NCBI GenBank assembly: GCA_031763025.1
Contig: JASSKH010000005.1
Coordinates: 16,148,128-16,212,127, forward strand
Length of the DNA: 64,000 nucleotides
Direction of reading: 5' to 3'
DNA from: Macrocystis pyrifera
Lineage: Eukaryota; Sar; Phaeophyceae; Laminariales; Laminariaceae
This document shows, in pieces, positions 1 to 64,000 of the stretch (positions are counted from its first letter, which is position 1; each line of letters starts with the position of its first letter). A program made the position numbers and the translations under genes. The notes below the pieces were generated by a model. That model searched no databases. It was not told the origin of the DNA and saw only the letters and a program-made list of their open reading frames with translations.

Positions 1-45
1 CGATACTCCGGGATGAAGCGCTTCACCCGGCCGAGGGACGGAGGG
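1..45 (+). CDS. Possible partial exon at the window edge
   Basis: An open stretch in frame 1 ([15 protein letters not shown]) ends at a weak GT donor (GGG|GTGGGG) at 46-47 in phase 0, which fits the phase-0 acceptor of the next exon at 192. Too short to assign a domain. It may instead be intron. Confidence 0.25.
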
Positions 46-3000
46 GTGGGGAAGATGCAGTCTATAGCTGCTTGTGCTGTTCTTTAACTTTCGATTTACC
101 TCAGCTAGCGATTGGCCGACCATGTGCCTGGCTTCTTGTTCCGCTCGCCTACCCCGCACCCCTCCCCCCACCCCACGCTATGGCATTTCAGCACGAGGCC
201 GCTATAAAAGACTTGAAACAGGCTGCTCTCGACGCAGAGAGGGAGTTCACAGCCAAGGAGGTCTCCTTCAGGGGCAAGGAGAGCCACCTAGAAGATGCAC
301 TGAAGGCCAGGTGGGGGAGAAAACTGGAAGCAGTCGCTTATGCCTGGTATGTGTTGCCCACGCCTTCTGGGTTCTCGCTGCTTGGCAGGAAGTGCTGGGT
401 CGTGGTTGAGGCCGTGCGCACGCTGTAGCATTTATTTCTCCCGACTGATCGATTCGGTGAGCGATGCGTCGGGTGAGGGGTAATGTTTTTGTTCTGCTCT
501 GGTGCCCGTACGATCTACGCAGTCTCGATACAAGCGGCTGCACGCTCGTTGCGACTGGCCATGCTCAAACCAACATGCGGGAGCAGTTCGATGAGAGGGC
601 GTAGCAGCAGAGCAGCAGGCATGCCCTCGGCGCCCTTAACGCTGCTCTCAGGACTGGCTCATATTCCCAAGCGGATCGCGACGGACATGCACTGGTCCTG
701 TACCCACCACCTTCCCTGTGATTGCCGTAAGGGAGGCGTACGATGTAAAGGCGTTGACACTGCCGAGCTTTGATCGGCAATACCGTTGTCCACGTCCTCG
801 CGGTAGAGGCGAAAAGGTAGATGAAACCATGCGAGTGCTGTCACCTACCTCACCACACTGCGGAGGGTTCGCTCGCCTGCTCACTCGCTGTCCTGACGCT
901 CTGTGTCGGTGATCGCTCGATGGGGACGGCGCAGAGAAAGAGAGCTGGACGCGATACGAACCGGCCTGCGAGCAGCCACCGACCACGCCGAGAAACGGCA
1001 GCGAGAAGCTAAGCGACTAGGATTTTTGTTGGAGGAGACGAGGGAAGAGCACGCAAGGTGCGTTCGGTATTAACAGTATGCACCAAGAATCTGTCAATGT
1101 CGGGGGGGTGGAAGAACCTCTCGGTCTCTCGACTCACACCATTGCCATTCACACCGATGTTGATGGCACATGCTGAAAAAGAGTTTTTCCACGATTGATG
1201 GGAAGCCACGCGCGCGCACGTCCAAAGGGGCACATAGATTTGACCCATTGAGCTTCCCCCCCCCCCCATTTTAACGTACGCGGCTTTTGCCGTGCTCGCA
1301 TAAAGCGACAAAGAGGTGGTTTTTCGGGCTGGTTATGCGCTTTTTCCATGATTTTGCGACCACCTGTGCGAGCCAAATACGGGCACCGACCGAGCCCAGA
1401 CCTCCGAGAGCCCGGTGTTACCACAGCGTGACCCCGCGTTCCGATGGAGCTACCCCCGCGGTTGATTGGGCATGGGAGTGAGGTCGGCAACCCTCTTTGC
1501 CTCACATGTCGGCGAAAAGGTGTCAGTACGGGGTGGATGCAGCGCGAAAGGAAATGCACCTGCATGTCGTTTCGTGGGGGATCTGTCGTAGACGCTACCA
1601 GTATGTACGATATTTGATCACTGCTCGTTGCGCGGACGAGAAAGGAAACGCCTCCCCACGGTGTCCCCGGGTGGTTGTGGTCGTTACCGATGGGTAACTG
1701 TCGTACAATCGTCTTTCACGCGCGAGGGCTCTCGCCTGGACATGATCTGGACGCTGCTACCGTATTTGTAGGCGTGTCTGACTCCCGGGAGGAACGAGAG
1801 CAGGTGACCTGTGCACTTGTACGTACAGCTGGCGCAAATAATAGCAAGCTCGTTCAGGCAGAGAGCAAACAGCGTATGGAAAATTTTAACCGCGCCTCAC
1901 ATGTTGTTCGATATGTTTGTTTTCGATTCTTCCGATATCAGGACATCTTTGAAGCCCTGTACGTTTAACTTGTTGTGAACTGAAGTGAGGCAATCGTCAG
2001 AGATGGACGAGTCATTAATTACTTAGAAGAGAGCATTTTTATGTCCCGTTGCTCTCTACCGATGATCTCACACTAGGCCAGGTAAAAATGGCGTACAGGG
2101 CCGTGAGAGAATGTCTTAACTCAGAAGAATCGAAAAAAAAAACACGAATTAAGAAGCGTCACAGGCGCCAGTAAGCTATAGTGAAACAGAAAAGTGAAGA
2201 ATTAAACTCGTAATTGTTTTGTTTTAGGAGACCACACTTTTTACTAAATGCTTGTAGCGTTCGGGATTCGACAATTCGGGAGGACACAGGGGGGTTGGTT
2301 AATACTGTAATTCATTATGTTCGGCATGCGCAGACACAATATCGACGCTGTAGCGCTTCCCTTTTTTCCTGGCTGCCGTGCCGCCCCGCACCGCAGGAAG
2401 GTCGAGGAGGAAACCCTAATGAGAAAAGCAGAAGCGGAGGAGGCGAAGGCGCACGCGGTGGTGCTGGAGAGAAGGTCGAGGTAAGAAGCCCCACTAGGAT
2501 ACCGTGTACGGAAACTCACTGGTGATCAGATAGGACACCCCCTAGGACGGATTTCCAAGATCTTAACGAGATTTTTCCAAAGTCACCATTTTCGCCATGT
2601 GTGTACTCCTTGTTTCGGAGAAAATTAGCTCGGAAATTCACTTAGAAGGTGCGTTATCTTGTGCGTCATACGGTACACCAGGTACCGGTTTATCGCGGTA
2701 GGGAGTAATTCTTTGCCCTACGTCAGACCACGTGCATGGGGCTTTCGACACATACACCCCCACCCTCGGCCGATCTGCTCTGGTGTGTAGGGGCTAAGAA
2801 TCCCGCCGCTTCGTTTTATACCCTGCTGCTTCTTTCGCTCGCTACGATTGCACGGCTCGCTTCACGACAAGGGGGCTGTCAACTTTAGTTCGTTTCCACC
2901 TCCTGGTCGCCTTTTTTGTGGGGGGGGGGGGGGGGCCGGGGGTCTCCGCCCAATGTTCCCAGACCATTCCACTGCCTATGTAAAGGTGTTTCCAGGCAGT

Positions 3001-6000
3001 TCTTGGTGATGGTGTTGGTGTTGGTTTGTCGTTCTAGATGCGGTCTTTGTACTACCGGGGTTGCTAACTGCTGAAAGGAGATCGGTAATCAGGGATCCTG
3101 GGTCGTGCTAAGCGCGTTTACGAAGGGACAAGGCGTTTCGCCAAGCTGGTGCCACAATGTGAAATGTTTCGATTTTCTTGTCCCTTTCGTTTTGTGTGTG
3201 AATGGGCCCTGATAGGGATGCGGAAAGACGAGCGGGCGAGGTGGAAGCATCTTACACCAAGCAGCTCCGGGGGGTTCAGGAGCGAGCGTCTTCGCAGAGC
3301 TTGGGCGTGGAGAGGCGTTTGCGAGAGGAGGGGGAGCTCGCGCAGAGGCTGTCTTCGAGAAATACCGACTTGCAGGTGCCCATTTCGTCACCTGTACTGG
3401 TGGGAGAACAACTTCGTTTGACAGTGGAAATGGATGGTACCCGACTAGAACAGTACATGGGGCTCCTTCAAGCAACATGTCTGAGCTCGAACTGGACATC
3501 CGGTCCACAAGGCGCTTTTGCCGGCTTCAAGGCTGTGGCGATACAACCGTGTAGGTGTCTGACGCAAAGCATCTGCCTGGTAGTGTCTCGGTCCCGACTC
3601 CCGCCGTGTGTTTGTATCGAGCGATGTGGCTTGAAATTTCTGGACGCGGCAAGGGAAACACGTCAGACCATTCAACGCTGTGAAAGTTTCGCACAGGATT
3701 CAATTCCCCCCCCCCCCCCCCCCCCCCTATTTTATATAGGTTGGGTTGGCGTCGGTTGGGAACGACACTGCAAAACATGCCGCTCACTACCACCAGGGTA
3801 CCGTTTTTTTTTTTTATTTTTTTGGCGGTCGGTCACAGCTGGTTGTCGAGTTGGATCCTTTGTGCGAGGTGAACAACCTTTACTCCGCACAAGCGGGAAT
3901 GATCGTATCGCGTAGTGTTTATGGTAAGGTATCCGAGAGGCAGTTACATAGTACTCCCATCGCTGTCTCTGGAAGTGGCTACACCGGAAATCAAAATGAA
4001 TCATAGAAGCTGTCATCCATATGTAAGAAAATCCGCCTCACAAGCGGTTCATAGTAGGATACAGCTCACCCTTCACGCGACTCGCCGGACATCTCACGGC
4101 GCATCGCGCTTGGTGCAAGCAATGTCTGTCTGGTCGGTGAAAACCCGACATGCTCCGCCCCGGCATTGTAGGGATGCGAGGGTCTATGGTAACACGACTA
4201 CGGCCATGCATGATAATGAATACACCCCCCCCCCCCCCCCTGTCCACAGCAGAAATTAAATCAATTAATTGGCGCTGTCATCCATATGAAAGAAAATCCG
4301 CCTCAAAAGCAGTTCTTCGTAGGATACAGCTCGCCCTTCATGCGACTCGCCCAACACCTCACGGCGCTTTGCGCGTGGTGCAAGCAACGCCTCTCTGGTG
4401 GGTAAAAACCCGACGTGCTCCGTCCCAGCATTGTGGGGATGCGAGGGTCTGTGGTCATGCGACTACGGCCATGCATGACGATGAGTTCACCCCCCCCCCC
4501 ACCCGCCCCTCCCCTCCTCATCCTGCGGCGCTAGTGGTGTTTTTTAAACATTGGCGATGTCATCACTTGACGGCCAAAAAATGAAATTATTCAAGCGCAA
4601 ACACAACACCGAAGCGATACTAGTTTTTTACCCAACTTCACTCTAGCCCTCCGATGCTCGCTGCTCCTGATGGTGGGTGCCTTCAGGGACGTCTGGCCCA
4701 AGTCGTAGCGGAGCGAGGCGAAACTGCGACGGCTGCGAAACGCATGCAGGAAGAGAATGCCAGACTTGAGAAGCAGCTGGTGGACGCCCGGCGCAAGGCG
4801 AGTACCTCGTGGCAAGCGCTTGACTCTCCTTATCAACAAGCGTCCTTGACCTTCGGCCACGGTTAGCTGCATGCAGCGTTGGCAATTGTTTCGTTCGTAT
4901 ATGGTCGAACGACGAGGCTAGCCCTCCCCTTCGGTATAGCAATAGCAGGCAGGAGGAGGAAGTAGATGCGCAGATGTCCCTGTGGCAAAGTAATAGAGAA
5001 TTGAAGTCACATTGTGGGAGAATGTGCACAAGGAGGAACGGAATGTTTTAGAGAAGATAAGGAAAATAGACGAATATGACATGGAGGAGTTAGGTACAGT
5101 AAATAGTAGCGAGAAAATGATCGTTATTCTAGGAGATAGATGGAGGCCAGAGGCGGCGAAACAGGATGGGGATGAGATTACGTAGCAAAACGTTTCTATG
5201 TGGTATATGGAAACAACGTATTGAGCGCCGAACCTTCGGAGGTGTCTCTATTAGGAGTAGGAACGGTGCTCCGTCTCGAAAGGGACGCGTGGTCAGTGAT
5301 CAAATGACTAAGGCAAGCAACAAATGAGTACCCCCCCCCCCCCCGACGTCTGTCTAGCTGGGAGTTCATCCTGGCAATTTCGGTACTTGGTGCAATGGTT
5401 ACACGACTGCTCACGTTTGAGTGGTGCGCTTCCTGTCGTAGGGCTGAAGTGAAGTTTGGACGTGCCATGTTGACCCCAATCCCAACGCCTAATTGCCACG
5501 CCCATAACGAACGTTACGTTTAGTGTGGACCCACAGCAGTATTTAGTACAATTGTAATTTGTCTGGGATTAACGATCGTTTCGCCTGCCCCTCCTCCCCT
5601 CTCCCCCCTGGTGTCCACTCTAATGCCCAATCGATACGTGGGCGACACGTCGATACATCGGTGCGCGTTGGGTTTACGCATCAGCTTTCTGAGCTGACAA
5701 CTCAGCTGTCGGAGACAATTGGGTTGGCCGAGGCAAGGGCGAAGGATGAGGGCCGCCTCAGATCGGAGCTCAAGCGCTTGCAGATTACCGCTGCCAGGTG
5801 GGTGGTGATGGTTTTTGCTTCTTTTGTTACTCATGCTGTTGATGTCATCGCTCCGGCAAGTTTCTTACAATATCTACACTGGTGGGAAACTCTACTGATT
5901 GAGTTCCGAAGCAGGCAGCAGTAGTAGTGTCTTAACGGCGCGTCCTTGAAGCGAGGATCTGGTGTGGCGCGAGCCAGCCAAGGCAAGACGGGGTGACGGC

Positions 6001-9000
6001 GATGTACCCCGGAAGCAAAATGTTGCTTAAATCGTTTTGAGAGCTGCAGTCTCGTTTTTGGGACAAACACTCAAATTAAAAGTAGTTTGTCCCCAAACGG
6101 GACTGTAGTCCTAAATAGGTCAACATGCTCCGCGAGGGCAAGACGAAGGCAAGCAACCGCATTTTCTCGAGGGCCCATTCCTGCTTGTTTTGCGTGACGG
6201 TGGACGCCGTGCTCTCGCTCGTCAGACAAAATACACGAAGGCTTACGCTGCCAGCGCGTCTGCCTCGCGTGTTTTCCCCCCCCGCTTCGTCCTCTGCCTT
6301 GATCGCCCCCACCTCGTGTCCCAGACGAGAAAGAGACGCCTCATCGGCAAGAGCGGGAGGGGCGCACACAGCGCGGTTGCTTTCGCACCGCACGCGGCCG
6401 TTGGCGAGCCGCCTCGGCAGGGGGGGGCGGGAAGAGGATGGGGGTCGTGACGAGCTTTTTTTGGACCGAGCTCCGTGATGCGCGTGTTAGGAAAACCCTC
6501 ATATTGTTGTTACAAGAAGGAAAACCGACAGTCTTGTGGTTCGAGCGGTGGTTACGCCTCTCCCCTTCGGCAAGCTATGTTTTGTTACCGGTGTGGAACA
6601 ATTGTGACGCGTGTGGTCCCCGGCTAAGGTCGCCTGGTGGTGGCGGCGGGTAGCGAGGACTTGAGCAATGGCACATCTGATTGAAGTTGTAGTCGTTGAC
6701 ATAGACATTGGTGTTTCCGGGGTAAAATAACGTGGATTGATGCTGCATAAATACGACTCGGTGACTATTCCTGCATGACGCCAGTGTATGGGTGGATGTT
6801 CGCAGGGTGTGTTTCGTCCAGCGTGCGTTATCAAGCCAGCCCCTTGAGGTCTAGGCGAAACGCGTTGGCGGGCAAACGTGGCGGTAGGTGGTGTTGGACG
6901 GTTTGGACTGGACGGGGGAGCTATGTCGAGATTGTTCGGGTGTCGGTCATACAGTACCAGCGCGTCTGTAGAGGGGGGGCTAGGGGGTCACAGCCAGTCA
7001 GTGCTTCGATGTGATTCGACTACGTGACTCGATGTTATCGCGTAATTTCCGTCTGTGTAGATGTGATGGAAGCTTACGAGGCCGCAATATTACTAATAGG
7101 TTACGTCCCTTCCGCCCGAGTTCGGCTTGCTGCTGACCATGCCCCGAAAACAAGCGAACAAGCTCTTCACGGGTCATGACCCCAACCCGCGGGTCGGGCC
7201 AGGAAGTTTTCGAAATCTCACGGGGTCGGGTCGGGTCGGGTCGGGCAAGGGGGTTTCCGAATTCTCACCGATCGGGTCTGATCATCGTTACCCGACCCGA
7301 CCCCACCCGACTTGAACCGCGAGGTTTCACCCGACCCGTGAACAGCCTTGGTTATTTACGGCTGCGCGTACGCGCGCACGTCGTACTGGTACTAATCGCA
7401 TCTTCTTCGGCACACCATGACGTCATGGATGGGCTGTCGTGAGCGGGCACTGGACATTCGGTGCATGGCCCACGAATGAACGCACAAGAAACGCATACTT
7501 GTATGCCTTTCGCGGATAGAATAATTTTGAATACCATGGATACTACTTGTATACAGCTTACAGCTAGCTGCCTGCGTGACGTGTGGAGATGTGGAGATAG
7601 ATACGACCGGTCGTGGGCTGATATTTTGTGTACTCGGAATTACGTGTTGTGTCGCAGCCCGTTTTCCCGTACACAGCTCCCATCAAGAGTGCTACGAACA
7701 AAACGACAGTAACTGGAAAACTGGTAATCGAGTGTTGAGAGGTACCAAGTCGTGGTAGATGATTCCAAGTTGTACAGGTAACAGTATTTATTTGCAGACC
7801 AGGTACCTTGCAAGCAATTTAAAAATAGATACATTTTCCTGGTGAGGATGGGGGGGGGTGTTCCATAATAATCCGAAAACTCACACCATCACCTCCAGCC
7901 AGCTCCTGCCTAAACTACTTGAAACTCACCATTAAAAACATCTACACCTCCATCCAGCCGAAACTTGCGCTGCAACTATTAATATCTACATGGATGAGTG
8001 TGTTTGTACCAGTTTCCAACGCAATAACGTTCCCAGGTACTTTGATTCGGCCTCGCGGTGTGCACGCCGTCCTCGCGAGGCATCCTCGCACAGCCTCCAT
8101 GCGGCGCGCCTACATACATGCAGTACGGTAGGGTTGCAAGGTACGAAAGCGAGGAGTGAACAGTTTATCATGGACGAGGATGGCACGCTGTTGCGAGATC
8201 AAGCGCGAATTCGTGAAAGATGGGCGGGGCACTACCACAAACTATTGAACACGAAATCGCTGAAACTTGACCCCACGATCATCGACCTAGTGCCACCACG
8301 ACCGCTGAAACTATCCCTTGGAAATGAACCATCCATTGACGAGATGATGGAAGCAGTGAAGGGTATGTCAAACTGGAAAGCCGTTGGACCAGATGGCCTC
8401 CCGGTCGAAGTACTGAAACTTGACCACCCCGCTTTCGTGCAGTATTTTCACAGTATCCTTGTTAACGTTTGGGTAACGGGAGAAGTCCCCCAGCAATGGA
8501 AAGATGCGATCATAAAAACCCTTCATAAAAAGAAGGATAGAACTGATTGCAACAACTACAGAGGTGTTTCGCTTGTTGCTCACGCAGGCAAGGTGTTGCT
8601 GAAAATCGTTGCGTCCCGTCTAAGCAGCTACTGCGAGACCGAGCATATACTCCCTGAAGAACAGTGTGGCTTCCGCCCCGCACGGTCAACAGTCGATATG
8701 CTGTTTGTCGTGCGCCGGTTGCAGCAGCTCGGGCGGCAGAAGAAAATCCCCCTGTACATGTGCTTTATCGACTTGCAGAAAGCGTACGACTCTGTCGACC
8801 GAGAACTGTTGTGGGAGGTACTCACACGCCTTGGTGTACCAACCAAGATGCTCACAATCATTCGCAATTTTCACGAAGGCATGCGGGCTCGCGTGCGTGC
8901 GGATGACGGTGAACACTCGGACTGGTTCAATGTAACCCAGGGACTGCGGCAAGGCTGCGTACTATCGCCGTTACTGTTCAACGTGTTCTTCGCCGCTGCG

Positions 9001-12000
9001 ATACACATCGTGCTGGTACGCCTCAGCAAAGACGAATGCATCGTAAGGGGTTTGGTTCATCTCGAAGAGGACAGGGTTGTCGGAAAAGAGGAACCGTTGG
9101 CATGCGTGCAAAGGGCTGTGTGGGGCATGTTGTATGCAGACGATGCAGGAATAGTCTCGAAGTCGGCGGACGGCCTTGCGAGAATGATGACAGTCATCGT
9201 GACTGTCTTCGAAGCAGTAGGTCTCACGGTATCCGAGAAGAAGACAGAGACGATGCTCCTACGAACACCGGATCAGACGTTTACCGCCTCACCGCTCGCG
9301 ATCGAAGCTGCAGGCCAAAAGTATAAACAGACGACCCAGTTTTTGTACCTAGGAGGCATTATCCACGAGAACGCTGACCTCTCCTTCGAAATCGAGCGAC
9401 GAATCCGTCTGATGCGGGCAATCCTCAAACGGTATGGTCCGGAACTGTACGATAGGACGAACGCACCGCTTAGTCTGAAAGTCCGGATGCTGAAGGCCGA
9501 GGTGATTGAGACCTTGCTGTACGGTTGCGTGACGTGGACCCTCAATGCGGACCACTTCGCCAAGCTTCGATCAGCCCACCACGAAGTCCTTCTGCGAGTC
9601 ATTGGTTTCCAGCGCCGACTACGCACCGACCACACCACTCTCAGGATAACACGATGCGAAAGTATCGAAACGACCATCCGTAAACGGCGACTCTTCTTTG
9701 CGGGGGCTGTGGTGCGGCAACACGAGGGGCGATTGCCCAGTCGGTTGATGTTCGGGACGATCGCTGGTGGGGGGAGCCCGAAACCAGGCGGGCAGCCTAA
9801 GACTTGGCCTAGGGCAATTGCTGAGGACCTTAGAGTGTTCAAAGCCACAGAGGGATCAACGGAAGACTCCCCCTTAGTCTTTGGAGTTGGGACCGCACTG
9901 TGGCCCACTGCAGCAAAACAGACGGGAAAGTGGTACCGGGGAATCCTCGAAGCAGCTGAACAGTTCATGGGCAGGTGGCACGAGGCTGAGGCAAAGCTGA
10001 GTAGACAGTGATATGGATCGGGAGCGTATAGGTCATGAGGTCTTGGGTCAGGATGAGGCAAGCAGCACGGGCATGAGCCTATTTTAAAAAATCAGCCGTC
10101 GACAGTCCGCTTCAGATACAGGATAGAACAGGATTACAACACATGCCTAAAATATACAAATAATAAGACCAACCTCAAGTCTGGCCACGATCCAACCGAG
10201 TCGAGACGTGGGCTCGCACGTGTCCCAGAGGGGTATAGCGTGCTTCTGACGCTAGGGAGAAGGTCTCCCAGGTATGTAGATGGTAAACTGATTGCTTTGA
10301 GCCTCCGGTCGAGAGCGATGACCGAGGCAACACGTAGGACCGCCGAAGAGGAGCGAGAAAGAGTGGCAATCCACAAATGGGGGAGGGGCCGTAAATGACG
10401 CGTCCCCTGCTGATACAAAAACGCAAGTCGTCGTAACTCCTGAAACGGTCTAAAACCATAACATCCCCCCTAGCATAATGCGAATAACTGAGCAATATGC
10501 TATAGCAATCTTTGACTATAACCAAGGGTAAGGAACCGCAAGGCTCTATACAAAAATATTGATCTCGGGGATAGGCGAAAACAAACAGAAAACGCAGGGG
10601 CCATCAGAGGGAAATCCCCGATAAAAACCCTCACCCCCGCCTTTTCACTGCGAGTTTGACTGCCTGACCAATAATCAATGGTTTATAGTCATCCTACCAC
10701 ACTTCTTCAACAGTGAATAAGCGCAGTACACTAACGCCTAAGCTTAAACCGCCATCTCTGCGTTCTCTGAACGGGTCAAAAGTCAATACCCATGGGATTT
10801 GATTGAGTCCCCCAAATCGGGTGAAAACATACGAGGAAGCCGAATCGTCAAAACAAGTTAGCCCACTACCAGGCACGGAAGAGCAAACCCCCATACAAAT
10901 AAAATACCCAACTAATCCACGCCAGACCGACTGGCTGTAACAAGCAGGTACCTCTCAATCTCTCACAAAAACACGTAGCCTCGAACAACAGGACCAGAGA
11001 TTTTTGCGTCCTCGGCGAACGCTCATTATCGCTGCCGATCTGGAACTGCTCCTCATATCACTTAACTACGAAATTGTAACCCCACCATTCACGGAAGAGT
11101 ACGCCTGTTCCCAACCCAAACACACAAACATTCACGAAGTCACAACGTACATCCAACACCCCACAAGTCTATACCTAACAGTTTCACGCCAAAACGACCA
11201 GCTGTTGCGGGCAGGACCCCCACCGTTTCATACAAAAACACAAAACAACGAAGGGCAGAAGTCGAAGATCTTCGCCTCCTCGGCGAACGCACAGTATCGC
11301 TTTAGGTCTTCGACCGCTCCGTATAGCGGCTGGTCAATTCCTTCCAATTCTGGCCGTTGGGCAGTACCTCGTACGATCAAGGCATCGGGGCAAGAAAGCA
11401 GCGCACGGGCGCAAGCGAGCGATGGACGGACGAGATACCGGAGCGAGGGAACGCAAGGTGCCGGAGCGAGGGAGCGGCGCAGCGAGCGGCGGACGGGCAA
11501 GATTCCGGGGCGAGACAACGCACGGCGTCGAAGTGAGGGAGTGGCGCACGGACAAGACATCGGTGCAAGGGAGCGGTACACGGGAAAGCGAGGCAATAGC
11601 GTACGCCGAGTATAGAGGGAACAACGCGCGGAAAAGCGAGGGGGAACGGTATATACCGGCAAGCGAGACAGAAAGGAAACGGCGCATGGGAAGCGAGGAA
11701 GCGATCCACTGCGCTTGACGCTCGATAATCGCTTCCGCTCTTCAACTGCTCCATCTCGCGGCTGGTCAGCTCCTCCCAGTTCTGGTTGCTGTAGCGTATT
11801 CGCCAGTAGCGGTCTCTGCAATCGTACACCTGATTCTGCCGTCTGGGATCGCCATTAAAGTATTTTCATAGAGCGACACCTACTGCCTAACGGAAACAGG
11901 GGCAAGGCTGACCCAGATGGGTATCGTTCCGGTGCCTTCGCGTGAAGGATATCGGGTTGGTGATATTTGAGCCACTTGGTTGATCTCGGTGACTTCATGC

Positions 12001-15000
12001 CGTTGCAGGCTTCCGACGAACGCGTCGCCCTCCCCCCGTCAACGAGAGTGGAAACGCACGCACAGCGCACACGGGACGGCATCAAACTGCGGGACACATG
12101 CGACGGAGTGCGGGTGTCAGTAAAGGTCACAGTCAGTGCGAGCGGATGCACGGGCAAGCGGGTTCGCAAGAAACAAATACACAAGCAAAACAAACGACCA
12201 AACAAACAATAAAAGCGAATAGAACAAACAAGAACAAACAGAGGAGCAAAGAAACAAACGGACGAACGACATAAAATTGAACGACAAACAAATAAAAGCC
12301 CCGTGGCTAAGGCACAGACCTAGAGGGGCCTGGTTGCCGTCTCCCTTCAGCATGGGAGGCAGCAACAACGGTCCCAATAGGCGCAGACCCCAACCACTCT
12401 GGACATCCAAAGAAACAAACGGACGAACGACACAAAACTAAACGACAAACAGGTAAAAGCCCCGTGGCTAAGGCACAGACCTAGAGGGGCCTGGTTGCCG
12501 TCTCCCTTCAGCATGGGAGGCAGCAACAACGGTCCCAATAGGCGCAGACCCCAACCACTCTGGACATCCAAAGAAACAAACGGATGAACGACACAAAACT
12601 AAACGACAAACAGGTAAAAGCCCCGTGGCTAAGGCACAGACCTAGAGGGGCCTGGTTGCCGTCTCCCTTCAGCATGGGAGGCAGCAACAACGGTCCCAAT
12701 AGGCGCAGACCCCAACCACTCTGGACATCCACTCTCTATCCGAGGAATGGACAAATAGTTAAACAGACACACAAACGACAAAAAAACAAACACAGAGCAT
12801 AAAACAAGAGATGCCGCGTTCGCAGCGACGCAGAGTCACGCGTCGCGCCATCGCGACAGCAGCGGAGATGAAGACAGGCATGGCAAGCGAATGTCAAGAT
12901 AAGACAAAGAACGCGAACAGTGGAACACGGGAACGTCGGCAAATTAACAGCTGGTAAGCACATTAATATACGCGGTAATACGAGAGTGCTCATCTTTAGC
13001 TGCCCGCACAGCATGCTGGAAGCGGCGGGGTATATTAGCCGAACGTTTCAGTATTCCAGAGACCTTGTTGCTATCTCTCTGCCTAATGGAGACAGCAACA
13101 ACGGTCCTCCCAAGCTGAGACAAACCATACAATATGCGTGCACCCACAAGATGAATCAGGAAAATTATTAATGCATGCGGCCGCCACTCCCGCTCGCCCG
13201 TCATTGCAGAAACATGTTGCGATGACGGAACATAAAAACGATGAAAATGTCAGTACCGATGAAAGCGGGCAAAATAGTGCAACCAGCAGCAGAGCCGCAT
13301 AACGGACGTGGGCTCGCACGTGTCCCAGAGGGGTATAGCGTGCTTCTGACGCTAGGGAGAAGGTCTCCCAGGTATGTAGATGGTAAACTGATTGCTTTGA
13401 GCCTCCGGTCGAGAGCGATGACCGAGGCAACACGTAGGACCGCCGAAGAGGAGCGAGAAAGAGTGGCAATCCACAAATGGGGGAGGGGCCGTAAATGACG
13501 CGTCCCCTGCTGATACAAAAACGCAAGTCGTCGTAACTCCTGAAACGGTCTAAAACCATAACAGACAGCGCCGTGCATCCGCTGCAGGTAGTAGTGTTAG
13601 AGGGAATGGGGGGAGGGGTAACAGCAGGAGGGGTAGAGGGAACACCGTACAAGTGTATAGGGGCAGGGGGGGGGGAACAGGAGGAGTAGAAGGGAAACCG
13701 CGGTAGAAGAGAGTAGCAGAGAGACCGCAGATAGGGTAGCAAGGTACCAGGCCGACTAATAGGTTGGACGTTTCTTTGCTACTCGTACCGCCAACTGCTG
13801 CGGCCGTTCGGTATGCATTTTGATTTTTTCCCTTCTTATCCTTATGAAAGAAGTACTACATAGTGGGTGGGTGACGAGCGTATTTTGGCCCACTCACTAT
13901 TGCTCTTTTTACTTAGTTAAGTGTTCACCGGGATGCATAGTCCCCTTTTTCCTTCTCGTATCTTTCCCCTTGCACGTCCCTTTTGGCTCATGCTTGGGGT
14001 AAGTATGTATGTGTCTGAGCTTTGGCTTCCCATTTTATTTATTTATTTGGGATTCTTCTCCTTTTCTTTTTCTTTTTCGTGTTCTTTTTCGGTTTGGTTT
14101 TTTCGTTGCTTCTCTTTCTTTATGGTGTATTTTGGTTGCTGGCGTATGTATGTATGTTGTGTCGGCCGCACCTAGTGCGAAGGCATGGTATTACGTAGGC
14201 TATTAATGCATTACGGTGTGTTATCTCTGTGTCGTAGTCTGTGACCACAGAGCTCGTATCTTTCTAGGGTGAAGAATCAACACGGACACTGGGCTTGCTG
14301 GATGTCGACGAGTAGAAGAACGGTTTAATGTGAAGAACACACACACACATACATACAGCGTTCAGGACTCGGATTCGTACTCGTGCAGTGCAGAAGGCAA
14401 CACCTGGTATGCGAATTTCTCACTCATGCATGCGCGAGAACTGAGAAAAATCATAGGCAACAGATCGTCATCATCGTGGTTCTTGATTCTGATTCAGATG
14501 AACCTGATGCGGAGGAAACAAGGAATTGCGGAATTATTCGCATACCAGGTACATAAAATATAACCAAAAAACTTATTATCATCTTCTTGGCATGGGCTGC
14601 CACAAAGCTGGTGCTGCTGCACCGCTTCAGTGTTGATGCACAAACCACCGTTGTTCTTGCTTAGTATCAACAACGTAAAAAATTCTAAGCTGCTATCGGC
14701 TGTTGTGCTCATACGTGTTGAGCGGCGGGATCACTGTTGTTGTTGCTGCTGCTGCTGTTGTATGACCAAAACGATGAAGCAGAAGACGGGAAGCTTTGTT
14801 TTTTGCGCGAGCGACGGGGGCCTGGCGGCCCGACGCGGGGTCTTTTCGTTCGGAAGAATAATTCGGTTTTTTCTGACCAATGAACGGCGTCATCCTCGGT
14901 GGAATCGACCAATCGTTTCTTTCTAATCAATGTTGTTCTGTCCGACAGCAGTCCGCAGCAGTCTGTGGCGGCTCAGTGACAAGGGATTGCAGTGCTGAAT

Positions 15001-18000
15001 TGCTGACTGACGCCTGTGAGCAACGCTGAGCTTTAGGGGCTCGAACCGATTCGACCCATGCAAGGGGACAGTGCCTGCGCAGCAACTTCAGTAGCTTGCG
15101 CTCCGTAGTACAAGGTAAACACACGGAGTTGAGCGGCTGGCGCGCCTCAGAGCGTGTCGGCTGCCTGCCTTTCGAGAGCCTGCTCTCTTGTTGTTTTTGG
15201 CTGTTTTTTTTTGCTGTTTTCGCTTCCACTGCTCCTACCTGTTGGTGTTGTTACTGTTCAGGCCCTTGTGCCTAATCCTGACCTCCATCTCAACTCGTCT
15301 GCCGTGTTCGCCATGAGGTGGCCGCTCCTCAGCATACCCTTCTCCGCTGTTCCCTCGGCCCTTCCTTCCTGTCTGGTGCTCGCTTGTGCAGGACACTCTT
15401 GTTCTAGAAAAGTCGAAAGCTGAAGCTGTAAACGTGATGACGGGACCCAACTGGCCGCGGCGGCGTTACGATGTGATCGTCAAGAAGGGAACAGCGCCCT
15501 TGGGTCTGAAGCTTCACCAAACCAAGACACGAAGAGGTGAGAGGAGTCTTCGAATGGCTTGCTTGCCTGCTGCAGACCTCTCTTCGCCTGTGTTGTTTGG
15601 GCCTCCGAGCGGAGCCTCCCCTGCGTGCTTCCTTCAAATATCTCTGGGCTCGAGCTTTTGAGGGTTACTATCCCGATCTACCACACCGCCTCTAGACATT
15701 GTGTTGCCTGGGAAAATCCCAGAAATAAGTATCAGGCACCAGAGAGCGGCAGCACCGGCAGCAGCAACAGGGCTCGCTTACGATGCCTTTCAAAGCCAAA
15801 AGTTTGGACTGCAGCAGCCTGTAAGAGCTTCCCCAAACAAGCACCGGTGGGTCATGATTTAGTCGTGCGCGGGTCGCATTGTTCAGATAGCGGACAGCAA
15901 TCACACACATACCGAGCCACGCTCTGCGTGATTGCGCCACGATCCCCACGCGTACGGTACATGTACGTGCATTGCTGTTGTTACAGAGCGCGGAGTTCTA
16001 TACTGCTTGTTGCTGTGAGGAAAAATCATCGCTTTACGCCACCGGCCTCAAGCAAAGGCTTGGAGGGCGACAGCAGACGTATTATTTCAATGGTGTAAAC
16101 TGATACGCGTCAAATCCAGTCTGTGAGCGGGCGTGTCTTGAAACTTTGAGTCTTGCAGTCTTGACCGCAGTCCAACTTTGACGAGTCGTTCGACATGTTG
16201 CTCCTTCTCTCGATTTTGCTCCTACTGCGCTAGGATGGTATCTCATGCTTTCATAGTCTGAAAGTGTGTCTGCAAGCAGTGATCTGCAGCAGCGACGCTT
16301 CTGTCAGACATGTGTGTTGTGTGTGGCTCGCGCCAGGACGCTGTGTGTCTGACATGCCTCCTCACGCACCTACGCGTCTAGAGTATCCGCTACCAAACCA
16401 GCAACAGAATGGGAAATCCACTCATTACACTCCAGCAGGAGTATTCGGCAATATTACTAGTATAATACATACATGTCAGTGGTTCCCTTTTGTTTTTCGC
16501 CACCCCAAGCTCAGGCCAGGGGCTTATGCCGGCGTCCCTGGCAGCGTGCCCGCTGAGATAGTTTTCGTGGGTTGGAGTCTCACCGAGTGAATGCTCGTAG
16601 AGACAATTTCTTGCATTCAAATTGAGTAGCGGAAAGTGCGCGAGCATGAGTTTGCAACGTCCGATGATGGATAGTCGACGACCAGGGGGGATGTAGAGCT
16701 TGTATGCGCGATAAAAATGAAGACACGTACCCGGGGGGGGGGGACGACATCTGTGATAATTGGGCTTGTCCAGAGGAGAGGATCGCTGAGGGTAGAAGCC
16801 TCGTACGAGGTAAGCTTGTGCCTGGTATGTAAAAGTGATGAAAAAAAAAACTGCATGCGTACCGGTATACCTGGTGTAGGTTGGTCATGCCGCACTGGTA
16901 ATGCCCGCTTGAAGCCTTGCTGCTGCTGCTGCTGCTTGCTGCTGCTGCTCCACCGGTTCGGTGTCATGGTTGACGGCTTGACAGGGCTGCTCCCACCCCT
17001 GCGTTTTGACACACTACTTGTAATACCTGGTAATGCTGTTTTGTACCAGTTGTTAATAATGCCAAGTCTGTCCACACTTGTATATATTGTGCGGGACCAT
17101 ACAGTAGTAGTAAATGGGACCAAATATTGTCAGAAAAAAATAGGGAAATATGTAGGTCTTTGTGTGTACCGTAGGTGCTATTTACTATGGTCCTTTGTAA
17201 TAGAGTAATCCTGCAGGGAAAAACGAAGGACCTTGTCATCACAGCGGTTTCAAGTATTAAATAGTACACGCGCTGGTAGACATGAGCACCGCGTACATTT
17301 ACCTTGTATATATATGCCTGCACAGGAAAGCTTGATTTTGTGGGTGCAGGGGTAACTTGGTCTAAGCACTACAGGAACACAACTGCTGTACGCGTACTTG
17401 TAGTCCATCTCTAAATACATTTCGCTTCTGGTACATACCGTGGTACTGAACTGTGCGGTATGGGTATGTTCAGGTCTAAAACCTTCAGTCTTCTCGATGC
17501 ATTACGTAAGCCAGCATACCTGCTGCTGTGGCACAGCAGTATCAGTCTCTTTCGACTTCCGACCTCTGCCTACATACTGCTTGCTGTCTACGCCAGTGCG
17601 CCAAGTTCGGGCGTCGGAATGCATGGAGAATGGAGATGCACGATCAGATTGTTGCTATCATCTCTGCTATCAGTACTAAAGGTATTAATAGTACCTTGTA
17701 CATAATCGCGTGCAAACTTGCAAGCTGCATACAACAGTAGTTGCAATCGCTAATACCCCCTTCCGGCTGTCAGTCAGTCCGTCGAATGTCGAATGTCGCA
17801 TGTCGAAGGTCTTGCAGTATTAATGTTAATAGTATGTCCGCCTGTCGGCGAGTCGTTGATTCTTGTTTTTTTCGTCTGCTTCCTCGCGTTTTCCATTGTA
17901 CCAGTACCAAACATGCGGAGGCGGGGCGGGGAGAAAATAACGGACGTGTACGTAAAAATCCAATGCAGGCCTGTGAATGGACAGCACTGCTGACATGTAC

Positions 18001-18452
18001 CCTAAGATCGTAACGTGTACCTGAGAACTTATTAGACATCCCCCCCCCCCCCCCGCCCCCGGCCGGCCGCATGCACGTGTTCCATTTGGAACAAAAAAAG
18101 ATACATACTGAAACCAAGTAAAAAACAAAAAAAACCCACGTCACATGCGGTGTTTTTGGCCTGGAGAAATCACATACATTTTTTGTTTTGCGCATACATA
18201 GACCAGACAGCAGTGAACATTCTGAATAATGTATGATATGTCAAAATCAAAAATACTTCTTACATGTGAATGCTTTGATTGATTTGGTAGTCACACTCAC
18301 TCTATGCGTAGTGTCCATTCCGGTTGCATACGTACAGAAGAGCAGTAATATCGGGTTTAATGTATGGTAACTGCTCGCTGCCCATACCATTTCAGCATGC
18401 AACACCAATATTTAAAGGGGAAGACCTCGTGCGCCATAACATGAGTTATGTA

Positions 18453-18518
<66 letters not shown>

Positions 18519-21500
18519 ACGTTGCCAGCTTCGAAGCGAGCTCGTTTTACAATCTGTGAGCTCGGATCCTTACATTGGTAGGCTGTTCGGGTATTTTGCT
18601 TGCTGTTGGGATGAAGGTACGGGCGAAGACCCAACATAACCCTAACCCTGACTCCAAACCGCAGCCAGAACGGGCCAAAACTGGCCATAAACGCGGCTGC
18701 GCCGCGTTTGCATCGAACCAGGAGAGTTCTCAGTTGCGGACGACGATTCCGAAGTGCAGACCGCGCTACGCGATTTTTAAGTCAAAGACACGCCTAAAGA
18801 TCCGAGCTCACAGATTGCAAAACCTACTACTGCTGTTCGAAGCCTCGACCATCCTCGAGGAACCGCTTGGACAGGACGGCACGAACCAAGTTCCTTTGGT
18901 GGACTATATATATATGTATTAAAAGGGAGCCCACCTCGACACGGGGTGTGGCAGACGAATTGCGGTCTTTGTTCATCATGGTGTGTACGAGCGTATCACA
19001 CATGTGTGTCGATGTGGGGGGTCGTATGTACGTTGTCTTCGTTTAGGGCGTATCGAAGACAGTGTACATGTTATATGCCCTCTGATTAGCTCAAAAATTG
19101 GCAAAAACAGGTGAAAACTAGATACAGCAGTAGTGCATAAATCCAGGTGTACCTGGCCATTTCAAGCCAAACGAAGTGAAGCTGGCCAATCGCCGGGCTC
19201 CTGGCGTGTGATTTGTGCTTGGTTTTAGTGTGTACCTGGTACCTGTTTTTGATCCGAAGAGGACCAAGTGTACATTTTTTCGGCTAAAACCAATGTATAT
19301 ACCCGACATGCTACAAGTGTGCTGATGTTGTGTGATACATGGGCAAGCGATTTTTTGTCCGAGACTACAACGGCGACGGCTCCATCGAAGGAACGAAAGG
19401 GCGCGATCGTAGTTTTTTTTACTGCTAGTAGTAGCGGCAAGAACAGCAGTACTCTGAGCGCCTGCTCGCGGCGTACACACCGCGGTGGCGAACAGTGTCC
19501 GCCGCCGCCGCTGGCGCCGTGGCCGACGTATCCCGTGTGGAGATGTTTTTTTTCCCACCCGAGCTGTGCTGCTGCTGCTGCTGCTGGCGTGCTTCTCGCC
19601 CTTGTAGTCGCCGCTCTGCTCTGTATGCATGCAGCAGCTGTGTCATTGTAGGGGTTGACTCGAAGTTGGCGTTGTGGCCAGGCGTCCCACCTCTGCTCCT
19701 CGTCCTTCCGGTGTAGCTTGTGGCCTCCATACTCTTCGTTTGATTGATACCGTGTTTCGTGTATGGGGGATACTATTGAAGCGAGTTTCGACGTGAAGTA
19801 TTTTCAACCTGTGGGTAAAAACAAATCTAGTTGAAATCCTTTACGGTTTAAGAAGGCCTTTCGGCCTGGAAGGCTTCTCGTCTTGAACGGTTCTTCGACT
19901 GGTGAATGGTTTTGGATCGGGAATCATTCTTGCTTGAAGACTGGCCAACTTTTGCCGCTGCTGCTGCTGCTGCGAGTGCGTTGAAAGTGAAACCGATCAG
20001 GAGGAAACACTTCACCAGATTTCGCGCTTTTGCGAGGCAGTCCTCTCATTTCTTCTCAGAGGGCCGCCTTGCTCTGGCTCCGCTCTGCTTCAAGATTTTC
20101 GCTGAGCGTGTTGCGCACGGGTTCACACACAACAACAGTAGTACAGTAGTAAAACAGTAGTAGTCGGTGGTCGTTCATTCATATTTTGTTATACTGGTAT
20201 ATACTATTAATACATGATGAGTCATGGTGTCCTCGTTAAGGTCTTGCCGTCCCTCGTTTTTTTCTTACTTTCGTATCTTCCTGTTTTCTTGTTCCCTTTT
20301 CAAGTGTTGTTTTTTCGTGATGTTTTGTTGTTGAAGTGCATTTTCAAATTCTCGTATTTTTTTCCCGATCCCGTGACAGCTGACAGCAGTGCTACACAAT
20401 CGCTCGTCACACTTCGAACACAGGGCAGGCCGCCTTGCTTCTCTGTACAAGGGTTCCCAGGGTGTTCGTCCCATTTCGGGTGTGGTCGGCCGCCCGCCCG
20501 CCCGCCCGCCCGCCCAAGTGGTGCCGCCGCACTTACCCCTGTTGGACACCTCCTATGCTTCGTGCTCTGTCTCGATCTCACCTGAATGCTTCCTCCTCAA
20601 CTCCCTTGCTCCATCTCTACCGAGATCGAACCCGCCGTTTAGTCGCTCGTCGGCATCTTTTTTCCCCTCTCGGAGCAACCTTGACCACTTGACAGCTGCT
20701 CCCTCTCGTCGCGGCGCGGTCAAAGTGCTTGAACATTTAGCTGGGTCATTCCTGCAGTAGTGCATAGGGAGAAGCCGTTCCTTCGGTAGAAGAGTTGGCC
20801 ATCCTCTCCATTTTGCTCACGTGTTGCTATTGTTTCTTCTACGACAGCTTCGTTGTTGATTCTCGCGGTATACGTACGAGTAGCGTTCTCGTGTTTTTTT
20901 GCGGCACGGGGCTTGTACGTACGATATTTTTTTTGGCAGCGAGTAAAGTGACGTACGATACTGCTGTGTGGTGTGGGCTATGACAGCTTTTCCTTCTAAA
21001 GACGCCTACGCTTCGCGCCAGACGGGCTGATCGTTGTTTCCCCTATGTTTTTGTCCGGCAGTCCGGCAGGCTCCCTGCTTTATTTCTCCTCAGAACACTG
21101 CTATAATCACAGCAGTGTTTCTTGTGCCCCTTCTTGTTGCAATGGTAAGCTCCATCATCATCATCATCATCGCGATCATTGTCGTTGTCATCTCCATACG
21201 TAGTCGTGGCCGTCATCAATACCATCACCACCACCGTAATCTTCCGCACCTCCCTCGTAGGCTTCACGTAGTAGCAACAACAAATTCACAATTCAACGGC
21301 TACTTTAACTGCGCAAGCAAGCCCCCCCCACACCGACCCGGCCACCTGACTAGCTGCGAACTCCTACCCTGTGCGTACACACACTTTGTGCTCTCCCTTC
21401 AAGTCGCTACCAACTCCGGTTTTCCTTGCCACTCATATTTCTCCCCCGTTTTATTACTCAAAAATACACCAACACACCGAAAAACAGTCAAGTACTCGAA

Positions 21501-24500
21501 AACACGAAAAAAAAAAACCTCTTGTGCCGAGCAGGGGTCTACGTCAATGGCTTTGCCGATGGGTCGACACCTCCCCCGGGTCCCCAGGCTCACATGCGCG
21601 TCGGGGACGTCCTGGTGTCGTTGGACGGGAAGGATGTTCTGGGGGCAACCCCCCCGGTGGCATTGGCTGCCATCGAGGCTGCGAGACGCAGGGTGAGCGG
21701 GGAGGGTGGGCGGGCGCTGTGTTCTGTCTGAAGTGGGGGGGGGGACGGGGGGCGGGGGGGGTGTACTCGATAGGAGAGATGTGCTCGATCTCATGCATAA
21801 CCGTAGTCGTATGACAATAGACCCTCGCATCCCTACAATGCCGGGACGGAGCATGTCGGGTTTTCACCGACCAGGCAGACATTGCTTGCACCAAGCGCGA
21901 AGCGCCGTGAGGTGTCCGGCGAGTCGCATGAAGGGTGAGCTGCATCCTACTAAGAACCGCTTGTGAGGCGGACGGGGGGGCGTACTCATTTGTTGCTTGC
22001 CTTAGTCATTTGACCATTGGCCACGCATCCCTTTTGAGACGGAGCACCGTTCCTACTCCAAATAGAGACACCTCCAACACTTGCATTACGTAGTTTTTTT
22101 TTTGCTAATCTTATCCCCTTCCTGTCTGGCCGGCTGTGGCCACCATCTATGTCCTAGGATAGCGATCGTTTTCTCGCTGCTATTCGGTGTATCAAACTCC
22201 TCCATGTCACATTCGTCTATTTCCCTCATCTCTTCTAACACATCCCGTTCCTCCTTGTATATTTCACATTCTCCTGCTGTGTGAGTTCTACTCTCAATTG
22301 CTTTGCCACACGGGCACATCTGCGCATCTGCTTCCTCCTCCTCCCGGCTACTGGTGTACCTCTTTCTTATTTCTGGCAAGTCCAGATCACCTACGCGAAA
22401 GCGCAGTTTCAGCGTTTTCGCGAAGTCCATTGGGCCATGCAAATACGTTTTCTTTCCTATTCCTTCCCTCAATCCCCCGTATATCTCTAAGCGTTTTTCC
22501 GATTCCACCTTGTTTCTTAGCGCTAGCCATTCCCTTCTTTCTATCATTTCTTCTTCTGCCTTGTATCTCCCAAACTTCCCGGCGGACATCATCTCTTCTT
22601 GGTTTCCCCCTATATCCTTCCATACTTCTCAACTTGGGGGGGGGGGGGGGGGGTACTCGATATCATGCATGGTCGTAGTCGTATGACAATACACCCTCGC
22701 ATCCCTACAATGCCGGGACGGAGCGCGTCGGATTTTCGCCGACCAGGTAGATATTGCTTGCCGGGGGGGTGTTCGTGTTATGCATGGCCGTAGTCGTATG
22801 GCCATCGACCCTCGCATCCCAACACTGCCTGGACGGAGCACGCCAGGGAGTGGTATTTGAGGTTCGTTCACTTTGGTGAAAGGCGGGCAGTGGGTAGGTC
22901 GGTTGGCTGGTTGAACGCCCTACTCGCAGATGAAGCGGGTGTGGGATAGTACTTGGCTTTTCTCGTTTCGTGTCAGCGCAGTCCGCGTCCGCGATATGGT
23001 TCCAAAAGAGCTACGTACGTACCCGTACGTACCTGGCCTGTTTTGTTTCACAGGTATGAATTAACCTCTTGAGAGCTGCAGCCACATTTTTTTGGAGCCA
23101 AACTGCTTGGAATTTGAGTGGAATATGGGTTTTGCAGTATCTCAAGGGTTTTGCTTATCTTGACACCCAGAGCGGTCCAGCACTGTTAAAAATTGGCCAG
23201 TATAATTCCAAGCAGTCTCTGCCGAAAACGTGGGCGGAAGTCGCGAGGGGTACAGTGGCATTGTTGCGCTCAACTTCGATCGGATCCAACGGGGTATGCC
23301 TAGAAAAGGGGAAAACGGCAGGTTGGGTGGAGGCGGCGGGCGTTGAAAAGCGGGGATAGGGGATAGATATACCCCCCCTGTGGCGATCCACTTGGAGCCA
23401 TCGGTTCGCTCTCTCTTGAGTGGTCCTGATAATAAGTATATTATTGATAGTACCTCTGTCCGCTCCCCAATCCCCCCCCCTCCCCGTCTACGTATGTAAA
23501 CCCGACGTGCGCCGTCCCGGCATTGTAGGGATGCGAGGGTCTATGGTAATACGACTACGGCCATTCATGACATGAGTGCACCCCCCCCCCCCGCGCGCGC
23601 CTCGACCCCGCCGCCCGGTCTTTTTTGGCGACAGGATCGCCTTCGGGATTTTATCTCATCGAAGCAGGATGACCCGAGGAAGGGAAACGTCGTGATGGTC
23701 TTCGAGCGCCTATTGCCGCGGCTCTCGTTCCGAGACGTTGCCCTGGTGAGCGATGGGAGGCGTTCGGCGAGGGCGCGGGGGGGGGGGGGGGGGAGGGGGC
23801 GGCTGTCTTGGTACTTTGCTCGGCTGAGCGGTCTCACATTCTTTTGAGGGGAGGGTGGAAGCTCCCTCAGGGGGGGCAAGAATGGAAACTGTTTCGGGGG
23901 GAACATATCATGGTGATCGGAAGCAAATATGCGGTGCAAACGTGGGGGGTTACCTTGGGTCTGGGACCGAAATAGGTTCTGATTACTGCTGTACCCCCCC
24001 CGTGTCAATTGTGCTGGGTGTCGAACGAGAGTGAAAATGCTGTACGGTATCGACAGACGCACCAATAGTAGCATCGCTATTTACACACCTCGGCCAGGTC
24101 ATGTACGCACAGATAGATCATGTACAGATCATGTACAGATCGTTCGCATTTAATGATCTAGATCTTTGGAGGGAGGGAGGCTCCTTATCTGTGTGATCGA
24201 CTGTAGTAGCTCGTTTTGCCGTGCGGGGGGCGTTAACCTGCACGGTCTAGGATGTGTTTCCTGGGTTTGATCTGTGTCACGTATACGGATCCTGCACGAC
24301 ATGGCATAGCGGCAGGATATGACCCAGATGGTCTTCTCTGTAGATCGCGATCTGTCAGGCATGCGAGTCGTTACGGTTTCGATCATGAATACAACAGTGT
24401 ACCGGGTATATCGCAGAGTAGCAAACAACACAACCTTGATTAGTTCGTACGTATAGAATTATTGTTGAGAACAAAAAGAAATAAAAAATGGATCGCTCTG

Positions 24501-27500
24501 TATGTCCCACTTGTTGATTTCGTGCCGGCCGCGCTCTGCAGGATCCCCGCAAGGTAGTGTACCTACTGAACTACATGCTGGAGATACGCAGGGCCACTAC
24601 GGCGAAGGAGGGAGTCAGCCTGGACGAAGCGAGGCTGATGTTCTGGCTGGAGGTGCAGGTGCTGTTCGAGATGTCGGGCGTGATGATGCCCAGCAGGCAC
24701 GACATGAGCAAGGTCTACGACAAGTTCTTCAGACAGGGGTCGGGTTTCTACGTGCGCGAGTTGGCGGAACAGAGACAGGTGCGCGTCCCCTGGTCTTGGG
24801 GGAGGAGGGGCGGCTGCTGTGTCCCATGGGGTGGGGTGGAGTTTGGGGGCTGGGAGGGGCGGGGGGGGTAGGTGGTGTCGATGTTTGCCCTTGTTCGTGA
24901 ACGGAAAAGTAATGGCTCTTTCCGGGGGCTGCCGACTCGGACCTAAGGTTTCGAAAAGGGTTGCGTTGAGGAGACTTGGCACGCGGGGTTAGCTGGCGGA
25001 GGGAACGTCGTCGATTGCGATGGGCCTTGCCTTGCCTCGCCCTGTCTTGCCTTTCCTTGCCTCGTCCCTTGCCTTACCCCTTGCCTTGCCCCTTGCCTAC
25101 CCCTGCCCGGCCCTGCCCTGCGCCCTGTCCTGACCTTGCGGGTGGGGTTTATGTCCTTTCCTGCCCTGCCCTGCGCCTTGCCCTGACCCTGCCCTCTTTG
25201 TGCGTCGAAAATATCGCCCCCTCACCCCTCACCCCCCGCAGCTGAAGCTATCGACGCGGAAGTCTTGGGACGGGCACGTCGCCAGCCTATCCTCCCCCGC
25301 GCAGCGCGACGTCGACGCCGCCGCGCCCACACCCGTTTCACCTACGGCAGGCACGGCGGCGGAGGCAGCAGCGGCAGCAGCAGCAGCAGCGGCAACAGCG
25401 GCAACAGCGGCAACAGCGGACGAAGAAACCACGTCTCCCTTCGTCGACTCCTCCGAGGCGTTCGCTCTCGCGTCTGGAGTAGACGTGGAAGGGGAGGAGG
25501 CGGAGGAGGCGGGGGAGGAAGACGGTGTCGCGTTTGGAGACAGCAGCGCTCCCGGTCTTGTTACGGAAGCGGCTGCGGCGGCAGCGGCGGTGGCTAGCTC
25601 GCCGCCGCCACCGCCCCCCCCCGAAGACCACGCGCCTTCTCTGCCGCACAGGAGCTTTTCCGCGTCGCCGACGGGTGCCACGCGGGCTGCATTCGGAGGC
25701 CGGGCACGGGTGGGGGGTAGGGGGGGGGGGGGGCAGGGGGGGAGCTGGAGGGGGACGAGAGCGGCGCGCTTCCAGTGGAGTTTTTGGCGGCGGACCTTTC
25801 CAAGATCTTCCGCGCTTCGCAGGAGAGGGTAGAGCGCACGCTAACGGCCGAATCTTTCTACCGGTGAGGATCGGACGGGTGTAGTGTGGTGTGGTGTGGT
25901 GCGGATGTTGGAGTGGACACGGAGCGGTACAAATGGTAGGCTGACATCATGTGGTACGTACATGCCGACATAATTTTGTTTTCGCGGTCATGATATGTGC
26001 TTGTAAAACTTTAACTTGGTACTGGGTATATGGTGTGATGTGTTTTGTGTCGGAGCTTCCGGAGGTATGCATGCCAGGGTCTATATATTTGACCTGGCAA
26101 AGAGCCAACGCCTTGTTTTTGATGTTTTATCCCTGCGTTTTGTTCTGTTCGTCCGTTTTCTGTATGGGACCCCCTCTCGTGCGTGTGCTGTCCCTTGCCG
26201 TGTCATGCTGCGCTGGGCTGGGCTGGGCTGCTGGGCTGGGCTGGGCTGAACCATGCCGTGTGCTGCCGTGCTGTCGCGTGGTATATATGTCGTGGTGCGG
26301 CGTGTATTTGTTCGGCGTGGGCAGGTTTAAGACTAGCCCCTGGATGGGTCGGATGGTGGCGTACCTGAGCAACAGCCCCGACTTCGTGCATGTGCCTTTC
26401 GTGAGGATCATGGCGGAGCACGAGCTGCGAGACGTGAGCAAGCGTGCTTACCTTGTATCGGGATCACCGATTTTGGCAAAGCTCCATTTTTTAGACGTTT
26501 CGTTCTCACAGAGGCGGTGAACGGGGCGGGTGGGGGGGGGGGGGGGGGGGGGTGGGAGGGTATTATCTCGTCGGCAAGGCGAGGCTGCGCTGGGGGGGGG
26601 ACTGGGCGGGGAGGGGGTATTTTTGACTTGCTGAGGAGGTTACATTTTCAGGCATAATATCATAGCTTAGCTTGGGTTGTGTGGGGACGGGCGGGGTAGT
26701 GCATCTCGGCAGTAGGGAGAACAGCGGCCTGCGTACCGATGCCATTCGTGGGGGTTCTCTTGCTGGCGCCGAGGCCGGTCACCCACTGCTGTACCTGAGA
26801 GATGCGGCTGCTTGTACGTGGGGTTGACACTCGGCTAGACCGGCCCCAACGGCGCCGTTCGCGTGTTGATGATACGTGTCTCACTGATGCTGCTGTACAC
26901 TCGTACCAGTTACGTGGCATATATGTCTTGATACGGGAAGGTACACTTTGCGTTTGTTGACTTGAAAGCTTGGTTCGTATAAACGGGGTGGTTGTATTTT
27001 CCGCCAAATCAGCTGCAGCTGGTTTCATCTATGAGAGCGAAGGAAGCCAGCGGAATATCGCTTGTGCGAGCAATGATGGTAATCAGTCGGTGAGGTCCTC
27101 CCCCCCTACACACACACCCTTAACCCCCCCCCCCCCCCCCCCGCCCCGGCCTGGCCTCTACCGCTACCCCCACCCTTACCCCCTCCCCGACCTCAACCCT
27201 TGCCCCCCACCCGTGGCAGGTGATGATGATACATATGATAATCGGCCAGATGCCCGGTTGGCTGCAGGTATGGAGGGAGATCGAGCTGTCCGTGAAGCCT
27301 CGCCTGGCCTTGCTGCAGACGAGGCGGTCCGTGCGACAGAGGCCTAGCACCCCGCCCTTGGGCTCGGGAAGCGGGGCCTACGGTGGCGACGATCGGGTGA
27401 GGGAACGGCGAGCAGAGAATGAATTAGGGATAAAGCGGGGGTGGCGGGGGGGGGGGGGGGGGGGGAGGGAGAGCGAGAAAGAGAGGCCCTCGGGTCCAGT

Positions 27501-28577
27501 TTGATGTGTTCATAGGCTGTCATACACGGGCTTCAATCGACGCTGGGCGCTGTAAGAGTAGCAGTTTTTTTGCCTCACGAGGCACTAGTGATGGGGTTTC
27601 TGAACTGAGGCACTACCAAATATGGTTCGTGGTTGACAGTGTGTATCGCCCTGGCGTATACTAAGTGCACGCTTTTTTTTCATGTTCGGGTTTTGGGTGT
27701 CGTGTACACCGCCGCTGCTTTCGCATGCATCGTTCGTGTTTTGTGCTTTGCGGGGTACAGCGCCACGGGGATCGTGGGCGATTTCTAGCACCCCCTCTAT
27801 ACGCATATATAGGTTGGGATGGCGTCGTTTGGCGACGACACTGTAAAACGCGCCTCTCACTGCATGCGCTACAGTAAGACAACCAGGGTAAAGAGTATCG
27901 CTTTTCTGTTTTTTTTTTTTTTACGGTCGAGTCAGATCTTTTTTATGCGAGGAGAACCTTCCCTCCGCACAAGGGGGATGATCGTATCACGTACTGTGTA
28001 TGTCGTATGGCACCCACCCACGAGGCAGTTACGTGGTGAACCCGTTGCTGTCTCAGGAAGTGGCCACACTAGAAAGTAAATTAGTTCATTGACGCTGTCA
28101 TCCATATGCAAGAAAAATCCGCCTCAAAAGCGATTATTAGTAGGACGCAGCTCACCCTTCATGCGACTCGCCCAACACCTCACGGCGCTTCGCGCTTGGT
28201 GCAAGCAATGTCTGCCTGGTCGGTGAAAACCCGACGTCCTCCGTCCCGTTATTGTAGGGATGCGAGGGTCTATGGTCATACGACTACGGCCATGCATGAT
28301 GATGAGTACACCCCCTAACCCCGTGACCCCCCCCCCCCCCCCCCCCCCCATAATGAGTATCCCCCCCCCCCCCCCCCCCCCGCCACCGCTGTGCAAGCAA
28401 TGTCTGTCTGGTCGGTAAAAACCCGACGTGCTCCGTCCCGGCATTGTAGGGATGCGAGGGTATATGGTCATACGAGTACGGCTATGCGTGATATCGAGTA
28501 CTCCCTTCTTCTAGAAAGAGATGCGTGGACAATGGTCAAATGACTACGGCAACCAACAAATGAGTACCACACAGCCC

Positions 28578-28623
<46 letters not shown>

Positions 28624-31600
28624 CGCGCGCACGTCCATCTGCCCGCCATTGACGCTGGTGTAGCCCCGTCGGAGGACGTTCCCCGGCAGCGGGGAGTGGG
28701 GGCGTGTCGGGTCAGGCTTCTGCATCAGTAATGGTGGCGGTAGCAGCAATGGCGGCGGCGGCTGGGGGGGCGGTAGCGGTACGGGCTGCGCTGGGGTTCC
28801 GGAGGCTAAGTCGGACGCGGCCGTGGCAATACTGGCCTCTGCTGTCTATCTCTGGGATTTTTTTTTGTGGCGACCGACTCCCACGCGTCTCTGGGCCTTG
28901 CCCGAGACACGAGCGCCTATGCTACGCTGAGGGGGCTTCTAGTGGAGAACGCTGAGGGCATCGGTCGTGGTGGTGGTGGTGGTGGTGGTGGGGGGGAGGG
29001 GGAGGGGGGGGGGGGGGGGGGGTAGGGCGTCGGCTGGGATTGCGGCGTGTAGCCCGCGAGGAGGAGATGCTACGGTTGATTTGGCGGTGTCGGTGGGCAA
29101 GGCGCTGATCGACGTGCAGCGGCAGGTCCTTCGGAAGGTATGCAGTTGCGTTGTTCTTGCTGTTGTTGTCGTTGTTTGTCGTTGAAAGGGTCACGCCAAT
29201 ACACAATAGAATAGGGTGACGAAGCCGACGCAGAATGGCAGGGTACGGGGGGTGGGGAAGGTACCATCGACTTGACAGGCAATAGGACATCATCAGAACA
29301 GGGGTTGTAACGCGGTAGGCAGTAGTTGCTGGGCGTCTCAAGTAGGGAGGCGGCGAGCGCTACGTTCCGGCGGGTGCCTTCACTTTCTCAATTGGCCTAT
29401 AGCTGCTGTTGGTACGCCTCCTTCAACGCTGCTCCTCTCTCTCCCCTCCCCCGGGCCTTGGGCCCTACGGCGTTTTTGAGTTGCTGCGCATTTCGTGTGT
29501 CAAGCGCTCGTCGTTTTGCTACGTACTCCCCTTCTCCGTGACGAACCAGCGCGCTTCATGTGCTGCTCTTCCGCTTTCTCAACAGGCCGGTGTCCGTTCT
29601 TCCGCCTTGATGGTCAAGTTAGAGAACGATAGGTCGCGTTCGAGACAATCCGTCAAGGTCCTGTTCTTGCCCTCCCCAGTAACCTTTTCCCCACATCAGC
29701 TCCCCAAACATCACTCGTTTGGGTAGTCTCTCGTTACGCATGTGAGCCAAGAACCCCGTGAACCCTCTTGACCCCGCCCCTTGCCCACCTTAACCCTTCC
29801 CTTACGGTACGCCCCTCCGTTCCCTGCCCTGTCCCCGCCGCGCTCTTGGTTATCCTCACCCCGCGCCCCGCCCCGCGCCAACCGAAAACTCTCATGCCTT
29901 GCCCTCAAAAGCTCTGCGCTAGCGTGTACCCCGACTTCCAGGCGAGCTCCTCCTACGAACATCTCTGCGACGAGCTCACGACGGGGGCCCACTCCCCCCC
30001 GCGCCTGCCCCCGGGGCCCCCGTATAAGGCGGCAGGGGAACCCCCCCTCCCTGATGCCGTCGCAATCACCGCCACCACCACTGCCGCCGCCTCTGCGGGC
30101 TCTGCGGGCTCTATCTCGTCCTCGGCGGTGACTGAGGTCAACACGCTCGGAGAACAATCTTCAAAACAGTCTTCGGAAAGGGTGGCGACGGTGGCGGCCA
30201 CGCCGTCTAGGGTGCGAGGGCACAACGGCGGAGCCCCGAACGGTGGCAGCAGCGGGTTGGGGGGCGGGGGGAGGGCAAACCCCGATCTCCTTTTTCTTTC
30301 CTCGGAGGAGCCGGGTCCCCGTCGAAAGAGAGCCGCGGCCATTTGCGGCGGAGCTCTGCGCCCGGGTTTGGTGTGGTTGGTGGAGGCGTAGGCGGTGGTG
30401 GGGGCGGGGATGAGGCGGGGGTTAGTGGGGGTGATAGTGGTGGTGGTGTTGGTGATGTTGGTAGTGGTGGTGGTAGTGGCAGTGGTGTTGGGAGACCTGA
30501 GTCGTGGGGCGAGGCGTTTCGGTCGGAGGGAAACGGGGGCGGGAGAGACACCTCGGTCCGAAGCCCCGGGCCGGGGCCGGAGTTCGAGGTGCTGTGGATG
30601 GCAAGCCGGGGGTGGCTTCTGGAGAAGGTGATGAGAAGGATCGAGCTGCCGTCGTACATTTCGAGGCACCGACCCCCGTGGGGGCTGGAGGGGCAGGCGC
30701 GGCGCCGAGGAGGCGCCGCGGGGGAGCTGCGGAGGCGTTCGAGGAGCGGGAGCGGGACTGCTTTGAGTTCATGTGAGCGGGGGCTAACGGCAACTACCGA
30801 TTAGGCGTATTCGTGGTAAAATCCTGCCGACTCACAGCTGTAGGAATCGTCCTTTTGTTCGTTTTTTTCCTTTGAATCCCCAAACGGGATTGTATCGGAT
30901 TTGTTTTGTCTCGACGCTTTTTAAATACATGCTGCAAAAAAAGTCACATCTTACTCTACGTTATTTATCTTAGTGGTACTTTTGTCCCCGGAAACGTGGG
31001 TGCAGTGCTAAAGCCGGGTGAACAGCTTCTTCTGTTTTATCCTCCGGCGGATTGGTAAAAATAAAGCCACAATTCACAACGTTCAGATTTCGTGTCGTGT
31101 GTCAATTCTAACCCGCAGCTCCCGTTGCAACAGCAGAGCAGGTTGCTGTTACCGCGCCCTCGTCTCGGCGACAAAACTGCGTGGAACTATAGTCTTGGAG
31201 GTTATAACTTAAAACCCTGCTGTAGGGATTGCTATTTCGTTCGTTTGTTTCAGGCAATGCTGCCCGTATCGCTGTAGACTCGTCTGGATGGCGTCCGTCG
31301 GTACGGCCCGGCTTTTGTCCGTCGATCGAGAGCCCAAGGCGGCATTCACGGAACGGAAACGAAACAAAGAGCGGGGGGGCGGGGGGGGGCGGGGGGGGAG
31401 GGTAGCCACCGACGATAGGTGTGCGAACTCGGAGAAGAGCCCGCGCAAAGGGAGCTCCAACCCACGCTACGAAAAGTTATCCCAGCGTGCAAGAAATATT
31501 ACCTGCCCCCTACCCACCCACCCACCCACCCACCCACTCCTCCTCTTTTTCGCCCTCTGCGCTTGTTTTTTTCGTCGGCGTTTTATTTTGCTTGTCCACG

Positions 31601-34600
31601 CTCTGTTTTGTTTGTCCTCCTCGCGATCCCCCCCCCCCCCCCCCGCCCTCCCCTTTTTTTAGCCTCCCCCGAGCTCCGACGGCACCTGTCCCTCCCCCAC
31701 ACGTCCCGCAGACTGGGGCGAAGGCCCTATATCATCCCCGATCCACTCCCACCCCAGGAGCCGTGGTTGGGAGGAACGCCGCCCAGGCCATCCCGCGGCA
31801 GCGAGCACGAAGCCGGCGGTGGGGGTGGCTTGAGCGGGGAGTGGGAGCTTTCGTCCCCTCCCGAGGTTTCGGGGAGGCGTTACAGTTCGCACGGGGAGGG
31901 AGAGCAGGCGGTGTCGGCGGGAAACACGGGGTTTCTTGGAGTGGTGGGAGGCGGTAGCGAGAGAGGAGAGGGTGGGGGTGGGGGGTGCTGTGCAGAGTGG
32001 GCTGTGTCGTTCTCGGGCTCCTTGGAGCAAGGGGTTACCACGGTGAAGGTGAGGGGGGCGGGGGCGGCTGAGGGGAGGGGGGCTCAACTGAAAGTACACC
32101 CCTTTTACACGTCGGACAGATGATGTACAGATCATACAGATCATTTACAGATCATTTCCACTGTCTGATCTAGAGCTTTCGGGGCAGATGGATAGTAGCG
32201 TGGTGATTTGTATAAAGCTAGTTTTACGGGGGGATATAGTAATGAGGGCTAAATATGCTTAGTGAAAATACCAGAGTATATAGGTTTTTGTGTGTCTGAC
32301 GGGTCCTGATTCCTATAGGCCTCCGTAAACAGCTCGTGTTCGGGTGCCGATAAATAATCTGCATGATCCACTACTGCTGTGGGACAGGTTTTCTGGGTTG
32401 GGTCTGTACTATTGAGATCCTTTGTAATATCTCGTAACGGAATGTTATCCTTTTTAGAACCGCAGTCTCATTTTGGGGACAAATCAGTCTAATTTCAAGT
32501 GTCTTGTACCCCGAACGGGACTGCGGTTTTAAAGAGGTCCGGGATGATCTATGCAGATCGTGGTCTGTCTGTCCGACTTTTGTGAAACCGTTTCGAGACT
32601 TTGGAGGGGAAAACACGACGGAACATACAAAAGTGTCGCGATTTTACGGCATCGGGTTCGACCGCATGGAGCAGCCTGATGTAGCGCGGGCTGCTTGCTG
32701 CTGGGGCCTCTGCAGGGAGCGTTGCGTTGTTTTTGGTTTCGTTTTTTGCGTCCGAATTTATATGCCGTTCAAGGAAACACGTTCCACTTGGAGGAGTTAG
32801 GGGGGGTTTTGTTCCCGGCTAGAGTGCCAAGAAGATGTACCCGTGCGGTGGAATATGCGAACAGGAGGGTACGTTAGGGGTGCACCTAAAGCTGCTGAGG
32901 CGCCCAACTTGAGGCGTTCTTCTCGTCACCCAGGCAAACAGCTTTGGGAAACGTGCAAGCTTATCACGATGCTAAATTTCCCATCGAAGAAGGCCGATAC
33001 ATACCTCTAACGGGATTCCTGCAACATGAGGCAACAGGATGGAAGTACAGTACCTGCTTCGTTCTCGACACGCACGCGTTTCGTTATTTTGGTCCACGCC
33101 CATTCCCAACCCCCCCTCCCCTCGAACAATGGCTCTTTTTGCGACTCGCCCAACACCTCACGGCGCTTCGCGCTTGGCAAGCGACGTCTGCCTGGTCGGT
33201 GGTCGGTGAACCCGATGTGCTCCTTCCGTCCCGGAATTGTAGGGGTGCGATGGTCTATTGTGGCCATACGACTACTACGGCCATGCATGACTTGAGTAAC
33301 CCCCCCCCCTCGCCCAGAGACCCCCCCGGGCCCGACTCGACCCGACCCGACCCGACCTAACTACGCCAACTCGGTGAATGTTTGCTTCTCGTCCCAGACG
33401 GAAGAGGTGGTCAGCCTCGCGCTCGGCACCAGCTACGCAGGCTTTGGCGCGGGCTGTGAAGCCCCACCGGAAGGCCTGGAGCCCTTTTTTTCGCCTAGCC
33501 TTCCCGCGGATGGCGGGGGTCCGCGCGCGTGCTTTCCCCTCGAATCTTCGGCGGGGGCCGGGAGGGACGGGGGGGGCACCTCAAAAAGGAGCGGCCGCGG
33601 CCGCGGCGGCGGGAGCGGGGGCAGCCGTGGCCGTGGTGGTGGTGGTGGTGGTGGTTGGGGGGGAGCGAGGGAGCGGGGGTGTTCACATGTCGGATTCTCC
33701 GTTCCCCCGCCGCAGCTATTCACGTTTGCCGCTCCTGGGCGTAACGGAGCGGGGACGTTTTACGGGGCTTGCCTCTCGCTCTTCAGGTGTGCGGTGTCCG
33801 GGGTGTGGGGGGACTTTTGACGTGGGTTTTTGGGCGGGCGGGTTTTTGGCTTGTGGTTTTCCAGCAGATTTCTTTTCTTTACGTAGCGGGGTTTTATTTT
33901 AGCGTGGTATTTAGTGTTAGCGGCTTTTTAGCATGGGTTTCAGTCGGTGTGGATTTTGGTGTGGGTCTATATAGCGTGGATGTTTTACCGTGGATATTTC
34001 GTCTGGGTTTCAGCTTTTTTTTTCAGTAAATTTTGGTCAGCGGGGGTTTGGATGATTTTTTGTTCGTTTTAAGGGGGAGGGGGGGGGGGGGGTTGCCAGT
34101 TTGTGTGAGATGGGAAAGGGTAGGGGGTGGGGGTATGGACAGGGAGGCACCGGGTTATGGGCCAGTTTCGTCTACCGGCGTCCCCGGTGGCTTGGTAGGT
34201 GGTCCGCGTGCCTGTCAAGATCAATTTCGTGGGTTCAAGTCTCACCGAGTGCATGCTCATAGGGACTTTTTCTTGCATAAAAAATTGATAAGCGGAAAGC
34301 GCGAAAGCGTGAGTTGGCTGCATTCGATGAAAATCGACGAGCAGTGGGAATGCTGAACCCTATGCGCGACAAAAAATAAAGGCACGTACCGGGGTGAGAA
34401 GGGACGACACCTGTGACCACGGCTTGTCCACAAGAACGTCGAGGGTAAAACCTCCTACGAGTGGGCTGGAAAGTAAAAGTGAAATTGGTCCGTGGCAGTA
34501 GTCTGTGGCAGTAGACAGGCCTGCCCAAAGGGAAACATACCCCGGTGGCTTGGTGGGTGGTCCGCGAGCCTATCAAGATCAATTTCGTGAGTTCGAGTCT

Positions 34601-34847
34601 CACCGAGTGCATGCTCGTAGGGACTTTTTCTTGCATAAAATTGATTAGCGGAAAGCGCGAGAGCGTGAGTTAGCTGTACATTCGATGAAAGTCGACGAGC
34701 AGTGGGAATGCTGAACCCTATGCGCGATAAAAACTAAAGGCGCGTACCGAGGGGGAGAGGGGGACGACACCTGAGACCACGGCCTGTCCAGAAGATCGTC
34801 GAGGGTAAAACCTCCTACGAGTGGGCTGGAAAGTAAAAGTGATGATG

Positions 34848-34879
<32 letters not shown>

Positions 34880-37800
34880 AAGGGACATTGTAACCAGCGG
34901 TAGCTGGGTGTGTTTTGCCTTCTCTTTTTTGCGCCTGATTTACGGGTATATTGGCGCGGTGGTGCTGGTGAATATTAGTGATGCGAGACGGTTGCCGTCT
35001 GGTCGGTGGGCTGGCCGGTCGCGGTACAGCGTTGGATGCCTCATGACGGGGGCGTTCCCTCCCCCGAGAGTGTATGTATGCCCTGCGCTCCGCGCGCTCG
35101 TCTCGTCTGGTCCAGTTGTGTTAAAGTGGGGTTTATCTCCTCCCCGGTCCCCCCCTCCCCTGTTGGAGACTCGCCAGCATTTGTCGCCCTTTTTATCTTT
35201 CGGCCTCCCCTCCCCCGAGCGTTGTTGTCGGTGTCAACTAGCCCCCCCACCCTCTCCCCTCCAACGCGTAGCCTCTTCTTCCCTCCCTCCCTCCCTCCCT
35301 TGTTGTCGCGTGCCTTTTAATAGGGTGGTGCCGCAGTCGGTCGGAGAGTTGCCCACCTTGCCCGGAGGACTGGACGGCGACAGCTCCACCCCGTCCGACG
35401 CGTCCCCGATTACGACAATCCCGAGCCCATCTACAGGGGGGGGCACCACCACCACCACCACCATCTCCCAGCCGGAAGCCCTCTCCGGTGCCCCTGCCGC
35501 TGCGGCTGCTGTGCCGGAGAGGGGAGAGGCCCCTATGGATGGCACGGCAGGTTCCCTGACGGCGGTTGCGCCAGTAGAAGCAAATGGAAGCGCAGAAGCG
35601 GCTACGAGAACGTTGGCGATGCCGTCGGGAACAGCTGTAGCGAGCGTACCGGAGGTGTTGGGGGCGGCAGCGGCGGTGGCGCCGTGGGCGGGGGGGCGTG
35701 AGGACGCGCGGGTGCCGCCCCCGGGATTCAAGGAGGGAGAAGAGGAGGAGGAAGAGGAGGTGGTAGGGGGTAGAGAGGGTGTGGATTCGATAGGTCGGAA
35801 CGGTGAGGCCAGGCTAGCGCTGACGGTGGCCGAGGCGTCGGAGTCGGAGGGGGTGACAGGCGTCCCCGATGGAGGGGCCGAGGTGGAGGCGGCAGTGGTG
35901 GCGGCGGTGGCGGACACCGAGGGTACGACCGAGGTTAAGACCCTCGAGGGTAAGGCTGTCGAGGATAGGACCGTGGAAGATAAGAGCTCCTCGGTGATGG
36001 ACGTGTTGAAGCTTACGAAGAGCATCGCGATGTTCACGAAGTCTTCGGGGCCGAGCAAAGCCCCCGCCCGCTCGGTGGCGGCACCAGTGACTGCCGTGGT
36101 GGCCGAAGCCGCAAACGATTCCCAAGCGGCGGTGGCGGCGACGACGACGCGGAAGGTTCCGGAGTCGGGCAAGGAGAAGGAGAAGGAGAAGGCTGTGGAG
36201 AAGCCCTCGTCATCGTCGTCGTCCATGCTAGACTTGTCGACGAGGTTTAAGATGAGCATGGGCATGTTCGGAAGCGCTAGATCGTCGTCCGCGGCTGGGC
36301 AGGGAAGACATTTGAGCTCTAGCTCGAGCGTAAGCGCTGCCACGGCCGCCGCCGCCGCCGCCGCCGCCCGCCGCCGCCACTGGCGCCTCTCCTTCACCCA
36401 CCCCTGCCGTCGCCGCCGCTGCCATGAGTAATCATGTCGTACAATCACCGTCGCCATCGACTGCAATGCCTTCTCCGGCGGGGGCGGGCAAGTTTTCGAG
36501 CTACGCTAGACGCGCTGGCAATTTCTTAGGTGAGAAGTGGAGGTTTTATTTTCGGTGGTAGTGGTGGTGTTGGTGCTTGTGCTGTTATTGTTGTCGTGGT
36601 TGTTGTGGCTTTTGTGGTTTTGGTATTGCTGCTTCTCTTGATGTAGCCGGCCGGCTAGGTGCTCGCAGCCCCCAGCCGTCTCGCTTCTGCAATCCGTCGA
36701 ATCGTGCACTAGATCCACCCCGCCGACCTGTGCCCGCGTGGGGGCATTGCTATGATTTTCACTGATCCCTGACCCTCCCTCCCTCCGTCCCTCCCGTCCC
36801 TCCATCCTCCATCCTCCCAACACTGGCCAGGCTCCGATTCCCGTCACCTCGGACGTTCCCCTAACCCAGACTCCACCCTCTCCATTTCCGCCGACACCCT
36901 CGCCAACGGGCCGCCGCCGCCCTCACCGCTAGTCCCGATCTACCTCGACTCGCCCCCCACGGCGGTGGGAGGCGCCGCCGCCAGAACACCGAGCGCCTCT
37001 TCGGCGGCTGCCGCTATAAACGCCCTCACCGCCCCCACTCCCCGACAAAAGTCGGACGCCTCCTCCGCGGGGGCCGGAGAGAGGGGGCTCGCTCGAGGTC
37101 AGGAACTTCGGGATCATCGACGGCGGCTACCGCCGCCGCCCCCGGCGGCGGCTCCGCCTCCGCAGTAGTAGACGCAACATCCTCGACAAGAAGGTCGCTA
37201 AGCTCGGCGACGTCTGACTCGGGCGGGTCCGATAGCTACCGCTCTGCATCTCCGACGGGTGGCGGCGCCGACGGCGAAGCGGGGGGTGGAACGGGGCTCG
37301 GGGAGGAGGGTGCAGGTGCGGGTGACGAGCACGAGGGAGGGGGGTGGCGGCGGCGGGGAAAGGGGGGCAGCAGGCAGAAGCACCTGTATCTGGTTCCCAG
37401 CGGCCTGTGTCTGCTCTCCACACAGCCCAAAACGGGCGCCATGCGGAGGTCGCTGGCCGCCTACTGGGCGGCCCACGGCGAGGAGATAGCTTGCGGTGGT
37501 GTCGCCATGGCCCGCGGCGGTGGCGATGCCGGGGGGGGGGGGGGGGGGGGGATGAAGGTCGGCGGATCCCGGCACAAGAAGAAAACGCCTGCGACGGTGC
37601 CGCCTGCGGCAGCGATGGCGGACCCGTCGACCCACACCCGAATAAGTCGAAAGGAGGGTCGGGCGCGGTGGGTGTTGGGGCGTGGACTGGCCTTACCGCT
37701 GACGGTCTCCGGGAGGCCCTGGGACCCTTTGTGATGCAAGGTCGGCAAGAGTTTAGGCGGGAGGGGTCGGCTAAGGTGGCGGCAGCAGGGGGGGGGGGGA

Positions 37801-39277
37801 CTGGGGGAGGAGCGACGATGGCTGACGAGCCGTGGGCGGTTGCGCCGGAAGACGTGCCCAGGTCGCTATCGGCGGGTAGTCCCCCACGCGACTGCTCGCC
37901 TAATTCTTCTTCAGCAGCAGCCGCAGCAGCAGCTCGAGGAGTGCTATCGGCTGCGACGATGGGGGAGGCGAGCGGGGTGGTAGGGTGCGATGTGGGACTC
38001 GGGTCGGCGATCGACTTTGACCCGTCGATGGTGTTCCGGTGCCTTAGCCCGCGGCACCTCTGTCTTGTGGTAACCACCCTGCTGTGCGAGAGGAAGGTCG
38101 TCATGGTTTCGTCCCGCCTTTCCCTGCTCACCATGGCCGGGGAGGTGTTCCGGTATGTGGGAGGGGGGGGCTCTTTGCAGGAGCTAGTTCTTGGAAGGCG
38201 CCTGTTTTTGGGCTGGTGGGAAGGGGGGGGGGGGGACAGCGGAGGGGGGGGCGCGGGGGGGGATGTCGGTAAGGGAGACTTTATCCACTACAAAAAAAAA
38301 TACTACTTATTTTTAGCAATATTTCGAAGTAGACGCGTTCTACGATAGAGATTCACCCTATATTTTCTGAGTCTCCTCACCTGAGGAGCTCCATAAAACA
38401 CCCGAAACCTGACTTCAGCAAAAATCAAATTGCATCGCGATGAATAATCCCACAGCCAAAGTAAACAAAATCTTCGTTTTTCGAAACGATGTTGACATTC
38501 CGACGATTTTGGATTAAGGAACCCCGTCATTCAGAAAACAGTTTAGAGGATATGTGCTACGTCTACCGCGTCAGTAGTTTGCCCCCCAAAACGTGGGTTG
38601 CGGTTCTAAAGGGGTTTTACGAGATATCGAGGCGTGCTGGCGTTGTTTTTTTTCATGATGGACCTGCTGATTGTGTGTTGAGGGCTACCTGGTATGCTGT
38701 AGCTAGCTGGATGTGCGTTTGGTTCGGTTGATACAATTAAAACAAAACAAAACCACTATTTCCCTACTGTAGCACTTATATTTACAGCTGTAAATATAAG
38801 TACTGCTTGCACAAGGCTTATTTATCCGAACGAAAAAAACGATACATTTACGCAGCTTTTTTTGTTTTTCGAGTCCCTAAAGGGGGGGGGGGGGGTATAC
38901 TGACATCAAGTTGAAAAAAAAACAAAAACAAAAACAAAAAAAAAAAATGTTCGAAAATTATTATTCTGACAAAAATCTCAACCCGTTAAGTACGAGGTAG
39001 TTTGTTTTCAATGCCGAGACGGTGGCCGGTATGTCTCCGCTTTCTCTTTTCTTCGCGAACCCCTGGTCTGCGTATTGATACTTGATCCGAGCGGTCCTTG
39101 TATGCACGGTCAGAGTGATACACAGTAGTATAGCACGCCCCCGTTCGTTGAATCACTCGGGGAGTTTTCTTCGGGGTCTCTTCGCGTGTTCCACCGTTTT
39201 CCCGCCTTGTTGATGGAGCCAAAGAGACGGGTTTCCTTGTGACGCTTCGTGCGCGTGGTTGTGATAAGCGACAACGG

Positions 39278-39308
<31 letters not shown>

Positions 39309-41838
39309 TGTGCGTACTCTCGTTCAAATGTCTGTGCTTGCTGATCATGCTCTCCTCTGGTCAGGAGATTGGTGTGTGTAGGGTTGGCAAGTTGTTGGAA
39401 GGCGGCCGTGGTATGTATGATGAATGACTGGGCCTTTACGGCCGGGATATAAGCGCAACGAAAACGTGTTGACTCGTACTCACGGTCAGCCGCCGCTGCC
39501 CCAGGTAGAGCGCCGAATCTGAAACCGAACCCGTGTACCAGAAAGGAGGAAACTGAAACCGAATCGAGAATGAAAACGAAACCTGAAACGGGAATTGAAA
39601 ATGAATCCCGTGTATCAAAACTGAAACTGAAACTGTACCTGAAGTTGAAAAACGAACTATAGGAGCTGAAACTGAAGCCGAAACTACCACCGAAAGAACC
39701 CGAAATCGAAACTGACACTGTAGCTGATACTGAAACCGAAATGAATCGAAAAATGAACCCGAAATGGAAGCCGAAACTGAAACTGAACCCGAATATGAAC
39801 CCGAATCGGTTGAATCCGAATCTGAAAATTGCCGCTACCGCCGACGCTGACGCTTTTCCTCTGGCGTCGTCTGTGCTTCTGTCGCTGTTCTCTCCTTCTC
39901 GCCGCCGCCAAAGGTCGTTGCTGCAACCTCTGACCTGGAGCCACGTGTACGTGCCCCTGCTTCCTCGGCGGATGGCTGCAGACCTTATGCAGTGCCCCAC
40001 CCCTTTCCTCCTCGGATTGGACACCGCCACGGCCAGCGGGTTGGAGCTGCCGAAAGATGCTGTTCAGGTGAGGTGCTGTCCTGGCACAGGCGGAGAGCTA
40101 TCGAGCTATGATAGCTCTTTCGCTAGAGGGGTATAAATACATGGACTGGGAAGGCCAAAGACCCTCGTTTTTGTAGACTTTTTTTTTCTTCTTTTTTTCG
40201 CGGGCACGTGCCATGCTATCGGAGCTCTGCGAATTACGAATAGCCCCCGCGCCTCTCTCTCTCCCCCCTCCCCCGCAGCTACACCGGGAATTAAATTCAC
40301 CCATTGAAGCTGTCACCCATAGGCAAGTCCGCCTCACAAGCGGTTCTCAGTAGGAGGCAGCTCACCCTTCATGCGACTGGCCGGACACCCCACGGGGCTG
40401 CGCGCTTGGTGCAAGCAATGTTTGCATGGTGGGTGAAAACCCGACGTGCTCTGTCCCGGCATTGTAGGGACGCGAGGGTCTACGGTAACACGACTGCGGC
40501 CATGCATGAGATCGAGCACGTCTCTCCTATCGAGTACACCCCACCCCCTCTCGCTTTCGGCCTTTCCCCTGTGCCCCTACCCTCCCCGTTCACTCCACTT
40601 GCCGTCTCCCCTTTCGTCCCCTTGCCCCTATCCCCACCCCTCGCACGAAATACCCTTCGCGTTGGCCCGGCACCTGAAAAAAGGTCCACCTGGACACGGA
40701 CTACGTTTTGATGCCGAAAGATTTTGTAGGCCTGGCGCCCATGTCCGTCCTCTGCGCGCGGCTGTGCTCCGCGCTCAACCCGGGCATCGATTACCTCGAT
40801 TGTCCTCTTGGGGGCGGAGGAGGAGGGGGGGGAGGGCTGGACTCCTGGAACGGCGGACAGCATCCGCCTGCTCTTCCGAGAGTTCGTGTCGGAGTTGCTG
40901 CAGGTGCGTTGGCGTGTTCGTGCTTGCTTGGCTGGTGGAAGATGGAGTAGGGGGGGGGGGGGGGGGGGGTGCTCCTTTGTTGCTTGCCTTGGTCATTTGA
41001 CCATTGACGGGGAGAAGATGGCTCTCGTGCTGTTTTGTGTACTTGTGTGTATGTGTCAACAATTGACAGGTGCGTGCGTGCGCCTTAGCTCGGACGTTGT
41101 ATTGGAGGGGTGGGAGGCGGTGGTGGGGCGGTGTGGCGGACTGGGCTTAGTTGTTCCGGGTTTCCAGGCCGCGGCCGTTTGTAGGCTCTTTCGACAGCAA
41201 CAGTGCCCGACACGAGAGAAGCTGGGTGTATCATGCTCGTGCGTGAGTGGCGTCGGTAACCGGACGACACTAAAAGGCATCGGAGCCTCGCTTAGCGTGT
41301 GGCATCTATAGCCCTACCGACGGGATTCCGCGTAATGTCTCACCGTACCCCGCTCGCGCGCGTGTGCCCTCTTACCCCTTTGTACTTCTGGACTGTACGT
41401 GGAACCTAGGTTATACTCTAGTTCCAAGTAATTCGTCCTCCGAACGGGAGTGCAGTCCTGACAAGAGGTGGAACCCCTTGTTTATATTTTCTGGATAAAT
41501 AAAAAAAAAAACTGTCCCGCTTGCTGCTGCCGATGTTTGTAATTATTTCAGGGAGCCGCCGAGAGCACGTTCGAGGTCGGACAGGGGCCCACGGCGACGG
41601 TGCTGCTGGACGAACGGCTGTACAAGCGGGCCAAGTCGGCTGCGGCGAAAGCGGCGGACCGCTACTACGGCGGGAGGCGTTCGGCGACGGGGGGGGGGGG
41701 GTGGCCGCAGGGTGGCGCAGGGTCCGGGGCGACGCAGGAGGGGGTCCGCTGTACAACAGGCACTGTGTCCCATTGCTGGACCAGTTCATGAAGACGCAAA
41801 TGCTATCTCACTTTTTGTCCGAAGGGACCTGGGAGTGA
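1..41838 (+). CDS. Giant multi-exon gene: coiled coil - PDZ - RGS - DENN protein (5' end outside window)
   Basis: This entry is the span of one gene assembled by eye from about 24 exons; single exons are listed separately. Exons were chosen by GT (once GC) donors, AG acceptors and matching phase: every junction from 192 to 5797 and nearly all from 15392 to 41838 agree in phase. Predicted product about 2,500 residues. Known roles of the families: PDZ binds C-terminal peptides, RGS speeds GTP hydrolysis on G-alpha subunits, DENN modules act as Rab guanine-nucleotide exchange factors. Joining them suggests a scaffold linking G-protein signals to membrane traffic; that is inference. Large Ala/Gly/Ser inserts separate or interrupt domains. 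The frame breaks in several exons, usually at G runs, so this copy may contain assembly errors or be decaying. One linking exon between 5797 and 15392 is missing from my model. Confidence 0.68.
192..310 (+). CDS. Exon: coiled-coil segment 1
   Basis: Acceptor TTTCAG precedes 192 and the donor AG|GTGGGG follows 310. The frame starts [19 protein letters not shown] and continues with charged and Ala/Leu heptad-like spacing, typical of a coiled coil. It ends after two bases of a codon (AG), and the next exon supplies the third base. Confidence 0.6.
935..1057 (+). CDS. Exon: coiled-coil segment 2
   Basis: Acceptor GCAG at 931-934, donor AAG|GTGCGT. The first base completes the split AGA codon from the previous exon, then reads [20 protein letters not shown] and on to [10 protein letters not shown]: strongly charged, helix-forming, no stops. 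It ends again in phase 2, so the exon chain is consistent. Confidence 0.6.
2397..2480 (+). CDS. Exon: coiled-coil segment 3
   Basis: Acceptor CCGCAG and a good donor GAG|GTAAGA. With the one-base carry-over it reads [20 protein letters not shown] then VVLERRS: Glu/Lys/Ala-rich helix. Phase 2 at the end, as for the two exons before it. Confidence 0.6.
3216..3375 (+). CDS. Exon: coiled-coil segment 4
   Basis: Acceptor CTGATAG at 3209-3215, donor CAG|GTGCCC. It reads [17 protein letters not shown] and then [18 protein letters not shown], a continuation of the coiled coil. One base completes the incoming codon; the exon ends in phase 0 after NTDLQ. Confidence 0.6.
3728..4219 (+). mobile_element. 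C-tailed short retroposon, long form
   Basis: About 480 bp starting TATTTTATATAGGTTGGG and ending ATGCATGATAATGAATACAC followed by C14. It aligns over its whole length with 27795-28317 (+) and 55290-55812 (-). It has no ORF. It is bounded by C tracts on both sides (C run 3706-3727 on the left). Class is not certain: I see no tRNA-type A/B boxes. Lies in an intron of the large gene. Confidence 0.6.
4250..4500 (+). mobile_element. C-tailed short retroposon, short form
   Basis: Directly follows the long copy. It contains only the right-hand 230 bp of the family, starting near AATTAATTGGCGCTGTCATC and ending GATGAGTTCAC then C10. Core words CACGGCGCTT, GCAAGCAA, AAACCCGACGTGCTCCGTCC and GGGATGCGAGGGTCT are shared with the other copies. 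Confidence 0.6.
4687..4797 (+). CDS. Exon: coiled-coil segment 5, with GC splice donor
   Basis: Acceptor CCTTCAG at 4680-4686. It reads [20 protein letters not shown] and then [17 protein letters not shown], still coiled coil. The best exit is AAG|GCGAGT at 4798, a GC donor with otherwise ideal consensus: it leaves phase 0, as the next exon at 5685 needs. The nearest GT (4802) would leave phase 1 and break the chain. Confidence 0.55.
4932..5344 (+). mobile_element. 3' fragment of the C-tailed LINE
   Basis: Matches the last 400 bp of the LINE at 58990-61198: the region of the CysHis finger (GCGCAGATGTCCCTGTGGC), the TTAGGAGTAGGAACGGTGCT block and the 3' end CAAATGACTAAGGCAAGC...GAGTAC, followed by C14 (5331-5344). 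Stops interrupt the frame, so it is a dead 5'-truncated copy. Confidence 0.65.
5685..5797 (+). CDS. Exon: coiled-coil segment 6
   Basis: Acceptor GCATCAG, donor CCAG|GTGGGT. It reads [20 protein letters not shown] then [17 protein letters not shown], heptad-like. It ends in phase 2, while the next exon I recognise (15392) starts in phase 0, so at least one exon in the following 9.6 kb is not identified. Confidence 0.55.
6037..6115. repeat. Foldback MITE family 1
   Basis: About 80 bp with imperfect terminal inverted repeats: left GCAGTCTCGTTTTTGGGAC, right GTCCCCAAACGGGACTGTAG. Middle ACTCAAATTAAAAGTAG. Same family at 32451-32535 and 46025-46102, with partial copies near 23070, 41420, 51245 and 51650. 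No coding capacity. Confidence 0.55.
7166..7342. repeat. GGGTCG/CGACCC palindromic repeat element
   Basis: Starts TTCACGGGTC and ends GACCCGTGAA, exact inverted ends, with GGGTCGGGTCGGGTCGGG in the left arm and ACCCGACCCGACCCCACCCG in the right arm. A related copy, mostly in reverse orientation, sits at 56081-56220 and a small piece at 33325-33356. No ORF of note. Confidence 0.5.
7343..7989 (+). other. Intron sequence without recognised features
   Basis: Between the palindromic element and the LINE I see no exon, RNA gene or repeat I can name, apart from a G9 run near 7849 and the dispersed word ACCAGGTACC near 7798. Confidence 0.4.
7990..10011 (+). CDS. LINE (non-LTR retrotransposon) reverse transcriptase
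   Basis: A 673-codon open frame with no internal stop. Reverse-transcriptase blocks appear in order: [27 protein letters not shown], the catalytic block [16 protein letters not shown] (Asp near residue 261), [18 protein letters not shown], and the YADD catalytic motif at residues 382-385 inside [14 protein letters not shown], then [14 protein letters not shown]. The C-terminal part has no clear Cys/His finger. No apurinic-type endonuclease precedes it, so the element is 5' truncated; residues before about 55 look like flanking DNA read through. Host context: intron of the large gene, same strand. The clade (Jockey/CR1/I-like) cannot be fixed by eye. Confidence 0.88.
8140..10204 (+). mobile_element. 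5'-truncated LINE
   Basis: Extent judged from where the RT-like protein starts (about 8140) to the junction with the LTR element at 10205. The 190 bp after the stop codon are AT-richer (ATTTTAAAAAATCAG) and probably 3' UTR. The true 3' end may have been displaced by the LTR element. No target-site duplication found. Confidence 0.6.
10205..10463 (-). repeat. LTR (3' LTR of the minus-strand element)
   Basis: Identical over 259 bp to 13305-13563. In minus orientation it starts TGTTATGGTTTTAGACCG and follows the polypurine tract. Confidence 0.7.
10464..10471 (-). promoter_or_regulatory. Polypurine tract of the LTR element
   Basis: Minus strand reads AGGGGGGA directly before the TG of the 3' LTR, the place where plus-strand DNA synthesis is primed in LTR retrotransposons. 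It fixes the element's orientation. Confidence 0.55.
12251..12733. repeat. Three 161-bp tandem repeats inside the LTR element
   Basis: Units begin at 12251, 12412 and 12573 with GAAACAAACGGAYGAACGAC and contain GCCCCGTGGCTAAGGCACAG and CAGCATGGGAGGCAGCAACA. Units 2 and 3 are almost identical and unit 1 differs at several positions. The minus strand reads the same 50-residue patch in each, but no longer ORF. Confidence 0.85.
13305..13563 (-). repeat. LTR (5' LTR of the minus-strand element)
   Basis: Identical to 10205-10463. Flanks differ (CTGTC before it on the minus strand, versus CGTCT or TCGAC after the other copy, depending on the exact end), so no clean 4-6 bp duplication is seen. Confidence 0.7.
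13564..15391 (+). other. Intron sequence, one dispersed repeat, no clear exon
   Basis: Contains a purine-rich patch (13600-13750), T-rich sequence (14040-14120) and a repeat at 14221-14346 that has a diverged partner at 47373-47508 (shared CTGGATGTCGACG and AATGTGAAGAACACACAC). A phase-compatible but unconvincing exon candidate lies at 14464-14548. Confidence 0.4.
15392..15536 (+). CDS. Exon: first half of PDZ domain
   Basis: Acceptor TGTGCAG, donor AGAG|GTGAGA. It reads [18 protein letters not shown], then [20 protein letters not shown]. The YDV-V-KKG-APLGLKL pattern is the first strand and the carboxylate-binding loop (here PLGL) of a PDZ domain. It ends in phase 1, completed by the exon at 21535. 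Confidence 0.7.
15537..16531 (+). other. Intron without recognised features
   Basis: I see no exon, RNA gene or named repeat between the PDZ half-exon and the tRNA-derived element. Confidence 0.4.
16532..16850 (+). mobile_element. tRNA-derived SINE, copy 1 (poly-A tailed)
   Basis: Aligns with the two copies at 34182 and 34540: B-box-like TGGGTTGGAGTCTCACCGAG, then TTTCTTGCATT, GCGGAAAG, ATGCGCGATAAAAATGAAG, GACGACA and a final AAAGTGATG followed by A10. The A-box half is degenerate. Confidence 0.65.
17087..17201. repeat. Foldback MITE family 2, diverged copy
   Basis: Terminal inverted repeats GGGACCATA...TAAATGGGACC and GGTGCTATTTACTATGGTCC, with the shared interior TAGGTCTTTGTGTGTACCGT. 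Other copies: 32221-32330, 53441-53548, 54826-54941. Confidence 0.5.
17202..18454 (+). other. Intron without recognised features
   Basis: AT-rich stretches, a C16-type run near 18040 and scattered GTACGTAC words; no exon or repeat family that I can identify. Confidence 0.35.
18455..18516 (+). repeat. 62-base oligo(C) tract
   Basis: Uninterrupted C run, the longest in the window. It is preceded by CATGAGTTATGTATG rather than the usual GAGTAC end of the C-tailed families. A G-quadruplex or i-motif is likely; exact length in an assembly is unreliable. Confidence 0.8.
18545..18823. repeat. Terminal-inverted-repeat element, about 280 bp
   Basis: Left end TTTTACAATCTGTGAGCTCG and right end reverse complement TTTTGCAATCTGTGAGCTCG, one mismatch over about 20 bp. 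The interior (GCCATAAACGCGGCTGCGCC...AAGTGCAGACCGCGCTACGC) recurs in reverse orientation at 47040-47192, roughly nine tenths identical. No transposase. Contains AACCCTAACCCTG, which is not a telomere array. Confidence 0.55.
18830..21534 (+). other. Intron without recognised features
   Basis: CTG/CAG microsatellites (19558-19585, 19958-19978), a CGCCC run (20490-20512), ATC repeats (21152-21170) and T-rich sequence. No exon that joins in phase; no RNA gene seen. Confidence 0.4.
21535..21692 (+). CDS. Exon: second half of PDZ domain
   Basis: Acceptor GAGCAG, donor CAGG|GTGAGC. With the carried G it reads [20 protein letters not shown] and then [17 protein letters not shown] and [11 protein letters not shown]. 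The V-GD-L-S-DGKDV block and the A-AIEAAR helix are classical PDZ. Phase 0 at the end, matching the exon at 23635. Confidence 0.75.
21745..21969 (-). mobile_element. C-tailed short retroposon (minus)
   Basis: On the minus strand it runs from CCGCCTCACAAGCGG through the core words to CTCCTATCGAGTACAC and an interrupted C tract (G tract 21738-21760 on plus). 5' truncated; abuts the LINE fragment at 21970. Confidence 0.6.
21970..22626 (-). mobile_element. C-tailed LINE, 3' part with CysHis finger (minus)
   Basis: The minus strand carries a 168-codon open frame (22592-22086) equal to the LINE C terminus: [20 protein letters not shown], a finger CPCG...HTAGEC and [14 protein letters not shown]. 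After the stop comes the 3' end CAAATGACTAAGGCAAGCAA...GAGTACG and C7. This copy keeps the finger intact, unlike the copy at 60.8 kb, which reads VPVWQSN there. Confidence 0.7.
22627..22852 (-). mobile_element. Two 3' fragments of the C-tailed short retroposon (minus)
   Basis: Two head-to-tail pieces: 22636-22760 (after a G18 tract, TACTCGATATCATGCATGG) and 22763-22852 (after GCCGGGGGGG, TGTTCGTGTTATGCATGGCC). Both contain the ACCCTCGCATCCC word. Each begins at its own G tract, that is, each has its own C tail. Confidence 0.55.
23495..23592 (+). mobile_element. C-tailed short retroposon, 3' fragment
   Basis: Starts at AAACCCGACGTGCGCCGTCC and ends CATGACATGAGTGCAC followed by C12. The C tail sits 43 bases upstream of the next exon's acceptor, so it may lie close to or within that intron's branch region. 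Confidence 0.55.
23635..23745 (+). CDS. Exon: PDZ-RGS linker
   Basis: Acceptor GCGACAG, donor CTG|GTGAGC, phase 0 to phase 0. It reads [20 protein letters not shown] then [18 protein letters not shown] do not recognise a family; it leads directly into the RGS exon and may form its first helix. Confidence 0.6.
24542..24778 (+). CDS. Exon: RGS domain, first part
   Basis: Acceptor CTCTGCAG, donor CAG|GTGCGC, 79 codons, phase 0 to 0. It reads [18 protein letters not shown], then [15 protein letters not shown] and [18 protein letters not shown]. This follows the RGS pattern: a FLxyL helix, the FWLEVxxF motif, then the IYxxYxxxGS segment. In the family these helices contact the G-alpha switch regions. 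Confidence 0.72.
25242..25863 (+). CDS. Exon: RGS domain, low-complexity insert and second part
   Basis: Acceptor CCGCAG, donor CCG|GTGAGG. It starts [18 protein letters not shown], then about 150 residues of Ala/Thr/Glu/Pro-rich insert, then [13 protein letters not shown] and [19 protein letters not shown], which match the FdxaQxxVxxxL...YxRF end of an RGS domain. The start is in frame 3 (25242) but the end is in frame 2 (25742). The switch falls at G14 (25720-25733), so either the run length is wrong in this sequence or the allele is frameshifted. Confidence 0.65.
26325..26433 (+). CDS. Exon: end of RGS domain
   Basis: Acceptor GGGCAG, donor GAC|GTGAGC. One base completes the split codon, then [20 protein letters not shown] and [28 protein letters not shown] corresponds to the RFLxSxxYxxL tail of RGS domains. 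Phase 0 at the end. Confidence 0.65.
27220..27396 (+). CDS. Exon: linker after RGS
   Basis: Acceptor GTGGCAG, donor CGG|GTGAGG, 59 codons, phase 0 to 0. It reads [20 protein letters not shown] then [18 protein letters not shown] and a Gly/Ser tail. No family recognised. The alternative frame ([17 protein letters not shown]...) ends at a stop inside the exon and does not fit the phase. Confidence 0.5.
27795..28317 (+). mobile_element. C-tailed short retroposon, long form
   Basis: Full-length relative of 3728-4219: ATATATAGGTTGGGATGGCG at the left, T14 in the middle, AGCTCACCCTTCATGCGACT, and the end GCATGATGATGAGTACAC plus C5. The left flank ends CACCCCCTCTATACGC, so here the 5' C tract is short. 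Confidence 0.6.
28385..28500 (+). mobile_element. C-tailed short retroposon, 5'-truncated
   Basis: Starts TGTGCAAGCAATGTCTGTCT after a C23 tract and ends ATATCGAGTACTCCC; its own tail is short or lost. Confidence 0.5.
28505..28622 (+). mobile_element. C-tailed LINE, extreme 3' end with C45 tract
   Basis: Only the last 70 bp of the LINE (AGAAAGAGATGCGTGGACAA, GTCAAATGACTACGGCAACC, AATGAGTACC), then ACACAGCCCA and a C tract of about 45 bases to 28622. Confidence 0.55.
28716..29137 (+). CDS. Probable exon of the linker, frame broken twice
   Basis: Coding-like peptides appear in sequence: [20 protein letters not shown] (frame 2, before 28857), [20 protein letters not shown] then [14 protein letters not shown] (frame 1, 28870-28980), and [20 protein letters not shown] then RQVLRK (frame 2, to 29137), ending at donor AAG|GTATGC. 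The frame switches fall at T9 (28858-28866) and G19 (29004-29022). The acceptor is not certain. No domain recognised. Confidence 0.4.
29586..29657 (+). CDS. Possible short exon of the linker
   Basis: Acceptor TCTCAACAG, weak donor AAG|GTCCTG, 24 codons in phase 0: [20 protein letters not shown] then QSVK. It fits the phase of both neighbours but has no recognisable domain. Confidence 0.35.
29911..30772 (+). CDS. Probable long low-complexity exon, frame broken
   Basis: It starts at 29911 or 29942 (acceptors CAAAAG or ACTTCCAG) with [20 protein letters not shown] and ends [14 protein letters not shown] at donor TTCAT|GTGAGC in phase 2, as the next exon requires. The middle is Gly/Ser/Pro-rich. 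Coding character moves from frame 2 (to about 30380) through frame 1 (30343-30600) to frame 3 (30600-30772), so at least two switches lie inside; the second is not in a long homopolymer. Confidence 0.4.
30773..31253 (+). other. Intron without recognised features
   Basis: AT-rich, with a possible right half of the foldback family 1 near 30880 (CCCCAAACGGGATTGTATC). Nothing else seen. Confidence 0.35.
31254..31486 (+). CDS. Exon upstream of DENN module
   Basis: Acceptor TTTCAG. The first base completes the incoming codon, then [20 protein letters not shown] and [20 protein letters not shown], a Gly run, and [20 protein letters not shown]. This frame is open throughout. It leaves at CAGC|GTGCAA in phase 1, which the exon at 31663 accepts. 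The donor is not strong. Confidence 0.45.
31663..32048 (+). CDS. Exon leading into the uDENN lobe
   Basis: Acceptor TTTTTTTAG after a pyrimidine tract, donor AAG|GTGAGG, ends in phase 0. It reads [37 protein letters not shown], a Gly/Ser/Glu-rich middle and [16 protein letters not shown]. It is open across several G runs. Confidence 0.55.
32221..32330. repeat. Foldback MITE family 2
   Basis: Left end GTTTTACGGGGGGATATAGT, right end reverse complement GTTTACGGAGGCCTATAGGA; interior CTAAATATGCTTAGTGAAAA and TAGGTTTTTGTGTGT shared with 54826-54941 and 53441-53548. Confidence 0.6.
32451..32535. repeat. Foldback MITE family 1
   Basis: Left AGAACCGCAGTCTCATTTTG, right CGAACGGGACTGCGGTTTTA; inverted ends of about 25 bp with few mismatches, interior TCTAATTTCAAGTGTC. 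Confidence 0.6.
33135..33310 (+). mobile_element. C-tailed short retroposon, 5'-truncated
   Basis: Starts GCGACTCGCCCAACACCTCA and ends GCATGACTTGAGTAAC plus C9. It has small internal duplications (GTCGGTGGTCGGTG, CGACTACTACGG). Confidence 0.6.
33398..33786 (+). CDS. Exon: uDENN lobe
   Basis: Acceptor CGTCCCAG, donor CAG|GTGTGC, phase 0 to 2. It reads [28 protein letters not shown], a Gly/Arg insert, then [23 protein letters not shown] and the F-F...G...FYGACL motif are the marks of the upstream DENN lobe (family: fcFPd ... fvLTdedGxxlYGxcL). The Gly insert splits the two motifs by about 60 residues. Confidence 0.7.
33787..34181 (+). other. Intron, T/G-rich, no feature
   Basis: T/G-rich sequence with a G15-type run near 34077-34092. 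No exon in phase. Confidence 0.35.
34182..34482 (+). mobile_element. tRNA-derived SINE, copy 2
   Basis: tRNA-like head: A-box TGGCTTGGTAGG (34188) and B-box GGTTCAAGTCTC (34232), about 45 bases apart. The body CTTTTTCTTGCATAAAA...GCGGAAAGCG...ATGCTGAACCCTATGCGCGA runs to GGAAAGTAAAAGTGA without a poly(A) tail. Nearly identical to the copy that starts 360 bp downstream. Confidence 0.75.
34540..34880 (+). mobile_element. tRNA-derived SINE, copy 3 with A tail
   Basis: Head CCCCGGTGGCTTGGTGGG (A-box) and GAGTTCGAGTCTCACC (B-box at 34590-34602), the same body as copy 2, and a 3' tail GTGATG plus about 30 A's. The word before it (CCTGCCCAAAGGGAAACATA) does not repeat after the tail, so no target-site duplication is evident. 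Confidence 0.8.
35324..36529 (+). CDS. Exon: long low-complexity insert between uDENN and cDENN
   Basis: Acceptor TTAATAG (phase matches 33786), donor TTAG|GTGAGA. It begins [18 protein letters not shown] and runs 360 codons of Ala/Val/Thr/Glu-rich sequence, including [20 protein letters not shown] and [20 protein letters not shown], two similar amphipathic segments. The frame changes from 3 to 1 within a GCC repeat around 36345-36378 (one extra C), after which [18 protein letters not shown] and [15 protein letters not shown] lead to the donor. A stop at 36429 ends the uncorrected frame. Confidence 0.6.
36831..38152 (+). CDS. Exon: Ser/Ala-rich linker and cDENN lobe, first part
   Basis: Acceptor TGGCCAG, donor TTCCG|GTATGT. 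After a Ser/Ala/Pro stretch comes [20 protein letters not shown] then [16 protein letters not shown] (37378-37485), the LYxPxxLCLLSxxP opening of a central DENN lobe. After an insert of about 170 residues follows [20 protein letters not shown] then [20 protein letters not shown], the core LLxERKVVxxSSxxxxLT. Frame switches: 2 to 1 before 37090 and 1 to 3 at G21 (37531-37551). Confidence 0.7.
38153..39279 (+). other. Intron with AT-rich sequence
   Basis: AT-rich, A-tract-rich DNA (38930-38950) and a partial foldback family 1 end near 38580-38615. No exon. Confidence 0.35.
39280..39311. repeat. (TATG)n microsatellite
   Basis: Seven to eight TATG units. Confidence 0.9.
39515..39830. repeat. Degenerate GAAACT/GAAACC hexamer satellite
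   Basis: About 300 bp of imperfect six-base units (GAAACTGAAACCGAA and variants), ending 80 bp before the cDENN exon. On the minus strand it reads as Phe/Ser/Gly-rich repeats, which I take as a by-product of the periodicity. Confidence 0.75.
39914..40067 (+). CDS. Exon: cDENN lobe, second part
   Basis: Acceptor CCAAAG (phase 1-base start fits 38152), donor CAG|GTGAGG. It reads [20 protein letters not shown] then [16 protein letters not shown]. PLTWxHVYxPxLP...APTPFLxG is the most conserved stretch of DENN modules. Phase 0 at the end. Confidence 0.85.
40283..40550 (+). mobile_element. C-tailed short retroposon
   Basis: Starts GGGAATTAAATTCACCCATT and ends CTCCTATCGAGTACACCCCACCCCC. Near complete short form inside the intron between the cDENN exons. 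Confidence 0.6.
40684..40903 (+). CDS. Exon: cDENN/dDENN junction
   Basis: Acceptor AAAAAAG, donor CAG|GTGCGT. It reads [19 protein letters not shown] (the VDLDtdxv strand of DENN), [19 protein letters not shown], a Gly run, then [17 protein letters not shown], the start of the dDENN lobe. The first part is in frame 1 and the last in frame 2; the switch lies in the G/GGA tract 40810-40837. Confidence 0.65.
40950..41015 (-). mobile_element. C-tailed LINE, extreme 3' end (minus)
   Basis: The plus strand shows G19, TGCTCCTTTGTTGCTTGCC, TTGGTCATTTGACCATTGA: the reverse complement of the LINE terminus with its C tail (GAGCAC variant). Confidence 0.6.
41415..41470. repeat. Foldback MITE family 1, right half
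   Basis: GTTCCAAGTAATTCGTCCTC and CGAACGGGAGTGCAGTCCTG match the right arm of the family; the left arm is missing. Confidence 0.4.
41552..41838 (+). CDS. Exon: dDENN lobe and probable C terminus
   Basis: Acceptor TATTTCAG, phase 0. It reads [40 protein letters not shown], then after G13 (41689-41701), in another frame, [20 protein letters not shown] and [11 protein letters not shown]. PLLDxFxxTQMxxxFL is the end of the downstream DENN lobe. A TGA follows directly (41836-41838). A GA|GTGAGT donor overlaps it, so the protein could continue; the phase to the exon candidate at 43692 does not fit. Confidence 0.62.
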
Positions 41839-43436
41839 GTTCCCATCCTGTCCGGAGATGTGGAGATCGTTGAGGTGTTAGCATGAAGACCCAAACGGTC
41901 TTTAAATTTGCGTCCAGCGTGGTCCTGCTATGCTATTGTAAAAGGACGCACCGCGTGTGGATAGGAGGTTTTGTTTTTTCTTCCGACTGGGGGTGTGCCT
42001 CGTTGTGTTCGGTATTTGTTGGATCGTGCGTTTGGCTGGCTGATTGGGGCTGATCAGTTGGCCTTGTTGCATGGTGTGTTGGTTGTTCTCATGCTTGGTT
42101 GGTTGGTTAGCTGACTGATTGGTTGGTTTCACGTGAGAGAGCGCGTGCGGCTAGGCATTCAGCGAGTGTATATTACGTAGTACAGTAAGGGTCCATATAT
42201 ATTGCCGGTGCCCGACATACTGCCCTGTGGAATCGCTTGACACATAGGGGATTTAACAAGTGTGGCAGTGTGCGGAATGATGCCGGTTGCCGCTATGAAA
42301 CCGGTGTAATAGCCTGCTGGCAAATACCGGTACTGCTGTACAGGGACCACTGCTGTTGCTGTACGCAGTGGGATCGTTGCTGCCAGGGAAAAAAAAAATA
42401 ACGAGAGAAAAGCCCCTGGCACTCTCGACGCGTTCAATGCCTTTGCGCCCTTTGCGTAAAAGGGTGCATACCATTCATTATGTGTACCACTTTTCGGCGC
42501 TGCCGCGGCGCGACGTGTCGAACGCTCTTCGTTGGAGGCGCTGGAAGAGCACGCGCGGGCGCAACCCTTTCGAATGTTTCGCTCCATTTTCTCACTATGT
42601 TTTGTTCTTTTTCGCGCTTTAGTGGAAATATGGCCGCCGTTTTGTTTTGGGGTGCTTTTTTTCTCTCCTTTTTCGAGGCGGGCGTGATCCTGGCTCCCTT
42701 TCGAAAGAGCAAAAAAGAAGCAACTCAACTGGTGTTGTCGTTTTTTTTTTTGTACACGGGTGTGGTGGTGGCGGGTGGGTGGGTGGTAGGTGGGTGAGTG
42801 ATTCACGTGGAGTACCAAACGGAACATGTCTGGGTGGGTGGGTGGGGTGAGTACATGTAAGATTTGATCGGGTACATGTTTGAAAATTGTTGTTTGCAGT
42901 CACGTACGTACGTGTACCGCGGCGTTGGCTTTTGCCGTCTGCCATGCCGTTGGTTCCGCCCAGAGGGTCGTATCCTCCTTGCGCCTTGTGTGCTTCCGGT
43001 TGCGGCTTATTCTGTTTATTGTTGTTGGCGCGATTCCTAGCTCGTGATGGGGGCACGGTGATGGGGAGGTAAATTGTTTTAGTTTACGATCGGACAAGCA
43101 GTGACGCTTCGTGTGGCATTCCGTTCGTCTGTTCGGCGTTTTTTTTTTTTTTTGGGGACACTGCTTGCGACTGCGCGGTGGCAGCTGTACAGCGTTGTCC
43201 AATGGGGAGCAAGGGGCAGGGAGAGGGGGGGTCGCTGCCACAAGCAGCTCTTGCCTGCTGTCGCGGCGCGTGTGAATGGTCGTTGCTTTGTGGCTGCCTT
43301 CAAATGTTGGCGTCGTTGCTCAAGGACGACCGCGTCGAAACACATGCCATGCTTTATGCACCCGTGTTGGTTTGCTACGTGGTGTGGGACGCGGATGTGA
43401 GCGGGGGGGTAACCCCCCCCCTCCATGCATGATATC
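41839..43436. other. No supported gene
   Basis: T-rich and GT-rich DNA, poly-T at 43140-43153, C8-type run at 43410-43421 next to a CATGCATGATATCGAGTAC terminus (3' scrap of the C-tailed short family). Open frames here have no domain or splice support. Confidence 0.4.
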
Positions 43437-43627
43437 GAGTACACCCCGATTCAGCTCGCCCTACATGCGACCCGCCGGACACCTCACGGCGCTTCACGCT
43501 TCGTGCAAGCAATATCTCTCTGGTCGGTGAAAACCCGACGTGCTCCGTCCCGGCATTGCAGGGATGCGAGGGTCGATGATACGAGTACTACGGCCATGCA
43601 TGACCTCGAACCCCCCCCCCCCCCCCC
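43437..43627 (+). mobile_element. C-tailed short retroposon, 5'-truncated
   Basis: Starts GTACACCCCGATTCAGCTCG and ends GCATGACCTCGAAC plus about C17 (43611-43627). It directly follows another terminus at 43425-43442, so two insertions are nested or tandem. Confidence 0.6.
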
Positions 43628-43691
43628 TGCCCACCTCGTACGCGATAACCTTGCGAAGGATTAGGAGAGCGTTTGATGTATTGTCCTGTCT

Positions 43692-43779
43692 TTTCCTCCA
43701 GGACGGCGTGTTGAGGGTCTCGAGCACCTTGCCCACCCACCGCACGCGCAGCAAGCGGTCCGAGGCGTGTGCGAACTGA
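43692..43779 (+). CDS. Weak candidate terminal exon
   Basis: Acceptor TTTTCCTCCAG at 43691-43701, then in phase 0 DGVLRVSSTLPTHRTRSKRS and EACAN before TGA 43777-43779. A good acceptor, but the phase disagrees with the exon ending at 41834. It might be the last exon of the large gene or chance. Confidence 0.2.
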
Positions 43780-46024
43780 CTCGGTGCGCGGGGGTGGAAG
43801 CATTCGGTAGCCGACTAGGCATGGTTTTGTGTGTTGATTTTTTTTTGTGTCTGTAGATGAGCGAAGTCAGTGTTTCACGGCGGATTTAGGGGAGAGGGGG
43901 AGGGGGGATCTGGGGATCCCGGCATTTTCTTTTTTTTTTGCTCGTGCTCTTCGTTTTTTTTTTTTGCCATCTGATTCCGAGCTTTGCGCTTGTGAGTCGC
44001 TCTCCAATTTTTCCGCTCGTGACAATTCGCCACTAGAAACGAGCGCTCGTGTTTAGGTTCTATGCATGATACCTGGTATGATAAAAACACCTCGACGGTG
44101 TACCGCTGCTCTACTGTTGCTGTGATGCTTGCTGCGTGCTTTTCCTGTCGACGGTAGGCCAGTGCTCTAGTGTCGCTATGGTGCTTTCTTGCGTGGTTTA
44201 CCTGACTGACGGTCCAAGGTCTGTTTGCTAGCAGTGTGATTTGCCGCGGGATTGAATTTGGAGCCTAACGTTGGCGTGGTGGACGAAACACGTGTGCGTG
44301 CGTATGGAAAAAGGCGTGACCCGGCTTGCGCCCTGGACGACCGATAACTTAACCTTTTGTGTCGGATATGGCTAGTGATTTTTGTGTTGTTGCTACTGCT
44401 ACTACTACGGTACAGCTCTGCGGTAAGATATGTACCTCAAATCGCGCACGTGACAAGGGTAATTTTGGTGTGGCTCCTGCTGCTGCTCCTGCTGCTGCTC
44501 GTGCTACTGTACGCTGCTGTACACGATTTAACTCGAGCCGCGTAACGAACAACAGCTAACTACAGCAGTTTTGGTATGGTTTTTATCACCCGTAGCCCCC
44601 AAGGAAATATCCACCAGTGGACTAGCTGTGAGTGAGTCGTTGGCAAAATGGGTCAGCAGCGAAACACACCCAGTCAGTCTGCGACCCCCAAGATAGAATG
44701 CGTTCGCCGTGCCTTCACCTGTTGTGGACAGCCCGCTGTTCAAGTGCTGCTCGTCTGGCAAGCCCTGTTTTTTAATGCCTTAGGATGGTGGGTGATCCAG
44801 CAGGAGTTGGGAGTAAATCCGCTTTGTTCGCGGGCTTCCTACTAGTCGGATGAAAATAGCAATCAAGGCGGTAGGCGCCGGTTGCTAGTGAGCAAGCAAG
44901 CAAGCGTGTGAAGAGGAAGCACTTAGTTGGTGCTTGGAGGACGGGCGCTTTTGTTGGAGTAGTAGTAATAGTTGCGCTCCGGCTACAGCTACTATTTTTT
45001 GCGGTCAGCGTGGGGTCAACCCACTACTACTACGGTGTTTCCAGTTTCCGGTTCCCATTTTGTGAGACCGAAGAATAATGGAAGAGGGAAAAAAAGGTTA
45101 ATTGGCGTGATACAATTACAAAGAACCACATAAAATACACGAACGGAGCGCGGGCTGCTGTGTAGGACTATTGCGCGCGTGCGGCGGGGGGGGGGGGGGG
45201 GGGGGTCGGTCATAACCAACTACGGGCCCAAAAAAACAAGTGCCCCCAGTTTGTTTACACACGATATTTGGTTCTGATTGTGAGACGAGAGGTTGATGCT
45301 AACTCTAGTGTCCGAGCTGCAATTAATAGCGGTATGTATAGCACACCCGGGTGATATGACATCACACCCCCTGGAACGAACATTTAAGAGCCGAGCTTTT
45401 CCGAACCATGGGCGGTACACACGACGATTAACGTACCTGCGATTTTTTTTTCTTCGTCATTTTTCAAAATCCTCCGGCAGACCTGTGGTACGTACGACTC
45501 TTTTTTTTTGTCCTTTTTTATATCCTCCGGCAAAAACCTGTGGTAAATAACTTGGTCCTGCGTGCGTCTGTGTAGGTGACTACTATTTATAACATCGAGG
45601 GATCATTATTTATTTTCCGAATTCGGAGAGATGCAAATGGTGGGGCTTTGGAAATATCTCCGAAAAAAAAAACACGCGAGGTAAGACAACACACACCTTG
45701 CGTAGGACGAATTTCAGAGCCGAGTTTTCTCCAACAACACGGGCGGGGGGGTGCCATGAAACACACCTCAACGACAATGGTGGGTCTTCTGGGAAAAAGT
45801 CGATGTTGAGATTTTTTCAATACGTAAAAAAACGTGTCGCTCGGCGTGTTGAGTACGTATATCTAAACCATTCTGGGCGGAAATATAACGACCATTTATA
45901 GATGAATAAGAATACCAAGCGATCCTTATATTCCTGCCCAAGTGAGCATACACTATTATCCCCGTCGCCGGAAACAACAGCTTTGAAAATCGTCCGAGGG
46001 TGTTTGTTGTCTTGACCCAATTAA
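43780..46024. other. No supported gene
   Basis: Poly-T, GCTGCT microsatellites (44475-44505), a G21-type tract (45187-45205) followed by TCGGTCATAACC, and paired words CCTCCGGCARACCTGTGGTA at 45472 and 45525. No ORF with domain content. Confidence 0.4.
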
Positions 46025-46102
46025 GTCCCGCAGTCCCGTTTAGGGGACAAACTACTTAGAATTAGTGTGGTTTATCCCCCTAATTGGGACTGTGGTCCTA
46101 GA
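46025..46102. repeat. Foldback MITE family 1
   Basis: Left CCCGCAGTCCCGTTTAGGGG, right CCCCTAATTGGGACTGTGGT; interior CTTAGAATTAGTG. Confidence 0.6.
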
Positions 46103-47029
46103 TGGGACAAGTGTCACACGGTACTACACTATGCTGTATGTATACCTGGTGTACTGCCGTACTTCAAGGAGTTTAGTTGTCCGACACACGCACAGTGGTA
46201 GTAGTATTGTTATTGCCCTCGAAGAAATGCATTCGAGCGCTGTTCACAGTTTGTTGCTTGTCTTTTTTTTGTGAAGTCGCAGTTGGAGTTGGTGAGAGTG
46301 ACGAGAGAGACCAGTCGGCACCGTGACCCCCAACAAGCAGTTAGTTGTGCAACAGGATTTTTCCGACGTATTTTGTGGACGGGCGCATTCTGCCTACGAG
46401 TACTCGTAGAATTGGTTTTCGTTAGGTGTAACTCAAAAAACAAAAAAAAAAAAAAACGTTTTGACGAGTGCCACCACTACTATAGTATATTACTATTTAA
46501 TACTGGACTCGTCCCCTCATCAGTAGGTAGGAGGATGGGCCTGACAACGCCAGCCACCGGCAGCATGTCTAAAAAAACAAACCGTTTGATGTTTTTCGGT
46601 TCTGTTTTGCCAGCCATGTGTGCCTAAACACGTTGCCGCATCTACTGTTGTTGTAGCTCGACCGACTCGCGCTTCGCACTCGCCTCATTATAATAGTATT
46701 TGGTAGCAAGCTTCTTGGCATTTTATTTTCATGCATTTCGTCTCCCCAAATTCGGAAAATGAAGAATTACCTCAAATTCCAGTACGATTTTTGTTTTCGC
46801 GTCCCACCAGGTCCCACCAAAGTCCCATCGCCCCAGCGTGTACTTGTATGTATCAAGGTACAGGTATTCATTACTCGTATATACATCTGTACTCGTACGA
46901 AGTGCGAGTTTATTTATTAATCCGAAAAGGGCTGCAGAAGAGAAGGGGGGAGAGGGCACTCGCTTGCACGTATGCTATAATACACATGATCGATATCGGA
47001 GAGGAGGTTTAGCAATCTGGGAGAAGGTA
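46103..47029. other. No supported gene
   Basis: A-tract (46433-46457) and AT-rich DNA; nothing recognised. Confidence 0.35.
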
Positions 47030-47195
47030 TCTTTAGGGGTGTGTTTTTGACTTGAAAATTGCGTAGCGCGGTCTGCACTTCGGAATCGTCGTCTGCAATT
47101 GAGAAATTTCCTGGTTCGATGCAAACAAACGCGGCGCAGCCGCGTTTATGGTTAGTTTTGGCCCGTTTTGGCTGCGGTTTGGGGTCAGGGTTTGG
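47030..47195 (-). repeat. Reverse copy of the 18.6-kb TIR element interior
   Basis: The minus strand matches 18640-18795 (AACCGCAGCCAAAACGGGCC, ACGACGATTCCGAAGTGCAG). One end keeps a weak trace of the inverted repeat (AGATTGCTAAACC near 47010), the other is lost. Confidence 0.6.
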
Positions 47196-47372
47196 CGGAA
47201 GTAATAGGCGTGAAACATGCTGTAGTGCATAGTATTCATATCTATATCATACGCCTGCGGACTGCCTCTATCGAGAATCGAACCCGAATTACTGCTGCGT
47301 GTAGAGCTGGATTATTGACACGAGTACAGCTGTAGTACATAGCTTACTACTGCATAACAAAGTACAGGAGTA

Positions 47373-47508
47373 GTTTCTCTGTGCCATAGTTTGGTGACAG
47401 CAGAACTTGTACCTAGTATCTAGGATTGATTGAAGAATCGGCACGGGCACTGGTTGTACTGGATGTCGACGGGTAGAAAGAACGGTTAAATGTGAAGAAC
47501 ACACACAA
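47373..47508. repeat. Diverged partner of 14221-14346
   Basis: Shares TGAAGAATC, CACTGG, CTGGATGTCGACG and AATGTGAAGAACACACAC in the same order. Nature unknown. Confidence 0.4.
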
Positions 47509-47709
47509 GTTCAAAGACGACAACATCATGCCGGTCTCTCTCTGCGGTCTTCAGTCTCGAGTTTCGAATCTTGAGCAGCACAGCAGTGTACGGCGGTACG
47601 AGCAAAGGTCTGCGATATTTCTGCTCATGATGAGCTAACGAGTATTTCTCAGGGTTTCTGCGTTCTCTGGTTTGTTTTGTTTTTTTTTATTGTTGCACAT
47701 CCTGGCCCA

Positions 47710-49062
47710 GCAAAAACGCACAGGACAGTACACCGCACAGCTCTGCAGCAGCATGCAGCAGGAGCAGCCACACAACTCTGCAGCAACAGCGCACATATAG
47801 CACCGCCATACAATACAGGAGCAACCACACAGCTCTGCAGCAACAGCGCTTGTATAGCACCTCCATACAACTCCGAATCTTCAGACCAAGCGCAATCCGC
47901 CTCTCGGTGGCGCACAAACACGAACGGGGATAAGAGATCCCCAACAAGCGGTCAAAGAGCTGATGACTCTCTGTTGGCCAATGAAAAACATGTCGGTTGA
48001 TATAAACGACTGACTGGCAGGAGATCTCTGTGGTACGCGAAAAATTAGAGATCCCCAACAAGCAGTTCCGCAAAGACAGAATGTATTTTCAACAGTGGGG
48101 TTATTATTTTAGTACCAAAATATGCGATGAGGTTCGCAAAATGAAGAAACAGTACACAACGAGGAGGCACACAAACATGAACGGGAATAAGAGGTCCCCA
48201 ACAAGCGGTCGGAGAGCTGACGACGCTCTGTTGGCCAATGCAAAACATGTCCTCGATTGTTTACTACAAGGTATTAAACGACAGATTGACAAGAGATCGC
48301 TGTACCGCGAAATATTAGAGATCCCGCAAGGAAATTCAATGCTCTTCTCGTGTTGGAACAGCAGTCAGTACGGTATCTATACTCGTTTCTGCTCTGTCGC
48401 CCTGAAGGCATATGCTCTTGACGAAATGTGCACATGACGTATTTTCAACGGCGGGGTTAATAGAGTAGGTACATCAGTATCTATACTCGTTCCTGCTCTG
48501 TCGCCCCTGAAGGCATATGCTCTTCTTGTGCATTTGACGCTCTGCCATCGCTCGTCCTATAAGCGATGCCCAACAAGCGTTTTTGTACTGTACATCAGTA
48601 TGATATCTATCGAGCGATAGCATGCTCTTGTGCGCTTGTTGTTGCTGCTGTTGTTCTTCGGGGCGATCGTCTCAAGCGCTTAGCGGACCCACATGGTCCT
48701 GCTGCTGCTGCTGTTGTTTCTGACGTGACTGCTGGCTGCTGTTGCCGTTGCGGCTGCTGCTGCTACCTGGTGCCATCGCTTTCCCTTCGCGCGGCACCTC
48801 CTCATATATCACTCCATCACCTTGCACCTTCACCTCACCTAACACCTTGCACCTTCAACATATACATGCTCTTCTTGTGGTCTTGCTGCTGCTGTTTGTT
48901 GCAGACGTGTCTACTGGAGCTGCTGTTGCCGTTGCGGCTGCTGCTGCTCCATGCTGGTGTCATCGCTGCCCTTTTGCACCTTCACTTCCTCATGTATCAC
49001 CTCATCACCTTGCACCTTCGCCTCACTTATCACCTCATCACATTGCACCTTCAACGTATGCT
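47710..49062. repeat. Mosaic of diverged tandem duplications
   Basis: Several nested units: about 60-bp units with CACACARCTCTGCAGCAACAGCG (47770, 47829); about 260-bp units with CCCCAACAAGCGGTC and TCTGTTGGCCAATG (47905 and 48168); a pair with GTATCTATACTCGTTYCTGCTCTG (48370, 48478); and about 210-bp units with GCTGTTGCCGTTGCGGCTGC (48738, 48921) next to a TCACCTTGCACCTTC minisatellite. Open frames across it are by-products of the repeats. Confidence 0.6.
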
Positions 49063-51976
49063 CCACCAGTGTACCTACTTGATGTGATATCGTATGTTGG
49101 TATATGGTACCTAGTATTATAGTAATACGGTTTGAAATACATGGAAAAAATGCGGTATGGGATGTGGGATATGTTGGTGGTATGGTATATGGAAAAACAC
49201 AGTATGCGGTAAGGTACGTTGGCGGTATGGTACGATGGTACGGTGTCGTGGATATATTATATGCCTAAATTACCTGGTGGTATGGTATGTTTCAGTATAT
49301 AAGGTCCGTAAGGGTCGAATACGTCGTACGAACATCATCTGTAACAATCTTATATATCGACCATTGGAAAGTGTTCAAAAAGTAAGTCATGACGACAGAC
49401 AGACAACTTTGCAACTACCGCAGCTGAGACTCAGTTTTACAAACTGAGAATTCGACTCGTTCCATTCTATATTCTCTGCGCGTTCACAGTGCAAATATTC
49501 GACGGCTAGTTCATTAAATAGCATTCGCACAGGTCGCGCGCGCTTGGCAAAAACAATCCCGGGAGCGCAGGGGATTTGTATGTGCCACGCACTACTGTAC
49601 CAGGATCTGGCGGTGTTTTCCACTGCGGGCTACGCCGAAATAACCCGTCTCAGTTGAACGATTTTACGTCGACGGCTGGTGTCAAAGCTTTTTCGAAATA
49701 AATATGGATGCCGTTCCAATTTTGATGCACCGCGGCTACATATACTACAGAAGTAGTTGCAGCAAAGGCTGGTACGAAAAATGAAATAAGCAAGGAGACG
49801 CTTTTGTTCCAGGCGCCCTCTAATTTTGCGACGAAATGGAGTCCATCGTGACTCCAAACTGCCAGTCAGTTCAATTTGTCGCGTTCCAGCCCGTTGAGCC
49901 ATACATTGTAAACATTATTGTGTACGTGTTGTTGTTCTCACATTAACTCATCTTCAAAAAATTGAGTCCGTGGCCACTAGACAAAAAACTGGAGCGGAAG
50001 TGGAAAAGCACCCCAGGGAAAAATGTAGTCAGATCAAATAATACAAAAAGTCAGATAGACATCATAACTGAAACACGCCATACACCTCAAATGCGCACGT
50101 GTTATGTGTGAATCAAAACCAGAACCGAACCCAAATTATCAAATGTCAAAATCAAACATTATCGACGGAACGAGCAGCTGCAAATCAAACGAGGAGAGGG
50201 AAATAACCGGCTAGCGTGACTGCGTAACTACTACTACTACTACGTTCACCCGCAGTACTTGAAATCTTCCAAAAATTGATTTTTCTTTTTTGGAAATCGG
50301 CACCGGAACTCTGTACGTACGTACGAGGTCTAGACCACAGATTCAACTGTTGGCTGCTGTACTACTGTACAGTCAGTACAATACAGGTAGACACCTCAAT
50401 CATGTACAAAACGAATCAAGACAAGACTCGACAAGAAACAAACCCACGCGAGGTATCATACGCGTACATACGTTCAACAGGCCCCTCCAATCCCTGCAAA
50501 AATAACGAAAGGACTGAAAGCGAAGCAGTTCTCACACTCTTGAGCGCCTCTTGAGCACCGCTCGGAAGAGAAAAAAACATCACCACAACCGACCGACCCC
50601 CGCCCGCCCCAAGACGTCACGTCCTTCTTCCCAACGCCCACACTACATAAACGGTGGTAGAAACGTTCTACCTGTGGTACACACTTCGTGTGTTGTGATT
50701 TTGCTAATGTACCCGTTTCTGTGGCGGCAGTGGAACATGCGGCATCGTCCGCCCAACCGACCAACCAACATCGAAAACGAGGAGGCGAAGCAGCAGCAAC
50801 AGACTGAGCGACGGCTCTGGAAAATAAACCCTACCGGCCACACCATGCTATAGCTCGACCTTCGGTTGGGGTGCGCGTGACGCACGCCACGTACGGTAGG
50901 TATGCAGGGGTGCACCTGCTGATTTTCAGAGGGCGCTCCCTCACTAGAGAAGCTCTCTAATCTCTCACCCGTCAGACGTTTCGCTTCATTCAAGATGAAA
51001 AAAAAAAAAATGGCACGCTTGAAAACCCGGCAAGCGATCAATCGAATCCCAGAAACCCGAAGTCTGGAAAAAAGAAGTAAACACCCATCAGTCCCAGTGA
51101 CCGGTTGGCCAGAAGATTAAGTTCTAAGCGTTCCTTATAATATCGGCCAGAGTGGTACATAGTACCGGTATCACATGCCCTGATCGTAGAAGGCGTCCCT
51201 CCTCAATAAATACCCTTTAGAAGCGCAGTGTACATACACTTAAATCTGACTCAAATTTCAAGCGTTTTGTCCCTGCATCGGGAGTGCGCTCCAAAAGGGG
51301 GTAGCTATAAATTTCATCGACAGCATGCTATCACCGCCGACACAAGGCTTCCCTTGCAGAAGAGTGTGTCTGACGAGTACTGGTAGGTCGTTGTGACCTT
51401 AGTCCTGGTAGACCACTAGAGGATACCGACGCCGATGACAGACTCCTTGCAGACGAAGACTGTGTCTAGCGAGCACCGTAGGTCAGAGCACCTGGCAGGT
51501 CGTTGGGTCTAACTAGCACCTGGTAAGTTGTTGTGCGTGATTACTGTAGCACCAGGCAGGTAATTGTGCCTGACCAGTAGGTTGGGCACTGCTTAACCGT
51601 GGGACGGCCAAAACCGCGCCCTGGTGTCACCCTTCTGCTGCTGGAAAAAAAAAAACTACACTGATTCCAAGTAGTTTGGCCCAAATAAGGGGTTGCGGTA
51701 CGAAAGAGGTGAGAAGGTTACACACACCCCTTGTAGTACCTTCTTCTCACCCCTTGCGGAACAAAAGTGCAAAATAAATCAAAAATACCGAAGCACGCCA
51801 GTTTACGCAAAGCAAAAAATGAATCAACAGGGACTACTTGAAAGCGGCGCATGCTTCCCGCACACGAGAGCAAGCCAAACCAAATCACCAGAGCCTACCA
51901 GGTAGTACGTGCGAAGCGGTGCTTGATTCACACAAAGAAAAAAAATGGAATAAATAATAATAAAAAAAGCAATCGA
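49063..51976. other. No supported gene
   Basis: GGTATGGTATGG-type repeats (49150-49290), partial foldback family 1 copies near 51245-51305 and 51650-51712, and repeated GTCTGACGAGTAC / CCTGGTAGG / CACCTGGCAGG words (51360-51580). A minus ORF at 49902-49630 has no recognisable domain. Confidence 0.4.
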
Positions 51977-52238
51977 TCAGTACGCAAGACGATACTTGCC
52001 GACCAAGTACGTTCTGTACTTTGCGTACTGATCGGGGTCTAAGTTTAGCCACGTCGCCACTAGCGCCCTCTCCTCCTTCTCCAGGTGGATCTCCAAACTT
52101 TCCGCGTAAGTCTTCAGCGCGTCGACCGCTTCCGCCGCCAGCTCGCTGGTAACGGCCGCGGGCTCTTCTCGGAGAGGCTTGAGCAATGCTAAAGCGCTTT
52201 TTTCAAGCTGCGTCTCGGAGTGTTCTGCCTCCAGATCT
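51977..52238 (-). CDS. Hemerythrin-like protein, last exon
   Basis: Acceptor GTTTTGTAG (minus) at 52247-52239. With the carried AG it reads RDLEAEHSETQLEKSALALL, KPLREEPAAVTSELAAEAVD, then YAESLEIHLEKEERALVATW and LNLDPDQYAKYRTYLVGKYR, stop at 51977-51979. All-helical, with AEHSE and the IHLEKEE motif (HxxxE) typical of hemerythrin HHE proteins, which bind O2 or iron through a His/Glu di-iron site. GC-rich, unlike its surroundings. The family call rests on motif spacing only. Confidence 0.5.
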
Positions 52239-52292
52239 CTACAAAACGAAGCCCGAGCCGGGACCCACGCGAATGGGGTTTGTTCGAGAGAG

Positions 52293-52325
<33 letters not shown>

Positions 52326-52867
52326 AAGGCACACGGATATTGAAGGAAAAATAGAAAATGCCAAATAGGTGCAGTTAAGAATATTGTCTACAATGTGAAA
52401 GTCGAGGAAAACGCCGAATACCGTCATCATTCGCACCCAAGCCGTTTTCCGCCTTCCTTGCTCGGATTCTCCATCAATACCTACTATGATTTAGAACCAC
52501 ATACAGGTGGACCTTTTCTTGATTGCACCAGTCTAGGCCAGCGCCCTCCCTCTCTTGTGCTGGTTGTTATTTTCAGAGCTTCCTCACTGCTGCGGGAGAA
52601 ACGGGCGACGAAGACCCAGCACTACGCGGCGATCGACTCTTGCAAGATGCTGCACACTCATGCAAGTGTACGGTCAACAACACCAACACCAGCAACAATT
52701 ACAGGGACATCGACATCAACAGCACCAGCAATAACAACAGCACCAACAACAGCGACACCAATATCAACACCAATAACACCAACACCACTACCACCACCAC
52801 CACCACCAACAACAACAACCCCGCAACCGCCACCAACACCAACATCATCGCAGTTTCTATCCCGCAC
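52239..52867 (-). other. Intron of the hemerythrin-like gene
   Basis: Minus-strand intron GTGCGGG...TTGTAG of 629 bp. It contains a G29 tract on plus (52296-52324) and ACC/AAC trinucleotide repeats (52675-52830). Confidence 0.5.
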
Positions 52868-53021
52868 CTGATTGTGCTTCCGCTGTCCGGCACGTTCTCC
52901 TTGAAAAACCTGAACAGCTGGGTGTCCTCAAATATGCCGTGCGCCTCAATCTTGGACAGGAGGGTGCGGAAGGAGCTCTCAATCCCCGCTGCCGCGGCCG
53001 CTGTCTTCGGTGCCGGGCAAC
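52868..53021 (-). CDS. Hemerythrin-like protein, middle exon
   Basis: Acceptor CGCGCAG (minus), donor ATCAG|GTGCGG. It starts with two bases of a codon, then CPAPKTAAAAAGIESSFRTL, LSKIEAHGIFEDTQLFRFFK and ENVPDSGSTI. EAHGIFEDTQLF has the H-x3-E spacing of the first hemerythrin motif (HxxxED). It ends in phase 2, matching the last exon exactly. Confidence 0.5.
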
Positions 53022-53083
53022 CTGCGCGTAGACAAGCATCAAGGGAAAACAGACCAACGTATAAATATGATACGGTGTAGTAC

Positions 53084-53132
53084 GCAACTCTTTAGTTTCG
53101 TTTTCGGCGAGGCTCAAGATTTTACGTGAGGC
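53084..53132 (-). CDS. Possible short upstream exon of the hemerythrin-like gene
   Basis: Acceptor TGTATAG (minus), donor TTGC|GTACTA, 49 bp, phase 0 to 1: ASRKILSLAENETKEL. The phase fits 53021. The intron between them would be only 62 bp, far shorter than others here, and there is no ATG, so another exon must lie upstream. Confidence 0.3.
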
Positions 53133-53440
53133 CTATACACCGATTTCAGTAAATTGTTAAAGAGGCTTTCCTACGTCCCTTTGGAACCTCGGGGCAAGAA
53201 ATGAAAGAGCAATGCAGTCTTTTAAAAAATAATAAAATAGTATTATTGTTTTTCAGTTGCAATACTATTCCTGGCACAATTTCGGCCTTTCACAACTCCC
53301 TGCCGAAAATAACACTTCTCCAGTTTTAATCGTCAGACCATCTCCGGCTCGGCAGTTCTAGAGAGCGAAGGTCATAGGCAGCATTTTTTTCGTCAGGTGC
53401 CGGATCGATTCGATGCCTTTTCATCACGAAAAGGGCCTCG

Positions 53441-53548
53441 TATTACGGGGACCATAGTAAATAGGACCAAATATAGTTAGTAAAAATAGCAAAATATAGA
53501 GGTTTTTGTGTGTACCGTAGGTCCTATTTGATATGGCCCCCCGAAATA
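53441..53548. repeat. Foldback MITE family 2, best copy
   Basis: Left TATTACGGGGACCATAGTAA ATAGGACC, right GGTCCTATTTGATATGG CCCCCCGAAATA: inverted ends of about 28 bp. Interior TAGGTTTTTGTGTGTACCG-like word (GAGGTTTTTGTGTGTACCG). Confidence 0.65.
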
Positions 53549-54499
53549 CTAAAAACAGACTCCCCATACCTTTGCTATCCCATATATAGATGAATTTGAA
53601 AACGGAAGTGTCTCAGGTTGTTGATAATGCTTTTACTCGGGTTTTCGACGGCAACGACGAGCACTTGTAGGAGAACCTACCTGGGCCTTTAGTTCGACCA
53701 TCCGTAGCGTGCTACGCGGGTACAGAAGAGTGAAAATACTCAACAGGATCTCCGAAATGATCAAACTTCCTCCTGCTGAGCGATTTCGTTCCGTGATGCA
53801 AAACATAGCGATGCCTGCCCTCCCTTGCAAACCCAAGGGCCCCAAAATCTCCTAGAGACCACAACGAACAAACACATTATACGTTGGTCAGGAGATGGTC
53901 TGTGCATTAGAGCTGGAGCGCTACGCCGTGTTCGGTAAGGAGTCGTGATACGGCGTTATTGTCCCAGAAATAGTCTTGCTGCTGTAAAAAAGACACACAA
54001 AAAAAAAAAAAAAATGTCCCGAAAGTCTCGAGTAATTTTTGTGTCTGTTTTTACCGAAGGGGCTCCCTTAACCTCTTTGATAGCGCGATCAAAACAGTGA
54101 TATATACCGGTACATTTTTGTGCTACCAACCATCTTGGTGCTACCAACCATCTGCGGGAAGCACGAGCGCCCCGCAGCACGGGAAACATCCTGTTGCTGC
54201 GCCTGCGCCGTACGACTCGTTGCATCGAAACTCGAGCACCAACCTCTATCACCCCCCAATCACACGTAGTGGCCGTTGCCGTGACCGTCTCTTTTCATCG
54301 TCATTTTTCCCCTCCTCTCAAGTCCTATTAATAAAGAGGGATGAGTGCTGTCGGGTGCCTGCTGTACCGAGCTAACCCTCTATGCCTGCTGCTTAGACGT
54401 TCCAACTCTATTTCTTTTAAGCAGTTCGTGCCGAATACAAGAATGAGATTTCTGAAGGGGATTGGCGAGTACCAGCGGCTGCCTGGAGTGCCTCCACAC
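53549..54499. other. No supported gene
   Basis: A minus ORF (53845-53633) ends at a donor-like AGGCCCAG|GTAGG and could hide an exon, but its phase does not fit the hemerythrin-like gene and no domain is seen. Confidence 0.3.
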
Positions 54500-54785
54500 C
54501 TCCTTCCACAGGTAGATGATCGATTCCTACGTCATGACCCAGATTTCTCGGGGCAGATGTACTCCTAATCTGTATGATCTATATGATCTGTACGATCTGT
54601 ATGAACCGTATGATCCATATCCTCTGCGCGATTTGCAGCATCACAGATTTTCAGGAGTGGGGTGCACATATTCTACTACAGGTATGCAGATCCTGCGCAG
54701 CATCTCAACCCGGCAGGTGAGGATCTAGGTGATCTGCAGTAGACAGATAGATCATGATGATGTATCTGTCGATGATCTATCAAAG
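54500..54785. repeat. GATC-rich repeat cluster
   Basis: Degenerate ten-base units such as CTGTATGATC and CTGTACGATC, with AGATTTCTCGGGGCAGATG. Related clusters lie at 24116-24170 and 32118-32182 (GTACAGATCATGTACAGATC; CTTTCGGGGCAGATG). Confidence 0.5.
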
Positions 54786-54825
54786 GTGTAAACTGTTCCA
54801 ATCGGTAACGGATGAAGGCTTCCAA

Positions 54826-54941
54826 CTACTACGGGGGAAGGTAGTAATCAATCAGGACTAAATATGCTTGCTAAAAAGAGTGGAATACATAGGTTTTTAC
54901 GTGCATGATGGGTCCTGATTAATATGGTCACTCCCGTAATA
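54826..54941. repeat. Foldback MITE family 2
   Basis: Left TACTACGGGGGAAGGTAGTA, right reverse complement TATTACGGGAGTGACCATAT; interior CTAAATATGCTTGCTAAAAA and CATAGGTTTTTACGTGC. Confidence 0.6.
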
Positions 54942-55251
54942 CTGTCTCCCCCAAAAACAGGGGTGCGGCTCTAACGGCGTTACTGCTCACAGATTTTTCA
55001 CGATTGGAACCCTTTGGCCAAAGAGATCTTTGATCGGTTAAAAAACGTCCCCGGATGAGGTCAAGCCATCCACGCTCCAATGACATCGTCGCCCTGTCTT
55101 CATTCTTACATTGCCGTGATTGGATTCCGCCGCAATTCCAACGAACAAGGATTAGATGGAGAGGCTGGAAGACCGTCGATATCGACGGACATTAACATTT
55201 CCAGCTACCTCCACGAAAAAATGTGTTCGGAGGTTTCCCACGGGGGGAGGG

Positions 55252-55255
<4 letters not shown>

Positions 55256-55290
<35 letters not shown>

Positions 55291-55813
55291 ACTCGATAGG
55301 AGAGATGTACTCGATCTCATGCATGGCCGTAGTCGTATGACCATAGACCCTCGCATCCCTACAATGCCGGGACGGAGCATGTCGGGTTTTCACCGACCAG
55401 GCAGACATTGCTTGCACCAAGCGCGAAGCGCCGTGAGGTGTCCGGCGAGTCGCATGAAGGGTGAGCTGCATCCAACTAAGAACCGCTTGTGAGGCAGACT
55501 TGCATATGGATGAAAGCTTCAATGAGTTAGTTTAATTTGCGGTGTGGCCACTTCCAGAGACAGCAATGGGAGGACTATGTAACTGCCTATTGGGTGCCGT
55601 ACCTTGAACACCACGTGATACGATCAATTCCCTTGTGCAGAGTAAAGGTTCTTTACTTCGCACAAGTGATCTAACTAGACGACCAGCTGTGGGCGACCGC
55701 CAAAAAAAAAAAAAAAAAAAAACCGGTACCCTGGATGTCTAGCTCACGTAGTGAGCGGCGTGTTTTACAGTGTCGTTGCCAACCGACGCCAACCCAACCT
55801 ATATATAATATAT

Positions 55814-55845
<32 letters not shown>
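55256..55845 (-). mobile_element. C-tailed short retroposon, long form (minus), C tracts at both ends
   Basis: On the minus strand: C tract (G 55814-55845 on plus), ATATATTATATATAGGTTGG, the full body, then TCTCCTATCGAGTAC and a second C tract (G about 34, 55256-55289). Third full-length copy; both flanks are long homopolymers. Confidence 0.65.
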
Positions 55846-55847
<2 letters not shown>

Positions 55848-56080
55848 ACGGCAGCACAAGGAAATTGATCACCGTTCAGTCAGAAAACTGTAGGCACCAC
55901 CACGGAGTTGCTTTTTTTTTTTCCGGCACCACAACTCGAAGCGGTTATGGGTACGATTCGGGTGAGAAACTCTGGCCAGCACCACCACCACCACCACCTG
56001 AAGGTCTCGCAACGCAGCCATGCGTGAAATCGCTTAACCTTTCGGGGAGCTTGACTTATACTTGATTTGATTTATAGAAG

Positions 56081-56220
56081 GGTTGGGTCGGGTCCGGTCA
56101 AACCTCGCGGGTCAGGTCAGGTCGGGATGGGTTGGGTTTGGTCGGGTAAAAGGGTGATTCGATCCGATCTGTGAGAGTTTGAAAACCTCCTGACCCGACC
56201 CGACCCCACCCGACGCGACA
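56081..56220. repeat. GGGTCG/CGACCC palindromic repeat element, second copy
   Basis: GGTTGGGTCGGGTCCGGTCA at the left and CTGACCCGACCCGACCCCAC at the right, with AACCTCGCGGGTCAGG and GTTTGAAAACCTCCTGACCC corresponding to the 7.2-kb copy in reverse. Confidence 0.5.
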
Positions 56221-56741
56221 GGAATGTAAAGAACTGTACGACGCGCACGCAGCAATATGATAAGTTGTACGGCTTGCACGCACGCACGCACAGTGCACTA
56301 CTCCCCCTGTAGTGCACCCTTCTTAATACGCGGGGGAACATATCATAGCGTTCGGAACCAAATACACTGTGCAAATATAGGGGAGATACCTGGCGTTTGG
56401 TTCCGTTGTGGGTTCTGATTCTTACTACATATGCCCACCCTGGAAGAGAAGAGAAGCGATTGATACAAAACAGATTTGTGGCATTTTACGTGGGTCGCTA
56501 TACTATACCAGGTACTCAATAAAAAGGGGTTCATTAAGTCGCCACACGCGACCACAGAAACATGAACAAGTATAGCCCCAACGCCGAACCTTCAGCGACG
56601 TCAGCCTGCATTGTCTCCGCAGCTTGCACCACGGACGACGCCGACGCGCGAAACTTGCCGTGCACGAACATCCACGTTTTTACCCTAATCACGACAACAC
56701 GCAACACAAGCGGGGGCGGCGGGGCCGACCAGGGCAGGGGG

Positions 56742-56800
56742 GGGGGGGGGGTGTAAGCATGTCATGCATGGCCATAGTGATACACTATTCCGTATGGCCA
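56742..56800 (-). mobile_element. C-tailed short retroposon, 3' scrap (minus)
   Basis: After G14 comes TGTAAGCATGTCATGCATGG CCATAG, the reverse complement of the family's 3' end with its C tail. Confidence 0.4.
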
Positions 56801-58989
56801 TAGGGGGTAAAAAACAAACAAATGAATACATCAAAAACACACAGAAATATCAAGCAATACAAACCAACAAACGAGACAACACAAAACAAACAACAAATAG
56901 GCACAACAAGCACAAACGCATAACGCAAGCGGTTCTCTAGCGAGCGCTGCCTGTTATCCTACGACACAAAACAAACACCTTGAAAAAACGCGTTCGTTTC
57001 CCGCCATCGCACCGTTTTCGACTACCTGAACGGACAAAAACGCCAACCTTAACTAAAACCCAACTTTGCACAAGCCAAATCACTCGGTGGGGACTCGAAG
57101 CGTCGGCGGAAAATAAAAATTACGAATGATAGTTCGCAGCATCACAAGGGCCTCTACCTTTTCTTTTTGGGGTGTAAGCCGTGATGGTGTCGCCAGAAGT
57201 CTTGCTCCGCAACGATTCCCCAGCAACGTCTTGCATCTGGAGGCATTGTGGCCAACGTGTAGGGTGGGGAAACCGAGAGATAGACCATCATTTGATTGAC
57301 TTCATCGCAATCACACATGCGGAAAAATACCAATACATTAGTCTGATACATTTTAAGCCGCACTGCAGAACACACTGTGCGGTTCATGTGCGAGCATCGA
57401 GAACAGCACTGCTCGGACAACAGCCGGTCCTGGACCATGACCGACTACTCGTTTTATGGTAGTCAAACTGCTGAGAGGACAATAAAAAAATAGCACCGCG
57501 CCCCCTCCCCCTCCTCTCCCCTGCCTAGTCAGGCCCTCAGGTGGCCAATACGGAAGACTGTGTGGTCGGGCAGAGCACAGCCGAAAGCGAAGAGGCGCAC
57601 GGGAGACGAGCGCGAAGGAAAAAGTGTTTGCCTATATCGTATTCTCGCTCACCGGTACTCCCGATAACAACCAACAAACGCGGTGCTCGTGAGCTTGATT
57701 ACCACAAAAGGCCTCTCCACTTCCCTGTACATGGTATGTGCGCTAAATATGACGATAAGAACCGGCTGGTGACGGTATGAAAGCATAATGTGTGTATAGG
57801 TCTGAAGGGGCGCTGGACATTCTCACTCATGTATAGCTTCACACCAGCATATCATAGCGGCCGAACACCACAACGTTCGACGTTCGATCTACGCTCGCTA
57901 CTGCCGTACACCCAGAGAGCTCAGAGGCACATACAGCAGTGCTGCTTAAAATTCGGAGATAGATGCTGCGGCTGCTATAGTACTATTAATAACGTTGTGC
58001 CCAACGCTGTCCCGTGAATATGAAGAGGGCCAGGCAGTACGGGGTGGTGCTGCCCTGATTTTTATTTGCACCCACGACGAGTCTTTTGATCTCGAGCTAA
58101 TGCAGTACATGTCCCAATTTCACGCCAGGTATTACACATACTGACGGAATTTTGTTGACGTTGAGCTTGTGAAACGGCACAGCGTAGGAGAAACGTACAC
58201 GCCCTTTGGCGGAAACAATGTATTGCGTGCCTGCATGCCTGCATAGTCAGGGCAACCAACACTGGGAGGGACAGCAGATAATGCGGCGATTTGTCCCGTG
58301 TGGGAAAAATCTGCGTTCAAGTTTTTTCTTCCCATGAAAGCATCGACAACCAAACATGTTGGCGGACGGTTTACTGTTGACCCGTCAAGGTCTGACGAAG
58401 GTCCTTGACGGCTGCCCTTGACGGATGTCCTGACCGTCAACCTGAGTCAAGCGACATCCTTGTCGCTCACCCAGGATGCTACTATGTGTAGTCTTTCTTT
58501 TCCTCTTCTCGCCATCTTACGCCTGTCTCTAATCAACCATAACGCTGTACTAACACGGACGGCGCTGTGCGAAAAGCACTAAGCAGCAGCGTCACGGGCG
58601 TCCCGTACATAAGAGTATGCGCTGATACCAGGTACGCGCGAGTACCCCCTGTGGAGGAGTGCGCCAATACTGCTGACACTGATAGTGGCTGTCTGATTGT
58701 CCCTACTTCGCCGCTGCATGTTATACCCAATCATATGATTCCACCAGCGTACGCAGAAATGTAACACAGCACCGGTATACACACGCCTGATAAAGCACAC
58801 CAGGTAACCAGGTACCTGGTGAACGTTTGTGATTCGGGAGTCACGCAACGTGATCATCTGAGAGGGCCGCAAGATGCACAATTCACCATAGGAGAAACGT
58901 GGCACTTCGGCCTGCGGGCACACTCGCTCAAAGGAAGAAAAGAAGAAGCGACTCAAGCGGACAGAGAGGCTAAAACTTCCAACCTGCCC
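56801..58989. other. No supported gene
   Basis: A/C-rich stretch (56815-57080) and mixed sequence. Open frames at 57438-57154 (minus) and 57541-57780 (plus) lack start, splice or domain support. CCTTGACGG words repeat at 58393-58432. Confidence 0.35.
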
Positions 58990-59458
58990 CCCCCCGCTCC
59001 CCAATTAGGAAATCAACCCGTGGGCAGAGGCGGACGTAGATACATCAGAAAGGGAATACAATGGTTCGGGAGGGATACAGAGAACGTTCACAAGGGAAGA
59101 AGTAAGAAGTGTGTAGCTAAACTTGGAAATAGAAAGGCAGCAGGGGCAGACCAAATAGTGAATGAATTTATGAAGTACGGGGGAGAAGAAATGCTTACCA
59201 TGATGGTTATGTTGTAGAACTGGATATGGAAAAACGAGTACGCACCTAAGAGGGAGAGAAGGAGTAGTAGTAAACTTATTCAAGAAAGGAGGCAAGGCTG
59301 ACCCAGGGAACTATAGAGGAAATACGCTACTAAGCACACAGTAGGCAAAACATGTCATAAGATTTTGAACGATTGAATGGGAGCGATGATGGAGAAGGAA
59401 GATAAAAAAAAGCGAAGGGCAAGCAGGGTATAGGCCATACCGTAGCTGCGTAGACCAT

Positions 59459-59917
59459 GTGTACACCGTAGGTAAGACTATTCAAGGTAGGAAAGACGCG
59501 GGACTAACAATGTACAGTTTCTTTCTAAATGTGCAGAAAGCCTACGGCACAGTATGGAGAAATGGATTATGGAAAAAACTGTGGGAAATAGGAATCAGAG
59601 GAAAGATGTGGAGAATGATGAAAAATATGACGGAAGGTGCGAGAAGTGTTGTGATGCCTGACGGGGAAATATCGAAGTATGTTGATATTTTACAAGGAGT
59701 TGCACAGGGATGTACGTTGTCACCTAACTTATTCAAGATGTATATTAACGACCTGATAGTAGCAGTCGAGGCAGCAAGGCAGGGAGTCACGGTAGGGAAA
59801 TATATGGTGTCGGGATTGATGTTTGCGGAAGACTTCGTGGGGATATCAGAAACAACCCAAGGATTGCAGAAACAAATAGAAAAGGCGCTAGAATACACAC
59901 CAGGAAATGGAGGGTGA
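59459..59917 (+). pseudogene. LINE reverse transcriptase remnant
   Basis: An open segment with RT blocks: YSFFLNVQKAYGTVWRNGLW, ILQGVAQGCTLSPNLFKMYI, and SGLMFAEDFVGIS where the family has (F/Y)ADD; the second position of the catalytic pair is FAED. The VQKAYGT block also lacks the usual D before LxKAFD (N here). So this copy is unlikely to be active. Upstream parts (EEVR...LGNRKAAGADQIVNEFMK, 59100-59175) are in other frames or behind stops. Confidence 0.75.
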
Positions 59918-60245
59918 CGGCGAACGTCAAGAAATGCGCAGTAGTAGTTGGTAACGAAGATAAGGTAAACCCTGTAAATTTCAGTTGGAAGTGGGGAGAA
60001 GATGAATTGCCGATCGTAGACCAGTATACATACCTTGGCGTAGAGATCTCGAAAGTCTGCTCTTGGGATACACATAACAAAAATTAATAGGAAAGGCAAA
60101 ATCACAAGTAGGCAAGATGGGTGCGATCCTAACAGACTCGCACCTTGACACTAGGATTAAGAGATGTATCCTGATGAATGTGATTGTACCAAAGCTAGAA
60201 TATGCAGGAGAAGTATAGGAAGGGAACGCGAAACTCGTAAAATAG

Positions 60246-60852
60246 TTGGAAACGGTACAAATTACAGCAGCTAAAAAAATCCTAAGATGCTCAAGTACGA
60301 CTAGTAATACAGCAGTATTAAGAGCAGAACTGGGAATGCACCCACTCAAGACAAATAGATACATGAGAAAATTGAAATGGCAATATGAAGTAAGGAACAT
60401 GCCAAAAAAGAGGTTGCCAGCCATAGTTGATAGAGCTGTATGGGAGAAAGTAACAAAAGGGCGAGCTGGAATAAGGTGGGATGGCGTAGTTGAGAAAGTA
60501 TGGAGGGATATAGGGGGGAAACCAAGAAGAGATGATGCCCGCCGGGAATTTGGGGAGGTGCAAGGCAGAAGTAAAAGAAAGGATAGAAAGAAGGGAAAGG
60601 CTAGCGTTAAGAAACAAGGTGGAATCCGATCAACACTTGGAGATATACCGGGGATTGAGGGAAGGATTAGGAATGAAAACGTATTTGCACGGCCCAATGG
60701 ACTTCGCGAAAACGCTGAAACTGCGCTTTCGTGTAGGTGACCCGGACTTGCCAGAAAGAAGCAAGAGGTATGCCAGTAGCCGGGAGGACGAGGAAGTAGA
60801 CGGATGCACAGATGTGCCCGTGTGGCAAAGCAATAGAGTAGAACTCACATAG
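60246..60852 (+). pseudogene. LINE C-terminal domain remnant
   Basis: Two overlapping frames (60246-60740 and 60532-60852) together correspond to the C terminus seen intact at 22592-22086 minus: ITAAKKILRCSSTTSNTAVL, then [20 protein letters not shown]. The finger region is changed ([11 protein letters not shown] instead of CPCGKAIES), so zinc binding is lost. Confidence 0.65.
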
Positions 60853-61198
60853 TGGGATGACGTGAAATATACAAGGAGGAAAGGGATGTGTTAGAAGAGA
60901 TGAGGGAAATAGACGAACGTGACATGGAGGAGTTTGATACACTGAATGGCAGCGACAAAACGATCGCTATCCTAGGAGATAGATGGTGGCCACAGGCGGT
61001 CAGACGGGAAGGGGATAAGACCAGCAAAAAGCTTCTACGTAATATATGGAAACAACGTATCGTAATAAGCGCCCAATTGTTGGAGGTGTCTCTATTAGGA
61101 GTAGGAACGGTGCTCCGTCTCGAAAGGGATGCGTGGTCAATGATCAAATGACTAAGGCAAGCAACAAACGAGTACGCCCCCCCCCCCCCCCCCCCCCG

Positions 61199-61385
61199 CT
61201 CCCCAATTCATTCGACGCTGTCAACCAAATGCGAAAACGCCTGCCTTACAAGCGGCTCCCACGAGTAGGATGCAGTTCACTCTGCACGCGACTCGTCGAA
61301 CACCTCGCGGCGCTTCGCGCTTGGTGCAGGCAATGCCTGGGTGCAAACCCACGACTTCAGAATGCCAGAAGCTCCAGGCTAATCG
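61199..61385 (+). mobile_element. C-tailed short retroposon, divergent copy
   Basis: Begins right after the LINE's C tail with CCCCAATTCATTCGACGCTG, keeps TCGCGGCGCTTCGCGCTTGG and GCAGGCAATGCCTGG, then diverges and lacks the 3' terminus and tail. Confidence 0.5.
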
Positions 61386-61896
61386 TATTTCATTTTTGTA
61401 GGCCGGGCAGGTTACGGTTTCTTCGTTCGTTTTGAGAATGCAGGGAGCTGCACACAAATGCTCAACGACATGCTGGCTCTCGCCAACTCTGTCTGCTTGC
61501 TATAACAGCATTGACGCGCTCGGATCGGCACGTACTTGGTTTGTTGTTTTGCGCAGGGCTGATTGTGCTGTGCTGTGCTGTACTGCTGTGTTGTGCTTGC
61601 GGTAGATGCTCGACGGCAACATCGTCCGTCGTAGGTATATACGTGCAACAAAAACGCCCAGAAAAAGAAGAAAAAAAAAAACTGCTCTCCCAAAAACAGG
61701 ACTAAAAAATGATACGGGCTCGCGTACAAGATATACGTTCGAAGAAGCCGTATTCAAGTGGGAGCTCTGAGACCAGCTACGCAGCGCAGAGAGTGACGAT
61801 GGAGCCGCCAAGAAACAAAGACAAAAATAAGAAAGTCTACTACTGCTGTACATGTGTCTCCTTATATTTTCGTCTTGAGTGGCATCGTCGCATCAC
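61386..61896. other. No supported gene
   Basis: CTGTGCTGTGCTGTACTGC-type repeat (61565-61600), otherwise nothing recognised. Confidence 0.3.
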
Positions 61897-62097
61897 CCAG
61901 ACATCGATGGGCTTCTCACCTGGCATAGGCGTATCTCCTATGTCCACCCCCAGCAAGAGCAACCCAGCACGGAGCTCTTCATCGCCAGGGACCGACTGAT
62001 CGGTGGCGGGGGCAGGCTCTCCTCTCTCTTTCTCCTCAGCAGCTATTACTCTCAGAACCTCCGCCGCAGGGACCGTGCTACTAGCAGTATTGCCCAT
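61897..62097 (-). CDS. First exon of a putatively N-myristoylated protein
   Basis: The minus strand ATG at 62097-62095 gives MGNTASSTVPAAEVLRVIAA, EEKERGEPAPATDQSVPGDE and ELRAGLLLLGVDIGD, ending VW at donor TGG|GTGATG (phase 0). Gly2 and Ser6 (G-x3-S) fit the N-myristoylation consensus, so membrane attachment is likely. GC-rich coding bias. No domain. The phase would allow joining to 53132 of the hemerythrin-like gene, 8.8 kb away, across the LINE insertion. Confidence 0.4.
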
Positions 62098-62376
62098 ATT
62101 GAACCTTCTCCAAGGAGACACGAAAGTGTCTGGGCTGGGCCGAGCTTGGCTGGCAAGGACAAGAGAGTTGTCTTATGCGTGTTTGTATCTTCGATGCAGC
62201 CTACAGTAGTGCTCCAACTCACAACACCCCAAGGTCAAGATGCAAAGTAGCACTGAGCGACGCACTGACGACGGTTGCAAATTGTTGCGAGAACAAACGA
62301 CATACGACACGCTAGCACGCTCTTTCGGGAGATCGGAGTTCCACGGTATTGTATGGCGTTTGTATCATACATCAGT

Positions 62377-62403
62377 GCCCCCCCCCCCCCCCCCCCCCCC
62401 CCC
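62377..62403 (+). repeat. Oligo(C) tract, about 27 bases
   Basis: C run preceded by CATACATCAGTG, without the GAGTAC terminus; origin unclear. Confidence 0.8.
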
Positions 62404-62448
62404 CTCCCCCCTTATCGTTCGTTCGTTGCGTCATTCGCTCCTCCCCAG

Positions 62449-62711
62449 ATCCCCCAGATATCAGATCCAAGATAGACAACACACCGGAGGACTCGAACCG
62501 CACGCCGGTGCCAGTGACACATGTTCCCTCGTAAGTGTGGTGGTTGATTGTTCTGTGCATACAGTTGCCTTGTCGTCGCGGTCGCAGGCACGCAAGCAAG
62601 CTTACAACAGTTACTCCATCCACACCCCAAAATTGCATCTTATGTGGCAAACAAAGCAACGCTGCGCGCTGCGGGTTTGTTCTACAGTTTATATCATCGC
62701 CGGGAGAATAA
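62449..62711 (+). CDS. Weak two-exon candidate with Cys motif
   Basis: Exon 1 62449-62530: acceptor CCCCAG, donor CCTC|GTAAGT (good), reading DIRSKIDNTPEDSNRTPVPV. Exon 2 62588-62711: acceptor GTCGCAG, phase correct, reading HASKLTTVTPSTPQ then NCILCGKQSNAARCGFVLQF and a stop. C-x2-C...C could be half of a zinc-binding motif. It might be a gene, a transposon piece or chance; there is no ATG in the span. Confidence 0.25.
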
Positions 62712-64000
62712 TTGTCGCCCACAAATCATGATGAAGGCATGCTCACCAGCCCCGGGGCAAGGCAGCCCCCGTCGGCGAGTCCTTCATCCCGTGTGGCGGT
62801 GTCTCGCCGGTTTCGTCCCTAGCAAACGTCGGATAATCGAATCGTTTCAGTCGCGGCGGCTTGAGTTCATCACCGACCGACGTGTTTGTACGCGATCACC
62901 GACCGACGTGTTTGTACCCGCGTTCCGCCTCCGAAAGGGCCGGGGACACGTTTAAGTATACTCGTAGCCCTCATGCAGCGGGGGCGGTGGTCTACAGTAA
63001 GCCCGCAATCATCCTGCACGCGTAGTCACCTATCCGGTGTCTGCCACCTGTAACACGAACAGCATACTATATAGATCTCGTCGCATAAAATACGTGGTGG
63101 GCGGTACACAAACGAACGACGACGCCATCCACCGCGCAAATACATGTAGAAACGGGAAAAAGCAGCAAGTAAATACTCGCTCCTGGTATACACATCCTGA
63201 AATACGTCTAATCGACGTCATACGGGCGGCTAAACCTACAACGCGCGAGAGGAAAGGCGGAGGATGTGATCCTACTAACGGCGCCACGCACACCAACCAA
63301 TCGGTGGGGTACCAGTATACTTTTGGTGCGTGCAATCTTCCGTGTCATCGCATTGTGTCCACAGCAGTTAGTTAGTTCGTCGCGAGGGAATGTTTTACGA
63401 CCTATGTACCTTCGGAAATGTGGTGTGGTAGTCAAAGGATTCAATAAACAATAGTGAACGCATCCTGGGAATACATCGATACACTTGGCTTTAACGCCCC
63501 CGTCGTTGTAGTGCGAGGGTGCTATTGGCGCAACAGGAGATGAGGATATACCTGGTACCTGGTACGACGTGGTGATTGTTGTGTTCCGATAATCAACATT
63601 GAGTACCCACCGAAACGGGAATGGAATGCACTACTTATTGTACGTAAACAAACATGAGAGCTCCACGTATCACCGGGTATGCCGCACATGACTCACCGGA
63701 TAGCTCGCGGGTTCCAGTATGCTATGCCAGGTGAACCCCTAGTGACAGTAGTCTGCTTCGTATTGTAACCAGGTACCAGTACATCTCAAGTATGCACCTC
63801 CTGGTGCGTATGCATTCAGTTGGCAAATATAGCAGTTCCCGACCGACGGGGGCTTTACAGCTTAAGAGTAACTAACCATTAACCACTGTCATGATGCAAG
63901 GTACGGTACTACACCATCTACTAATATCTACCAGGTAGTAGTTTTCTTGGTTTTGAAGCTAACCTTACGAAAAACAAAAATCACTCAATCATGTTGGTAA
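62712..64000. other. No supported gene
   Basis: Contains a direct 26-bp duplication (ACCGACCGACGTGTTTGTAC at 62873 and 62899) and several CCAGGTACC/TACCTGGTAC words (63549-63566, 63770, 63930). No exon recognised. Confidence 0.35.

Follow-up and report, generated by a model that had tools for sequence, protein, structure and literature searches.

Genes within the window

The window—that is, the whole stretch of 64,000 nucleotides of the giant kelp Macrocystis pyrifera analysed here—contains, on the plus strand, a gene that begins with an ATG at 15437 and ends with a TGA at 41836–41838, the predicted protein of which (about 2,150 residues) gathers a PDZ domain, a divergent RGS domain with an insert, a further RGS-like helical segment and a DENN region. 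It is preceded on the same strand by the 3' part of a separate gene for a coiled-coil protein (192–6478), the two being separated by the open reading frame of a LINE-type reverse transcriptase (7936–10011, stop to stop, plus strand; PF00078, 119.5 bits). Two joined hemerythrin-like exons (52000–53021; PF01814, 32.4 bits), located on the minus strand, belong to yet another gene. In the earlier note, everything from 192 to 41838 had been described as one gene coding for a coiled coil, PDZ, RGS and DENN protein. The end given there coincides exactly with the stop codon, but the start is wrong, the exons at that place being those of the other gene that ends at about 6478; the union of PDZ, RGS and DENN in one gene is borne out by brown-algal gene models, whereas the coiled coil has to be assigned to the upstream gene.

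Exons of the coiled-coil gene are found as far as 14.0 kb before the start of the window, and those within the window were chained at 192–310, 935–1057, 2397–2480, 3216–3375, 4687–4797, 5685–5797 and 6325–6478, the last one containing the stop codon. A search with an 800-residue query, covering proteins of 0.55 to 1.75 times that length, revealed homologues from Laminaria (94% identity), Undaria (85%), Ectocarpus (77%), Pylaiella (76%) and Scytosiphon (76%), together with one eukprot record (77%) and a more distant one from Tribonema (39%). The C-terminus of the Laminaria protein maps to 6314–6415 by tblastn, with the reading frame coming to a stop at about 6478. Judged from these sequences, the coiled-coil gene is conserved across brown algae and their relatives. 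The precomputed Pfam family PF28159 is assigned to 14 of the 15 relatives listed. The protein may resemble the centrosomal CEP89.

Exon structure of the PDZ-RGS-DENN gene

Segments of the related proteins described below are matched by tblastn in order along the window, from 15437 to 41835, and the Ectocarpus proteins terminate at the same point as the kelp TGA. All the exons lie on the plus strand. The PDZ domain is encoded by exon 15392–15536, the ATG of which (15437) is aligned with Met1 of the Ectocarpus protein P0003, by exon 21535–21692, placed by exon joining, and by exon 23635–23745, which carries the last PDZ strand (NVVMVFER) and the join to the RGS domain, as supported by both exon joining and tblastn. 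The N-terminal half of the RGS domain is found at 24542–24778, its low-complexity insert and C-terminal helices at 25242–25863, with a frame break near a G14 run at 25720, and its end (FKTSPW), together with the start of the second helical RGS-like segment, at 26325–26433, again placed by joining and tblastn. The helices of the second segment follow at 27220–27396, where the kelp sequence is 83% identical to residues 450–491 of P0003, and the segment continues at 28802–29137, an exon with breaks at T9 and G19 runs and with the 5' boundary not placed. Exon 29912–30772, having a frame break near 30.27 kb, covers the end of the second segment (VYPDFQAS), a long linker and a conserved helix with a motif of 16 residues; the next linker exon, 31663–32048, ends in a conserved segment of 11 residues.

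The DENN region starts with a uDENN-like segment (FYGACL) at 33398–33786 and is continued, through a long low-complexity linker exon at 35324–36529 with a break in a GCC repeat, by the first part of the cDENN at 36870–38152, delimited by a 12-residue motif and ERKVVMVSS and containing two frame breaks. The cDENN core, with a motif of 13 residues, is located at 39914–40067, and the join of cDENN and dDENN, from VHLDTDY to a motif of 10 residues, at 40684–40903, with a break near a G8 run at 40825. The last exon, 41552–41838, encodes the dDENN-like end with a motif of 18 residues, exhibits a break near a G13 run at 41689 and finishes with the stop codon.

Of the 11 motifs quoted, 10 are found in one plus-strand frame, while the remaining one, FYRFKTS, spans a splice junction and appears only when 25863 is joined to 26325. 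The phases of the exons do chain, as had been claimed, for the four exons between 15392 and 24778, which form one frame when joined; past 25.7 kb, about nine in-exon breaks occur, and the chaining holds there only if these breaks are assembly errors. An exon-chaining script, its codon usage derived from the kelp genome itself (24 of 30 kinase loci plus one RGS locus), recovered many of the PDZ, RGS and DENN exons on the plus strand (score 135), although those at 15392 and 28802 escaped it and a number of ends were misplaced. Since it also chained 18 weaker pieces on the minus strand (score 75), several of which overlap these exons from the other strand, the gene model presented here rests on the orthologues. 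An AT/A join at 31712 was dropped, the acceptor at 31663 being favoured by the orthologues. It should be noted that the kelp protein used in the search and alignment of the PDZ-RGS region contained a short wrong segment at the 31712 join, and that the exon at 28.8–29.1 kb, absent from the kelp search query, was added by hand for the alignment.

Orthologues in brown algae

The search with the PDZ-RGS region, in which 7992 candidates with lengths between 0.55 and 1.75 times 1924 residues were scored, yielded three proteins, all of them from brown algae and all with E-values of 1.6e-160 or better: a partial one from Scytosiphon promiscuus (P0001; 1717 residues) and two from Ectocarpus, i.e. Ectocarpus sp. 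CCAP 1310/34 (2403 residues) and Ectocarpus sp. 4 AP-2014 (2173 residues). These proteins are gene predictions. Both Ectocarpus relatives possess PF02141 (DENN) and align with the kelp model from the PDZ domain through to the last residues, so that the same architecture, with the PDZ, RGS and DENN parts in single gene models, does exist elsewhere in brown algae, namely in two Ectocarpus genomes; the partial Scytosiphon model ends at about the start of the cDENN, after its first segment. When, reciprocally, the DENN end served as the query and 7238 candidates were scored, the two Ectocarpus proteins were retrieved again, along with five further DENN proteins with E-values from 3.5e-6 to 9.7e-4. 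In these five, the PDZ, RGS and RGS-like profiles found no match (best E 0.35), and no RGS domain was seen either by a Pfam scan (three proteins) or among the precomputed domains (two proteins).

The sequence conservation is unevenly distributed along the protein. Between kelp and Ectocarpus, the blocks from the PDZ domain through the helix after the RGS domain are 82% identical (363/443), the whole PDZ region alone reaching 82.5% (94/114), and the four DENN blocks 59–71%, versus 33% (346/1047) in the linkers; the corresponding values between Ectocarpus and Scytosiphon are 86% (394/459) for the PDZ-to-helix blocks and 39% (377/962) for the linkers. Such a contrast between domains and linkers is the pattern expected from selection on a working protein. 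Taken at the level of these sequences, the PDZ-RGS-DENN fusion is real and conserved in brown algae, without the coiled coil. In comparison with the other orthologues, P0002 has about 200 extra residues between the RGS-like segment and a motif of 10 residues, probably a retained intron or a piece of a mobile element in the gene model.

Delimitation and integrity of the gene

Three alternative views of the locus have to be weighed together. That the coiled coil and the PDZ-RGS-DENN part could still constitute one gene, e.g. as a long isoform, would agree with their adjacency on the same strand, with the identical lengths of the contigs carrying the two genes, by which these appear to be neighbours also in Scytosiphon (57932 bp) and in Ectocarpus sp. 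4 AP-2014 (52502 bp), with the 15 open codons before the PDZ ATG inside its exon, and with the fact that a fusion of about 3,000 residues lies outside the size range of the coiled-coil search. This is nevertheless very improbable: among the six coiled-coil proteins read from brown algae, five (P0009 from Laminaria and P0011–P0014, the Ectocarpus protein being P0012) share a C-terminus of their own, which is present in the window and followed by a stop at about 6478—the different end of the sixth, the Undaria model P0010, looks like a read-through into an intron—and in none of the six is there a PDZ domain after the coiled coil. Furthermore, P0001–P0003 begin at, or shortly before, the PDZ domain (P0001 being partial), exon 5685–5797 ends in phase 2, which fits exon 6325 and not the phase-0 PDZ exon, and the LINE stands between the two genes. 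Unlikely, if less so, is the opposite view that the PDZ-RGS and DENN parts are two genes arranged head-to-tail and fused by gene prediction alone. The distance of about 7 kb from the RGS end (26433) to the uDENN-like exon (33398) speaks for it; however, both Ectocarpus models run through this gap, the partial Scytosiphon model spans it, and the gap itself is filled with conserved blocks at 27.2, 28.8–29.1, 29.9, 30.6 and 31.7–32.0 kb, including stretches of 24 and 11 residues.

The kelp copy might also be a pseudogene, given the in-exon frame breaks (approximately nine by visual count, from 25.7 to 41.7 kb), three of which are away from homopolymer runs of at least 8, in shorter G runs or the GCC repeat, and given that the length-limited PDZ-RGS search retrieved no protein from Laminaria or Undaria, in both of which the coiled-coil neighbour was found. 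On the other hand, six of these breaks fall at homopolymer runs of at least 8 (four other such in-exon runs are unbroken), and breaks of this kind fit errors of a PacBio long-read assembly; the genome of M. pyrifera CI_03, according to PMC10498591, was assembled from PacBio reads by Canu and Racon to 537 Mb in 223 contigs. The kelp-Ectocarpus identities of 82% and 59–71% in the domains against 33% in the linkers, to be compared with 77% for the unbroken coiled-coil neighbour, and the splice consensus present wherever an exon end was located (i.e. except the 5' end of exon 28802) likewise speak against a pseudogene. A pseudogene is about as improbable as the head-to-tail pair, and from its sequence the kelp gene looks functional.

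PDZ and DENN regions

The PDZ signature read in the DNA by the earlier note is sustained by the similarity to solved PDZ domains and not by the Pfam profile. A profile made of four PDZ sequences, when compared with the PDB, matched NHERF2 with an E-value of 4e-5, and the best 60 of the 105 sequences at E ≤ 10 were mostly PDZ proteins. By contrast, the Pfam PDZ model gave 15.7–19.8 bits in hand-cut kelp pieces, under the cut-off of 23.2, the best of these scores being obtained with one loop left out by hand, and it stayed below the cut-off in the whole relatives, too. The identity of the domain as a PDZ is supported by the comparison with the PDB.

The full three-lobe DENN module claimed originally is reduced to its central lobe. 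The cDENN (PF02141, cut-off 23.4) scores 69.3 and 91.7 bits in hand-cut kelp pieces—the latter value for the joined, trimmed region—and 94.5 and 91.7 bits in the uncut Ectocarpus proteins, and its nearest solved structure is DENND1B (E = 2.5e-11). The uDENN, on the other hand, was not detected by Pfam in the segments of any of the three species or in the three whole proteins, leaving just the motif likeness of FYGACL, and the dDENN is sub-threshold, with 15.1–15.9 bits in the kelp pieces (cut-off 26.8) and with 15.1 and 14.6 bits (E 0.024 and 0.035) for the dDENN segments. A complete three-lobe DENN exchange factor was set aside on account of the undetected uDENN.

RGS domain and the segment following it

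The RGS signature lies at the threshold in the kelp protein and below it in the relatives. With the low-complexity insert left out by hand, the kelp domain reaches 24.2 bits, just over the Pfam cut-off of 23.9, other hand-cut kelp pieces giving 16.2–21.7 bits, whereas Ectocarpus (23.3 bits) and Scytosiphon (17.7 bits), treated in the same way, remain under it; RGS is, however, the sole Pfam family matched by all three members. Among the uncut proteins, P0003 scores 13.4 bits and P0001 14.1 bits, the best stretch being in the second segment, and in P0002 the Pfam RGS match is absent. No RGS structure was found in the PDB with the RGS segment used either as a profile or as a single sequence. The AlphaFold models of Ectocarpus residues 1–705 alone and of residues 112–686 with three sequences had mean pLDDT values of 36.4 and 31.8, respectively, a confidence too low in both cases to confirm an RGS fold. 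As far as these profile scores reach, the RGS domain is divergent and its resemblance near-threshold.

As for the helical segment after it, RGS was again the sole Pfam family seen, with 15.0 and 13.4 bits in the segments from two of four species and with no match in those from the other two, the cut-off being exceeded nowhere. In the comparison with RGS4, 56 and 17 of 200 shuffles reached the score, so that the likeness does not exceed that of shuffled sequences. Profile-profile comparison of the first RGS segment with the second gave an E-value of 0.23, and comparisons of the first and the second with the one Pfam-detected RGS exon of kelp gave 0.026 and 0.39, respectively, each with a probability under 2%. 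By its sequence, this segment is RGS-like and nothing more.

The statement that the protein would switch off Gα is not supported in that form, in view of the divergence of the domain and of the replacement of key residues. Pairwise alignments with RGS4 are weak (z 3.2 and 2.9, with 1 and 2 of 200 shuffles reaching the score), but in both of them kelp and Ectocarpus alike have A at the position of E87 and R at that of N88; the position of I114 is F or V, and that of N128, where the two alignments differ and the assignment depends on the alignment, is Q for kelp and H for Ectocarpus. As reported in PMC3434218, replacement of E87, N88, I114 or N128 of RGS4 by a non-functional residue lowers the GAP activity by more than 90%, while the N128Q variant retains significant activity, so that the kelp glutamine does not argue against a GAP function. 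It is mainly the replacement of E87 and N88 that makes canonical GAP activity towards Gα doubtful, and a canonical RGS GAP was set aside because of the missing GAP residues. The same genome contains 21 exon matches to Gα on six contigs, 11 of them over the cut-off, and two of the contigs (C204 and C210) carry five matches apiece that follow the order of the profile, which suggests several Gα genes in giant kelp and makes a link of the RGS-like domain to Gα possible. The remaining four contigs are C131, C189, C197 and C202; the match on C197 and one of those on C131 contain a stop codon. An RGS search of the kelp genome itself hit a single locus, situated on a different contig, but did not recover the PDZ-RGS-DENN gene, its RGS domain being split over exons.

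Two readings of the RGS part may be set against each other here. According to the one that is slightly favoured, it would be a non-GAP RGS-homology domain, comparable to those of axin and sorting nexins, which would bind a membrane or a protein partner and would not switch off Gα directly. The A and R at the E87 and N88 positions, the loss of such residues having cost RGS4 more than 90% of its GAP activity (PMC3434218), argue in its favour; the weakness of the RGS4 alignment, the kelp Q at the N128 position that is compatible with GAP activity according to the same source (H in Ectocarpus), and the Gα genes of the genome weigh against it. According to the other one, clearly less likely, the PDZ domain would dock to a receptor, the tandem RGS folds would read active Gα, and this binding would gate the DENN module, so that a G protein-coupled receptor would directly set Rab activation.

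Comparison with known systems

The earlier note's remark that no family fusing RGS with DENN had been described agrees with our literature searches on RGS with DENN, none being seen among the matches listed. Searches on DENN with brown algae and Ectocarpus found nothing. In the available part of PMC3521125, RGS and PDZ have no occurrences, and an RGS-DENN fusion was not met in the accessible portions of PMC6033456, PMC5784254 and PMC6397043 either.

The likeness to the DENN exchange factors for Rabs, of which DENND1B has the nearest solved structure, concerns the cDENN core; the kelp protein differs from them in having no detectable uDENN and a weak dDENN, in its very long low-complexity linkers, and in the PDZ and RGS domains placed in front. 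A PDZ and an RGS domain are present on one chain also in the animal RGS12 and RGS3, which are not known to have a DENN module; in comparison with these, the kelp RGS domain has diverged and contains a long insert. An interrupted RGS domain is known from the G protein-coupled receptor kinases as well, which arose via a kinase inserted in a loop of the RGS domain and of which Ectocarpus has one GRK-like protein (PMC3307776), but the insert is a kinase there, whereas in the kelp protein it is of low complexity and a DENN region follows downstream. The RGS fold of axin also binds APC and has the N128 position substituted, as stated in PMC3434218, its partner and architecture being unrelated to those of the kelp protein.

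Proposed function

Based on the above results, the locus is best explained by one brown-algal gene that carries PDZ, a divergent RGS with an insert, an RGS-like segment and DENN, and that most likely codes for an exchange factor of the DENN type, a reading to which we assign a probability of roughly two in three. The DENN region would promote the release of GDP from a Rab, whereas the PDZ and RGS-fold domains may serve as docking and input modules, the docking placing the exchange factor at a membrane receptor or a G-protein complex. The conserved tie, on a single polypeptide, of a fold of G-protein signalling to a DENN module occurs here in a lineage that is multicellular independently of animals and plants. 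Should the domains influence one another, a direct coupling of receptor signalling to vesicle traffic would result, for example to the secretion of the cell wall. The gene is, in addition, a clear candidate for divergent RGS folds acting as effectors rather than as GAPs.
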